The translations under genes were made by a program, and so were the position numbers. From Sapria himalayana (lineage: Eukaryota; Streptophyta; Magnoliopsida; Malpighiales; Rafflesiaceae): a stretch of 64,000 bases of DNA. Under the pieces are notes generated by a model. That model worked only from the letters and a program-made list of their open reading frames with translations. It had not been told where the DNA came from and made no database searches. Shown here piece after piece: positions 1-64,000 of this stretch. The stretch is from the NCBI GenBank assembly GCA_029783825.1, contig JAREIK010002034.1:665788-729787 (forward strand). The letters run 5' to 3'. How positions within the stretch are numbered: the stretch's first letter is position 1; each line of letters starts with the position of its first letter.

Positions 1-975
1 CAAAGTCTGCCAGCCTTTTTTTTTAATACCACAATAATAGGCAAGAGGGCACGGTCTGATTGGAGCGCACCTGATACCCTGTCCTAGGTCTAGGGATTGG
101 AGACTGGGGTGGGTGGGGCAAGGTACGGTTGATACTTGTGCTGCCGATTTGTGCATGTGGGCCAGGCACCTGGGTCGTGCCTGACTATGTGCCCGGCTCC
201 GCCTGGCCCATCATGGAATTAGCCGTGCCTCGGGCTGGCTAGACCCGGGCCGTGCCACGTGCTGTGCCTGGGCTGTTTCGCATGTTTGACACCTTTAGAC
301 ACATTACGGTTCAACCATTCAGCCATGCCTGGCTTAGTATTACATTGTCTAGACTCTAGAATTGTGCCTAGTCTCGGACCGTGCCGCCCTATGGAACGGT
401 TCATGTCATGTTGGGCTGATATGAGTCATGCCTCATGTTGGGCTAGGCATGATCTGTGTGCCTAGACCTGTGGCACGGTCCACTGGCTCGTGGACTTGTA
501 ACTGTGCTGCCCCATCGGTTACCGCCCGATGGGGCGGTCACCAGATGGGGGGGGGGGGGGGGGGGTTATTTTTTTTTAAATCCGATCACATAAACTGGAT
601 CTTGCTTATGTGGTCAATTGTAATTGGTCGGTTATGTAAGATGACCATCTATTACATTTTCATGCAATGGATTATGACATAGATGGTTTAGCATGGACTT
701 GCACTTTATTTTGCCACAATGTCATGCTGGGCATGAAATGAACCAAGCTAGAATGCACGTAGCTTGTATGACATCTCTAACTAGGCTAGAATGCACTAAA
801 TCCAAGCTAACTTGGAATGAATCAAGCTAGCATAGCCAGACCTAACCTAACTTGGTCATGCCAACCTGACATGACACATGCTAAAAATCATATTCTGCCA
901 AACATGACATGGTGGCCCAAACAGGCCTAATAAAATGGGTCGTGCTAGCATGGCATGACCCATTCGACACTTCTA
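1..975. mobile_element. End of a GC-rich hAT-like element (left end outside window)
   Basis: The first 545 bases are far richer in G+C than the rest of the window and are full of gccgtgcc / gggcc words like those in the subterminal regions of the two complete hAT elements further right. The stretch closes at about 963-975 with cgacacttcta, whose complement tagaagtgtcg resembles the hAT terminus tagaggtgtca seen at 42757. Between them lie a run of 19 G (547-565), a T run, and short degenerate gctag/catgac words. No transposase reading frame is visible. It could be the non-coding end of a hAT copy or a non-autonomous derivative. The other terminus and an 8-bp target duplication cannot be tested because the element runs off the window. 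Confidence 0.5.
547..565. repeat. Poly-G run (19 G)
   Basis: Nineteen consecutive G residues are followed almost at once by a run of T. Assembly or read-length error is possible at such a homopolymer. Confidence 0.9.
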
Positions 976-3002
976 TATATGTCTTTTTTTCAAACTGTAA
1001 TATATATATATATACATACATACAAATTATCATTATATATGTTTATATACACATGCACATATAATAATATTCATAAAAATATATATATTGATATATGTAT
1101 GTTGATAGATGTATATATATGTATATTGATATGTACACACACACACACACACACACACAAATATATAGTAATATATGTTGTGGTTTATCAAGATTCAACC
1201 CAAAAATAAATATTGGTGTCATAACTTTTCCTCTGTCCAATAATATTAATTAATTTGGTATTTGTCTTTTTAAAATCTTTTAATTTTTATTGTTAGAAAA
1301 TTTACCCAAACATACCCAATGAATTCAAAATACCTTTTTGGATTTACAATTTTTTGATATAAATATGTAAATATAATCCAAAATAGTATATACACATGTA
1401 TGAATTTGCTCAAATTTATATATGTATCATGTATATATATTATCCATTATATATATATAACTATAAATTACTACCACAAGCACACAACACATCTTGTGAT
1501 TGAATATACATACAATTTAATATACAATATAAAATGTCCAAATATTTATAATATAATTCAAATTCTAAATGGTTAAAGTAATTGAAAATATATATATATT
1601 TTTTTGATGTTTAATTTCTTTGGTATTCATCCAAAGATGTTGAGTATCATTAACACAACACAAGCACATCAATAGCAATGCATTAATAATCTTCTTATGA
1701 ATACTACATGAACATGGGATATCTTCTGCATGAATGCCACATGTCCATCGTATGAACCCCAATTCTTCCTCAACAAGTTCCCAAATAGAAGAGATGAGAA
1801 ATGCATGCTCCCTCTCAATTATATTATAGAATTATATCAAATAAAGGAATCTCAAAATGATATAGAACTTATCATTTTTGAGTTACAAAAGAGAAACCTC
1901 AAATATCCAAATATCTACAGTCACATAGTTATCACAATCTATGTGACTTTTGAATTTCCTTGTTCATACATGATTCCATTTCTTTTTTTTTTTTTCATTT
2001 TAGGGTGCCCTAGTGTGTTTCCTTTTGAGTGTGTTCAAATTGTTTTATAATTTTTAAAGTTACTATTTTGTTTTAAATGTTAATTATACCCCATTAAATG
2101 AGAGCACTCGTACTCTTATTTAAATTTAAATTAATATAAAACCCAAACCCAAACAAAAAAAAAATTTAAGCCAAAAATGAAACAATCTTGTCTGCCCCAA
2201 ACTTGGGTAGACCCAACAATCTTTCTTTTTACTCTATTTGGGAAGATCAAGATTTGTTCTTGGTTTAAATTTAAATAATCTAAGTTACAAAGAATTTATT
2301 CTCTCTCGTAGATTACAAAATCATTTCTCATTCCTCAAATGAGGAGAAACTTTCTAGAAATTTAAAGTAATTATACAGTAACCTGATAACTTTATTTTTC
2401 TCTCCGAGCCATCAACTCTCTCTTGATCAAATTTATTTCCAATAGCAGTTGAAGTAAAAGCATTACATTTTACATCCAATTCATAAATTCCATATTAATC
2501 AGCACAGTTCTTCAAAAATGGCTAGAGTAAAAGTCATATCATTAGGATTCCACCGAGATTCCTACATGTCTCGAAATAAGTACCTAAATAATGTAGATTG
2601 ACTATCCTTGATCATTTCAAAGCAATGCATCAAAGTATCATAACTGTATGGCTTTCCCTAGTTGTATTAATTTTCTACTATTATTAGGAAATTTTCAGAT
2701 AGTAATTGTGAACTACTTTTTTTTGGAAAGTGGATGATCTTGTTTGGTATGTAACCAACTAAATATTTGAATGTATTTTTGCTAATATTAGATAATATGT
2801 AAACTTAGAAATAAGTCATAATTGAATTGATTTCATAACTTTGGAGTTTTGGTGGATTTTAATGAATAATCATGAAATCAGTATATTTTTGAAGGTAATT
2901 AGTAACTTGGTGATGTATGGTTCATCGAACAATTTTAGTATCAATGTTTGGCAAAATCTTTACTTATTTAGTAATAATAATTTTTGTATGCTAGGATTCT
3001 AT
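976..3002. other. AT-rich non-coding stretch with microsatellites
   Basis: A (TA)n tract lies near 1000-1013 and an (AC)n tract at about 1134-1159, embedded in tatat/tgtat-rich DNA. The remainder is AT-rich with only short open frames of low-complexity composition. I see no domain, no LTR ends and no RNA gene. Confidence 0.6.
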
Positions 3003-3330
3003 TACATTGTTAGCATCATCATTCAAGTATGCAACATATTTTATTGGCTATGATATTATCATAGAGTCGCAATCATATTTATCTCGTAATAATTAAATGA
3101 TTTTTATATTAATTTCATGTCATAGTAACCAAGTATCTCACTAGTACTAAAAGTCATGATTAATTCCCAACTTTATGACTTTATGTTTACCAAATATTTG
3201 TATTCCAAATTAGAGTTTGTAGTATTTCCCCAAAGTCATGACTTTTAGATAATAGAATGTTACAGAGCTAAAGTTGTGATAATTATCTAGTTCTATGACT
3301 TTTAGATAAACACATAAGTTATGTGTTTAC
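3003..3330 (+). repeat. Athila-family LTR fragment
   Basis: The segment aligns by eye with the early part of the long LTRs further right (about 42280-42600 and 34500-34800). It shares the order: a gatattatcatag-like stretch, catgtcatagtaaccaag, ctagtactaaaagtcatg, then spaced atgacttt words including aaagtcatgactttt at 3234. It interrupts a copia sequence that resumes at about 3380. Neither LTR terminus is present, so it is a truncated piece. Confidence 0.55.
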
Positions 3331-3374
3331 CTTGAGGATTGGAGCCATAAGTTGGAAGATTTTCAAGTAATTGT

Positions 3375-3740
3375 GTATTTTTGATTTTATGAAGGCTGAA
3401 TATGTGGAAATCTAAAGAAAGCCAAGGGGGTTGTATGGCTTAGAAACTTTTTGATGGATTTAGGGGTCATTATTTTATGCAACTTTTTAATGCCCTCTAT
3501 TGTGATAATAATAAAGTAGTTGCAAACTCAAAGAAACTTAAAACAGGTAAAATACATCAAGCATATATAATATTTAATAAGAGATATTATAAAAAGAAAA
3601 AATGTGGTGGTAACAAAAGTGGCATCGAAGGATAGCTTGCCAGATCCTTTTATGAACTATGAAAAGCCTTCCTACTAAAACTTTTAAAAGGCCTGTAGAA
3701 AAAATAGGAGTCAAACATATGGCATCATGGCTTTAAGTCT
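3375..3740 (+). pseudogene. Ty1/copia RNase H C-terminal remnant
   Basis: Translation across several stops and frameshifts gives the usual order of a copia polyprotein end. An AEYV motif comes first (about 3395), then a segment matching the YCDN...N...HKRGKHIERKY area, a RRI/ADN-like 'lad pft k' segment, and an 'LPTKTF' segment (about 3670). This is the catalytic RNase H and its C-terminal tail, which degrade the RNA strand during reverse transcription. It is badly broken and cannot be functional. The upstream protein is missing, replaced by an Athila LTR fragment. Confidence 0.75.
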
Positions 3741-3752
3741 AAGTGGGAGATT
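3741..3752 (+). other. Copia polypurine tract
   Basis: The purine-rich aagtgggaga lies directly after the end of the RNase H remnant, where copia elements prime plus-strand DNA synthesis. The LTR should start just downstream. Confidence 0.65.
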
Positions 3753-4570
3753 ATTAGAATTTTTTATGCTAACATCTATTTTTGGTTGTTTTCTTTTATT
3801 AGTTTATATCATTTTCTTATTTTAATGAATAAATTTGCAATGAGCTAAATTTGTGGACATAAATATTTCCTTTATTTTGCATAGTAGATAATTTGGTATA
3901 TAGAGTTCAGCTATTGCACGGAAGATTGAATCTTCAGTTCTTGTGGAATATAAGTTTATTATTTATAATCTAGATAAAACTGAATAATCTTTTGGTGAGA
4001 TTGTAACGCAAGATTTTAGTAGGCCTATCATGAATATGAAGAATGGTGAAGTTCTAACTTCTAGTGCTTATACACTTGTGTGTATTGAACAAATCACAAT
4101 GTAATTATTTTGTATTGACATGTAAAATAAAAATACTATTATTATTATAAATACTATTATGCTTGATCTTGAAGTAATTAATACTGATATGCACTTGTTA
4201 ATAGTTATTTTAATTCATAAAGGGTGAGATCTAGAAATAAATTTTTTAACTATATGAATTAGATAACTTTATCAAGTGTATGGTGAATATTGATTAAAGA
4301 TGAAATCTATGTCTTGTGAGAAGGATCGATGATACTCCCTTAAAGAAACTTATAAAGTTTTGATATCGTCAAACCCTCTATGTGAATTTTAATTCAATGT
4401 TTCAAATAAATTAAGTGGAAATTCTCAAAAAAATAATTAAAGATTGATTGAATTAGATTGTTAGTAATTTAATTTAATCAATGTGTATCTATACTCTTAA
4501 CATGGGGAGTTTAATGAATATTATATAATAATGGATACAAATTAGTATGAATAAGTCAGAGAGTGTGATT
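3753..4570 (+). repeat. Probable 3' LTR of the copia remnant (right end not resolved)
   Basis: The sequence follows the polypurine tract immediately and starts attagaatttt, so its left border is well placed. It is AT-rich and non-coding. I could not find a convincing terminal CA with a target duplication, so the right border is a guess. Confidence 0.4.
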
Positions 4571-6435
4571 GTAATTTTGGTCCTATATCTTAATTATTTT
4601 TTGTTTGGGATAAGGAAACATAATATTTCCATGATTATATGTGCAATCACATGCATGTTTACCATTAAGCTAACATGTCAACACACATTTATTTAGCTAA
4701 TTTATTTGAATGAACATTGCCAGCTTATTGTTCGAAATTGAGTAAATTACAACTAATATTCACACTCATGATGCAACGATGATAAAGGATCAAGCTTGTG
4801 ACATGTGATAATTTGAGAGATAAATATAAAATTATAACAAAAATATGACAAACAAGTATAATGTTAGAAAAATAATAATGGCAATAATTTTAATTATATA
4901 ATGTGAAAAATTTGTTGTCAATGCAATTAAATGATAAGCACTTAAAGTCAACATCATAAATAATTATTTATGATATCATTCAATGTTAATTTATTAATTT
5001 AAATGTCTTTCATGGTAGTTTTCTTAATGGCCACTGATATTTTTCATGAAACCAATCAAAAGTTTTGATAGCTTGTATGCTGAATAATGTCAATAAAATT
5101 CAAAGAACCTTGAATATATTTCAAGAATTGAATACCTTTTATGTATTTTGTGATATTTTAATGATATTAAATAATATTAAATAACATTTAACATGTATCA
5201 CATTAACAAATATCATTTCGATATTTTTTGCTGAAATTTGATTACATTCAAATATGATAGACATAAGTAAAACATATAGTCAACTGAATTTCAATGATGT
5301 CATATAGTTGAGGTATTGGGAAATTTTTTTATGATTTTGCAATTGTAATGTTATTAATTAATAAAAAAAATCAATAATTTTTAAGTAATATCAATAGATG
5401 GATAGAAATTTTATTTTTAGAATTGAGTGATTGTGCATTGCATATTCTGATTTAATTGCATTGATAATGTATCAATTATGTTATAATAAATTTATTAATT
5501 GAAAATTTTTAGCTTCATTCAATTTTGTAACGAGTACTCAAAAAAGTTGAATATTAACAAGAATATCATTTCATTGACATCCAAAAACTAAACATCACGG
5601 ATAATAAAAAAATTATGAAGGAGCCATCAAACAAAAATATTTAAGATAAAGCCTTCCAACTATTCAAATTTTTAAAAAAGGGAACCAAAACTAAAATTAT
5701 TTATGTTTTGTTATCCTCAAAAATATAAACCTAAAAATACCATTACCGATGTTAATAAAAAGTAAAAAAAAAAAAGAAATAATGTTTTAAAAACATTATT
5801 TTGGAAAACACATCCTATAACATATAGAAGTAAAAATATATATGCATATAAATGTATAAAGTATATATACATATATACAATATACTTACAATAAGATAGT
5901 CCTCTCTCCCAATCTCATCTTCCTTATCTTCATTGGTGCCAACAAACCCCACAATGTATCTACCTTTCTCAATCACAAAGCTTTCGCATAATTTTTTTTT
6001 TTGGTGAGACTCTGCCCATTGATGAATTCCTATCTCCCCAACATCTTTCTCCCATTTATAAGAACAAATCCCCACCACCGCGCCTCTTCATCATCACTAG
6101 CACACATTGCATTCCCATTTTCTCCTTCTTTAATATGTCTTCTCTTAATTTTATCAGCATCTTCTTCTTTTTTCTACTTTCTTGATGTTCTTTCATCTTA
6201 TCAAACACATCATAATTTCTCTTAATTACTACCATTCTCTCTAGTCCCCAAAGCTCTTGCCTCTTTCCTTAGTCATTTCTGGACATCCTTCTCATTTTCA
6301 TATTAATATCTAGTCATGCCTCATTACCCTCATCTTTTTTGTATTCCTCTATCAATCATGACAAGAGTTTTCTCCATCTTCTGAAATTCTTTGTGTTTTG
6401 GCAACTAGAAATACAATCTCATCTTAACTAAAATA
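4571..6435. other. AT-rich DNA, no gene seen
   Basis: Only short stop-bounded frames occur. Near 6048-6100 a TATA-like tttataag precedes a C-rich stretch and lies about 350 bases before the copia gag remnant, so it may be the promoter end of that element's 5' LTR. I could not define LTR borders. Confidence 0.4.
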
Positions 6436-6439
6436 TGTA

Positions 6440-6700
6440 TTTCAATGAATGCAGCCACACAAATAACATTGAAATTGAACAAAATGAATTTTGCATCTTA
6501 GAGAAATCAATTTACCAATATTTTATGACAAACTCCACCTATTATTGCGCAATTTCATCAAAAATTTTTTTTCACATTTAATGGAATATTGAAAAATACT
6601 ATGGGCAATTATGATATAACTTTGCCAACAAATGGTCAATTATCAAGTTTGGCAACAAACAAATCTATGATAATCAATGAAAAAGAATTATTCAAATATT
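6440..6700 (+). pseudogene. Copia gag N-terminal remnant
   Basis: The translation near 6448 reads like the start of plant copia gag: a 'qItlKLnkmNFaSWr' segment followed by 'fTnIL' a few residues on. This is the conserved KL...NY..W region of the UBN2-type gag domain, which forms the virus-like particle. The rest of gag is not readable. Confidence 0.6.
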
Positions 6701-6702
6701 TC

Positions 6703-7278
6703 AAAGATTGTTCATTACCCCCAATAAACTTAGCATTCCATTAATGGTCTCAATCAATGACAAATTATCTATCAATAGTATGATAAGGATGGACATAGTG
6801 CCAAAGTATTCCTCTCATATCCATCACCAAACTTCATGATTAACTTAAGCCAATTTCATGACTAGTGATCAACCTGGAGACCATGACACTTGGATAGTTG
6901 ACTATGGTGCCTCTCACCAAATCGCTTCATATCTTCAAATCTCTCACTACACTATGAATATGGTGTCAATGAGAAAAATATGATTGGCTAAAAGATTGTT
7001 CATTACCCCCAATAAACTTAGCATTCCATTAATGGTCTCAATCAATGACAAATTATCTATCAATAGTATGATAAAGATGGACATAGTGCCAAAGTATTCT
7101 TTCATATCCATCACCAAACTTCATGATTAACTTAAGCCAATTTCATGACTAGTGATCAACCTGGAGACCATGACACTTGGATAGTTGACTATGGTGCCTC
7201 TCACCAGATCGCTTCATATCTTCAAATCTCTCACTTCACTATGAATATGGTGTCAATGAAAACAATATGATTGGCTAA
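6703..7278 (+). repeat. 288-bp tandem duplication covering copia protease motif
   Basis: Two nearly identical copies sit head to tail at 6703-6990 and 6991-7278, differing at only a few positions. Each encodes a segment reading WIVDYGASHQI, which corresponds to the aspartic protease active site W..DSGAS.H, with the catalytic D kept and the S replaced by Y. The near-identity of the copies, in an element otherwise heavily decayed, indicates a local duplication much younger than the element itself. Confidence 0.9.
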
Positions 7279-7489
7279 AATAATGGCATTCGTATAACTC
7301 ATGTTGGTTCCACCACACTTGCTTCACCAAAACCATTGTGTGCACCTTCGATTAATAAATTATTTTTTTTTATTTTCTAAATATTATCATTGAAATAATA
7401 GTTCCATTGAATTCTTTCTTTAATTTTTTTTTGCGAGTGACTTGAGCATGGTGGTATCCTTGGGTCAAGGTTGGAATAAAAAAAATGTT

Positions 7490-8268
7490 TAAGAGTGGCC
7501 AACATCATCTACCATATCCAAACCTTAGGCTTTTCTCTCCCACAAATCTTCTATCGCATCTTGCCATTATCATTTTGGCCACAATCAACTTGAGTCCTCA
7601 CCAAATTGGTTTCTACTCATAGTATAGTTATGTATGTCCCCTTATCTGTCTTAACTCAATGTGATTTTAGTCTTAGTAAAAAAATATAATTGACTTGCTT
7701 TCAGAACATCATTAATCTCATGCACTAGACTGCTAAACATTTTTTACATAGATGTTCAGGGTCTTGCACCAATAATGTCATGTGACTGTTATCTTATAAT
7801 GTAATTTTGTGGATTATTTTACTAAATATAGATGCCTTTATTCAATTACTCAACAAGGTGAAGTCTCTTCCAGCTTTCCTTGTTTCAAAACCATTCTTCT
7901 GCATAAAGTGTCAATACCAATTGATTTTTGTTGTTTTTTCTTCCAAATAAAAACTTATCTTATTAAAAGGATGCCAACTATGGTTGTAGGTCATCGATCT
8001 CCATTTGAAAAGTTATTCAAGAAACATCCTAACTATACAAAATTGTAGGTATTTGGATGTTTATGTTACTTTTGACTATAAACTTGATCCTCATTCTTGT
8101 CCTGTTGAATTAGGTTACACTATAGAAAATAATGCTTATCATTTCTTTGATCTCGTATCTCACAAAATCTTTTTTTCTCATCATGTTATTTTTGTGGAAT
8201 CAGAATTTTCATTTAAAAAATATTTTTTAAAGGATTATAGGGTCACATCCAAAAACCTCACTACTTAG
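7490..8268 (+). pseudogene. Copia integrase remnant
   Basis: A broken GAG-preintegrase-like part lies at about 7490-7620. After it the integrase core and C-terminal parts are visible from 7809 in overlapping frames. FVDYFTKYRCLY matches the F.DD.TRY.W.Y core start. The segment ending KRMPT (near 7970) followed by 'SPFEKLFKKHPNY' (8000-8035) matches the copia 'RMPT..l...SPFE.Lf...PnY'. The following 'H.VIFVES.FSFK' (about 8185-8215) matches the C-terminal 'HVvFdEs.FPf'. Integrase would insert the cDNA into host DNA; this copy is dead. Confidence 0.75.
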
Positions 8269-8444
8269 AATCTACATGACCAACCTAGCCAATTTCCAAT
8301 TCTTCATTACCTCCATTCTCTCCTAGTTCACCACATCCAATCAGACAACTTGTAACCTCTTATTTTGATCAAGACTTGGTTCACTCAAGCTTCCTTCTTC
8401 AATCTCATACCATTGTTGAAAACATTCATGAATGCTCATAGGTG

Positions 8445-9065
8445 AGGCATACATTTCATTTTCCTCCACACAATGGTCACCTAGTGATTATCAGAGCCAA
8501 AAATAATATCTTTAAGCTGAAACAAATTCTTAGTTTGAATGCCACCAACCCATTATTGCATGAGTCTCTTCAACCCACAAGTGTGTTTGAAGCACACAAA
8601 ATTCTACAGTACTGACAAGAAATGAGGGAGGAATTTGATGTTTTATTTTGTAACTCCACCTAGACCCTTATTCTGCTTAACCTTGCATGAATCATTTTTA
8701 TGTGCAAGTAAATTTTTTTTTGTATTAAGTAGAACCCTGATGGCTCATTAATGCACTATAAAACTTATTCTATAGCAAAAGTATTACAGCAAAGACATAA
8801 TAAGATTGATTTTTTTCCCATTCTCATTCTTGTGGTCAAACCAACAACAATATGAATTATACTTCACCTAACTATCATCAATAGTTGAGCCTTGTGCCAA
8901 TTAAATGTTAACATTGCATTTTTATAGGGAACCTTAACTAATGATATTTATATGTAGCAACCTCAGGGCTTTCTTCATCAATAATACCCACGCCATGTTT
9001 GTAAATTAAAAAAGGCTATTTATCATCTCCATCAGGCACCCCATGCATGGTATACATGACTATAA
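8445..9065 (+). pseudogene. Copia reverse transcriptase, 5' half
   Basis: The segment opens with 'HpMVTRaKNnIfK' (about 8468), which corresponds to the HPM.TR.K.GI.K linker before copia RT. It continues with an 'eeFDvL..NsT' segment (8630) and 'NPDGSLmhYK' (8733), the KrN.DGs..RYKARLVAKGF region. It ends with 'VCKLKKAIYhLhQAPHAWYT' (8998-9057). The YVDD active site is absent here but appears beyond the nested insertion at 18972. Confidence 0.8.
8958..9065 (+). repeat. RT segment duplicated on the far side of the insertion, left copy
   Basis: caacctcagggctttc ... gtaaattaaaaaagg ... catggtatacat aligns with 18808-18914 in the same order and orientation. Both encode the same copia RT stretch. 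Confidence 0.75.
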
Positions 9066-9391
9066 TGTGTGTGTGTGTGTAGGGGGGGGGGTATTTATAG
9101 ATAGATATATATATATATATATGCACACACACACACACACTTGTGTTTTTATATGTATATATTTTTCTATATGAATATATATATAGGTGTGTATATCCAT
9201 ATAAGATATATAATAGAATTACTATTCTGTTATAATAATTTATTCTATGAGAAGTAAAGAATGTGGGTGTGTCGCATAGTTTTTGAGACACACCAAAAAT
9301 ATAAATATAAATATTTATATTTGCATGCACACACCAAAAATAATTATTCTATAATAATTTATTCTATAAATATAAATATAAATATATGCAT

Positions 9392-9427
<36 letters not shown>

Positions 9428-10200
9428 TCACCCATAGAAATATATTTGAAGTAGGGACCTAGGGGTATTAAAGGGTATTTTTGTGGTTCAAACAATTCTA
9501 GACTATCTGACCAAGGTCATTAATATATTAATGCATATGTATAGTAATGTCAACAAAAAAAGAAAAGATGAATTTATTAATTTTCAAACTTAAAAAGAAT
9601 CAACGAAAAAGAAAGAGGGGTTTTATGTTTAGGTGCACTAGTTAGAAAATATAAAAAAAAAACTAAATTTTAATATTTAAAAAAGTACACCAAAATATAA
9701 AAATTTATATTTTAGTGCATTTAAAATCAAAAACTCAATATTTCCCATGTCATGCTATGTTAGCAAACTTTTAAAAAAATTAAAACTATTATTCAACTTT
9801 GGCAATAACCACAATGCAACTCAAGGAGGACATAACATATCTCAAACCCATGACCTAAAAGTTTGTTGATTATGCTCCAGCAATCCAACCACAAGCATCA
9901 AATCATTTGACAATTAAACATATAAACAATTATATGAATAAACATATATAAATAAATATACATAAATATATATGTATATAAATAAATACATACATATAAG
10001 TGTGTACATATACAGACACGCACGCACACACACACACACATATGTGTGTGTGTGTGTTTTTATAAGTATGTGTGTGTGTGTGTGTACACACAAATAAATA
10101 AATATGTATAAGCATATTAGCAATAGAGTATATAAATAAATAAATAAATATTTATTTATTTATTTATTTATTTATATATGTAGATATATTTATAAATGTT
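9066..10200. repeat. Microsatellite-rich segment left of the CACTA element
   Basis: Contains (TG)n, an 8-9 G run and (TA)n at about 9068-9122, (CA)n at 9123-9140 and 9395-9421, (AC)/(TG) tracts at 10022-10086, and complementary AAAT/TTTA tetranucleotide tracts at 10135-10175 that could form a hairpin. The sequence tattctataataatttattctat occurs twice near 9220-9370. Long open frames here are only repeat translations. Confidence 0.8.
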
Positions 10201-10214
10201 CACTACAAGATATC

Positions 10215-10550
10215 TTTTAAATCAAAATTGCCTGAATCTATTTCTAATGTCATCGCAATTGGTAAATAGCGATAGAATTAGAAATGGAGTAGTTCCACTT
10301 CTATAATCCTCCATGCTAAATTATAGAAATGGATCACACAATGATATTTATATAAATAGAGACGTGGAAAATTCCGTCGCTAAATATTGCGACGGAAAAG
10401 AAATTTTGGATTTCATTGCTAATTTTATGATGGAATCATTAGAAACATATTTTCCATTTCTAAAAGAGTGATGTATCTATAAAGACATGCATACTCCATT
10501 TCTATTTAGAAACGGATTTAGAAATGGAAAAATCATTTTCTCTTGTCTAC
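10215..10550. promoter_or_regulatory. CACTA subterminal repeat array (one end)
   Basis: Degenerate copies of atttctaa/ttagaaatgg and gcgatag/gcgacgg words occur in both orientations within the first 350 bases. Such arrays bind the element's own DNA-binding protein in En/Spm. The matching array lies at about 18090-18480. Confidence 0.6.
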
Positions 10551-10829
10551 TATAGGTACAAGTAGAATTAATGATGTTTCTGTATGTTATATATAATATA
10601 CAATTAAATATAGAAACTATATGACTTATAACCAAATAAGCATATCTACGTATTATTTATCAAATAACATTCACATAACATCTACCATAAGATAGAATAT
10701 CATATAAAAAAAAATAAATGTTCATAAATTTCAATATACAATTTATAACAAAATTGAAAAACCTTTAACATTTACCAATAATTTAGATCAAAAAAAACAT
10801 TGCAAAAAAAATTAATAAAATATCACAGA

Positions 10830-12840
10830 CAACTATGAGTCCTTCTCCTGAAGAGTATTATCCTCTGGAAATTTGGATGGATTCTCTTCAGAATGATGAA
10901 AAATAGATGATGTCTCTGCCAACTTGCACATTATTTTTTTCATCTTCAAAATCTTTTGTTGTATTTCCTCATGTCTTTTCAGTCTTTCAACCTCTCTTTT
11001 TTTTAATTCTTCAATTTCATTTTGCATCTCTTTATTCTTTTGTTGTATCTCCCCATTTATCCTTCACAAAGAATTCTGAATATCCTGCATCTTCTAATGT
11101 AACCTCTTATCAAACATATTATTGTAATTAGTAGATGATGATGATGATGATGAACTCCAAATAGAATCTAGATAAAATGTAGATGCATGGGTACTTAAAC
11201 CATACTCTCGCTATTTTTTCAGCTCGACTCTGAGAGCTTAAAGGTAAATATGTGCAACATCAATCTTTTGTGCCTCTATAGAAGAATCTATAAATTATGA
11301 AGTAATTGCAACCATATTTTCTACAGTTTCCTACAATTGTTAAAATACAACATAATGTATCAATTGCTTTATTAAAAAAAAATTTATACTAGCAAAAAAA
11401 CTATCCTCTCGCTACTATAAAATATTTTATAAATGATTTTATTTATTATATTTAATGAGTTTAGAAAAAATAAATCATTAGTTATGGTAAATATATATAT
11501 TTAAGTTTGCATTTTATTTACATTTACTGCCAAATAATGAATTTTAATTTTTTTTTATTTTAGTATTTACAATCATAAAATTAAACTACAAGTACAAAAT
11601 GAGAATCTCACATTAATATTATTTGAGCACTTTTCCACAAATGATCCATCATTTTTCTTGTGTTTTGGCTAAAATACCTCAAACGATATCGGTTGACAAC
11701 CCAATTTAGCCTCCTGCAAATAAATATTAGTTATTATTAATATACATCATTCATTATGATACAAATATTATCCATTTTATTATAAAAATATAAATAATAA
11801 CAAAATATAAATGATAGTTATACCAAATCTACCAAATTTTTATATGTCACCTTTAAACCTTCAATTTGTTTTGAAGCTCTTGATCATTCACCTATCTTTT
11901 TTGATCAACAATTGTGTGAGGCCACCTAGAAAAAGGCATTGAACTCCTTACTATTCCAGTAATTCCATCACTATATCCAAACACCAAAGTGGATATTATT
12001 AGGCTCTGTATCTTTACCATATTTTTTTCCCCATTTGCCAAACTTGTCATTATATCTCACACTTGCTACATGTTTCCATATATCCTTCATCGATACCACC
12101 AAAGTATTATTCTATCGGTATTTTTTCTGCAAAAATCAAATAAAACTATAATACATTGTAATGCATTAATTTTAAGAGTATATCATATTATATCAAAAGG
12201 GAAAATAAGTAAAAGCATCAAAGATTTACCTCAAATTCTTCCCAATAAAATTTTTTCATACTTGGGACACTTTACTACTTTTATACTCTCTGCAACTAGT
12301 TTCTCCTTCAATATCTTCTTAATTATACGAGAAATAGAAGAAATAAACTTATAAGTAATTTAAAATTATCACATACATATACATAGAAGCAAAATACATA
12401 TTTTTTTTTGCTACTTAATTAAAATTTACTTTTAATATTATTAATGATAATGTTCAATTAGTAGCAATATAATACATTGGTATTATTGTAAAATACATAA
12501 ATTTAAAAATTGTGATATATTTATTATTTTCATTAACATATTATTTTATATTTAATTTAAATAAAAAAAAAGAAAAATGATAAAGATAAATGTAGTAAAT
12601 TTAAGAATGATATGTACTATTTATTATCAATTGTGCGCGAAATGATGATTTTTCATTGCTTAACATCCAAATTATGGATTTTGAATATCCTGCGCGTGCT
12701 ACTATTGTATTACCAATGCTTGAGCCTTCTAAGATAGGTTGATATGAACTATCAGTGTCTTCTGGTGAAGAATGAGATGAAGATGGAAAACCTGTGGTAG
12801 TAAATCTGTGTATGTCATGATGAGGTGATGCCAAAGTTTC
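10830..12840 (-). pseudogene. CACTA second protein (TNP1/Transposase_24-like) remnant
   Basis: Minus-strand fragments read from an N-terminal serine/threonine/proline-rich segment (12834 down to about 12601, starting MASPHH) to a short C-terminal coiled coil (11027-10833). The coil is rich in E, K, R with regularly spaced I/L. This is the usual layout of the second, accessory protein of plant CACTA elements, which binds the subterminal repeats. The central domain (about 11640-12350) is unreadable through stops. The call rests on position within the element and overall composition more than on a strong motif match. Confidence 0.5.
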
Positions 12841-13169
12841 CTCTGTACGTGTAGGAGAATGCAGAAAGATATTTGTAGTGTTGTCATCACAAAAAACATG
12901 AAAATATATTCTACTACAAACTATTTATTGACTTTTTCTACCCCTACCCACACTTAGAGAACTTCTGCCACTGAATGATTACCTCTCATACCTAAATCAA
13001 GTTACATAAATATCGAAATATACAGAGGCAATAAAAATATTATATGAAATGTCATAATAATATAACTTAATGATAAACACATTGACATTAGAAAAGGTAA
13101 TTAAAATATTTTAATTTAATATTCACTTTTTAACTATTACAAAATAAGATTTAGAAAATAACAAGGTAG

Positions 13170-16100
13170 TCAATAAAATATCTTGTCATCATCAGAACTT
13201 TTTAAGAAATCATCTCTATCTACATATTCATCATCATCTGATTCTACGATTAATTTCTCCTCATTATCTTCTTCAACTTTACCATCATTAATATCTATAT
13301 AATTTTCACATTCACTAAGTAAAGTTTGAAGGTCATCAGCTGCCTCATGCATGAACGATGAATGAACTTCCATATTATTTTCTTAAAATGCTTATACACG
13401 TGATGGAGTGATCATAATATGATTTTCAATAGTTTCAAAAGCTAATCTAGGTTTTATTTTACATATTTCCCACCGATGACATGAATTTCTTCTTGTGGTT
13501 GGATACGTGGTGTAACACACAAAGGCTCGTACTTATGATAAAATTTATTATAGTGCACATCAACAAAGTTGTATTGATGATAAATTCTAGTACCGATATT
13601 TAGAATTGGATCAAACCATTCACAATTAAATAGAACAATCATCTTAATTGGTAAAGCAAGTTACTTCATGTGTAGAATTACAATTAGTCAACCATAAAAA
13701 TCAGTAGTAAATTCAGTATAGTTAGAACCCTTAATGCAAATACCATGGTTCACTATAACTATATTTGAACCATGTTTAAAAGTGTGAAAGTTGTATCCAT
13801 TTACATAATATATGGGATACATCTGTAAACTTTGTAATGGTCCCTTTACAAAGATCCTTCATTTATTTGTTACACATATTTGATGAAGGAAATTGTACCT
13901 ACAAAATCATAAAGAAAGAATTCATACACATATAATACTGCACATAATTATTTAGAACCATGAATGAGAAGTTATATATTTCCATATTTTTCAAACTAAT
14001 ATGCAAAATCCTTTTCAAGCTTTGCATCAATTGATTCATCATCAATATGAGGTATTTTCCTAAATTTCTGAGCAAATATTCTTCAAAAATAAAATTGTTG
14101 ATATTTTGATTTATTAAAATGATAAATAATATACAATCAAAAAAATGAGTATGAAATTATTATAAAGTTTAATAAATATCGGGTTTAACTTTTTCATAGT
14201 TCAATAAAATGTATATGTGTGCAGTATAATACTCTAAGTCAGCCAAAAAATATCTCGATGTTGCTTTACCATACCATCTACCCCCTTATATGAAAATAGA
14301 AAGCATGTCATTTTCATTTAATCCATCCCCCATACCATATACTTTCTTTTGTGACAATATTTTATATCAATTATATAATTGTAGTCGAAAGTAGTACGCA
14401 GAAAATACCAAAGCCTCTTCAACCAAGTAGGCATTGCATATCGATCATTCAACTTTGGCTTTATTTCAAACATTATTTTTTAATTTTTTAAGATATTTGA
14501 AATTGATACATATTAGAACAAAAATAATCAGCAGAAAACTTAAAATTTTTATATTAAAAAATAAAAAATATATTACCTCTCAAATAGATATATCCACCTA
14601 TATTGCACATGAGTTGCTATCATGGATTCGTAAGGCAAGTGGACTGAGAGATGTTTCATGGAATCAAAAAAGCTAGGAGGAAAAATACGCTCAAGTTTGC
14701 ATAAAATTATGGGGATGTTATTTTGTAATTGCTCTATTTCTTTCTTTCTTATGACATTGCAAGTGAGATTCATAAAGAAATTGTGTTATTTCAGTCAGTG
14801 CTTCCCAAATATTTTGTGAAAGTAATTCATAGAATGCTATGGATATTAGTCTCTGCGTGAACACATGACAGTCATGACTTTTCATCCCAAATAACTTATG
14901 CTTATTCTTATCAACACATCTTTCCATATTAGATGCATATCCACCAGGGAACCTGAGCTCCATCAGCCATTTGTACAAAGCTTCCTTTGCATCCTTTTCA
15001 AGACTATAACAAGGCTTAATAAATTTATTCATTAATTCATCTCTGTGAAACTCTGGACGTGAACATAACTCTTTCGAATTCTCTTTTAATTTGGCATCAT
15101 CTTTTGTTTTCCCCTCCACATTCATTATAGTATAAAAAATATTATCAAAAAAATTCTTTTCAATATGCATCACATCTAAGTTGTATCTAATAAGATTTGT
15201 CTTCTACTACAGCAAATCCCAAAAGATATTTTGTTTCTTCTAACCACAGTGATAAATTTTTGAAATTTGTGTATTTATACAATCTGCATCAATATACATA
15301 ACATTTTTGAACCCAAAGTAGTCAATTACTTCTAATATTTTATCACCTTACCTCATAGGTGGTGTACTTTTAATGACATTATGGTCTTTCTTAAATGTAT
15401 TAATATTCATCCGAATTGGATGTTCCACATGTAAGAATTTATGGTGATTATCAAACCAAGAAGTATTTTCTCTAATGCTCAGATAAAATGTATCTGAGTC
15501 CTCTATATAATAAGGACAAGCTAATATTTCTATAGTACTCCACCCTGACAATATCAAATATGCATGAAAATCACTTAAAGTCCACACATAAGTGTTGCTC
15601 GTATTTTGAAGTTTTGCTTTCTAGATATATCATATATTTTGACACCATCCTCCCATAAATGTTTAAGCTCTACTATAAGGGAATGTAGAAAAACATCTAA
15701 CTTATCTTTTGGATTTCTCATATTCGACATGATAACACACAAAAACATGTATCCATCTTTTATGCACATCCATGGTGGTAAATTATAAGGTGTAACAATA
15801 ACCAGCCATGAAGAGTATTATTGCCCAATTTGTCCAAATAGTTGAAATTCATTTATGCACGGCCCTAATCTAACATTTCAACTTTCATCTACAAATGATG
15901 GATGACAATCATCAAAATATTTTTAAGAAGGAGAATATGAGTAATGTCACATCACGCCATCTTCAATAACATGATATTTATGCCAACTCATATCATTAGC
16001 AGTTGTATCAGATACAAATAATCTTTGCAAATAAGGAGTCAATGAGAAATTATACATAATTTTTTGAGGAATATTTATTTTTTTCCATTTACATACTGTA

Positions 16101-16870
16101 TTTATTTTGTACCAAGGATAGTTATAGAAATTACATACAATTACTTCACTGTTGATGCCCCAATGTATCATGCATCCAATAATACAGTAATGTATTTTTT
16201 CCACATGCAAACCCAAACATTGCATTAACTTCTTTGTATCATAAAAACTATATGTCATGACTTTATTCTTTGGTAATAATTTAGATACGACTGAAATATT
16301 TTATCATAATACATTTCTGAAAAATAATGCTTTGCCTTTAAATTCATTAGTCTAGCCACTACAAATAACTTTTAGCGGCCATATGGAATACTTTTCCAAA
16401 CCTCTTTTTCTGAAGCCTTTAGCATTTCAAAAAATTATTTTGCTGATAATATTGGGATATCATCTATGATATCTGGATTTAATGAATGACCTATAATATT
16501 ATTCAAAATTACTTAATATACATATTGGGATTAGCAAATTCCATTACAATAGTTGAATCAACATTTCTATTTATATAATACTTAGTTATTTGTGGCACAA
16601 CTATTTTTTCATATTTATACCAAATATAATAGTTGCTAACAAATCTATTTTTTACAATATAATATTTGCATTATGTCAACATCATAAAAACTTTGATTTT
16701 GACATTTAAGAGCATTACATGGACATTTTATTTTTGTTTCATCCATAAATTCAGGCCATTTTTCACGAAGTCAATAAATTCCTCAATCCCTTATAAATTC
16801 ATTAGTTAAAAATTCATTTTTAATCTTACATTCATCTATTGATGATTAGGTCGTATAATATTTTCTATTC
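13170..16870 (-). pseudogene. CACTA transposase (TNPD-like) remnant
   Basis: Reading leftwards on the minus strand, these domains appear in order. First is an N-terminal transposase-associated domain (about 16800-16620) with 'IeEFIDFv' and a 'KIKCPCNalKCqN' cysteine cluster. Next comes a part with 'sLTPyLQRLfvSdtTAndMsWHKyhv' (near 16000), then 'MCIKDGYMFL..NPKDKLDVFL' (15769-15700) and 'MWTLSDFHAYLILSGWST' with 'ACPYC'-like ACPYY (15587-15500). A DUF4218-type segment follows, with 'FGMKSHDCHVF' and 'VHLPYE' (15173-14580), and a DUF4216-type 'IVLFNCEWFDP' (13642). An acidic tail ends the protein (13373-13170). Many stops and frameshifts break it, with the longest open piece 151 residues. It would cut and rejoin element ends if intact. 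Confidence 0.88.
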
Positions 16871-18089
16871 CTATAACATATAACATTAATTTTTTTGGAA
16901 TAATAATAATATACATAGAGATTTTTTTTGTGATAAAGATGTAGTAACATTTTTACGAAATTGCATAAATCAAACAAATAAGTTGTAGTAACATTATTTA
17001 ATAATTTTGGATTAAAATCAAAAAAGACAGGTTATTCCAATGTAATTTTTTCATTTACATAAAATTAAAAAATTGATATTTATCTATATTGGATGAAATT
17101 TCATTAAAAATGAAAAAAATAAAAATTTTCAATGTAATAATTTTTGATTTCTATATTAATAATAAGTACTAAATAATTATATAAATATATTATATATAAT
17201 ATAAATAATAAATAAATTATCAATGTCAATATATTAAAATTTATCAATGAAAAAACATATAAAATAAATCAACTATCAATGGAGAACATTATTAAATGAA
17301 TGAGAAATTCTTCTAATCTATATGAAGCATATAATATACTTAGGCATATACCATATGTGACATGTAATATAAAGTTTTTTAAGATTAAATAAAGAGAGGT
17401 ATTATTTATTTTATTATAGTTTTAGTGAAATGTAGATCAAACAAATATATATATTTTTAAATTAGCTTCTAATTTTTTTTAGTTTTAATAATTTTTTGTT
17501 GCATTTCACTATTTTAATTGCATACCCTACTTATATATATATTTCCATTATTATTGTTATTACAAATGAACATTTGGTAATTGTTTTAATAATTATAAAT
17601 TGGTTATTGTCAAGGTTATCCATTAATATGAGTTATTCAATTTTAAAATTATTAAATATCATTTAATTCTAGTGAGAAAACTAAATGCAATATAATTTTG
17701 GCGATATTAACTATAGATCAATAACAAAAAATATAAAAATATCATAAATCAATTTAGGTTTCAAAAAAAATTACATATAAAAGAATGAGGAAGAAATATA
17801 AATAAGTTTAAATGATATATAATTTATCAATTATATTTATAATAATTCAACAAAACAATCAGATATAACTCAATATAAATGTTAAAAAATGGAAAAAAAC
17901 ATGTAACATAAAAATGCATAAATGGAACTATTCCCGAATACAATACATACAGAATATAATAAAAATCATAATTTAATACCTCAATTACAGATGAAAATCG
18001 TGTCGAATTATAATGGAGGATAGGCAATCCAAACACAGATAGGATGAAATTACAACCAAACCAAAAAATCCTCGAAACCAAAAAATCTT
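16871..18089. other. CACTA internal non-coding stretch upstream of the transposase
   Basis: AT-rich sequence between the presumed transposase start and the subterminal repeats. An 84-codon minus-strand frame (18081-17827) has no recognisable domain. This is the expected place for the element's promoter and leader, but I cannot point to one. Confidence 0.5.
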
Positions 18090-18496
18090 TGAAAATTAAA
18101 TGTTGTATTTTAGCGATGGAATTTAATTGTGTCGCTAAAAATGTAATGGAATGACTTCCTTCATATAATCATTTAAATTTAAATAGTGACAGATTTAATA
18201 TTCCTCACAATAATAGATATAGATACGATTTTCGTTTCTAATTATAAATGGATGCAAATATTTTTGTCACTAAATTCCATGCAAGCATATGTACTTCTCA
18301 CTTTACAGATCATTTAGCAACGAAATAAAAAAACTCAAAATTTTCCCTCTCAAAATAGCGATGCAAATTTTGTGCGTGTCAATTTTTTCCTGGTTTTGTT
18401 TATTCAATTTTTAATCCATTTCGAATCCATTCCAAATTTTGAAATAGATTTGGGCATTTCTATTTTTCATTTATAAATGGTTTATTTCTTGTAGTG

Positions 18497-18807
18497 GTAG
18501 ATATATTTATATATGTATATATATTTTTATATGTAAATATATTTATATATTATTGATATATTTATGGGTAGAAATATTTATATATGTATATTATACATAT
18601 ATAAATCTATAAACACATATAAATATTTAAACAAATATAATATATACATATATAAATATAAATATAAATAAATAAATACATGCATACATACATACATGCA
18701 TATATATATATATATATATATATACATATGTAAATATATACATATATAAATATAGGTACATATATAATTAAATACACACACACACACATCTACAAATATA
18801 AATTGTC
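18497..18807. repeat. Microsatellite segment right of the CACTA element
   Basis: tatatg/tatac-rich sequence with (TA)n at about 18701-18723 and (AC)n at 18775-18787. Composition resembles the flank on the other side of the CACTA element. Confidence 0.75.
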
Positions 18808-18914
18808 GACCACAAGGCTTTCACTTTCTTCATTCTCAATTTCCACACAATGTAAATTAAAAAAGACAAATTATGGTCTTCGTCAAGCACCCAATGATGG
18901 TATACATAACTATG
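18808..18914 (+). repeat. RT segment duplicated across the insertion, right copy
   Basis: Aligns with 8958-9065: gaccacaaggctttc, then gtaaattaaaaaagac, a cgtcaagcaccc segment and tggtatacataac follow in the same order. Confidence 0.75.
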
Positions 18915-19790
18915 AGATTTCTTGATTTTGATTGACTTCATCATAAAGAGTATATTGTTTTTTTATTAGTTTATGTTGATGACATCATCATCATAGGAAA
19001 CTCTTCACAATCAATCCAATGAGTTATTATCATTTGGCTCTTCACCTTTCTTTTAAAGATCATAGTTTTTTGGCTTACTTTCTTAGAATTTTAGCAACAC
19101 ATACCTCCTCTAGCCTATTTATGTCTTATTACAAGTTCATACAACTTACTTGAAAAAAAATGTGCTCAATGTTGATATAGTTGGTTATTTGGTACCTCAA
19201 AGACATGATTCATCCCGACATTCTTCTTCATAAGCATTCACACTCACTATTCATCCCGACATTCTTCTTCATAAGCATTCACACTCACTATCCATCCATT
19301 TGCACATGTTGATTGGGCAAGAAACTCTAATGATTAGACTTTCACATCAGCCTATGTTATATGTATAGGGTGTAATCTAATCAGTTGGAGCTTTGAGAAA
19401 CAAAAAATAGTAGCTCACTTCTCCACATAAGCAGAATATTGAGTTGTCTCTTTCATTGAAAATGAACTCAATTAGGTGTGGAATGTGCTTCATCAACTTC
19501 ATTTCAAATATCCATTAACTCTAAGACTTTATGGTGATGATATGGGAGTGGCATATCTATGTGCTAACGTTATCATTCATTCTCATATGAAGTATATATA
19601 TTGTCATCGACTTCCATATTATTCATGATAAAATGTCTAAAACATTGCTATGTATCTATTGTGTTCACACATTTGACCAACTCAACGACTCTCTTAAATA
19701 ACCTAGCCAAACCATCATTTTTAACTCATCACTCCAAGATCGGCATCCATGAAGGAAGCTCAATCTGTGGAGTCATGAAAGGAAACCTGA
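18915..19790 (+). pseudogene. Copia reverse transcriptase 3' half and RNase H
   Basis: An intact-looking LVYVDDIIIIGNS (18966-19004) is the RT catalytic box, followed by 'fllkiivFwLtFLef', matching the 'sLKDLG.L.YFLGi' step. RNase H follows with 'hvDWArNsnD' (about 19306), 'NLISWSfeKQKIVAHFST.AEY' (19376-19436), 'LYGDDmGvayLcAN' (19530) and 'THLTNSTTL' (about 19680). Stops and frameshifts separate the pieces. It completes the copia element whose first half ends near 9063. Confidence 0.85.
19208..19289. repeat. 41-bp perfect tandem duplication
   Basis: The 41-base unit beginning attcatcccgac and ending acactcact is present twice in a row (19208-19248 and 19249-19289), in the RT/RNase H part of the copia remnant. 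Confidence 0.95.
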
Positions 19791-19900
19791 TTGACTTGTA
19801 TTTTTTTACTATCTTCTTTATGTTGCTCACCCATTTCTCTTATGCACATCTCACCCATTTGCTCACAGCTGCCCATATCTCTTGTACATAGCTCACCTAT

Positions 19901-20499
19901 ATTTGTTGTAACATGTACATAATATAGTCGTTAACAAGACTTCATTCATATCATTTTTATAGTAAGTAACATGTTATGCATAAAATTCTAGTTTAATGAA
20001 TATATCAATTAAATTAATTCTTGTTGTGAGAAACCTATTTTGTTAACTTCCATGATAATCAATGCATGTTAAATTAAAACCAAGTATGATACACTTTAGT
20101 TTTTTGAGAATGATGATCAAAATTCTTAGCATGTTGCGACCATTATTTGATAGTAAAAGATGACCTTTGTAACTCTTGAATATGTTCAAAGACATCAAAG
20201 CTATTGAAATATTTTGATTATATTTGTTATAATGTATATTTAATGATACTCAATGATGTTTTTAGGATTTTGAATTTTGACGATGATATTTGTTGATTAT
20301 ATGATTTTTTATGTGGTTCTCAATCTTATTCGATAATTTTTGATAGATTTTCAACTTTTATTTTTTTTTTTTTCATTTTTTCTAAACATCTCATATTTTT
20401 CTAATTTGTATTTTTTTAAAAGCATATGCGAGATTTTAATTTTTTAAGATTTATTTTTAGCATTGTTTTTTTTCAATTAATGACATATTATTATTTGAT
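19901..20499. other. AT-rich DNA after the copia remnant, no gene seen
   Basis: May contain the element's 3' LTR, but I found no terminal TG/CA pair or polypurine tract to define it. Confidence 0.4.
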
Positions 20500-23400
20500 C
20501 TTATACATCGGCAATCAGAAACATTTGGAAGACTAATGTTCTTTGTTTTTCATAGCAAACAAATAATTGATTTAACATATCCATTGAATTTGCATGTGTA
20601 TTGATTCCCCTTACTACTTTTCTTACCAATCCAAATAATGAATGATAATTCCATCTTAGTCCACATCGCCCAGAGGCACCTATAGTGCACCGACCAGTGA
20701 TGGTCCAAGTGTGCCAAAACATGGTAATTAACACTAGCCACCCGAGCAAGGGTAGAAAACTGCTTCAAAAGGTACTTTATATGAACCACCATGGATCCAC
20801 ATAGATGGTTAGAGTTTAAGAAATTTCGAATTTAGATAGGAGATAAATCTTTTTTCAATTCTCTAACCCTGCAGCATTTAGCAAACTCTACATAACCATA
20901 ATGAGAGATCAAGGACTTTTGATAACTTATTGTTACCCCCTATCTACCCAAAGTGGATTCATGCATTTTGGTGACTTCTTGATTAGCAATGACAACATCA
21001 GAACTGAGTACTACTTATCATGTAAAGTGTATACCAAGGTGCACCTATTCCACACACCTCCACACTAATATATGGTGTGATAGGATGAAAATAAGCAAAT
21101 AACCATGATATCCCAATGGCTTCCTTTCCAAAAAGCATACTAGAGATAACCTTTGTTTAACAAAAGGCACCTCAAAGATATTGCATGCAAGGTTATTCTT
21201 AATCATACTTGAGGCAAAGGAGCATTTGAATAGGCACTTCACCACCTCAATCAGAAAAATACTGAAGGCTAAGGATCAATAGGAAACTTTAAGTCCAAGG
21301 AGAAATAATGGCTATTACCAACCAGTCGATCAAGAGGCTGTATTTGGTTAAATGTTCCATTTTGGAGAAGATGTCTTAAGACCCATGCCACCCAAACATG
21401 TTGAGGGGTGTACCATCCTCTAATTAATGTAGCTACAAATGGAGAATATACGGTGCTTGCTACCTCCTTCTAATGAAGTCCTGAGTCTACCCGAAATGGG
21501 AGGGATCTTAAACTCTTCACAGGAGGGCAACCATCAACCAATATGGTCTTGGAACCAATCAAGGATCCATTCCATAATCAGCTTATTGTTGCTGTCCAAT
21601 GCATAATGACTAAACTCTAGCCAAAAACAACTCTAAGACCTATCCATATGCATGTTTAAACAAACACAAGCAAGAAGGAATTGAAAAGCAACAAGCTCAA
21701 AAGGTAAAGAGGTGAAGTGGGAACGAAGTCCTGCTACCTTCCTCTTGATCTTTCGATGCTATCTCATAATTTTCTCAGTGAGCTTATGAGTTGGAAGGGC
21801 CTTCCACATAGGCTCCCATGTCAACCCTTGTTTAAGGGGTATCCTTAACACCCAAAGCATGTATCTTTGGATGATATCAAGAACACAATAGCTTAATATT
21901 AGACATCAAAGACAACACAGAGTCCAAGTCCAAGACTAGAGTGATAAAGCTAGAGAACGTATCCTTACTTGGCTTCTTGGCAAGGCAAACAACCTTTGCC
22001 AAGGTTTCGAAGGAAAGATAGATCTGGATTAATACATCACTATAGTCATCCCACTTGTATATAAGTTTTTGATGAAAAGAGGGAATTATCTTTCCTCGGA
22101 TATCATAAGCATGTTAGAGAGATGGGTATAAGAAGTGAGTCGTGGTGAAATTCTCCACCATAAGTCTTCTGAAGCAAGGATACACACTACTTTAAATAGA
22201 AAGCACAATGCAACATCCCTGAATGTCAGGCCACCCTCATTACCATATGAGAAAATAGGTAAGCTTCAATATATACCTCCTTAGTAAGACCTCTCCAAAG
22301 GTATAAGGGCTATCAAGTTTGTTAATAAGTGATCTTAATAATTGAGATTTCAAACTTTCTACCATCTGATCGGTGCAACATGAAATAGTGACTGGAAGAG
22401 GGTATCCACAGGTTGTTAGATTATCAGCACCAGTTTGAACTACTCAAGGGTGTGATGACTGTTGGTTACCCAACATGCCTCATTTAATGCGAGACTTTGT
22501 TGCCCATAATGAACCATACACCCACTTTGTATCCCACTCAAAGACTCGAGTACACAAACTAAGACCACCTTGATGTCCAAACTCATGGATCAACATTGGG
22601 TGGAACCTCTAGTGACTACTAAAGGAACTATGTAGACAGACATCCACCTGCCTATAGAGCTAGTTTTAAGTAATAAAATCCAACTAAATTGACCTTTGGT
22701 CGGTGTCAGGTCAGCCCCTAGGGGACTATGCCACCCAGTACCTAGAGATGCCCACCAGGGTGGGCAAAGGCCTTCCTATAGTTATGAAGCACGACAACGA
22801 GCATGAACAAATGGAAAAGGATTTTCAATGGTATTAAGTTAGTGGCTGAGCAAGAAAAGGCTTAGGGTGAGTAGTTGAGACCTTACTCAATCAATTTCAC
22901 ACACTCAAGGGACATAGTGTTTTGGGATACCTACATGTTGAGGTTAATGAATTAAGAAAGGAAAAAGCAAGAGAAGTAGAAGTAGGTAGTCAACTGAATG
23001 GAACTCAAATTGGGCAATTAGGATTGTCATGTAATATAGGCTAATCGATGAAATGATAGAGTGAGAAAGGTAAGAGAAAGGACTAAATATTTTACATTCT
23101 AAAGAAAAAAGGATGGGGTAGCAACAACCTTACTCATTCCACTACCAATAATAAAGAGAAAGTAACAGAACTCATGCTAATATTTTTTCTTTTCCAAAGG
23201 ATAGAAAAATGTGCGAACTGATAATAAATGAGAGGTATGTAGTGCTACTTGGGCAGCTAGGTTTAGTCACTTATCTTGGTGGTCACTCTTATTTATGCCA
23301 CCATAATATATATATATTAATAGGAAGATTGACTAACAGTAAGAGTGGGCGAGCCTTTGGTTGAGAAGATCTATTCACAAGTAGTGATAATCAGTCATTT

Positions 23401-24399
23401 TTTTCTTTTTCTGATTCAGAAGAGGTGATTTCTTTAGTTGCACTAGTAGATTGAAAACTCTTTTTTTAGTGCCAACAAAATGTATGTTGTTGATTAATAA
23501 CCACATGAATTTCAATAGGCTGGAGGAATATAAAAGTTGGACAAAAAAAACCTTAAAAGATAAATAAAAGAAAATTTTCCACTTATCCTAGGAATCTAAT
23601 CTCTCTCTTAGCATTTGTAGAGATTGAAAACTATGCTTAGACCAATTCCTTCAGTAAACTTCTTTAGTAAGTCAGAAGTGAAATTTATATAGATAAGTCA
23701 GTAGTCACGTATGAAATTCATAAAACATTCATATCTGGCACTTGAGGAGATCAATCTTGTGTGTTAGAAGCTACTGCTAAGGCAATCCCCCCTCATATAT
23801 AAAGGATAAGCAATTGAGAGAGAACAGAATAGGGCGAGAGCCTATTTTTGATTGAATATCCATACTTGTGCTTGTCTAGTATTGAAGTATACCAAAGATA
23901 TGAGTCAACGTATGTAACAAAAAAGGAGGGATTGTTGTTTTTTATTAGTAAGTGCAAACTTCATTTTATTAAATAGTTTGGTAGGGCTTTAAATTAAAGA
24001 GTAGGTGGTTCATATGTTTTTATGACTCATGAAGTCTTCATTCATCCAATTAGGCCCGACTAGGAACACGTGGATCCATGGAACCTATCTAGAGAATAGC
24101 TTCTTGTAGGTGCTATCAGAGTAAAGAGAGCCCAATCTATGAAAGATAATGTAGTCTCTCTATAGTAGTATACTAGTAGAAGGAATAGGTTATGACTTGA
24201 TCCAATAGAGTCATAACACCTTCCTATCTAAAAAAAGGTTGCTCAATGAAATGATCCAAATTTCACACTATGTCATGGGCTGGGGAGAGAGTTGCTCTGT
24301 GAGGGTGTTCAGTGTTCTTATGGAAAAACCCTAATAGAGCGAGGGAGTGATGAGAAACCTTAGTCTATATGTTGCTAGTGTGCTAGCAATTACCCATCT
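20500..24399. other. Unclassified decayed sequence, higher GC than surroundings
   Basis: This stretch is less AT-rich than its neighbours. Several minus-strand frames stay open for 60-90 codons, including 20749-20501 with a tryptophan-rich start and a frame near 22080-21900 rich in K, L and S. I do not recognise a domain in either strand: no YADD box, no zinc knuckle, no transposon ends. It may be a degenerate mobile element or more organelle-derived DNA joined to the mitochondrial insert on its right. Confidence 0.4.
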
Positions 24400-24753
24400 C
24401 TCAATAGTACTAGCACAAAAGTGCTAGAATTGGTCCTTCACTTGATAATTATTTGTGAGTGGAACTCGCTTTCTTGCCAGTCCTTTCACTCACTCGCTTG
24501 AGTTGGACTCAATCACTATTTTTGAGGATCATTTGTTCTTCACTCTCTTGCTATTACTCACAAAAAGTGCAGCAACCAAAGTGCGTATTATTATATAGAA
24601 ATAAGCAAAGCATAGTGATTCATACTACCAGAAATTTTTTGCTAACTGGTGGGCAATAGTGTCCATGGATAGGTGCAAGCAAGCATAGAAAATCACATAA
24701 AGAAGCCGCTACCTACAAGCATGCAAATAGATAGGGCGGGCTAAGTACGAATG

Positions 24754-24820
24754 GGATGAATGTCTGAGTGGTTAAAAGAGTTGGTCTTTAAACTAAAGTA
24801 TTGATATCCCTCTCCATCCA
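24754..24820 (+). pseudogene. trnS: Mitochondrial tRNA-Ser(UGA) remnant
   Basis: ggatgaatgtctgagtgg at the start matches the acceptor stem and D-arm of plant mitochondrial trnS(UGA), with transitions. The anticodon stem-loop follows (ggtctttaaac, where the UGA anticodon position now reads tta). After it comes attgat and then the 3' acceptor half atccctctccatcc. The variable arm and most of the T arm (about 20 bases) are deleted, so it cannot fold. Identification is from memory of the organelle gene and is strong because both acceptor halves are present in the right order. Confidence 0.85.
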
Positions 24821-27049
24821 AGAAGTCTTAAGTTCTCTCTTGCATTATCTATAAATAAGAATGAATTGGATTTACTGATATGATAGATGGAATGGATATC
24901 TTGTGTTATGATGTAGATGAAGGTTCTTCTATTAAGATTTTGTTAGGATTTTGTCTTTCTTTCATTATCTTTTGCTCCTGGTTGGTGGGTTGGATTACCT
25001 TTGGGAGAAAAGTTGAAGATCTCGGTGGTCTTGTGAGTGGTTGATAAACTACAATTGCTATATTTTTAGGAGGTCTCATAGCTATGAGGCTTAACATACA
25101 AAGAAAATGGTGGATACTTCTAGGTAGAAGGTGAAAATCGACTATGAGGCTATTAGCTACATCAATGCTCAAACTATTTCATCATTATTAAGTAACACAT
25201 AACTAAAGTGATCCATCCATATAGGCACTAAGTGCACATAACATCTTTGTTGATCTCATTGGATCGAATACCACAGAAAGCATTGGCTTGCAGTCCCTAG
25301 TGTACTCAACTCAAGCAGCTCAGTTTGCTTTATGTACTCTAACTAGCAAAGCACAACATGAAACTAGTTGTTCCATCAGGGTGCTCGAGGCATGCATTGA
25401 TAGTTGCATGAAGAAAAGGGTAATGCCCAACTCAAGAACTCATTGTAGACTAGGCCTCTATTAGGGCTAGGGTCTAAAGCATAGAATTCTACCTAATTAA
25501 GTTTGATTGCGGAATAAAGCCTATCTTTAAAAGGATATCTCTCGCTTCACCTCTTTATGACACAACAAGGCCTCTTTTTGAAAGTTTGTGCTTTCATGGG
25601 GATATCACTTACTTATAAGCAGGGAGAAGCCTAATGCTTTTTCACTTTGGTAGCAAACAAGCTACTTGCAGCCTATGGTTCAATCAGGCTTAAAATACAT
25701 AAATGTAGGAGTATGTCCTTGTGTGCCTTGGAGTGGGCTATTGAAAGATAACTATAAGACATCAAGCCACAAAAAAGAAGAATCACATAAGTAGTTCTAA
25801 TTTAAGACACTTGACAAGGAGCTTCTATGCAGATTATACACCCACCTAGCCTACTTAGTTCTCAATTCCTAAAGGGGGCTTTGTATGCTATCTTGCTATT
25901 AGTAGAGTAGGGTCAGCAACATGCTTGGAATTGCCGACCTTCTATACCATATTTTATTCTCAGACCCATTATATAGAATTAAAGTGTAATGGCCCTAGAA
26001 AAGTAAATCAAGTTGTAACTAATCATGCTAGATGTTGATGTAAAAGACTAGGAGTGGAGATCCATTTGGGGATTTGAGGAGACTGACTTAATCTCAAAAT
26101 AAAATAAAAGAGAGTAAGTGCGAACACCTCTTGAATGAAAGGTTTAGCTTCTTGATTCACCATTAAACTATTCATTCCAATCTATTTTTTCTAAGCACAT
26201 AAGACAATTTTAGTAAAGATCGGCTAAGCCATAGCATCGGTTCTATTCAAAAGCAGGGTCTATAGAATAGGATAGTTCCGAATAATGAGCCTTGCAGCTT
26301 TTCATCCATCATAATATGGAAGGGGTCCTCCATCACAAAAAAGAAAGCATATCGCCTTTCCCTGGCCTTCCTCTTTATTATTCTCTATGATCAAGCCAAA
26401 AGTTTCTCTCTCCTTTTAGCTGAGGTTTGTTAGCTCCTTGGGAGTAGACATATTTTTTATAGACTCGATCTGGTCACAAATCCAAATTTTTTAATGAAAG
26501 AAGTAGAATTTATATTAGCATGGTTGGATGTCTAGTCCACCCAATCTAAGCCGACATCATCTCTCCCTATTAGTAAGCAGTCATTTCTTATTATCTCCTT
26601 ACCCACTGAGCAAGCATCACAATTAAATAAAAACTATATTAACAAGCTCTTCATTCCCTTTCAAAGATATGGCTGATGCAAGCATGATGATTACGTAGCT
26701 ACCTATGTTACAACTAGGAAACATGCTAGCCTCACTTAAATCGAGATCTTCAAACTAGACCAAATCCAAAGTCAATCCCTTAATGTAAGTAAGATCAAAA
26801 AGTCAATTTAATGTAGAAACTTCAGTCATAGATCCTATAAACCAGTGGACTCTAACTTTTCTATTCTTTTTTTTTCTCCCCTTTACTTATGATATTTTTT
26901 TTGAGTAAGAAGGGGAAGGGAAAGAAGCCGGCCTAAGGAAGGGAAGGTAAAGGGACTCTTCCTCCAATAAAGTTTTAAGGGGTAAGGCCTAGGGAGGATT
27001 GGCAAGGAAATGTCTTATGTAATGGAAGTACAGCCCACTTGGATGGACC
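24821..27049. other. NUMT spacer without recognised genes
   Basis: No organelle gene was recognised here. Purine-rich aagaagggg / gggaaagaag stretches near 26910-26960 look like plant mitochondrial intergenic DNA. Confidence 0.4.
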
Positions 27050-27240
27050 AACTATGTCGCAGATGCCTTAACCATGAAGAAAGAGCTGGTGGCATTGAAG
27101 TGTGAGGTAGTGGTAGCCACCAACAAGGACATGATCGAGATGGGCTTGAAAAATAAAACATAATAAGCATTTTGCATCAAGCTAAGGAATGCAAAACTCG
27201 TCTTGGATCAAGGAAAGGAGGGGCTCTTGGAAAAATAAAA
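27050..27240 (+). pseudogene. Ty3/gypsy RNase H-end fragment inside the NUMT
   Basis: The plus frame reads NYVADALTMKKELVALKCEV, matching the end of the Ty3/gypsy RNase H domain (N.vADALSRk.el.al). It continues open for about 60 codons in the following linker style. Flanking sequence on both sides looks mitochondrial. Plant mitochondrial genomes commonly carry scraps of nuclear retrotransposons, so it may have entered the organelle first and returned with the NUMT. A direct nuclear insertion is the alternative. Confidence 0.55.
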
Positions 27241-27516
27241 GTAAAAAAGGATACCCGGCCAAAGAAAATCCAACATTGGCCATGAGAAAGGTTAAGGTCT
27301 AAGGTCACAAATAAGGTTGACTTGATGTTTCATCTAACAAGAAATTTCGTAAGAGGGGAGAGAACCTCTTATGCCCAAACCCATAGACTTCTATGTATTT
27401 ATTGATTGGACCAAAGTGACTTCCGATGCGACAAGTCTTTCTTATTATGAGATCTTAGAGTAAGAAGTAAAACAAAAGGAATGAAATAAAAAGTGTTTCT
27501 GATGATTATGCTTAAT

Positions 27517-28321
27517 AGCCCACTTCAACAATTTGCATTTCTCAAATTAATTTCTATGAATATAGGAAACTTGTCTTTCTCATTCACAAATTCATCTTTG
27601 TTTATGCTGCTAAATCTTTGTTAATTTGGTCCTACTTCTAGTTCACTTTGTTACTAAAAATGGAGGAAACTCAATACCAAATGCTTTGCAATCTTTGGTA
27701 GAGCTTTTTTTATGGTTTCGTGCTAAACCTGGTAAATGAACAAATAGCTGGTCTTTCTAAAAAAGTGAAACAAAAGTTTTTCCCTTGAATCTTGGTCACT
27801 TTTACTTTTTCATTATTTCTTAATCCCCAAGGTATGATATCTTATAGCTTCGTAGTTACTAATCATTTTCTTGTTATTTTGATTCTCTCATTTTCTATTT
27901 TTATTGGCATTACTATAGTGAGATTTTTCAAAACAATGGGCTTCATTTTTTAAGCTTCTTATTACCCATAGGAGTCCCACATCCATTAGCACCTTTTTTA
28001 GTACTTATTGAGCTACTCTTTTATTCTTTTGGTGCATTAAGCTTAGAAATACATTTATTTGCTAATATATTGCTGGCCATAGTTCATTAAAGATTTTAAG
28101 TGGGTTCGCTTGGACTATGCTATGCATGACATCATGAATGATTTGTTCTATTTTATAGGGGATCCATGTCCTTTCTTTATAGTTCTTGCATTAACCATCT
28201 AGGAATTAGGTGTAGCAATATAAAAAGCTCACAGTTATATGATCTTAATCGATGTTTACTTAAATGGTGCTACAAATCTCCATCAAAGTAGTTATTTTAT
28301 TTTATAGTTGAAAAAAAGTGA
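27517..28321 (+). pseudogene. atp6: Mitochondrial ATP synthase F0 subunit a (atp6) remnant
   Basis: Translation across frames follows plant mitochondrial Atp6 from its N-terminal 'SPLqQF' and 'MNIGN..FSFTNSSLFMLL' (about 27520-27615). It continues through 'GGNSiPNAlQSLVEL' (27662-27705), 'FFPl.LVtF' (27778), 'THRSP..ista' (in place of PAGVPLPLAPF, 27967) and 'KILSGFAWTMLCM' (28090-28128). The end is a 'NDLFYFIG'-like stretch and a 'YLNgATNLHQSSYF' segment (28256-28300). Atp6 is the membrane subunit forming the proton channel with the c-ring. This copy has numerous stops and frameshifts and lacks organelle context, so it is a non-functional nuclear copy. Confidence 0.92.
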
Positions 28322-29359
28322 GGAGCAAGACATGCTCCAAAATTTATGAGGTGAAGAAGCAATAACGTCTCCCATCCCCTAATCAAATCAAAAAGTTTCT
28401 ATGGTGTTTTCTTTATGAATTAGGGTGGCTAAGACTACATGAGATGTTTGATTTTATATAGAAGGAGGAAGGCCTTTTTTTTTTGTTCAATAGGGAAAAC
28501 TCGTTGAGTATATAGGGAATAAGCTGATGAATGAATGAATGAGTAGCTAAATGCTCTATATTGGGCCACTTCTTTTTTTTTATTTTGGCAAGATTATACT
28601 ATATAAAAAAATGCATGAAAGTCAGTCCAACCTGCACTATGTTTAAATCTCTACTTTGATCTTTAATCTATTAAAGGAGATGTCGATGCCATTCAAAGAT
28701 TCTCTAGGTTGGCTTGATTTTAGGCTATATCTGAGTTCAACCTGAGTTCAACTAGGTTTCTTTCACTTACTAGTAGAGTACAAAGTTTGTTTCTTAGCAG
28801 CAAAATTCCTAGCTTTCAATATAAGAGGAACCATTATGTGATGTCTTTTCATTCTTTTTCCCTCATCGAATGTGAGCCCATTTCTCAAACTTTTGGTAGA
28901 TGAATCCTTGACCCATAAGTGCTATCAGTTTTATTATCTTATAAAGTCATAAAAAGAGCTTTTATTTGGGGAATGAAAGTCTCTTCCTTTCCATACCCAA
29001 CCTAATACGATAAGAATCTTTCCTCCTTTCATGAATCAAAATGGAGATAGAGACTCTTTGCTCTAAAACAATTATTGATTGGTGGCTTCCTGAGTAGCTG
29101 GTAAAAAGAAAGATATATCAACAAGTTCTCCTATTATAAGTAAATACTTTTTTCGATCAATACACCGCATATAGAATTTTACTTTTTTTAGCTAAGAATG
29201 TATGTAGTCAAGTACCTTTATCAATGAGAATTAGTCCCCATGTTTTTATCAGCCAATAAAGGACTTTTCTATCTCTCTTTTTATCTTGTATATTAGGTGG
29301 AAGAATAAAAGATTCTGTTCCTTTGATTTTTTTTTCTTTTCCAAAAAAATAACTCTAGA
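28322..29359. other. NUMT downstream of atp6, no gene recognised
   Basis: Spacer-like sequence. A direct repeat of gagttcaacct/gagttcaact lies near 28733-28753. No further organelle gene is visible. Confidence 0.4.
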
Positions 29360-29806
29360 ATATGACATACTTATATGTACTAACAAGGTGCTCAAGTTCT
29401 ATGGCATGGAAATAATATTATGGTCATTAAGTTCTATGCACAATGATATGATTATATTATCTTAGTAATAAATTCATAACATAAAATAGTATCATGACTA
29501 TTTTAGTAGAGTTACAACTAAAAAAAAATACCACAACTACTTAATACTATTACGAAGGATATATATATATATAAGTCGTGATAAAAGAATTATCATGGTT
29601 ATCTATCACTTCTCTCTCCTAAAAGGGTTTCTCCATCAATTCTATTAATTTAACCCCAAATTCTCTCCGATTTCACTAATATTTATCACTTACTCTTCAA
29701 AGTATGATTTAAGTGAAATCTCTTTAATAACTGCTAGTATTCATTCTAATAGTCTATACTTTATTTTTTAAATGGTATCATTTATTTGGTATTTTGAATA
29801 CCAAAC
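29360..29806 (-). repeat. Athila LTR fragment, inverted
   Basis: Read on the minus strand this starts tttggtattcaaaataccaaat and aligns with the beginning of the LTR at 51381 onward. Shared order: gaatactagcagttat, attagtgaaatc, gagaatttgg, ttgatggagaaa, aggagagagaag, then the tgtaactct...aatagtcatgata stretch. It is the first 450 bases of the LTR with nothing behind it. It abuts the truncated copia LTR on its right. Confidence 0.75.
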
Positions 29807-30015
29807 AATAATGTAAAAGGGCTTTTATAAATTGGTAGCCATTTATGAAATAAGATAGTGAAATTTCTTCTTCCATCTTATGTCATTTCTCTTGTGCATT
29901 GTGAGATTATGGTTTGAGAGATCCTTCCCCTTTTTGAAATCCTAAATCACCATTACAAATTTTTAAATTTATAATTAGGAAAAGATTAAATGAAGTATCT
30001 TAGATTTCCAACATT

Positions 30016-30027
30016 TGGCACCACAGC
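30016..30027 (+). other. Copia primer binding site (initiator tRNA-Met), decayed
   Basis: tggcaccacagc directly follows the LTR end ccaaca(tt). The canonical copia site is TGGTATCAGAGC, so several bases differ. Position and flanking sequence make the call. Confidence 0.7.
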
Positions 30028-30089
30028 CACAATTTAGTTGTAGAGCCTAATTTTCCATTATATCTAGAGTTTAGAAGATATGTGGTGTT

Positions 30090-30995
30090 TGAATCTAGTA
30101 TGGAAAATTTGGTGATATCTACTATTGAAATCAAGAAGTTTTAGTGAATAATTTCAAACTTTGGAAACTAAAGATGGAGGATATGTTTTTTGATAGAAAT
30201 TATTGGTTCACAATCTAAGTTCCAAAACCAACAAAAAATGATCAAAAATTAGATATGATATTTATCGAGTTTGTCAAATTTGACAAGTTATATCGAAGAG
30301 CATGAGTTTTGATCCAATTGTATTTGAGAGATAAAGTCTTGGTGAATGTTTCTAGTGAATGATCATCAAATGATTTGTAGAAGTTTAAGATTCTCTATTA
30401 GAGTAAATCATTACTAAATAAATTATTTTTTAGGAAGAAACTATATAAGTTTCACATGTAGGAGGCTCATTCTTTTTCTTCACATTTACATGTGTTTCAA
30501 ATACATATTATCTAGTTGTTGTCTATTAGTTGTGATGATGGCTACTAATCTATTATTCTCATTAGTTAACTACTAAATTTATAAGAAAACTTAATTATTA
30601 TCATTGGTAGTGGTATGACATAGTTATCCTATGAGATAATAGTTTCAATACTACTGTCTGAGGATATGAAAAGACTAAGTATGAAAAAATACTTGGAAAA
30701 CATATTATTTGTGTAGGAGAAGATTGAAGAAAGAAGTCTCGATTATCCTACAAGCAAATCAATGACAAGGGAAATATCTAGGAGTGTGGATAAGCTAAAA
30801 TTCAAGTGTTGGAAGTTCGGTAATGCTAGGAACTTCAAGGGAGGCTATCTAAAAAGTGAAAACAAACCAACTCATGTCTCAAAATATTTTCAAATTGTCA
30901 ATCAGGTAAAAGCTAGCTTAGAGGATAAGGAGCTATCCACTAGATACTTACACTTTGTATATGCATGTGTTGCTCATATTGATAAGGACATCTAG
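30090..30995 (+). pseudogene. Copia gag remnant with degenerate zinc knuckle
   Basis: The nucleocapsid knuckle is visible as KCWKFGNARNFKGGY (30802-30846). By register with C-x2-C-x4-H-x4-C only the first cysteine survives; the others have become F, N and Y, so it could not bind zinc. An open frame of 77 codons covers this part. The preceding capsid region (30090-30700) is readable only in scraps between stops. Confidence 0.75.
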
Positions 30996-31260
30996 TTCAT
31001 TGAAATAGGTTCTTCATATAACATGTCTCCTCTTCAGAACTAGTTCAACCAATTTGAGTCTTATGATGGATGACATGCAGTTATAGAAAATAATTCAATG
31101 GTGAAGATAATTGGATGTGGAAAGGTGAAGATAGAGCTACATAATGGGACTTTCAAATTCATTTTAAGGGTTATGCATATTCCATACTTAATAAAAAATT
31201 TGATTTCTATAAATGCGATGATTTATATTGGTATATAAATTTGTTGTGATGTCAAGACTT
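30996..31260 (+). pseudogene. Copia protease remnant
   Basis: 'FIEIGSSYNMSP' (about 30992-31027) stands where W.lDSGAS.HMtp is expected, with the catalytic D replaced by I/G context. It is followed by 'KIIGCGKVKIELHNGT' (31108-31152) and 'VMHIPYLIKNLISI' (31168-31209), the conserved copia protease tail. The active site is destroyed. Confidence 0.8.
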
Positions 31261-31429
31261 CCAAGATGACTCAATGGGGAAAGGTGATTGATTAGAGAAT
31301 AAGGTATAGAACCTTGTATAATTTGCTGGCAAGCACCATCATGTCTTTTTTCATTAATGAATATATCCATGTGCCAAAAAAAAATGAGGAATAAGTTGTA
31401 GTTCAAATTAGAGAAGTGAAAGTTCACTG

Positions 31430-31520
31430 ATTTAAAGGAAGTCATGAAAGGCTATAAGATTTAAAATCTAGAAACAAGAACAATCATATTTAGTAGAGAT
31501 GTCTTTTTCAGGTAGTTCAA
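31430..31520 (+). pseudogene. Copia integrase C-terminal scrap
   Basis: 'KGYKI.NLETRTIIFSRDVFF' (31447-31509) matches the copia 'KGYrLwDp.trkii.SRDVvF' segment that follows the integrase core. The core itself (D,D,E) is missing between the protease and this point, so a large internal deletion has occurred. Confidence 0.7.
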
Positions 31521-31789
31521 TAGTGGAGAAGTCCTGACCAATCAGAATGTGGGTGATCTTAATGAAGAAAGTGCGTCATGACATCTTATAATGATGACAT
31601 CACAAAATGTGTGGTAACTTTATACTAATAGTGGTATAGATTCTTGATGAAGAGGTAGTGTAGATAGGGTTTAAAGATTTTATTGAAAGAAGATGTAATC
31701 GAGGCTTCACCGACATTAAGTAGCCAAAGGATATCTACATGAATTAGAAATGCACATAAGATATATTGATAGTGCATACTATGTGCTCT

Positions 31790-32691
31790 TCATATCACAA
31801 GAGATGAGCCGGATACTATGAAGAAGGAAAGAGCATACGAGGGGTCAAAGCAATGTGAGCATGCCATGGAAGAGGAGATGCAATCATTGAATAAGAATAA
31901 TACTTGGAATCTAATAAAGTTACCTTCGTATTGGAAGGAAATAAGTTGCAATTGGGCGTCCAAATTGAAGATAAAGGCTGATGAAAAGATAAATAAGTAT
32001 ATAAGGCAAAGTTAGTTGCTAAAGGATACTCTCAAGTTGAAAGTATTGATTATGATGATATCTTCTCACAAGTAGTGAAGATGTCCTCTATCTGGGTGTT
32101 ATTGGCTACTATTGCTAGTTATGATTTGAAGGATGAGTAGCATAATGTGAAAATGACTTTTCTTCATGGAGATCTAGATGAAGAGATATATATGTAGATC
32201 AATTTCAATATGAAATACAAGGAAAACTTAGTATACAAACTACAAAAATCACTATATGGATTGAAGTAGTTTTCGAGGGTGTGCTATCAAAAATTTGATT
32301 CATATGTCATGTAGCTAGGATTCAATAGATGTGAGGTCGACCGCTATGTGTATCCAAAATGGTTAGATAATAATTATGTTATTCTAACTTTGTATGTTGA
32401 TGATATGCTAATGATTGGAAATAGCAAGAAGATGATCAATGCAATGAAATGATTGTTAGTGATAAAGTTCAGCATGACATATCTTGTGGTAGCAAACTTC
32501 ATACTGGGCATGCATATTTGGAGAGATTGAAAAAAGAGGATGTTGTGTCTTAGCAACTAGAAGTATATTAAAGAAATATTTTAGAAGTACAAAGCATATG
32601 ATTACAAGCTAATGGGAACTCCTATGGTGACTAGGATGAAGTTGACAATGAAGTAATTTCTACTACTCATCAAGAAAAGGAAGAGATGGTT
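31790..32691 (+). pseudogene. Copia reverse transcriptase remnant (main part)
   Basis: The opening 65-codon open frame includes 'AMEEEMQSLNKNNTWNLIKLP' (31863-31924), the standard copia RT entry. Then follow 'FFMEI.MKRYIC' (FLHGDL.EEIYM, about 32160), 'NYKNHYMD' (KL.KSLYGL, 32240), and the catalytic LYVDDMLMIGNSK (32389-32427). 'FILGMHIWRD' (32499) and 'YDYKLMGTPMVTRMKLTMK' (32598-32654) close the part. It ends in a VLT segment at the solo LTR border and resumes at 34202. Confidence 0.88.
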
Positions 32692-32696
32692 CTCAC

Positions 32697-34196
32697 TGTT
32701 AGTAATAGTTCTCTAGGCATATCATATGGACATGGTATTTTGATTATTTGTGAGAATTAATTATTATTATGATTTGCATGTTTATTATATATAATATCCT
32801 TGAATAATATTATTAATTATTCTAAATGTTCCTAATTGATTATTGTTATGGGAATACCAATGAATTAAGATTAATATAAAGTTTGATTGATATTCATGGG
32901 ATGAATATGTGTGTAAGATATAAATAAGATTTATATCGATTTGTTGAGAATAAATATTGGACAGACCCATCTTGAGATAAATACATGGATCAAAGTCATA
33001 AGTTAATCTCTAATAGTTATGTTTTTAAATCTTTTGACCTAAGATCACTATAGTTCTCAACATTAGGAATATTATGTTTAGATATAATCAAATATTATCT
33101 TTAATCAGATGATTATAAAGGTTATACTTAAATATAATAAAAAGTATGTAGTGAGATAAGAGTGATTAAGATGGAATTTATCTCTCTTATTATAAGAAAG
33201 ATATATTTGGGTCCCCTCTACAATTGAGACTGAGAAATGCATGGTTGTGCTCAAATGAATTAATGGAGATCAATATTATTTGTTTAGTCAGCCTAATTGA
33301 GTTTCAAGTAATCAAAGATAAAATGATATAAGATTTCCTTTGTCTGTGCCTTATATTCTATCAAGATATCATGAGACAAAAGAATTATGTCATTAGCTAT
33401 ATTAAGGTTGTCTTGGATCATGAGCTTTTTATTTAATTTGGGTAGTCATAATGTCTTGCTAGATGCTACTTATTACTTGTAGGATTAAAATGTGATTTAA
33501 GCATACTACTAATGTTAATTGAACCTATAGCATCACACATTAAGAATGAATAATAACGATTATGGTTTTTCACTCTTTGTAGTAATTTAAAATGATTAGA
33601 TTATTTTAAATCACAAATAATAATTAGTTATTATTTAAATTTGAATTTAATTTTGAGAAAGCTTAAATTCATGATTTAAATAAATAATTAATTTGTTACA
33701 CTGAACTTAAGTTTTAATGAATAAATTCATTTAAAAGGGGTTTTTAAGGATTTGAATTTAAGTTGTTATTATTTAAAAGAGTTTTAAATATATAATTAAA
33801 TTCATTTATGACTAAAACCCTAGCAAACTTGTATATATATGTGAGACATATTTGATGCAAGCAGTCATCTTTTATAAAACAGAGAGAAACCCTTTCGTTT
33901 TGAGGAGAAGAATCTGAACTAGCATTCAACAAGATCATTTATTATTTGTTCATGAGTGGATACTTGTAGAGGGTGGTCATTTTTCAGATAGGCATCACCT
34001 TTGAAGATCCGAATAAACTAGGATGCACACTTTGAAGGCTTGCCGAATCAATCTACAAGAGGAAAGTTTTGTTTACATTTCTTTCGTATTTTAATGAAAC
34101 ACATGTGATCATTGGTGGGTTAAGGGATAAAAAAAGTATAAATTTTGTTGCGTTTATGTTCCAATTAGATTGGATATTCTATCAAAAACCCCAACA
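32697..34196 (+). mobile_element. Solo LTR (1500 bp) with perfect 5-bp target duplications
   Basis: The segment starts tgttag and ends ccccaaca, so it has TG...CA termini. It is flanked on both sides by ctcac (32692-32696 and 34197-34201). Excising it and one copy of ctcac restores the copia RT frame from 'MVLT' into 'PYAIFIGSLIFSMV', the conserved PYAsaiGSLMYAMV stretch. A TATA-like tatatata (33830-33838) and a leader follow near its right third, as expected of an LTR promoter. It has no internal region, so it is the product of LTR-LTR recombination. Strand is inferred from the TATA position. Confidence 0.88.
33830..33840 (+). promoter_or_regulatory. Putative TATA box of the solo LTR
   Basis: tatatatatg lies about 360 bases before the LTR end and upstream of a purine-rich leader (gagagaaaccc). 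Confidence 0.4.
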
Positions 34197-34201
34197 CTCA
34201 C

Positions 34202-34250
34202 TCCATATGCTATTTTTATTGGGAGTTTGATATTTTCTATGGTCAGTATA
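34202..34250 (+). pseudogene. Copia RT segment between two insertions
   Basis: Forty-nine bases encode PYAIFIGSLIFSMVS, the copia 'PYASAIGSLMYAMVC' motif. The left neighbour is a solo LTR and the right neighbour an Athila LTR. The protein continues as 'CIKANISHIVKVL' (T.RPDIahaVgvv) at 48331. Confidence 0.85.
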
Positions 34251-35492
34251 GTCTGGTGTTCAGACTACTAAATAATCTTAAGTATTTTGTGTTTTATGAT
34301 GATGCGTAGACTTGAAAATGAAGATAATATGAGTTGATTTCATGATATTGGCATTTAGGTAAGTTTTGTTGTGTAGTCATGTAATCAAAAGGTTTTTGGA
34401 GATGTAGTTTCAGCATTCATTCTTGGCCAAAGCTCTACTTTATTGTTTCGAGAAATTTTTATATGTCATGATTGATGACCCTACTAACTCATTAGCATAA
34501 TCCTTCCACTATGAAATAAATTCTTAGTGGTTATGATATTATCATAGATTTGTAGCTATCCTTATTTCAAAAAATTTAAATATCTATGATACTAATTCTT
34601 CGACATGCTACTCAAGTACCTCATTAGTGCTAAAGGTCACGACCAAGTCCAAGTTCTAGAACTTTATCTTTAATATGACTCAGTAGTATCAAGTCAAAGT
34701 AATAGCCTTTTTGCAAAGTTGTGACTTTTGATTTACAAAAATTTATAGATCCATAACTACTCAGGCCAAAGTCATGATACTTATTCAGAGTTGTGACTTT
34801 TAAGACACTAAATATTATAAAGGATAATAATTGGGTATGATAATTTCTAAGGTTGTGAGTCTTTTTATATAAAAGGAAGAAATAAACATGACTTATATGC
34901 TTAAGCTAATTGTTAGTACTATGACATCCTAGAAGTACCAAAGCAATGTGATATATGAGAAAAGAGAAAGCTAGTGTTAAGGCCACTCACAATGGCATGG
35001 ATGCTTGAGAGATATGAAAGAAGAATTATGGGTCAATTTCATAGCCAGTTTTCAATATCATGGCCACAACAAACACATGAGAAATCTCATCAGCATCTTG
35101 TCTATTTCTTGGTACCATGACCATATAAAACTCAAGAAAGACCATTATTAAAGTAATGACTTCTACATAGTGGACCCATTAACAAAATAAGATGTCATTT
35201 ACCACTATATGGCCATGTCCTAGCATTGTAGCCCTTTATGGATGACAAGATGACATATGCATAAAGGCATAGCTGCTTTATAATATTGTTACTTTGTGTA
35301 ATAGAGACATTAGGCCCAAGTCATGGTTATTGCTAGTGTCATGATTTTTTGTTTTTGAAATATCAAGATGCAGACTAGAATCATGACTATTTTCTAGAAT
35401 TTTGATTTCAAGTCAAAGAGATAAATATAGAAGTTATGATATTATTTTAAAAGCTATGACTTTCTACATAAAATAATACAAGGATGCATGAG

Positions 35493-35500
35493 TATAAATA
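35493..35500 (+). promoter_or_regulatory. TATA box, Athila 5' LTR
   Basis: tataaata sits at the same place as tataaata at 46941 in the partner LTR, downstream of the palindrome-rich region and just before a pyrimidine-rich leader. Confidence 0.6.
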
Positions 35501-36444
35501 TGGAAGATAGAGAAATTTCAAAGGATCTCTCTTTTTTCCTCTTCTTCATCTTCTCCCTCATGTAACAAGCAAAGTCATACTAACTATCAAACCATATTAA
35601 AGAATTTCACACTTCATAGGAGTTCCATGGGCGGGCAAGGGATGCAAAATTAATACTAATACCTAGAGTTGATGGTGCGACTCAAACCACTCTTCTCTAG
35701 GATGGATTTGAAAATTAATATCAAACTAACATGTGTCTAGGGTTTGTGTGAATCAAGATATATACTATAACTTGGTTTTTAATTAATGAATAAATGTGTT
35801 TCATCTATTTTATGTTATGGATATTGATAGATAGTTATTAAAAAGAACTAAATCTAAGATTTTGACTATTGTTAGATTTGTGCAAGATTATCACGATGAG
35901 TATTGATAGATATACCACAATGCTCACCCTTGCATATAAACCTATACATTAAAGCCTAAAATTTAGACATATTAATCATCATAAGTATATTAGTTACAAA
36001 GACAAAAGTACAAATATTTTTATATACCAACCCACCATACACATCTTAAAATAACTAGTACTCAATTAGGATGAAAGATTTGAAGGGTATTTTTCCAATG
36101 GGCCCACCCCCAGCGCGAGAGTCACATCATCATTAAGAAGAATTGAGACAAGTAATCTTTCGAACATGCTCGAGTATATTATAACTCATAAGGTGATAAT
36201 AGCCATTGTGAGTTACTTTTACATGAATGATTCATTCTAATAAAACATGAGAGAAACATATGTTAATTATGCAATTATAATGATTATAAAGCTGAAAGAA
36301 CAAATGCTTGCAAGTGATATTAATCTTTGGTTTCTATGACATGTCAGTCTAAAGAATATGAGTATGCATATGAAGTAATCATCAAGGGTAGTTGATGAAG
36401 ATGCTTAAGGGGTATAAGATTGTGAATAATTCTCGAGTAGAAAT

Positions 36445-39400
36445 TAAAGGTGTCATACAGGCCGAGCATCCCAGGCATGGCCTAAGGCATGGCCAGACTC
36501 AGCCATGAGTAGTTTGGCACAACACAGTCCTGAATCGTGCTTGGGCCCTTTAATTATCATAAAATATTAAAAAAAATTGAAAAAAATGATTTTACTTACA
36601 TTTTTACAATCTATATATTTACCCCCCCCCCCTCATTCTTATTTTCTATCTTATATTTCTCTCTTTCTCTTTGTCATTCTCTTTTCCTCTCAACTTTCGT
36701 CTATTTCTCTCTCTCTCTCTCTCTCTCAGTCTCTTGTTCTCCTTTTGGTTTCGACTTTTAGGACTAGTGCAAAGTGTAGACTGGCAATTATGGGGCAGAC
36801 ATTATAAAGCAAACAGGATTTTACAAAATATAAATATTAATTTTTATATTTTGTTTAATTTAGTTTTTAAAATTTTAATTTTAGTTAAAACTTTTAGTTT
36901 AATTAATATTAATTAATATATAATTTTAAATACAAAAAATACAATATAATTAATAAATTAATAAAAAATTAAATGAAAAATAATAATTTTTATGATGATA
37001 ACAAAATTAATATAAATATAAATATTGAAAATTTTAATATGGATAACAATAACCTCTACGAAAAGGTTCGAGGCTGCTGAAACTTTGTTTTTTCCAATCG
37101 CCTCAACCCAAATATCTAAAAAACAAAAAACTAGAAGAAAAATCAATAGTTTGGACTCACTTTAATATAATACAACATAAAAATATTAGGGTTGTCGATG
37201 AAGAATTAGCACAATGCAAATATTATAAAAAAAATATTTACTTGTAAGAGTTCATGTGGTAATAGGTACCTTAAGAGGCATGCCAAATAATGCACCAAAA
37301 ATATGGTGTATTAGATCCTAGGAAAACCCAACATAGCAGTGTGTTCTTTGAGGCTGGATCCAATTCAATCTCAATGTTGACCCCCTTCATATACCATAGC
37401 AAGGTAGGGATGAAAGTCATGACCAAATTGATTACTAAAATGGGTCATTCGATTAGATTTTCAGAGGAAAAATGGTAGTTAGTATCAATCAAACTTATTT
37501 TTAGCCTATATATCATAGGATTCCTAGGCCCACATCTAGGAACGGCATACTAAAAATATTATAACTTAGAAAAAAATTATAATTAATGAATTGAGGGCAT
37601 ATAGTAGAGTGGTATATGTGATGTCCAATATCTAGACTAGTCATGACGATGCATCTTATGTATACCTTACTACCCACTATGTAGATTTAAACTGGATACT
37701 AAATAAAAAAATATTAGAATTATTAGAGATTCTCCAATCTCATGATGGCCCGGTCATTTATGAGTGCATGATGAGAATCTTTAGAGAATGTAATATTCAA
37801 AATAAAATATATAATAACACATTTGATAATACATCTAATAATGGAGTAGCCATTAACATGTTTGTTAGGATTATTAGAGACATGCCATTAAAAGAGACTT
37901 CAGATGCATGTGTCACATCATTAACCTCATTGTACAAGTGGGGATGAATGTTGTTTCCCCTACTTTCTAAAACATATATAACTTACTAAAATTTCTTGGT
38001 ATGTCTCACAGATAACAAGAGTTTGGTAGTCTTTATTTGTCTATGGGTCTAAAGAAGAAGAAATTTTAATCAGATGTAAAACACTGTTGGAATTACACAT
38101 ACTTAATGTTGAAGTCATGTGTTGGATATGAACACATAATATTTGACTACGCCAATAGTGAGAGTGACGAACTTATTATTGCGATACTGATTGGGCTACA
38201 AGAATTTTATTTATGAAAAATTTGAAAGATTTTTTATGATACTATGAACATGTATTCATATGTTAAACTCTCACCACTTACATTGCACTCAGATCCATAT
38301 ACAATATTAGTAGCATGTTTAGGAAGTTTAGAGATAACCTGATATTTAGTGATATAGTTGTAGAGATGGAAACCAAGTACTTAAAATATTGGTCCACCAT
38401 TTCATCTCTTTATTGTTTGGCTGCCTACATGGACCCTAGGGTTAAGGTGGAAGGGGTAGAAAATATTTTGACATACATATTCTCGTCCATGAACCTAGAA
38501 GACCAACCTAAAGGGTTCATTCACAAAAAGTTGACTGTACTATTTACATACTATGATACTAGGCATGGTGGTGGTTGTTGTGAGACTCCTAGTATGGACA
38601 TGGATACCATATTTGGAGATGATGACTTCTCTATTGAGTTAGCAAGGGGGAAATGACAGGGTGGACCGTCAAATAGAAGCGAGCTGTCTAGGTACTTAGA
38701 TACTGATTGCTGCTCAATCCTATCACATACCAATAATAAGAATCTTGATATTTTATAGTGGTGGAAATCATATGAGTTCACCCATCCCATGTTGTCTAAG
38801 ATGGCATGAAATCTACCGACTCCTCAAGCATTTAGTGTACCATCGGAGTCTACTTTTTCTATTGTAGAAAATATGATTTCAGATAGGAAATCAAGATTAT
38901 GGCAATATATTATTGACACATTAGCATGCATGAAGGATTGAGAGGATTCGAGCTTGGGCATCCATGATTGTGCTGTAACTACAGCAAGAGTGGAGGAGTT
39001 AGTTGGTGATGAAGATACGTGGGACTTTGATGATGACTGACGACTGAAATAAGATTGAGGCATTAAGCTAAGCATATTGTTTTGCCTATGACCTACCACT
39101 AGTGATATTGATATCATAATACACTAACTTAATTTATTATTTTTAAATTATCTTTGTTTAATTATTTTTGTAATTTGACATTAAGGATTAAAATTTCTGC
39201 TTTTTTTTGTTATTATGTTTGTTTATTCAGACACTCACTAATGGGATTCATGTTTTATGTTTATGAGTTTATCTTTGGTATATTGCTTTTTATCTTTTAA
39301 TGATTTTATCTTGGTCTTGCTTTGTTATTTTGTAATTTATATGTATTTTTAGTTGTTAGTTGTGAGTTGTGAGTTATGACTTGTGATAGTATTTTTGTTT

Positions 39401-39679
39401 TATAAATTTAATTAATTAATTTTAGTATTAAAATTTAAAATGTATAATAATTTTGAAGTTTGGGTTGACCCAATTCCTAATGGGCCGAAATGGTATGACC
39501 CGGCACCAATAGGGAATAAGGCAGGCCTATGGGCCATGCTAGGCTGGCACTTCTCAAGATGGACTATGCCATGCACCGCATGGTCAATGTACGGTGTAAT
39601 GCCCAGCAAGGCACGGTGGCCCGATTGGGCCACCAAAAATGGGTTGGGCTAGGCCCGGCCAACCCTTTTGATACCTTTA
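36445..39679 (+). mobile_element. hAT transposon copy 1, inserted in the 5' LTR
   Basis: Terminal inverted repeats taaaggtgtca (36445) and tgataccttta (ending 39679) are flanked by gtagaaat (36437-36444) and gcagaaat (39680-39687), an 8-bp target duplication with one mismatch. The partner LTR at about 47880 shows the uninterrupted sequence. GC-rich gccatg/ggcccgg subterminal DNA lies at both ends and a (CT)n tract at 36700-36727. It encodes a broken hAT transposase in plus orientation. Length 3235 bp. Confidence 0.92.
37230..39040 (+). pseudogene. hAT transposase remnant (copy 1)
   Basis: From the N-terminus, the remnant of a BED-type zinc finger ('YLKRHAK.CTKNMV', about 37260-37306) is followed by an open 62-codon piece. 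The RNase H-like core comes next, with 'MFRKFRDNLIFSDIVVEMETKYLKYWSTISSLYCLAAYMDP' spread over 38315-38437. Then the hAT dimerisation region follows: 'YLDTDCCSILSH' (38692), 'ILWWWKSYEF'-like (38747-38777), 'SVPSESTFSIVENMISDRKSRL' (38834-38898) and 'LACMKDxEDS' (38920). It belongs to the plant Tag1/Ac-like hAT transposases that cut and reinsert the element. At least four stops or frameshifts break it. It is clearly related to the copy at 43391-45300. Confidence 0.88.
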
Positions 39680-40113
39680 GCAGAAATGAATTGTTGTATT
39701 GTTGGTCATGTGCTGAGGTGATATCTATGATAGAACTACCAATAGGATGAGCTCAATTGTGACAACTACCTTGTATGCCAAAAGGACAAAGACTCATTGC
39801 ACAATACCCAAACCTTCATCTTATTTATAAAATAATATTAATCATGCAACTTAAATATTATCACATAGATTAAATAAAGAAATCACAGGCCTGAGATTGT
39901 CTAACAATCTAAATATTCATTTTACTAAAAATAGGTTTTTTTATTATTGAATGATTGAATTGTCAATATAATTCGTATGAGATACTCTATTATACTAATT
40001 GAATGATTCATGCACTTGATGATCTCAATTGATGATATACTCTCATTAATGAGTTTTTTGGACATTGCCTAATCAATAAAATTAGATGGCAAAATAAAAT
40101 TTCAACAAGTAGT

Positions 40114-40130
40114 TGACACCACTACCAGGA
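40114..40130 (+). other. Athila primer binding site (tRNA-Asp type), decayed
   Basis: tgacaccactaccagga stands seven bases after the LTR end. The intact site complementary to tRNA-Asp is TGGCGCCGTTGCCGGGG. Seven positions differ, six of them G-to-A, consistent with methylation-driven decay. Confidence 0.8.
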
Positions 40131-40329
40131 TTGTTTAGATTAATTAGTCAATATAAGTTGACATAATTATTTTTGTAAATAGATATTTCTCTTTTAGTTA
40201 TTTAGATAGTATTGAGTTTGATAAATATTCAAGAATTTAAAAGCTAAATCTTGTTAGCATGTTTGAACATAAATTATTATATTATTGCTTTGTTTGTTTT
40301 ATTTGTATTTTGTTTTCTTTTTTTAGCAC

Positions 40330-41115
40330 CTATTTATAAGTTGAAGCTTTGGTACCGAGTTATCCCTTCTAAACCTAGAAATCAAAAGAACATAGAAAAA
40401 CTTTTACTAGAAAAAGAACTAATAAAGAGCTTATGGAGAGCACTATTAGTAATATAGAACCCCAAGGTGATAATGGAAAAGATATCCAATAGCTCATCCA
40501 CTATCATACCTTAAGAGATTATTTGAGGTCCATAGTGATGCATAGTCATTTAAGAATTCATTTCAAATTATTTTAAAGCAATTACTTTAGTTGAATCTTA
40601 TATTTATGGTTTAACAATACCAGTATAGCATAAGGGCATTAGAGGTCCCTAATAGACATGTCACAATGTTTATGGAGATAAATGATACTTAAAAAATAAA
40701 TGGAGTTAGCCCCAAAGAAATAAGGTAAGATTTATATCCATTTTCATTAAGTGGTAAGACATAGAGTTAGTTCTAATGCTTACCATGGAGATGAATTAGT
40801 GAGAGTCAATTTTTCTAAATTCATCCCACCTCAAATTACACCTCAACTATGGAGCGATATAAGCTAATTCTAGCAAAAAGAGCATAGGAATTTATATGAT
40901 GCTTGTGACCATATTAACGAGTTGTTGAGAAGATGTCCTCCAAACATATTTGAGTTTTTATTCTAAGTCTGAAACTTCTATGATGTGTTGAAGTATATGA
41001 CATGGTGCATAGTTGATATAACTATTAGATGATCAATTATGAATAAAATGACTTTTATGAGGTTGTGATTTTTTTCAAAGTCATGACCTTTGAGAAGTCA
41101 TATGTTGACAGCTCT
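40330..41115 (+). pseudogene. Athila gag remnant (first element)
   Basis: The scrap 'NGVSPKEIR' (40700) matches 'NGvs.d.irLrlFpfSL.dkA..WL' of Athila gag. Then comes 'ACDHINELLRRCPPNIFEF' (40899-40958), matching 'aW.RfKeLLRkCPhHg.p.w'. 'NFYDVLKYMTWCIVD' (40971-41017) matches 'tFYnGL...tR.lvDAa'. The 'IMNKMTF' segment follows (about 41036), matching 'MnKtpeEAyeL'. Gag forms the virus-like particle. The sequence is interrupted by many stops. No pol follows. Confidence 0.8.
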
Positions 41116-41159
41116 AAGAAGTTGGGGTATCAAATGAGAAAGATAAGGCTGAGATAGAA

Positions 41160-41540
41160 ATCATAGAGAAACATATCAAAGACAAGGTTGTGGTTATGCC
41201 CAATACCATTAATTTGGAGATACAAAATGAATTAGTCCACCAGAAGCTTAAGGCAATGTCATCACTATGCACTACACTATAACTTTAGAGATACAAAAAG
41301 AAAAGGGAAAGGAAAACCTTTAATACAAAGATGTGACTTAGTAGATACAAAAAGAAAAAGGAAAGGAAAAACTTCAAGACAAAGTCATGACTTTAATTAT
41401 ATCTATGAATTTAAGTTATAGAAAGAAAATGAAAGGCTTAAAGGCAAAGTCATGACAAAACTCAATAATACAACTTTGAAAATCTAGAATGAAAAGAGAC
41501 AATGTAGTGGAAAAAAAAAGATGTGACATTCACTAAATTC
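41160..41540 (+). repeat. Degenerate ~70-bp tandem array in Athila internal region
   Basis: About four to five units each carry gagatacaaaaagaaaa-like purine-rich DNA followed by caaagtcatgac or aaagatgtgac (about 41207, 41282, 41346, 41417, 41483). In the reading frame each unit resembles 'leIQkEkgKEkLqdKvmT', a charged, helix-favouring repeat of roughly 23 residues. The palindrome GTCATGAC encodes the VMT step. The second Athila element lacks this array. Confidence 0.65.
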
Positions 41541-41689
41541 ATAGCATACAAAGAGTAAAAAATCCAATAAACAAGTGTAGCTAAAGCAAGACTAAAGGAA
41601 GAAACTAATAAGAAAGAGGTAAAATAGTATACTGAGAAGATAGAGTGGACATTAAAGATCTTCAATGGAGAACAAATATTTTGATGGTC

Positions 41690-41997
41690 TAATTATGGAT
41701 ATTAAATATAGTTCTATTTAGGAGGTATTCAAAAGTTTTTTTTCTTCATGTGTTATGCAATAAATGCCTATACTTACCACATAAGCAAATGTACACATCA
41801 AATGACCCACAAGTATAGTCATGAAGCTCAAACTCTACTATGACTATCAACATGTCTACTTGAAGTTGTTCTATTATTTGTATACCCTACGATACTCAAG
41901 CCTAGTCATAGAAATTCATAGTGATGATAATTTTTTTTTATCATGGAGGGGAAAGTTATTGCTCATGGATGAGCAATTATTTAAGTATTTTAGTTTA
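41690..41997 (+). other. Athila 3' untranslated region and polypurine site
   Basis: gttctatttaggaggtattcaa (41710) corresponds to the agttgggagacaacc of the second element (61852). cattgctcatggatgagcaat then precedes ttaagtattttag (41981-41994), the decayed equivalent of the purine tract seen as ttagtgtgtgag at 51364. The LTR starts directly after. Confidence 0.6.
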
Positions 41998-43390
41998 TTT
42001 AGTATTCAAACTACTGAATATTCTTATGTATTTTCATGGTTTATGATGATGTGTAGACATGAAAATTGAGATATTATGAGTTTATTTCATGACTTTGATA
42101 TTTTGATGAGTAATAATGAATAGACATGATATTAATAATTTTTGGAGATATTTGGTAGAGGTGATAAAACATTCTGTGTTGTGTAGTTTTCACATATATT
42201 CTCGACCGAAACTTTACCTAATTGGTTTGAAAATTTCTCGTAGGTTAAAACCCTACTAACTTATTAGTATAATCCTTCTACTATGTGATACATTCTTAAT
42301 ATTATTATTGAATCACAATCATACTTATCTTAATAAATTTGAATAATTATGATATTAATTCTATGTCATAGTAACCAACCATTCGACTGGTGCTCATGCT
42401 CTTCACCAATTCTAAGTATCATGATTTTATCTTTAATATGGATTAGTAGTCTCAAGTCACAGTCATTAAATTTTTATAAATATGTAATATTTAATCTATA
42501 TAAAATTACAAAGTCACAATTACTCAGGCCAAAGTCATGAGAATTATTCAGAGCCATGACTTTTGTGACACTAAATGGTATATAAGACATTATTTGAGTA
42601 TATTCATTTTTCCAAGGCTATGATTCTTAACCTTAAAAAAGGCATATTTGTGACATATTCATTCGAGCTAATTGCCAGTGTGGTGGAATCCTAATAGTAT
42701 AATGACAATATAGTATATGAAAGAAGAGAATATCAGTCTTGCCACCACTCATAACTAGAGGTGTCAAATGGGGCCGGGGCCAGGCCGGCCGGCCCACTTT
42801 TTTTGGGCATGAGCATGCCTTCGTGCCGGGCCAGGCACGGCACGGTTACTATACCGCGCCGTGCCTTGCCCGGCATGGTTTAAAAAAGCCGTGCTCGGCA
42901 TGGCCCTAGGCACGACAGGCCGTGTCGTGCTGGGCCCGCTCGGGCCTGGCCTGGCCGTACGGGCTAGTAAAAAAATATTTTTTTAATTTATTTTATTTTA
43001 TTTATATATATTATTAAATTAAATATAAAATTATAGATAATGTATAATATTATATATTTATAATATGAAAAATGTTAAATTTTATTAAAATAACAAAGTT
43101 TAAAATTTTTTTTATAATGTAATAAAAAATTAGTTTAAAATTTATTAGATTTATATAATATAGTTATAAATTTTTAAATGGAAAATTAAAACAAAAAAAT
43201 AAATAAATAAATACATTTTGTTAAAAAAAATAAAAATTAAAAAAAACATAAGCAACTAAAATGAAAAATGACCAATCAACCATTTGATATCGAAGATCCG
43301 AACCAAACAAATTACAGTTTTAACTTAACATATAAATAAAGCGTACAATCAATAAAAAACAAAACATCGAAATCAAAAAATAGTAGATCA

Positions 43391-45300
43391 TCATAATTCG
43401 TCAATCGGCATATCATGAGCATCATCAGCCACAACATCAAGATCAGTATCATATGGATCATCATCATCAATAATCAACTCCTCAGCTATCGCAGTGAATG
43501 TGGTTGTAGTCTCTATCCCAGTCCCAGCTCCAGCACTATCATGGATGCTAAACCTCGAATCCTTCCAATCCTTCAAACAAGCCAAGGCCTCAACAATATC
43601 TGGACGTAATCTCGATCTCCTATCCGAAATCACATTCACTACAACAGAAAAAGTAGACTATGATGCTATGCTCGACACCGGAGGAGTTAGTAGATCCCGT
43701 GCCATCCTCGATGGCATGGGAAAGGTGGACTCATATGATTTTCACCACCGTAATATATCAAGATTCTTAGTATCAGAATGTGATAAGATTGAGCAGTAAT
43801 CGGTATCTAAGTACCAAGAAAACTCGCTCCTATGTGATGGTCCACCCCTACGTTTCCCCCTCACTAGCTGAATGGAAAATTCATCATCTCCGAACAAGGT
43901 ATCAATGTCAGTAATCACAGTCTCACCACCACCACCACCATACCTAGTATCGTAGTATATGAACAAGTCAGTCAACTTCTCGTGAATGAACCCTTCAGGT
44001 GGCTCTTCCAAGTTCATGCATGAGGAAATGTAGGCTAGGGTGTTTTCTACCCCTTCCACCTTAGCCCTAGGGTCCGTGCATGCAGCGAGGCAATAAAGAG
44101 ATGGAACGGTGGACCAGTACTTCAAGTGCTTGGTTTCCATCTCTGCAACCATATGGCTAAATGTCGGGTCAGCTCGATACTTTCTAAACATTCTACTAAT
44201 GTTGCATATGCACCGGAGTGCAATGCAAGTCATGGGCATATAAACCGACGAACACATGTTCGTCGTGTCATAAAAAATCTTCAGGAATTTCATAAATGAA
44301 ATTCTTGAAGCCCAGTCGTGTCGTCAATAATAAGTTCGTCACTCGTATTATTGACGTAATCGGATATCACGTGTTCGTATCCAACACATGATTCTAACAT
44401 CAGGTACATGTAATTCCAACGATATCTCATATCCGATTGAAATTTCTTCTTCTTAAGATTCACAGACAAACAAAGACTACCAAACTCTTATTATCTGTGA
44501 GGAGTGCGAATATATTTTAATGCATTACGTATATTATCCAACGTGGGGAACACACCTTCATACCCGCTTGAACAATCAGGTTAATCACGTGACACATGTA
44601 TCTGACATAAAAGATCTCTCCTAATGGTGCATTTCTAATATTCCTAACAAACATGTTGATCGCTACTCCATTATTAGATGCGTTATCGAATGTGACACTA
44701 AAAATTTTATTTTAAATTTTATATTTTCTAAAGATTTTCATCATATACTCAAAAATGGTCGGGCCATCATGAGGATGAAGAATTTCAAAGAATCTTAAAA
44801 TTTTTTTATTCATAGTCCAATTAGAATCTACATAGTAGCTGGTGAGACATGCATAAGATGATTCATCGTGACTTGTTCAGATATCGGATGTCACGGACAC
44901 CACTCCACTATATGCCATAAATTCATTAATTAATTTTTGTTTTTCTAACTTATATATCTTTATCATGTCATTCCTAGATGTGGACCTAGGAATCCTATAA
45001 TAAGCATGCTGAAAATATGTCTGCATGATGCGCACTACCCTTGGATCTTCCGAAAATCTGATCAAAAGACCCATCAATGTAATAAGTCTGGCAATGCCGT
45101 CCCTACCCAACTCTCTGGAGTATATGAAGGGAGTAAACTTTGAGACTGAACTCGATCCAGTCTCAAAAAATGCAGTGCCAAGTTGGGTTAGCCTAGGATC
45201 TAATGGACAATATTTTTGGTGCATAATTCGGCATGCCTCTTAAGGTGCCCAGTCCCAAACGAACTCTTACATGTTAAAAGTCTCATATAATATTTGCACT
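43391..45300 (-). pseudogene. hAT transposase remnant (copy 2, better preserved)
   Basis: Two long open pieces survive: 45224-44877 (115 codons, after a BED-finger 'HLKRHAELCTKN'-like lead) and 44293-43742 (183 codons). The second covers the core and the segment 'YLDTDYCSILSHSDTKNLDILRWW' spread over 43820-43745. The C-terminal dimerisation region continues in another frame from 43639 ('VISDRRSRLRPDIVEALACLKDWKDS', split across 43636-43560). An acidic tail runs to a stop at 43391. Core residues are closer to the family than in copy 1. The break between pieces lies at about 44300-44870. It is not functional as read, but it is the most complete protein in the window. Confidence 0.9.
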
Positions 45301-46160
45301 GTGTCATTTTTTATTCCTCACCCCTAACATTTTTTTTGTTTTATTATATTAAAATGAGTCCTAACTATAGAAGTCCTCCTTGTTTTTTGTTTTTTAGAAG
45401 TTTGGGTTGAGACGACTGGAGAAACCAAAGTTTCAGCAGCCTCATACCTCTGTGTAATATTTTCATTTTCTAAATTAAAATATGTTTCATTTGTATTTGT
45501 CATTTTTTAGGATTTTTGTTATTCAGAATAGTTTTTTAGAGACTAGAAGACTGATTTTAATTTTTTCTAATTTTTGTATAGAGAGAGAAACTAGAGAGAG
45601 AGAGAGAGAGAGAAAGTTAAAAAAACTTAAAATAAATTACCCGGTAAAAGTAGTGAGGTTGGTCACATGCACCGTGCACCATAGTCAAGCTCTATGTTCA
45701 AAACTCAAGTTGAGATTCCTAAAAATCCAAGCCAAATGCCGAAATCTCGAGTCCCGAGAGAGAGAAGCAAGATTTTTGAGAGAGAAATTGAACGATTTGA
45801 GAGAATTTATGTTTATGAAAAATATAAATATTAAAGAGATAGGGGTGGAATTTATAGATTAAAGATAATACTTTAAAAAAAAGTAATTTTTTTAATTTTT
45901 TTGAATTTTTTAGGGGGCAGAATCATGAGGGTCATTAGATTCTGCCCCTAGCCGTTGGAGGCGAGATCCAACGGCTGAAAATTAAATTTTTTTTCCGTTG
46001 GGGGGGGGGAGAATTGGGTCGGTTCAGGCCTCGTGGGACCGCGGGTCGGGTCCAATCAGACCCGACCCGCGGTCTTTTTTGCGTGAGGGGCATGGGCCCC
46101 TCGCAGGGTCGAGCTCGGGGGACACTCGACACGGGACGAACCCGTGCCGGGTCAGGCACG

Positions 46161-46224
46161 GCACGGCACGGGCGTGGCACGGCACGGGCGTGGCACGGCA
46201 CGGGCCTGGCACGGCACGGGCGTG
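46161..46224. repeat. Four 16-bp GC-rich tandem units near a hAT end
   Basis: gcacggcacgggcgtg repeats four times (46161, 46177, 46193, 46209) with one base different in the third unit. Such subterminal repeats are candidate transposase binding sites. Confidence 0.9.
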
Positions 46225-46940
46225 ATTTTTCAGTGTCATGCCTGGGGCAAGGCATTTTCCGTTGAGGGGCAAGGCACGGGCGTGATTTTTCAGTGATTTT
46301 CCGTTGAGGGGCAAGGCACGGCATAGCTCGTGCCTTGCCTGGGCACGGCATTTTCCCGTGCCGGGCAGGCCCCGGCACGGCCGAACCATGCCGTGCCTCA
46401 AGCCGGGCCGGCCCGGCCTGGCCCGGTTGACGCCTCTACTCACAACACCATGCACTCGTGATCGACATGATGGGAAATTTTTGTGTCAATGTCATTTTTC
46501 AGTGTCATGACTATGACTAACACATGAGAGATCACCTCAATGTCATGACTATTTTTCTGTGTTGTAGTCATATAAAACTCAATAAAGATCATTACCAATA
46601 TCATGGCTTCTACATAGTAATGTAGCTATATAATAAAATTAGAAGTCATTAACCACTCTATGGTCATATCTTAGTGCCACGACCTTTTATGGATGACGAG
46701 ATAATAAAGGCTTAATGATATAGTTACTTTATAATATCACAACTTTATGTCAGAGAAATATTAGGCCCATATCATGGCCATTTCCAGTATCATAAATTTG
46801 TGTTACAAAAAATCAAGATGTAGACTAGAGTTGTGACTATTTTCCAAAGTCATGATCTCAAGACAAAGAGATGAAGGCTGAAGTTATGATCTTCGTATGA
46901 AATTCATTGTTTTTTTTAGAGTAATGCAAAGTCTCATGTG

Positions 46941-46948
46941 TATAAATA
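46941..46948 (+). promoter_or_regulatory. TATA box, Athila 3' LTR
   Basis: tataaata, the counterpart of 35493 in the 5' LTR. Confidence 0.6.
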
Positions 46949-48330
46949 TGAAAGATAAAAAAATTTCAAGGGATTTCTTTTTTTCCTATTATTCTTCCTC
47001 ATAAAGCAAGCAAAGCCACAATAACTATCAAATCCGACATCATATTAATGTTAATCACTAGAGTTGTAGGGCATAACTCTCAAACCCCTCTTATCTAAAG
47101 TAGATTTGGGAAATTATACCAAAACTAGCATTAGTTTAGGGTTTGTGTAAATTGAGATATGCAATATGAATTTGATTTTAAATTAATGAATGAAATTATT
47201 TGTTTTATTAAATTTTATAGATATTGATGGATTGTGATTAAATAGAACTTGAACTATGGTTTCTACTATTATTAGGTTTGTGCAAGATTGCTATGGTAGA
47301 TAATGACAAGTAAACCCTAAGGTTCACTTACATATATGATAACAAGAAAATGATAGCTATTCTGACTTTAATACACAAGATAAACATATATGTTAAGACT
47401 CAATATTTGGATATGTTAATTATCATGAGTAAGTCAAAAGTACAACTTCTATCATACACTAATGAATTGTACATATCTATAAAAAATTGGTTCTTGATTA
47501 AGATGGATGTTGTATAGAATATTTTCCCAATGGATTCACATTTAGTATAAGAGTTACATCATCATTAAAGATGATAACAATCCTTGGGACATGTGCTAAT
47601 ATGTTGACTCTCAAAATGGTGGAAGTTCTTGCGTTACTTTTACTTATATGGTTTTTACTAGTAAAACTTGAGGAAAGTATATATTAATTATGTGAGTGTA
47701 ACTCTTAAAAAAAATTATACTCGCACAATCTTTGGTCTTTATGATATATAATCCTTGACATACTTATAAACTATGTCAATCTTTGGTCTTTATGATATTT
47801 GATGCTAGATAATAAGAGTGTACAAATAAGTAACCATCAAGGGCAATTGATTATGTTGCCTAAAAGATATAGGCTTGTGAATGACACTTAAGTAGCCATA
47901 TAACATTGTCTCACTAGTGATGTAGCTATAGGATAACTATATGGGAACTACAATTGGGATGGGTTCAATGATGATAGCCACCTTATATGGAATTAGGGCA
48001 AGGAGTTATTTCATAATACCCAAACCTTCATTCTATGTCCATAATATAAGTTGAGTCACTTATATATCTTCACATAGATTAAATAAATAAATCATAGGCC
48101 TAAAATTTTTAATAATTTGAATATCTATTTTACTAAAATTGACTTGTCTTATTGTTGAATAACTGAACTGCCAATATACTTCTTGTCGAATCAATATCTA
48201 GATGGAAGTCAACTTTACTACTTGTATGACCCATATACTTGTAAATCTTAGTTGATAAGATACTTTCATTAATGAGCATTTGGGACATCGGCTAACTGAT
48301 AAAATTAGGTGGCATACTAGAGTTACAATA

Positions 48331-48880
48331 TGTATAAAAGCCAATATTTCACATATTGTGAAAGTATTGAGAAAGTACATTTCCAACTCATAGAAAAAGT
48401 ATTGGAATGCTATTAAAGGGTGCTCAGATATCTTCATAGTGCTATTGATTTTGTGTTGTAGTTTGGAAGTATTAGCAAGGAGGATAACTTTGAAATTAGT
48501 TGAACTATTGATTTTGACTGGGGTAGAGATGTTGATATTAGATGATCCACAAGAATATATGTTTTCAACTTGTATGGAGGCAAAGGTATCATTGCCCTCT
48601 CATCTAGTGAGGCTGTGTAATGTTTGGTTTCGAGCATAAGAAATTAAGGTAAAGATATGACAACAAAGTATTATTCATTTAGTAAGAAATTTAACCTTTC
48701 ATGATCAAATGAAGTACATTGATATCTTGTACTATGTTATTAGAGAGCGAGTTGATTGGTGGCTGACTAGGTTAGAGAAAGTCGACATGAAGAAGAATTG
48801 TAATGATTACTTGACAAAGGTAGCGAGTTCAAAAAAGTTCTAGTGATGAAGAGATGAGATTGAGATGAAGAAGTACTTTT
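48331..48880 (+). pseudogene. Copia RT end and RNase H, continuing the host element
   Basis: Right at the Athila border the frame reads 'CIKANISHIVKVL' (CtRPDIahaVgvv), then 'KKYWNAIK' (KEHWkAvK, 48395). 'DWGRDVDIR.STRIYVF' (48517-48566) matches DWaGDvDtRrSTsGYvF. 'GGKGIIALSSSEAV' (48577) matches the AlStTEAEY step. 'NLTFHDQMKYIDI' (48691) matches NP.fHsRsKHIDv. 'LEKVDMKKNCNDYLTK' (48775-48820) closes it. This is RNase H up to the polyprotein end, heavily broken. Confidence 0.88.
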
Positions 48881-48893
48881 CCAAGTGGAAGAA
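48881..48893 (+). other. Copia polypurine tract
   Basis: ccaagtggaagaa stands directly before the LTR start tgatagg, where the canonical tract is AAGTGGGAGA. Confidence 0.7.
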
Positions 48894-49605
48894 TGATAGG
48901 AATGGCTCATACTTCTACAAATACAACATGTATTCGGTATTGTGACTTGAATTGTGAAGTCATGACTAAATGGAGTCATGACCTATTTTTTGTCGTTGTG
49001 ACTAAAAGATTCTATATTTGATGTCGTGACATGAATTGTGAAATCAATACTTAAATGGAGTTGCAACTTATTTTGTGTTATTTGGATTGGAAATCTTTGT
49101 GTTCGGTATCACGGTATGAATTATGAAGTCACCATTTAAATGGAATTGCAACATGTTTTGTTTTGTTTTGACTGAAAGTCTTAAGGATGACCTTTTTTAT
49201 TTGGTTTTTTGACATGAACGGATGAAGTCATAACCTTTTATGTGTTATGTCTGAATGATTTAAGGATTCAAGTCATGATCTTGTTATATGGTATCATTAT
49301 ATGAATGAATGAAGTCACAACATGGATATGATATCATGACTTTGGTACTGTGTTTTTTAAATAAGTTTTTTGTTTTATATATAATGACTTATACATAGAA
49401 TGTAAAAGGTGGTTTTAAAGGTGTAGAGTCTCTTAAGAAATAAGATAGTAAAATTTTTTATACAATCTTCTATCTTTTCTTTCATGCATTGTGTGATTTA
49501 TCTTTGAGAGTTGTCTTCCCCCTTCTCAAAATCCTAAATTACCATCATGAATCCATACATTTGGTATTAGATAAAGGGTATGCTAGATATCTCAGATTTC
49601 TAACA
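48894..49605 (+). repeat. Copia 3' LTR with internal minisatellite
   Basis: Starts tgataggaatgg after the polypurine tract and ends cagatttctaaca. The last 250 bases align with 29807-30013, the surviving end of the 5' LTR. The first 450 bases are a tandem array (separate entry). Length about 712 bp. Confidence 0.8.
48934..49350. repeat. ~85-bp minisatellite in copia LTR, palindrome-bearing
   Basis: About five degenerate units run head to tail. Each carries a ggtat..tgac(at)gaatt.tgaagtca phrase, an aaatggagt..(tg)(ca)ac phrase and a (t)tgactgaaagtctt phrase. Palindromes include GTCATGAC (48958 and 48975), GTCGTGAC (49023), GTTGCAAC (49060) and GTCACAAC (49314). The array lies in the U3 part of the LTR. 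Confidence 0.75.
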
Positions 49606-49649
49606 TCATCAATTGCAAGTTGAACATCACTACAATTTGATATACAATA

Positions 49650-51030
49650 ATTAAGGAATACTTGAGATGAAAATTCACTAGCATTCTCAAGATAAATTTT
49701 CATTATAGGACAATCATGAAAATGTATTCTAGGATAAATTATTTAGCTAGTAATCAAGCAAAGCCAACATTTTTTGTGAATGTGAGGCATACATGAGACC
49801 ATCGAGTAGACATGTCCATTAAAATCATAAATATTCATCCACCAAGACTATGTGGATGAATAGGCCCATAAGTATTCCCTTGATTGTGTTCTAATAATGT
49901 AGGAGATTTATACATAGTATTGGTAAAAGATTGTCTAAAAAGCAATTTTTCTGGAGAACAAGAAGCAAAAAAATAATTGAGAGATGTTAACCTTTGTTAG
50001 TTTCTTAATAGATAACCATTAGAACTCTGAACTATATGATGCATCATGGAGAGTCCTACATGCCCTTGTCATTCATGCCAAGAGATAAACATTTTGGATA
50101 TATTGAAGTTTTAGTTCATGAAAGTGTGAGATTTATTAAGTCTAATAGTTGTTTGATATAATCCATATGATCAAGAAGTCATTTGTTCCAAGATTCATTC
50201 TTGTCTAGAATTAATAGGGGTGATGAGTAGATTCTCAAGTATATAACCAATGTGATATTCATGTTGGTGAATATTCTTGAAACTGAATGAATTTCTATTG
50301 TATTTATCAGGATAAATTATGTCAACAATTTGGAAATTAGTGTCATTGGATAGAATAATAGTAGCTCTTCAAGATCCTTTAATGAGGTCAGCATGATCTA
50401 AGATAGCATAAATATTAGATTGAACTAATGTTAAATTTGAAAAAGTATTCTTATCATGCAGGATTGTGTGGGTTGTGGCACTATCAACAAGTCATGCATC
50501 TTTAGAAGATGTTATATAATTGATAAATTCTAGAGAGGGACCGTATATCTTCAAAAATAATGATAAAATTTAGAAAGACGATAAATATCACATTATTCTT
50601 TAGATAAGTAATGTATTGACTGGGCCACCTTGATAAAGCATGTGCATACCTCCTTGATGGAAGAATTATAGAAAAGAGTTAACAAGTGGAAAGAATGCAT
50701 TAAAAGAAGAGAAGAGAAAGATTATGTAAATTCAGAAATATAATAGATGTATTATGGGTGATGCATCTCAAAAAAAAGGAGCTTCTATTTGTTTCCACAT
50801 AAGAAAAATTTTAATAGCACATTCTGAAAATCTTGGATAAAGTAATGAAGCAAATAAAAAATATAGTACTGGGAGACACCAATTCATTTGTTAAATTATA
50901 CGAGTCCATTATAGAGAAGTGATTGAAAATAATCATAGAAGGAACAAGATAAAAATTGGGGGAAATGTGCATTATTGGGAGAAGCATTGAATTGCATATG
51001 AGGGAATATTTAGTTAGAATCAAAAGCAAG
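49650..51030 (-). mobile_element. Minus-strand Ty1/copia fragment (gag end?, protease, integrase start)
   Basis: Read leftwards, the protease region gives 'LVDSATTHTIL' (50495-50461). It continues with 'FSNLTLVQSNIYAILDHADLIKGS' (split across 50450-50370), 'FSFKNIHQHEYHIGYI' (50305-50255) and 'SYGLYQTTI' (50175). The GAG-preintegrase and integrase start follow with 'WHE.QGHVGLSMMHHIV' (50090-50035), 'CSPEKLLFRQS' (49960) and 'GPIHPHS.GG' (49870). After that come 'FMILMDMSTRWSHVCL' (49845-49795) and 'ILEYIF' (49720). The catalytic protease D is kept. The fragment ends within integrase at about 49650. No LTR of its own was recognised. Confidence 0.85.
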
Positions 51031-51199
51031 TTTATGTTGGTCTTGGTTCATTTGAAGACACTATGAACTCCATTGGACAAATATAGGGTGCACTATGCAA
51101 CATTATTGGAAATGGATATTAGAGAAAAAAGAGTTAGAGAAGCCTTCAACATCTATACCACCTTTTGAACCCTTTAGAGCGTAGTTATTGTTTTGGAAA

Positions 51200-51380
51200 T
51201 TTATTTCTAGTGATTGCTCATACGACCCTCCTCCCTCACCACATTGAGATGTATATATTTTTTTGATATGATGTTATGAGATGCTTTTCTTAGGATATTA
51301 ATGTTGTAAATAAAATTGTTTTTATCTTTGGAGAAAAATTCATTGCTAGGGGTTGAGCAATACTTTAGTGTGTGAGTTTA
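51200..51380 (+). other. Athila 3' internal end and polypurine site
   Basis: tgctaggggttgagcaatactttagtgtgtgag (positions 51346-51378) is the same signal that precedes the LTR at 41998, here better preserved. Athila elements typically show a GGG.ACGAGCAA...TTTAAGTGTGGGGG string at this place. Confidence 0.65.
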
Positions 51381-51826
51381 TTTGGTACTCAAGATACCAA
51401 ATAAATAGTATTATTTAGTGAGTACAATGCAGTGTATTTGCATGAATACTAGTGGTTATCAAAAAGATTTTACTAAATTCTTATTTTTAAGATGAAGTAA
51501 TTAATATTAGTGAAATTAGAAAGAATTTGGTTGAAATCGATGAACTTTGCAGGAAATTTACTTGTAGGAGAGAGAAGAAATAAAGAATTATGAATACTTT
51601 AGTGTGTGAGTTTGTTTGGTACTCAAGATATCAAATAAATAGTATCATTTAGTGAGTACAATGTAGTGTATTTGCATGAATACTAGTGGTTATCAAAAAT
51701 ATTTTGTTAAAATCTTATTTTTAAGATGAAGTAATTAATATTAGTGAAATCAGAAAGAATTTGGTTGAAATCGATGAACTTGACAGAAAAATACTTGTAG
51801 GAGAGAAGAAATAAAGAATCATGATA
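51359..51826. repeat. 234-bp tandem duplication across polypurine site and LTR start
   Basis: aatactttagtgtgtgag...aaagaat is present at 51359-51592 and again at 51593-51826 with few differences, so the LTR start occurs twice. Confidence 0.9.
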
Positions 51827-54040
51827 CTTCTTTTGTCATGATTTATATACAATCTTCATATTATCCTTAAGTAATTATAGTATCCTTTCTTGGTTGTAAC
51901 TCTTTCAAAATAGTCATGACATTCTTTGTATACCATGACTCTACTACTAAATTGATATAATCATTTCATTGTGTGACATAATAATCATAATTGTGATAGT
52001 TTCTTGGAGTCACAACTACATAAGCTCTAAACTACTTAATGGTTATGATATTATTTTTGTTTCATGGCAGTCAAGTACCCCTTTGGTAAAGGTAGTCATG
52101 ACACATTATAGAGTCATCATTTATTCAAATAGATCCAAAATATTAATAGATGTAGGTTGTGGTATCATTTTTTACCAAAACATTTCATTCAAGAGAGAAA
52201 TAACTTGATCATATCATTCACAGTGTCATGAAACTTAACTTATAAAGCCAACACTAAAGTCATGGTCAATTCTTAGTATCATGATTTTGTGTTACATCAA
52301 GAATTTGATTCAATCATGGCAATCTCACCACATCAATATTTTATTCACAAATCCAATACCAAAGTCATGACTAATTTCCAACACAATGATTTTGTGTTAA
52401 AAAAAGTTTAAGCATTTATCATGTCCATTAATAGCACTATGACAATTATGCTCTAGAGAGGATCCAAAGTGATGACAAAGTCATGAGTTCAACTTTGTGT
52501 TGCAACATCCAACTTAATAAATCATATGGATTCTCAATATATAAAAACTACCCTTAGATAAATCAAAGAAAAAAAGGAGAGGGGAGTGAGATATGGAGAG
52601 AGAGAGAGAGAGAGGAGAAAAGATCATCAAAAGGTCATGATGCATTCCAGTCTAGGTATAATGACCTCAACCTCATTTAGAGGCAAGTCCAAGGCAAACA
52701 ACAAAAAAATTTGATTAGAATTAGGGTTTTCTTTTTGGAAATTAGATTAAGCATCTATTAGGAATCCTATAATCTATGAGATGACTTTTCACCACCTCAC
52801 ATGATTTTATCCTTAATATTCATCTAGATTAAAGTTTAGAGTTGGTTATGTAATTATTTTGTGATGGATAATTGAATTAATGAATTTATATTTAGTTTAT
52901 AATGTGTTCGGATGTTTATGGATGTGGATGCACCTGAGAATTTCAAATAAGGGATTTCATGAATACGTCAATTTATGTGAGTCAATTATGGTAGATAGTG
53001 ATATGTATCTCACTAGACATAGTCATGTGGTTTGAATAGAATCAAGTGATAACCCTTCTAATCTTAATGCATGAGATAAACAAGCATGTGAAAATCTAAG
53101 TTTACATATATTAATCATTATGAGTATGATACTCACAAAGCTGAAAATATTAATGTATTAAAGACTAATCTATTATGTACTATCTAGAGAAACTAATCTT
53201 GGAATAATGTGGAGATTAAGTAAAATATCTTACATAGGAATTTAATCATAATATGTGAGACATGTAGTAGCCATGTCAGACAATGACAAGTATGTCATTG
53301 GGGCACACACAAGTGGGGGAGACTCATAGAGTGATGACAGCCTTGAGAATTATTCATGCTTGTATGTTTTTCATAAGTGAAATTCTTGAGAAGGCATATG
53401 TTTAATTGTCGTAAGTATGGTGCTCATGAAGTTGAAAATATAAATGAATTTAGTAACACATTATCTCAATTCATTGAATTAAATATAAGTTGGAGAATAT
53501 AAGTATATACTCTAAACATTCATCAAAGATAGTTAATATCTTGCCTAAAAGGAGTAGACTTTAAAATGCCTTTACATAGATTGATATATTATTTTGGTGT
53601 TGAAATACCAAGGGGACAATAATGAGGAGATCATCCTAAGTAGTGACACTCGAACAAATGATGGTCACCTTTGTATGCTAAGAGGACGCATGAGCATTTT
53701 CATACTAATATACCCTTCATCTAATAACCAAACACAATATGAACCAAACATAGACATATCATCATACATAAGTATGTGTGTCAACCCTAGAGAATGAATA
53801 TATTTTATAAGATCAAATATATCTATTTAACTCGTATAGTCATCAATTCATTATTGTTAGACTAAACTATCAAATAATCATTATAGAATTGATACCTAGA
53901 CTTATGTCCACTTTATTACTTGTATGACTCATATATTTGTGGGCTATGTTTGTTGAGAGATCCTCACTCGACTAAGTTTTGTGACTGTGTTAAATAAATG
54001 TGAGTTTTGGCACTCTCACAAAGTCACAAAAAATAACAAC
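51381..54040 (+). repeat. Athila LTR (third copy), 3' LTR of a truncated element
   Basis: Begins tttggtactcaagataccaaat after an Athila polypurine site. It then follows the same order as the other LTRs: palindrome-rich part (51880-52500), TATA-like tatataaaa (52538), a (GA)n tract at 52593-52613, and the aattgaattaatgaat...gatgtttatggatg part (52870). It continues with a tttacatatattaatcattatgag part (53100) and an end near 54040. Its 5' internal region is missing, cut off by the minus-strand copia fragment. Confidence 0.75.
52538..52546 (+). promoter_or_regulatory. TATA-like box, third Athila LTR
   Basis: atataaaaa at the position homologous to 35493. Confidence 0.45.
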
Positions 54041-54429
54041 ATAGACCAACTTTGACATGGTTCCTTTAAGTAATTGTATTGTTTTATTTTATCTAGCAAT
54101 GCACAAAGACCATATTCTAATTGATTTTTGATGGAATCATGGGAAATGTTTAAAGATTTCAAATTATAATTTATAAGTAAAAAATATAACATAAATGCTT
54201 AATTTTATCTTTACAAAAACTTAACATAAAATTTATAAGTAAAAAATGTTGTAATTTAGAAAATTAAAAGGTTAAATTTAAAAAAATATGCAAATTATTT
54301 TACTTTATAAAATTACCATGTGATTTTATATAATTTTGTTTACAAATGAAAATAGACCATAGTTATGTAGCTCCTAAATTATTATGTGTGAAAGCATCTG
54401 AAAAATGTCAATTAGGAGATAGACAAACA
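54041..54429. other. AT-rich DNA between LTR and next copia element
   Basis: Nothing recognisable. It may include decayed copia gag. Confidence 0.4.
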
Positions 54430-54499
54430 TCATCTTGGAAGGAGAGCTCAAGATAGTTAGATTAATTTATTCTACTATCCTAGTCAGTCAAGAAGGTGA

Positions 54500-55428
54500 C
54501 TAGCTGATTGATTCAGGTACTTCATTTCAAATCACATTTTTTATTGACATATTTATTGCATACATAAAACTATAGTTATAGACTAGACATCATCTAGGAC
54601 TAAAAGATGTCCATTATGTATTGGACATTCAAGAGAACATGATGTTCATTAAAATTTTGAATGATATCATATGCGTGAATCATTTTTCTAGAGGCTATTA
54701 GAAATTGATGAAGGGCTCATTAATCAATAATAGGGATAAGAAAAGTTTGTTTTATGGCACTAAGGTGAGAATGTCTATAGATCAAGTAAATGGTATTCAT
54801 CAAAAAAGTAATATTGGTCTTTGACAAATGAGACTTAGTCATGTGAGTGAAAAAATTCTTCACTTATTAACTTGAATGAATATGAATCTTTTCTTGATGC
54901 ATATATAGATTGTATGACATGAAAAAACATACATCATTTTCTCACTCTCTATCCCCTTCAAGAAGATCAAATATTATTCATCTTACCCATACTAATATAT
55001 GCTTTATATAAAATAGAATACATGATGAGGCCCTTTACTATGTGATATTTATTAATGACCACTCTATGAAGGTATGATCATATACCATGAAAACCAAAGT
55101 CGAAGTATTTCATGTCTTTGAAAATTTTTATACTAGAGTTGAGAGAAAAATCAATAAATATGTTATGATAAAGAGAGAAAATACAAGGGTCAATTTTAAA
55201 TCTAGTTTATTCAATGATATTTTGAAAGTCATGGTATGCCATTTTGTAAATGAATTGATTAAATATTAATGGGACTACATATTGAATGAAAATGCTTCTG
55301 CATATTTGTAATGGTTTGAATGAAATATGTTTTAAAATGGGTATTACAATAGAATTGGCTCACTTCCTTGTATATGATTATTTTTTCTTAGTTAATTGGG
55401 TAATGTTGTTGTTGTCTATCAAATGAAG
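54500..55428 (+). pseudogene. Copia protease and integrase remnant
   Basis: 'LIDSGTSFQITFFIDIF' (54504-54553) is the protease site, with the catalytic D, S and G kept. 'LKDVHYVLDIQENMM' follows (54601), matching 'LkdVrhVPdmr.NLiS'. The preintegrase part gives 'KGSLINNR.KKSLFYGTKV' (54707-54765) and 'MRLSHVSEKILHLL' (54825-54865, where WHkRLGHmSEkgl.iL is usual). The integrase core scraps are 'YVIFINDHSMKV'-like (55045-55075) and 'MKTKVEVFHVFENFYTRVER' (55087-55146), matching lKtKdeVf..Fk.f...vEr. 'NGLNEICFKMG' (55312) matches the 'QQNGvaERmNRTl' helix. Confidence 0.82.
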
Positions 55429-55429
55429 G

Positions 55430-57165
55430 GTAGATATGTGTAAAAATTCTATTGTTCCCACTTACCATATATGGAGGCTATCATGCTTGGACTGTTACTA
55501 CCAAGGATGATCCTCAATTAGATGTGCCATTGGCATTTTACCACAAAAACCATAAATCATCTTAACGTCTACTCTTTTCAGGCAATAAGTCAACTATCCT
55601 TGATAATTATTTCAAATATATATATCTATTCTTTAACCTATAATATCTTAAGCATGTAAAATGGTGTAGTATTGCATCAATTTTTGCTTTTGGATTCATA
55701 AGTACGAGTATAATACTTCATGGTAATTAACATATATCTTCCCACAAATCTCACATATGAAAGTCATATAAGAAGAAATGACTCGCATGTTTGTCACCAC
55801 TAAATATGTCTCCTCCACTTGTATATGCTCCATGACATACCTATCACTATCTGCCATAACTGACACACAGCTTCCATATTATAGTAAACCCCATATGTTA
55901 GATATTCTACTTAACTCTCACATCACTCAAAGGTTAGTACTTCTAGAATATGCAAAATAGATTTTTCATAAGTAAATTCATACTTTTGGCTTTATAAGTA
56001 TCAAACTCATAATGATTAAACTTATCTCAATCTTAAGTTTTTACATATAAGTTTATCCGACATGTTATGATTAGAAGGATTTTCATTGCCTTCTTATCAT
56101 ATCGCATAAGAGTATCTCATGACTTGTCATTATCTACCATAGCCGACATGCATAAACCTATGATATAATGAAAAATTTTAAATATTAGTTCTATATAAGA
56201 ATTATATCCATCAATATCAAAATCATAATATTACCACAAACATAAACTTTTAAAAATCAAATCATTATTACTAAGTATATAAAACCAACTTTAGATCTTG
56301 ATTTCTAAACAAATATTACTCATATTTTTTTTGGATTTCCCCCCTAAATGGAAGTTAAAATCATGATGCCTATGATTTTTTGTATGCTCTTGGCTTGAAA
56401 TCTAATTTTTATTCTCTCTCTATTTTAACTAAACCTTATAAGTGTTGCTTTTATAACTTGGGGGTATGTGCAATACTTAAGCTAGAAGTCACAATACTAG
56501 CTAGTGATCATAACTTTCTTATCTCGTTAGATCTTTTCTATAGTACAAAAGTCATGATGACAATGAATATTGTGATGCAAGTAACTTTATCTGAACCAAA
56601 TGTTTATGGAGCTAGGAATATCATGACAAAGACAAATTCTCTCTAGAGCACAAAGTCATAACATTGAGAATAACCATAGTTTTGATCTTTACTTTGGAGA
56701 AAATTATCAGTGTTGGAATAACAGTGACTAATATAATTAATCTCTAGAACACAAAGTCATGAAATTGGGAATGACAATGAATTTTGTATTTTCTCATTAT
56801 ATCACAAGTCATGGTATTGGAAAAGTCATGATTAGAGTAAATACTCTCTAAAAAGTCTTGGTATAAAATATTATCATGACTCATAATACTTAATATCTCA
56901 GCTCTATATTGAATAAGTCATGATATTGGAAATTACAGCAACTAATTGTACCAGTGGATACTTGGCTATCATGATATGAAAATAATGTTAACTATTATTA
57001 TATTTAGAGATAGTACATCCACAATGCCAAGAAAATATCGATATTGAAGACTATATTGCATAGTTGAAAGCTTATATGAACTCAGTGATATAGTCGTGAC
57101 ATACAAAGTTAGAATATGGAGTGTCGAATAATACTCTTGATTATGTATTTTAGTTTGGTAGAAAC
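55430..57165 (-). repeat. Athila LTR fragment, inverted, inside the second copia
   Basis: On the minus strand the order matches the other LTRs: ctaccatga-type start (57100), palindrome-rich part (56950-56380, e.g. GTCATGAA, GTCATAAC), and an aatcattatgagtttgatacttataaagcc part (56000-56020). A cataagtgtcagtt-like part and a gatagcctccatatatgg part (about 55485) follow. The LTR termini were not found, so it is truncated on both sides. Confidence 0.7.
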
Positions 57166-57169
57166 AATA

Positions 57170-57667
57170 ATGAAGAGATATTAGAAGATAGTGGATCGAT
57201 TGATGTTGATTGGTGACATTTGTCATGGAGATGTAGATATCTGAAGGTCTAAAAGTAAATATATTATTATCTTGTGTGAATGTTATGTAAGTTAGATGAG
57301 TAAAAGGTAAGCTATAGTTACCTTCTCATCCATGAAGGCATAGTATATGGACCTTACTCATGCAAGTACAAAAGTTATTTGGGTATAAATTTCATGTGTA
57401 GAGCTTGATTTCGAGCAGATGAACCTAAAGCTCAGAGATGGACCTAAAGCTCAAAGATGGACCCAAAGCTCAGATGTGATAGTAAAAGTGTTATCTACGT
57501 AGCAAGTATTATCACTTTCCATGCAAGGACAAAGCATATTAGCATTTAGTATCATTTCATCTATGAGCAAGTTAAACAAAAGTGAATTCAGTTGAAGATA
57601 ATTGACATGAAGAAGAATGGTATTGGTAACATTATGAAGGTTTTGGGTATGGAGAAGTTGTGGTGTT
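57170..57667 (+). pseudogene. Copia RNase H remnant
   Basis: 'HGDVDI.RSKSKYIII' (57224-57270) matches aGDvDtRrSTsGYiF. 'MSKR.AIVTFSSMKA.YMDL' (57298-57355) matches mSKrQ..ValSTtEAEYmAl. 'CDSKSVIYVASIITFHARTKHISI' spans 57476-57548 and carries the catalytic D of CDNqSAi.la.np.fHaRtKHI. The tail '...MKKNG' and 'MEKLW' ends at the Athila border. Between these lies a triplicated 19-base unit. Confidence 0.85.
57418..57476. repeat. Three ~19-bp tandem units in RNase H
   Basis: gatg(a/g)acc(t/c)aaagctca(g/a)a occurs three times in a row. It would insert about 13 extra residues before the catalytic CD of RNase H. Confidence 0.9.
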
Positions 57668-57672
57668 GAGTT

Positions 57673-60051
57673 TTTGGTATGCCAAATATCAAATAATATT
57701 GACCATTTGGCATGCTTGTGAAATCAAAATTTTTTAGTGTGAAATATATGTTGGTGCAGTTGGTGACTAGAATGGGAGTGAAAAGTCCTGCAAGTCATAG
57801 CATCTTCACACATAATCATAAAAATTTTTTTATGTCATGACTCTACTACCTTGTCGATACAATTCTTCCATTATGCAATACATTATTTTTGTTCTATAGA
57901 TTTCTTGGAGTCATAGCAAAACTAGCTCAAAATAACTTCCCATCTTTGACATTAATTTCACATCATATTAACCCAAGTACCCTACTAGTGCTAAAAGTTG
58001 TGTATCCTCTAGATGTCATGTTTATTCCTTTGCCAAATCACAAAATACTCAAGCCAAAGCTATGATGATGATGTGTCATCATGCCTTTTGGATATAGAAT
58101 GTTATAGAAAACTAAACTTAAGTCATAATCAAAACAAGCACAATAACTCTTGGCTCAAGAGAATAACAAAAGCCGAGATAATTTTTCAATGCTTTAACAT
58201 AGGGTTACATAAGTAAAATGCACAAGTCATAGTCATATTTAGTATTGTGACAATGTGTTATAAAGACTAAATACACAAGTTATTATCATATTACCGCACC
58301 ATGCCTTTATGTTAAAGAGGCTAAAATTGTCATTATGACTTTTCTCAATGTCACGATCATTAAGCAGAAGGAGGAGGACATGGTCATGACTTATAACCAG
58401 TGGTGTGACTATGTTACAAAACCAAAAGACCAAAGTCATGAATATTACTCAGTATCACAACTTCCAATTAAAAAACTCATACCAAATGGACAGGCATATA
58501 AGAAAAATCCTAAGAAGCCAAGAGGAAATCCAAAAGATGAATTTGGAATGTGACCCAAGGGGCTCCATGATTCTATTTTCAGAGTGATCCATGAGAAACA
58601 AGGGTGATAGAGGTACAAGCATAGATCATAAAAGGCGGGCATGCATTTCAAATCCCCTCTTAAAAGCAAATCGAACTAAAATTAAGCAAATTCTGATGAA
58701 TTTAGGTTTTGAAGTTTAGAATCTCTCAATGGTTAAAATTAGACACTTAAATTCATTTGAGATTAATTTCCACATATCTTATTAGTTATTCTTCCTAATT
58801 TCAAGCTAAAAAGGAGAATACATGGATAGTTTGGTTAGGATATTCTCCCAAGGGATTTAGGTGTAATATATTTATTATAATTAATGTTATATTTAATGCT
58901 TTAATGTGATGGTTTATTATGATATTATTTTGTTATTGATAGTATGATAATTAAATATAATTGAGACTAAGGTTTTTACTACTAGTGGATTTGTGTGTGG
59001 TTGGAGTGGTGAATGATGAAAGAAAAGCTACAAAACATATTCATGCATATGGTAGGAAAGAAGTTTCATCCCTTCAGACCATGATGCATTTGACAAACCC
59101 ATAATCCCATATGCTAAAACTCAAAATTTGTATATTTAATTATTGTAGGTATGATACTTATGAAGCTAAAAGTATAAATACTTTTATAAATAATATCATT
59201 AAGCATATCTTAGAGGAACTGACCCTCAATTGATGTTAGGTAGTAAATAGAATATTCTCCTAAGAGTTTTATATTTAGTGTGTGTGTCATATGTCATAGT
59301 TATGGATGATTTTAGGTATGTCATGCAATAAGCATATATAGATGTGATTTGTGTAGTGATGATAGTCTTAAGAGTTATATTTAGCCATATGGCTACTACT
59401 GATAAAATACAAAGAAAAGCATATGTTAATTATGCTAGCATTGTGTTAATGAAGCTAAAAGTGTAAATATTTTTAGTATTATATGAATTTTCATCTAGAA
59501 AGATACTAGTGGTCATAGAATAAAAATGCATATTCAAAGCAAATACTAAGGATTATTATTGAGTTGCCTAAAAGGTGAAGACTTATGGATGACACTTGCA
59601 CAGAGATAATATATTGTCTCACTAGTAAAGTACTAAGAGGACAACTATGATGAGTTCATTATTAGGAAAAGCTCAATAATTGATAATAACCTTGTATGAT
59701 GGTAGAGCAAGAGACCATTCCACACTCATCTAGCTTTCTTTTTATAACTAAGCATAATCACAAGAAAGTTATTTATGTATTCCATCAAAAATAAAAATAT
59801 AAATCATCCCTAGAATCTAGGATTTACAACTTGAATCCTATTTATTGTGCCTATTATAGTAGCTATTAATTATTATTGACTAATCTGACATGAATGTGCA
59901 ATCCCTATGAGATTGACTTATAGACTAAAAGTCTTCTTTAGTACTTATGTGACATGTATACTTATGGAATGATGTTAGATAAGAGACTCTCACCCAACTA
60001 ACTTTTGGTATGCATCTAAACATAAAATTAGGTGTTATAATAATGTCAATA
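57673..60051 (+). repeat. Athila 5' LTR (second element)
   Basis: Starts tttggtatgccaaat and ends just before the primer site. It aligns with the other LTRs, including ccctactagtgctaaaagttgtg (57972), GTCATGAC at 58383, TATA box at 58497, and a gattggagtggtgaatgatg part (58996). The end part gactctcacccaactaacttttggtatgc (59980) also aligns. About 2.38 kb. Confidence 0.8.
58497..58506 (+). promoter_or_regulatory. TATA box, second Athila 5' LTR
   Basis: tataagaaaa, identical to the core at 62223 in its partner LTR. Confidence 0.55.
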
Positions 60052-60057
60052 AGTTTT

Positions 60058-60074
60058 TAGTATTATTGTTAGGG
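60058..60074 (+). other. Athila primer binding site (tRNA-Asp type), decayed
   Basis: tagtattattgttaggg against TGGCGCCGTTGTCGGGG differs at eight positions, and every difference is C-to-T or G-to-A. Confidence 0.8.
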
Positions 60075-60249
60075 ATTGCTTTTTCTAGTTTGGTTGGTCA
60101 ACTTTAGTTGATGTAACTGCCCTTGAAAAGAGATAATTCTAATTTTAGTAGTTTTCATAATATATTATCTGGTTTTATTTTGCTGAGATTATTTATCTTA
60201 TATTTATCTTGTTTTCATTATGATTTTATCATAATTTTTTTCCTTCTTT

Positions 60250-61640
60250 TTTTTAGCCACATCATATATGAACAAAAATTCTAGGACTATGGTAAAACCT
60301 TTGGATCGAGAAATCAAGATAAAAAGGGGAGTATTCTGAAATAGTGTATATAAAAATAGGCTATGAAGGAACATGCAATGATAGAGAGGTCCAAGGTGTC
60401 AAGGGGCATGCAGTCTAATAGCCCAACCATTATTGTACCTTAGGTGATTATTGGAGGGTTATGATTATGAATAGTTATTTAGGAAATTAGAATGTAGCCA
60501 ATTAAAGTGGACTATATTGAGTGGAAGCTTTGTCTGATAGTGATGGTTCAATAGCATCAATAGAGTGGTAGGATATCGAAGGATTTGAACTTGTATGTCA
60601 CTATGATTAAAATAAATGGAGTTAGCCTGAACATCGTCAAGTTGCATTTATTTTCTTTTCTTATAAATAAAGCATAGAGTTTATTCTAGTACTTATCTCG
60701 AGGCTCCAGCTAGAGTTGGAATAAACTTGTATAAGCTTTCCTCACAAAATTTTTTCCACCTTAAATCACATTATCAATAAAGAGTGAGATAGGCTAAGTT
60801 TATCATAAGGAATTATAAACTTTGTATGAGTTTGAATTATGATTTAAAGCCCAAACTTTCTACAATGGGCTAAATTATATGATGATTCACTACTAATGCG
60901 ACTTCTGGGGGTTCAATTATGAATAAATCTTTTGAGGAGGCTTATTTGTTGTTTGAAAAGTTGACAAAAAATAGCTATCAACTTCAAATGACCATGGATA
61001 TGGGAGAAGACAAGCCATAGTTTTGGAGTTAGATTAACTCAACACAATGGAAGCCAATGGGTTGTAAATTAATGAGGTGAAATAAAATGTGAGGGAGAAC
61101 TCATCAGTTTGCAAGCACAAGAAATGACAACTTTTGATCCAATTTATTAATTAGAGGAAGTCAATGGATTGCAAAGTGAATGGTTCAACCCAGCCTTAAT
61201 ATCTCCACATACTCCCATCTAAACATGACAAATCATAAAAATTTATTTTATGTGAGTTATGGAAGTGGGCACCAAAATATTGCCCAAGCCCCAAAGAAAC
61301 TTAGGCATAATTCAATGAAATATATATAGCAATCAAAGAGAGTCAACCCCAAATTACCAAGTCTAAAAAGTAGAAGAGATGTTATCAATGGATGAGAAGT
61401 TAATGGCACAACTAATCGAGATGAAGTGAATAAATAATTTTCCAAATAATCACTTGGAGAATCTTAAGACTATGTTTTAAAATACAAATATGATAATATG
61501 AAGTTTAGAATGTTATATTGGAAAAATAACATTATCATTGAAAGGAAAGAGTATAAATGAGATACCTAATGATACAGAGGCCAACCAAAAGAAATACTTG
61601 TCCATAATGCTTAAAAGTAGAAAAGAGCTAAAGAGACAAC
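60250..61640 (+). pseudogene. Athila gag remnant (second element)
   Basis: 'NGVSLNIVKLHLFSFLINKA' (60617-60676) is the gag capsid motif NGvs.d.irLrlFpfSL.dkA, followed by 'LTKFFPP' (60742-60762, FlakFFPp). 'FKAQTFYNGLNY' (60844-60878) and 'NATSGGSIMNKSFEEAYLLF' (60897-60956, DAaaGGsLMnKtpeEAyeLi) come next, then 'NSYQLQM' (60970). The C-terminal part has 'SLECYIGKITLSLKG' (61503-61548; the usual form is nLE.qiGQla..l..rP). 'IPNDTEANQKKYLSIMLKSRKEL' (61560-61630) closes it, where LPsnTEaNPkE...aitLRSGkeL is usual. This C-terminal signature is specific to the Athila/Tat side of Ty3/gypsy. Stops and frameshifts throughout. Confidence 0.9.
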
Positions 61641-61924
61641 ATGAGGTCTGAGGAACAAGTTGAAATAAATGAAACTATTACTGATAGTGCCATGATATTT
61701 CCAAAAGAATACATTTGGGATCATTCTTAAGGTCACTACATCCACTAGACAAAATACCCAACTCACATCCTCGGCTATGATTTATAGAGAAGGTAGTCTA
61801 GATATAAGAACTCATTTGGGTATATAAGAACTCATTGATAGTCTAGATATGGACATAAAATATAGTACTAGTTGGGAGACAACCTATGAATTTTTTTTTC
61901 TACACTATATGATGTAATAATGAT
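61641..61924 (+). other. Athila 3' internal end
   Basis: agttgggagacaacctatgaattttt (61852) is the Athila GGGAGGCAACCC signal near the 3' end of the internal region. A direct repeat of tataagaactcatt lies at 61803-61840. Protease, RT and integrase are missing. Confidence 0.6.
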
Positions 61925-63734
61925 TTATAGGTTGTCACACAAAATGTACAAGCCATGGCCACACTCAATGCCATGACAATGAGTTATAGAGACTAAATAC
62001 ATAAGCTACAACCACATTCTAACACCATGAATTTGTGATACATAGGCTAAATGAGTTGTTGTGACTTTTCCTAGCATCATTACCATCAAGCAAAGGAAAG
62101 AGACCAAGTCATGGCGCATAACCAATATTGTAAATTTGTTTATATAACTAAAATGCCAAATCCATGATTTTTATTCAGTGCTATGACTTCCAATTAAAAA
62201 CCACTCACAAAACATTTGGGTATATAAGAAAAATCATAAGAATTTAAGAGGAGATCCATAAGAGGCATGAGGAAGATGACACAAGGTGGAACTAAAACTT
62301 TATTTTTGGGGTAATCCATTAGTAACAAGGGCAATACAAGACACAAACATAAATCCAATGAGGTGGGCACATATTTTGACCTTTCCTAAGGGCAAATTAA
62401 AGTGAAATTGGGTGAGTTTTGAAAGTTTTAGGTTTTCCAACCCAGATTATTCCGAGGGTTTAAATTAAGTATCCATGTTAAAATGAGATAAATTTACACT
62501 TATCTCATATGTTATTATTTCCAATTTCAAGCTAAAAGAATAATCTAGAGTTGGTGTAATATGTTTATTGTTATGGATGATATATCTAAAATTTTAATAT
62601 GATATTTTGTTGTAATATTATTTTGTTATGGATTGTTTGTTAATTAAATAAAATTAAACTAAGATTTTAGTTATTAGTGGGTTTTTACATGATTGGACTG
62701 GTGGACATTAATAGGTATGCTACAAAACATACGCACATATATGATTAAAAAAAAGTGATAACTTTTCCAACCATATGTACGAGACAAATTCATATGCTAA
62801 AACATAAAATTAAGGTATATTTAATCATTGTGAGTATGATGATTACAAAACCAAAAGTATAAATATTTTTAAAGTCCATTTCATTATGCATATCTTAGAG
62901 GAACTAACCCTTAATTAATGGTTGATAATAAATATAATATCCTTCTAAAGGTTTCACCTTTAGTGTGTGAGTTTCCTATCATAGTGGATATTCATGATAG
63001 GTAAGTCATGTGATAGGCATAGATATATGTGATTCATATGGTCGTGATAATTCTATGAGTTATATTTGGTTGTATGACTACCACTAGTGAAATACAAAAA
63101 AATATATGTTAATTGTGTAAGTATAATACCAACGAAGCCAAAAATGTTAATGTTTTTTTACCATATTAATTACATCAAGAAAGATACTAGAGGTCAGAGA
63201 ATAAGAATACATATTCAAAGCAACTATTAAGATTAGTTTATGAGTTGTTTAAAAGGTGATGACTTGTGAATGACTTCTAAGAAGGGATGATGTATTCTCT
63301 CGATAGTAAAGTACCAAGGGGATAGTTATGAGAAAATTATCAATGAGAGAGTTCAATAGTTGATAACCACCTTATATGCCGATAGGGAAAGAGGTCATTT
63401 TACACTTATCTAGCCTTCATTCTATGACTGAGCATAATCACAACAATGCTACTTATAAATTCCAACATACATAAAAATATGAATCATTTCTATAATCTAT
63501 GATTTACAACTTGAATCATGTTTATTATGCATATTAGAGTAGTTGTTAATTATCTTTGAATAATCTTACATGTGTGTGTAATCTATGTAAGATTGAAATC
63601 TAGACTAAAGGTTCACTTTATTACTTGTATGACTTATATACTTGTTAAATGATGTTGGATCAAAGGCCCTCACCCAATTGTTTTTGAAATGCACCTAACT
63701 ATAAAATTAGGTGTTATCTCAAAATCATAACATA
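61925..63734 (+). repeat. Athila 3' LTR (second element), 5'-truncated
   Basis: Aligns with 58200-60051: caatgagttatagagactaaatac, gagttgttgtgactttt, aagcaaaggaaag, TATA at 62223, a gggttttaaattaagtatcc part, gattggactggtggac, a tcgatagtaaagtaccaaggggat part and a ctcacccaattgttttt part. The first ~530 bases of the LTR are missing. Confidence 0.8.
62223..62231 (+). promoter_or_regulatory. TATA box, second Athila 3' LTR
   Basis: tataagaaa, homologous to 58497. Confidence 0.55.
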
Positions 63735-63764
63735 GAGTTGAAATTGGGATGAATAAAAAGTATT

Positions 63765-63778
63765 CACCAAGTAGGAGA
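63765..63778 (+). other. Polypurine tract of the second copia element
   Basis: ccaagtaggagaac precedes attagaattgac, the same arrangement as ccaagtggaagaa before tgataggaatgg at 48881. Confidence 0.6.
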
Positions 63779-64000
63779 ACATTAGAATTGACTTGTACTT
63801 TTTTTGAAGTTATTATCTTTGTAATGGAGTAGTGGCCATATTCTATGAAATTGTGATTGGACTAAAGCTAGAATAAATGCTAAAGAGTCATGCCCTATTA
63901 TGTGGTGTCATGACACGACTAAAGCTAAAATAGCTATTGAGGAGTCACGGCTTTATTCTATAAAGTTATGACTAGACTAAAACTAAAATAACTAATGAGG
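63779..64000 (+). repeat. Start of the 3' LTR of the second copia, with ~60-bp tandem array
   Basis: At least three units begin near 63838, 63895 and 63954, each with a tatt.tat..(a)gt(t/c)atga(t/c) phrase, gactaaa(g/a)ctaaaat and a gaggagtca phrase. GTCATGAC lies at 63908. The array runs into the window end. Confidence 0.6.

Follow-up and report, generated by a model that had tools for sequence, protein, structure and literature searches.

What kind of ancestor left the set of related 8-letter words that recur in the repeat-rich right part of the window (the whole 64-kb stretch of Sapria DNA analysed here)? An earlier note on this DNA proposed that they all derive from one CpG palindrome, GTCGCGAC, each CpG of which had independently stayed CG or decayed to TG or CA. 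The words generated in this way form a set of nine, all of the form GT..AC. We consider below how frequent these words are, where they lie, what aligned repeat copies reveal of their history, and which explanations fit them.

Frequency of the words

An exact count at positions 34600-64000 gave 27 words of the set: GTCATGAC occurs 15 times, GTTGTGAC five times, GTCACAAC, GTTGCAAC and GTCGTGAC twice each, GTCACGAC once, and GTCGCGAC, GTCGCAAC and GTTGCGAC 0 times each. Four more GTCATGAC occur left of 34600, and the whole window holds 32 exact words, 19 of which are GTCATGAC. All words named in the earlier note are present, at positions that were right within 0-9 bases (41087 becomes 41080, 41393 becomes 41384, 48958 becomes 48959, 52368 becomes 52364 and 46833 becomes 46830; the rest are exact), and the absence of intact GTCGCGAC that it reported extends to the entire 64-kb window (0 occurrences). 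Its picture of a region "peppered" with the words is right as to their presence and wrong as to an even spread, since the words are clustered.

The set is strongly enriched. The 27 words compare with 1.21 on average, and never more than 6, in 300 dinucleotide-preserving shuffles of 34600-64000, the control that the earlier note had suggested. In the whole window, GTCATGAC was found 19 times against 0.64 in 100 shuffles (largest 3), and GTYRYRAC 44 times against 8.3 in 100 shuffles (largest 16). Markov models predict 0.84 (order 2) or 1.69 (order 3) occurrences of GTCATGAC in the region, and the observed 15 is far above both. The earlier note had allowed that other CpG-decay sets might be equally frequent; among 16 analogous sets, GT..AC ranks first with a 21x enrichment, followed by sets at 5x (2 sites) and 4x (7 sites).

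Motif sites and repeat copies

Relaxing the definition gave 136 sites, or 100 after those in second copies were dropped, 24 of the 100 being exact. The main groups are as follows.

3066..3280, + strand: cluster in copy h, to the left of the region, where GTCATGAC 3235 is aligned to GTTGTGAC 34718
29491..29582, + strand: another copy left of the region, with two sites; GTCGTGAT 29575 is aligned to minus-strand ATCATGAC near 51842
34465..35387, + strand: sites in the 5' part of copy a (34256-36271, continued 39720-40111), densest at 34636-34859; GTCACGAC 34636, GTTGTGAC 34718 and 34790, plus one-mismatch words
41062..41527, + strand: sites ahead of copy b, outside any delimited copy; GTCATGAC 41080, 41384 and 41449
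42086..42654, + strand: sites in the first part of copy b
46439..46856, + strand: cluster in the second part of copy b; GTCATGAC 46504 and 46542, GCCACGAC 46676, GTTGTGAC 46830
48939..49340, + strand: densest array, 10 relaxed sites, partly over a degenerate tandem repeat of ~84 bp
51835..52641, + strand: cluster of 9 relaxed sites in the 5' part of copy c, which extends to about 53940
56488..57100, - strand: cluster in the 5' part of copy d; 7 relaxed sites (56488-56924) and GTCGTGAC 57093
58244..58461, + strand: cluster in the 5' part of copy e (58215-60038)
61970..62187, + strand: 5' part of copy f (61941-63717), with sites that align to their counterparts in copy e

Copy b is interrupted by an insert at about 42730-46438, copy d is inverted relative to copy c, and the last site of copy f (62180, GCTATGAC) falls outside the relaxed set. 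Ahead of copy b, the stretch with three GTCATGAC is delimited by the cluster alone; the word at 41384 lies within a 54-bp tandem repeat and that at 41449 within the extension of the same repeat. Two of the 15 GTCATGAC in the region (37416 and 37640) sit in a hAT copy, and those at 57834 and 63907 lie outside every delimited segment. Of the 32 exact words in the window, 6 are in no such segment, and the same holds for 2 of the 12 clusters (855-959 and 63887-63951).

Sites form pairs at a spacing of 18-21 bp in excess of expectation: among 64 non-redundant sites there are 9 such pairs against 1.7 expected (p 0.003 for any spacing class), and among the 42 sites left of 34600 there are 0 against 0.3 expected. 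We considered a longer repeat unit as a general cause of the clustering and rejected it, because the sequence past the 8-mer is nearly uninformative (<=0.18 bit at each of 13 flanking positions in the 24 non-redundant exact words). Real repeat units are present at 48.93-49.18 kb and 41.29-41.46 kb.

Hairpin formation, one of the roles suggested in the earlier note, was rejected as the main one: five stretches of the arrays, 111-146 nt long and folded only as RNA, gave z values of -1.6, -1.1, -0.3, 0.1 and -2.0, and the 8-mer itself leaves no loop. For the fifth stretch (z -2.0) there is a weak gain in stability, which 8 of 200 shuffles match. No RNA family reached its gathering score in the window.

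CpG history in aligned copies

That the words are related to one another by CpG decay is borne out by two kinds of evidence. The first is the frequency of mismatch classes. The decay class GTTGTGAC/GTCACAAC has the lowest p among the 132 two-mismatch classes of GTCATGAC (7 vs 0.65 expected, p 5.8e-6), and one class, GACACGAC/GTCGTGTC (3 vs 0.11), has a higher ratio. Among the 12 one-mismatch classes, GTCGTGAC/GTCACGAC has the highest ratio (3 vs 0.13) and ATCATGAC/GTCATGAT the lowest p (13 vs 3.2).

The second kind of evidence comes from diverged repeat copies aligned within the window, in which CpG history was scored as TG against CA, or as retained CG, with equivalent tetranucleotides in other flanks as the control. 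Such history was found at 13 of 40 dinucleotides inside motif words with exact flanks and at 22 of 104 when one flank mismatch was allowed, several-fold above the 23 of 378 in the control (Fisher p 2.8e-5 and 2.3e-4 against a slightly looser control). TG/CA exchange alone accounts for 16 of 104 at the motif sites and 18 of 378 in the control. The excess persists when each of the 10 alignments is dropped in turn, and when both tandem pairs are removed together the proportions are 8/28 and 23/362. It is important to note that the motif has undergone CpG decay beyond that of its surroundings: upstream parts that are CpG-rich in general were rejected as a cause, with non-motif CA/TG/CG history at 5.3% both in the arrays (23/432) and in the repeat bodies (39/735).

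Did the ancestral word hold two CpGs? A CpG is needed at both positions in 3 of 20 exact-flank pairs, compared with 2 of 207 control pairs, which points to GTCGCGAC. The sites are 48975/49060, 49023/49108 and 52009, where GTCACAAC is aligned to ATTGTGGA; the first two share one tandem array (48939..49340), in which GTCATGAC 48975, GTTGCAAC 49060 and ATTGCAAC 49145 are aligned, as are GTCGTGAC 49023 and ATCACGGT 49108. In addition, GTTGCAAC 52499 is aligned to ATTGTGAC. The proposal of a two-CpG ancestor has support at three sites only, which falls short of a demonstration that every GTCATGAC derives from GTCGCGAC. Of the 52 aligned pairs, 19 carry a CpG sign, in 16 cases at one position only.

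Equal independent decay of both CpGs does not fit the word frequencies: the ratio of GTCATGAC to GTTGTGAC+GTCACAAC to GTTGCAAC is 15:7:2, where 6:12:6 is expected. The observed ratio would fit a roughly threefold higher loss of the inner C than of the outer one (a = 0.23). Given that the window has no intact GTCGCGAC, that most CpG signs concern one position and that GTCATGAC exceeds its equal-decay expectation, a word with two CpGs may never have existed at some of the sites.

Identity of the element

Copies e and f begin sharply at TG and end in GGTGTTA, and copies a and b end in GGCA (by eye). Inspection of the printed copy ends by eye showed no convincing target-site duplication and, at the 3' ends, no primer-binding site. 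The one copy-internal piece among the 10 scanned for coding domains (58251-58550, copy e) held none, which is thin evidence. Solo LTRs likewise lack a primer-binding site and gag-pol domains. In some copies, a TATA-like word was seen by eye ~40 bp past the cluster (52499 to 52538, 62180 to 62221 and 49333 to 49376); TATA-like words show no clear excess beside motif sites, and a TATA box at a fixed distance was dropped as a candidate feature.

Possible origins of the words

The reading that we tentatively adopt, and rate as slightly less than probable, is that the words are palindromes that once bound a dimer upstream in an old LTR-like repeat and that CpG deamination then destroyed. The ancestors of the repeat copies would be mobile elements, most probably LTRs, with many short palindromes in the upstream part; these would have had GTCGCGAC or a near variant as their core and would often have stood in pairs 18-21 bp apart. 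Each palindrome would have bound a protein dimer, most probably a host transcription factor acting in the U3 promoter region to activate rather than silence the element. Once inserted, the copies would have been methylated and silenced, and methylation is what we infer to have turned CpG into TG or CA, site by site and separately from copy to copy, yielding GTCATGAC, GTTGTGAC, GTCACAAC and GTTGCAAC. If this is right, the methylation damage of an element can reveal its lost regulatory code, with TG/CA exchange among dead copies as the sign of former CpG binding sites even where no intact site survives, and the locus offers a concrete case in which the decay of one palindrome creates a large set of another.

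A simpler ancestor with a single CpG, GTCGTGAC (reverse complement GTCACGAC), would decay to GTCATGAC, GTTGTGAC and GTCACAAC and leave GTTGCAAC to chance or further mutation. It explains the excess of GTCATGAC with no special bias, and it agrees with the predominance of one-position signs (16 of 19 pairs) and with the fact that GTCGTGAC and GTCACGAC, 3 in all, are the only CpG-retaining exact words of the region. However, both CpGs are needed at 48975/49060, 49023/49108 and 52009, and GTTGCAAC 52499 has ATTGTGAC as its partner. We regard this ancestor as rather unlikely. We consider it quite unlikely that GTCATGAC is itself the functional word, for example through outward-facing half-sites of TGAC, a core recognized by several plant factor families, with the other words as its ordinary mutations. 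GTCATGAC is by far the commonest word (15/27) and CA-TG is kept in both copies of a number of aligned pairs, whereas the lowest p among the 132 classes belongs to a CpG-type two-step change and TG/CA exchange is raised at the aligned motif sites (16/104 vs 18/378).

The arrays could also be targets of a protein encoded by the element, comparable to the subterminal repeats that the transposase-type proteins of CACTA transposons recognize, or to the VANDAL tandem motifs targeted by the anti-silencing VANC proteins. Arrays of short motifs with such a role are described for non-coding parts of a plant element (PMC10398659), and the clusters of the inverted pair c/d lie toward both outer ends; yet copies a/b and e/f are directly oriented with the dense cluster at one end, and the single piece of copy e noted above (58251-58550; thin evidence) holds no coding domain. 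We consider this origin quite unlikely. Very improbable, in our estimate, is an undescribed plant family in which dense arrays of paired two-CpG palindromes served as a putative methylation-sensitive promoter switch or anti-silencing landing site, their decay products seeding many near-identical GTCATGAC palindromes that another host factor could bind.

Relation to known systems

Heat elements are inverted repeats of nGAAn, and the BII boxes of Tnt1 are tandemly arranged and presumably differ in sequence from the motif described here. In plants, heat-responsive elements in the LTR promoter of ONSEN / COPIA78 bind host factors (PMC3907296, PMC5059998), and the Tnt1 LTR, itself subject to silencing and methylation, carries several BII boxes bound by defence-induced factors (PMC3316501); the sites here would resemble both as putative host-factor binding elements of a plant LTR. 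The term palindrome is absent from the text on the BII boxes (PMC3316501). VANDAL elements carry the short target motifs of VANC in non-coding tandem arrays, contested by RNA-directed DNA methylation (PMC10398659); the arrangement is similar, but VANDAL encodes its own binding protein, and no such gene was found in the little sequence covered here.

In openly licensed PMC text, GTCATGAC, GTCGCGAC, AGTCATGACT and GTTGTGAC matched only two studies, one of DNA duplex stability and one of the mouse melanoma transcriptome, and AGTCATGAC, GTCATGACT, AGTCGCGACT, TCATGAC, GTCGCGA and TCGCGAC had no whole-word match. LTRs with CpG palindromes are already known, as are plant elements with motif arrays, and an eroded array of the kind proposed would be an addition to both. 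An example of the former is the CRE TGACGTCA of mouse IAP LTRs, likewise a CpG-containing 8-bp palindrome, which is bound by CREB1; methylation blocks the activator and the repeat is repressed (PMC9729108). It is a different word in an animal element, whereas the Sapria repeats have many sites per copy, with a putative function. A further palindrome, the CGCG element TCTCGCGAGA, shares TCGCGA with the proposed ancestor and is described as methyl-sensitive (PMC6192621), although it belongs to the CpG-island promoters of vertebrate genes and has other flanks.

Recurrence and distribution of the motif words

The window, taken to be plant DNA, is rich in AT, with 31% GC, and CpG is depleted in both of its parts (observed/expected ratios of 0.30 and 0.36). 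In the region 34600-64000, the nine 8-mers of the form GT[CG/TG/CA][CG/TG/CA]AC occur 27 times against a mean of 1.21 (maximum 6) in 300 dinucleotide shuffles, so the recurrence of the word set described in the earlier note is real, and stronger than was put there. The set ranks first in enrichment among 16 comparable sets. The word GTCATGAC occurs 15 times, compared with 0.34 in dinucleotide shuffles and 0.84 and 1.69 expected under order-2 and order-3 models, respectively. When one flank mismatch is tolerated (relaxed sites), the region holds 94 sites, against 29.6 in 20 order-2 simulations.

Across the whole window there are 12 clusters of at least three sites, seven of which lie in the 5' part of the repeat copies a (34256-36271, continued at 39720-40111), b (which is split and has two clusters), c, d, e (58215-60038) and f (61941-63717). 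The others are as follows.

48.94-49.34 kb: motif array
Preceding copy b: motif cluster
3.1 kb: motif cluster in copy h
855-959 and 63887-63951: two motif clusters outside every delimited repeat copy, with 3 and 4 relaxed sites

The window has 32 exact words, six of them beyond all delimited segments and two within a hAT copy. Sites 18-21 bp apart form 12 pairs among the 94 sites (2.8 expected) and nine among 64 non-redundant sites (1.7 expected), with p-values of 0.002 and 0.003, respectively, for any spacing class. The 42 sites left of 34600 yield none (0.3 expected). Spacers mostly differ from pair to pair; the pair at 34771 in copy a resembles the one at 58435 in copy e, and the two may be of common descent, and the pairs at 41062 and 63887 fall in no delimited copy. 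Beyond the 8-mer, 13 flanking positions of 24 non-redundant exact words carry at most 0.18 bit each, and A is weakly preferred before the word and T after it. RNA folding of five stretches was unremarkable, save one at z -2.0.

CpG decay and the proposed ancestral word

That the motif words are related through CpG decay is well supported. Among the 132 two-mismatch neighbour classes of GTCATGAC, the lowest p-value belongs to the CpG-decay class GTTGTGAC/GTCACAAC (7 vs 0.65 expected), and GACACGAC/GTCGTGTC exceeds it in ratio (3 vs 0.11). Among the 12 one-mismatch classes, GTCGTGAC/GTCACGAC has the top ratio (3 vs 0.13), with ATCATGAC/GTCATGAT lower in p-value (13 vs 3.2). Repeat relatives from inside the window were then compared, excluding gapped pairs (6 of 58). 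A CpG history, that is, TG vs CA or a retained CG between aligned copies, appears in 13/40 dinucleotides of pairs with an exact-flank word and in 22/104 with one flank mismatch tolerated, against 23/378 in control tetranucleotides. The Fisher p-values (2.8e-5 and 2.3e-4, both with a looser control) are only a guide, because pairs have a common history and a few sites are counted twice. The excess is not carried by any single alignment and, under the looser control, the share drops from 0.325 without flank mismatches to 0.167 with one, 0.091 with two and 0.074 with three or more.

The earlier note had proposed an ancestral palindrome with two CpGs; the second CpG is supported at three sites only and is plausible for more. 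Of the 19 pairs with any CpG sign, 16 show it at one position only, and for these an ancestral word with one CpG would be the simpler account. Both positions carry a CpG history in 3/20 exact-flank pairs (3/52 with one mismatch tolerated), against 2/207 in two control classes. Two of these three pairs fall in tandem units at 48.93-49.18 kb, where GTCATGAC, GTTGCAAC and ATTGCAAC align at the first place and ATTGTGAC, GTCGTGAC and ATCACGGT at the second; the parsimonious ancestors would be GTCGCGAC and GTCGCG[A/G]C, respectively. The third is GTCACAAC at 52009 vs ATTGTGGA. Equal decay of both CpGs fails on word frequencies (6:12:6 predicted vs 15:7:2 seen); letting the inner C decay at about three times the rate of the outer one gives 14.3:8.5:1.3, a good fit, though with one parameter adjusted to three counts. 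The ancestral word may itself have varied, because some pairs differ by C/T at position 2 (GCCATGAC vs GTTGTGAC or ATTGTGAC).

Repeat identity and possible function

Copies e and f both begin abruptly at TG, and copies a and b end in GGCA. Inspection of the copy ends by eye turned up neither a convincing target-site duplication nor a convincing primer-binding site, and one piece of a copy scanned for coding domains gave no match. Old solo LTRs are expected to look the same, and the motif-bearing repeats are putative LTRs.

The palindromic word would most simply be read as a putative dimer-binding site, because it lacks conserved flanks, is repeated, is paired at nearly two helical turns and lies in the non-coding upstream part of the repeat; if the repeat is an LTR, the natural place of such sites would be the U3 promoter. 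Methylation would be the cause of the decay, going by general knowledge of plant elements. Published work describes a CpG palindrome under methylation control in an LTR, namely the CRE in IAP (PMC9729108), plant LTRs with host-factor sites (PMC3907296, PMC5059998, PMC3316501) and arrays of motifs to which element-encoded proteins bind (PMC10398659). Word searches of openly licensed PMC text did not find the motif word as a described element.

Other elements in the window

Decayed mobile elements include hAT transposase pieces, a polymerase/integrase piece (PF25597), which we take to be copia-type, and diverged repeats, mostly of 66-81% identity except for two young tandem duplications.

37014-38975 (+) and 43531-45498 (-): oppositely oriented pair of hAT copies with 78.5% identity, PF14372 in both
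42730-46438: insert that splits copy b and carries a GC-rich stretch as well as one hAT copy
6703-7280: two tandem copies of a 287-bp unit at 97% identity, far more recent than the other repeats
51359-51829: 234-bp unit, twice in tandem, 92%, containing the short inverted repeat TTTGGTACTCAAGATACCAAAT

Copy a lacks an insert where copy b is split, and the GC-rich stretch holds a 16-bp tandem repeat (46160-46224). The 234-bp unit is related to 29593-29808. At hAT site 37640, GTCATGAC aligns with GTCACGAT, a case of CpG decay within a non-LTR element. A 75-aa reading frame at 27863-28087 (+) is similar to ATP synthase subunit a, with a PF00119 match (E 7e-7) under the curated cut-off, and is possibly a mitochondrial insertion.
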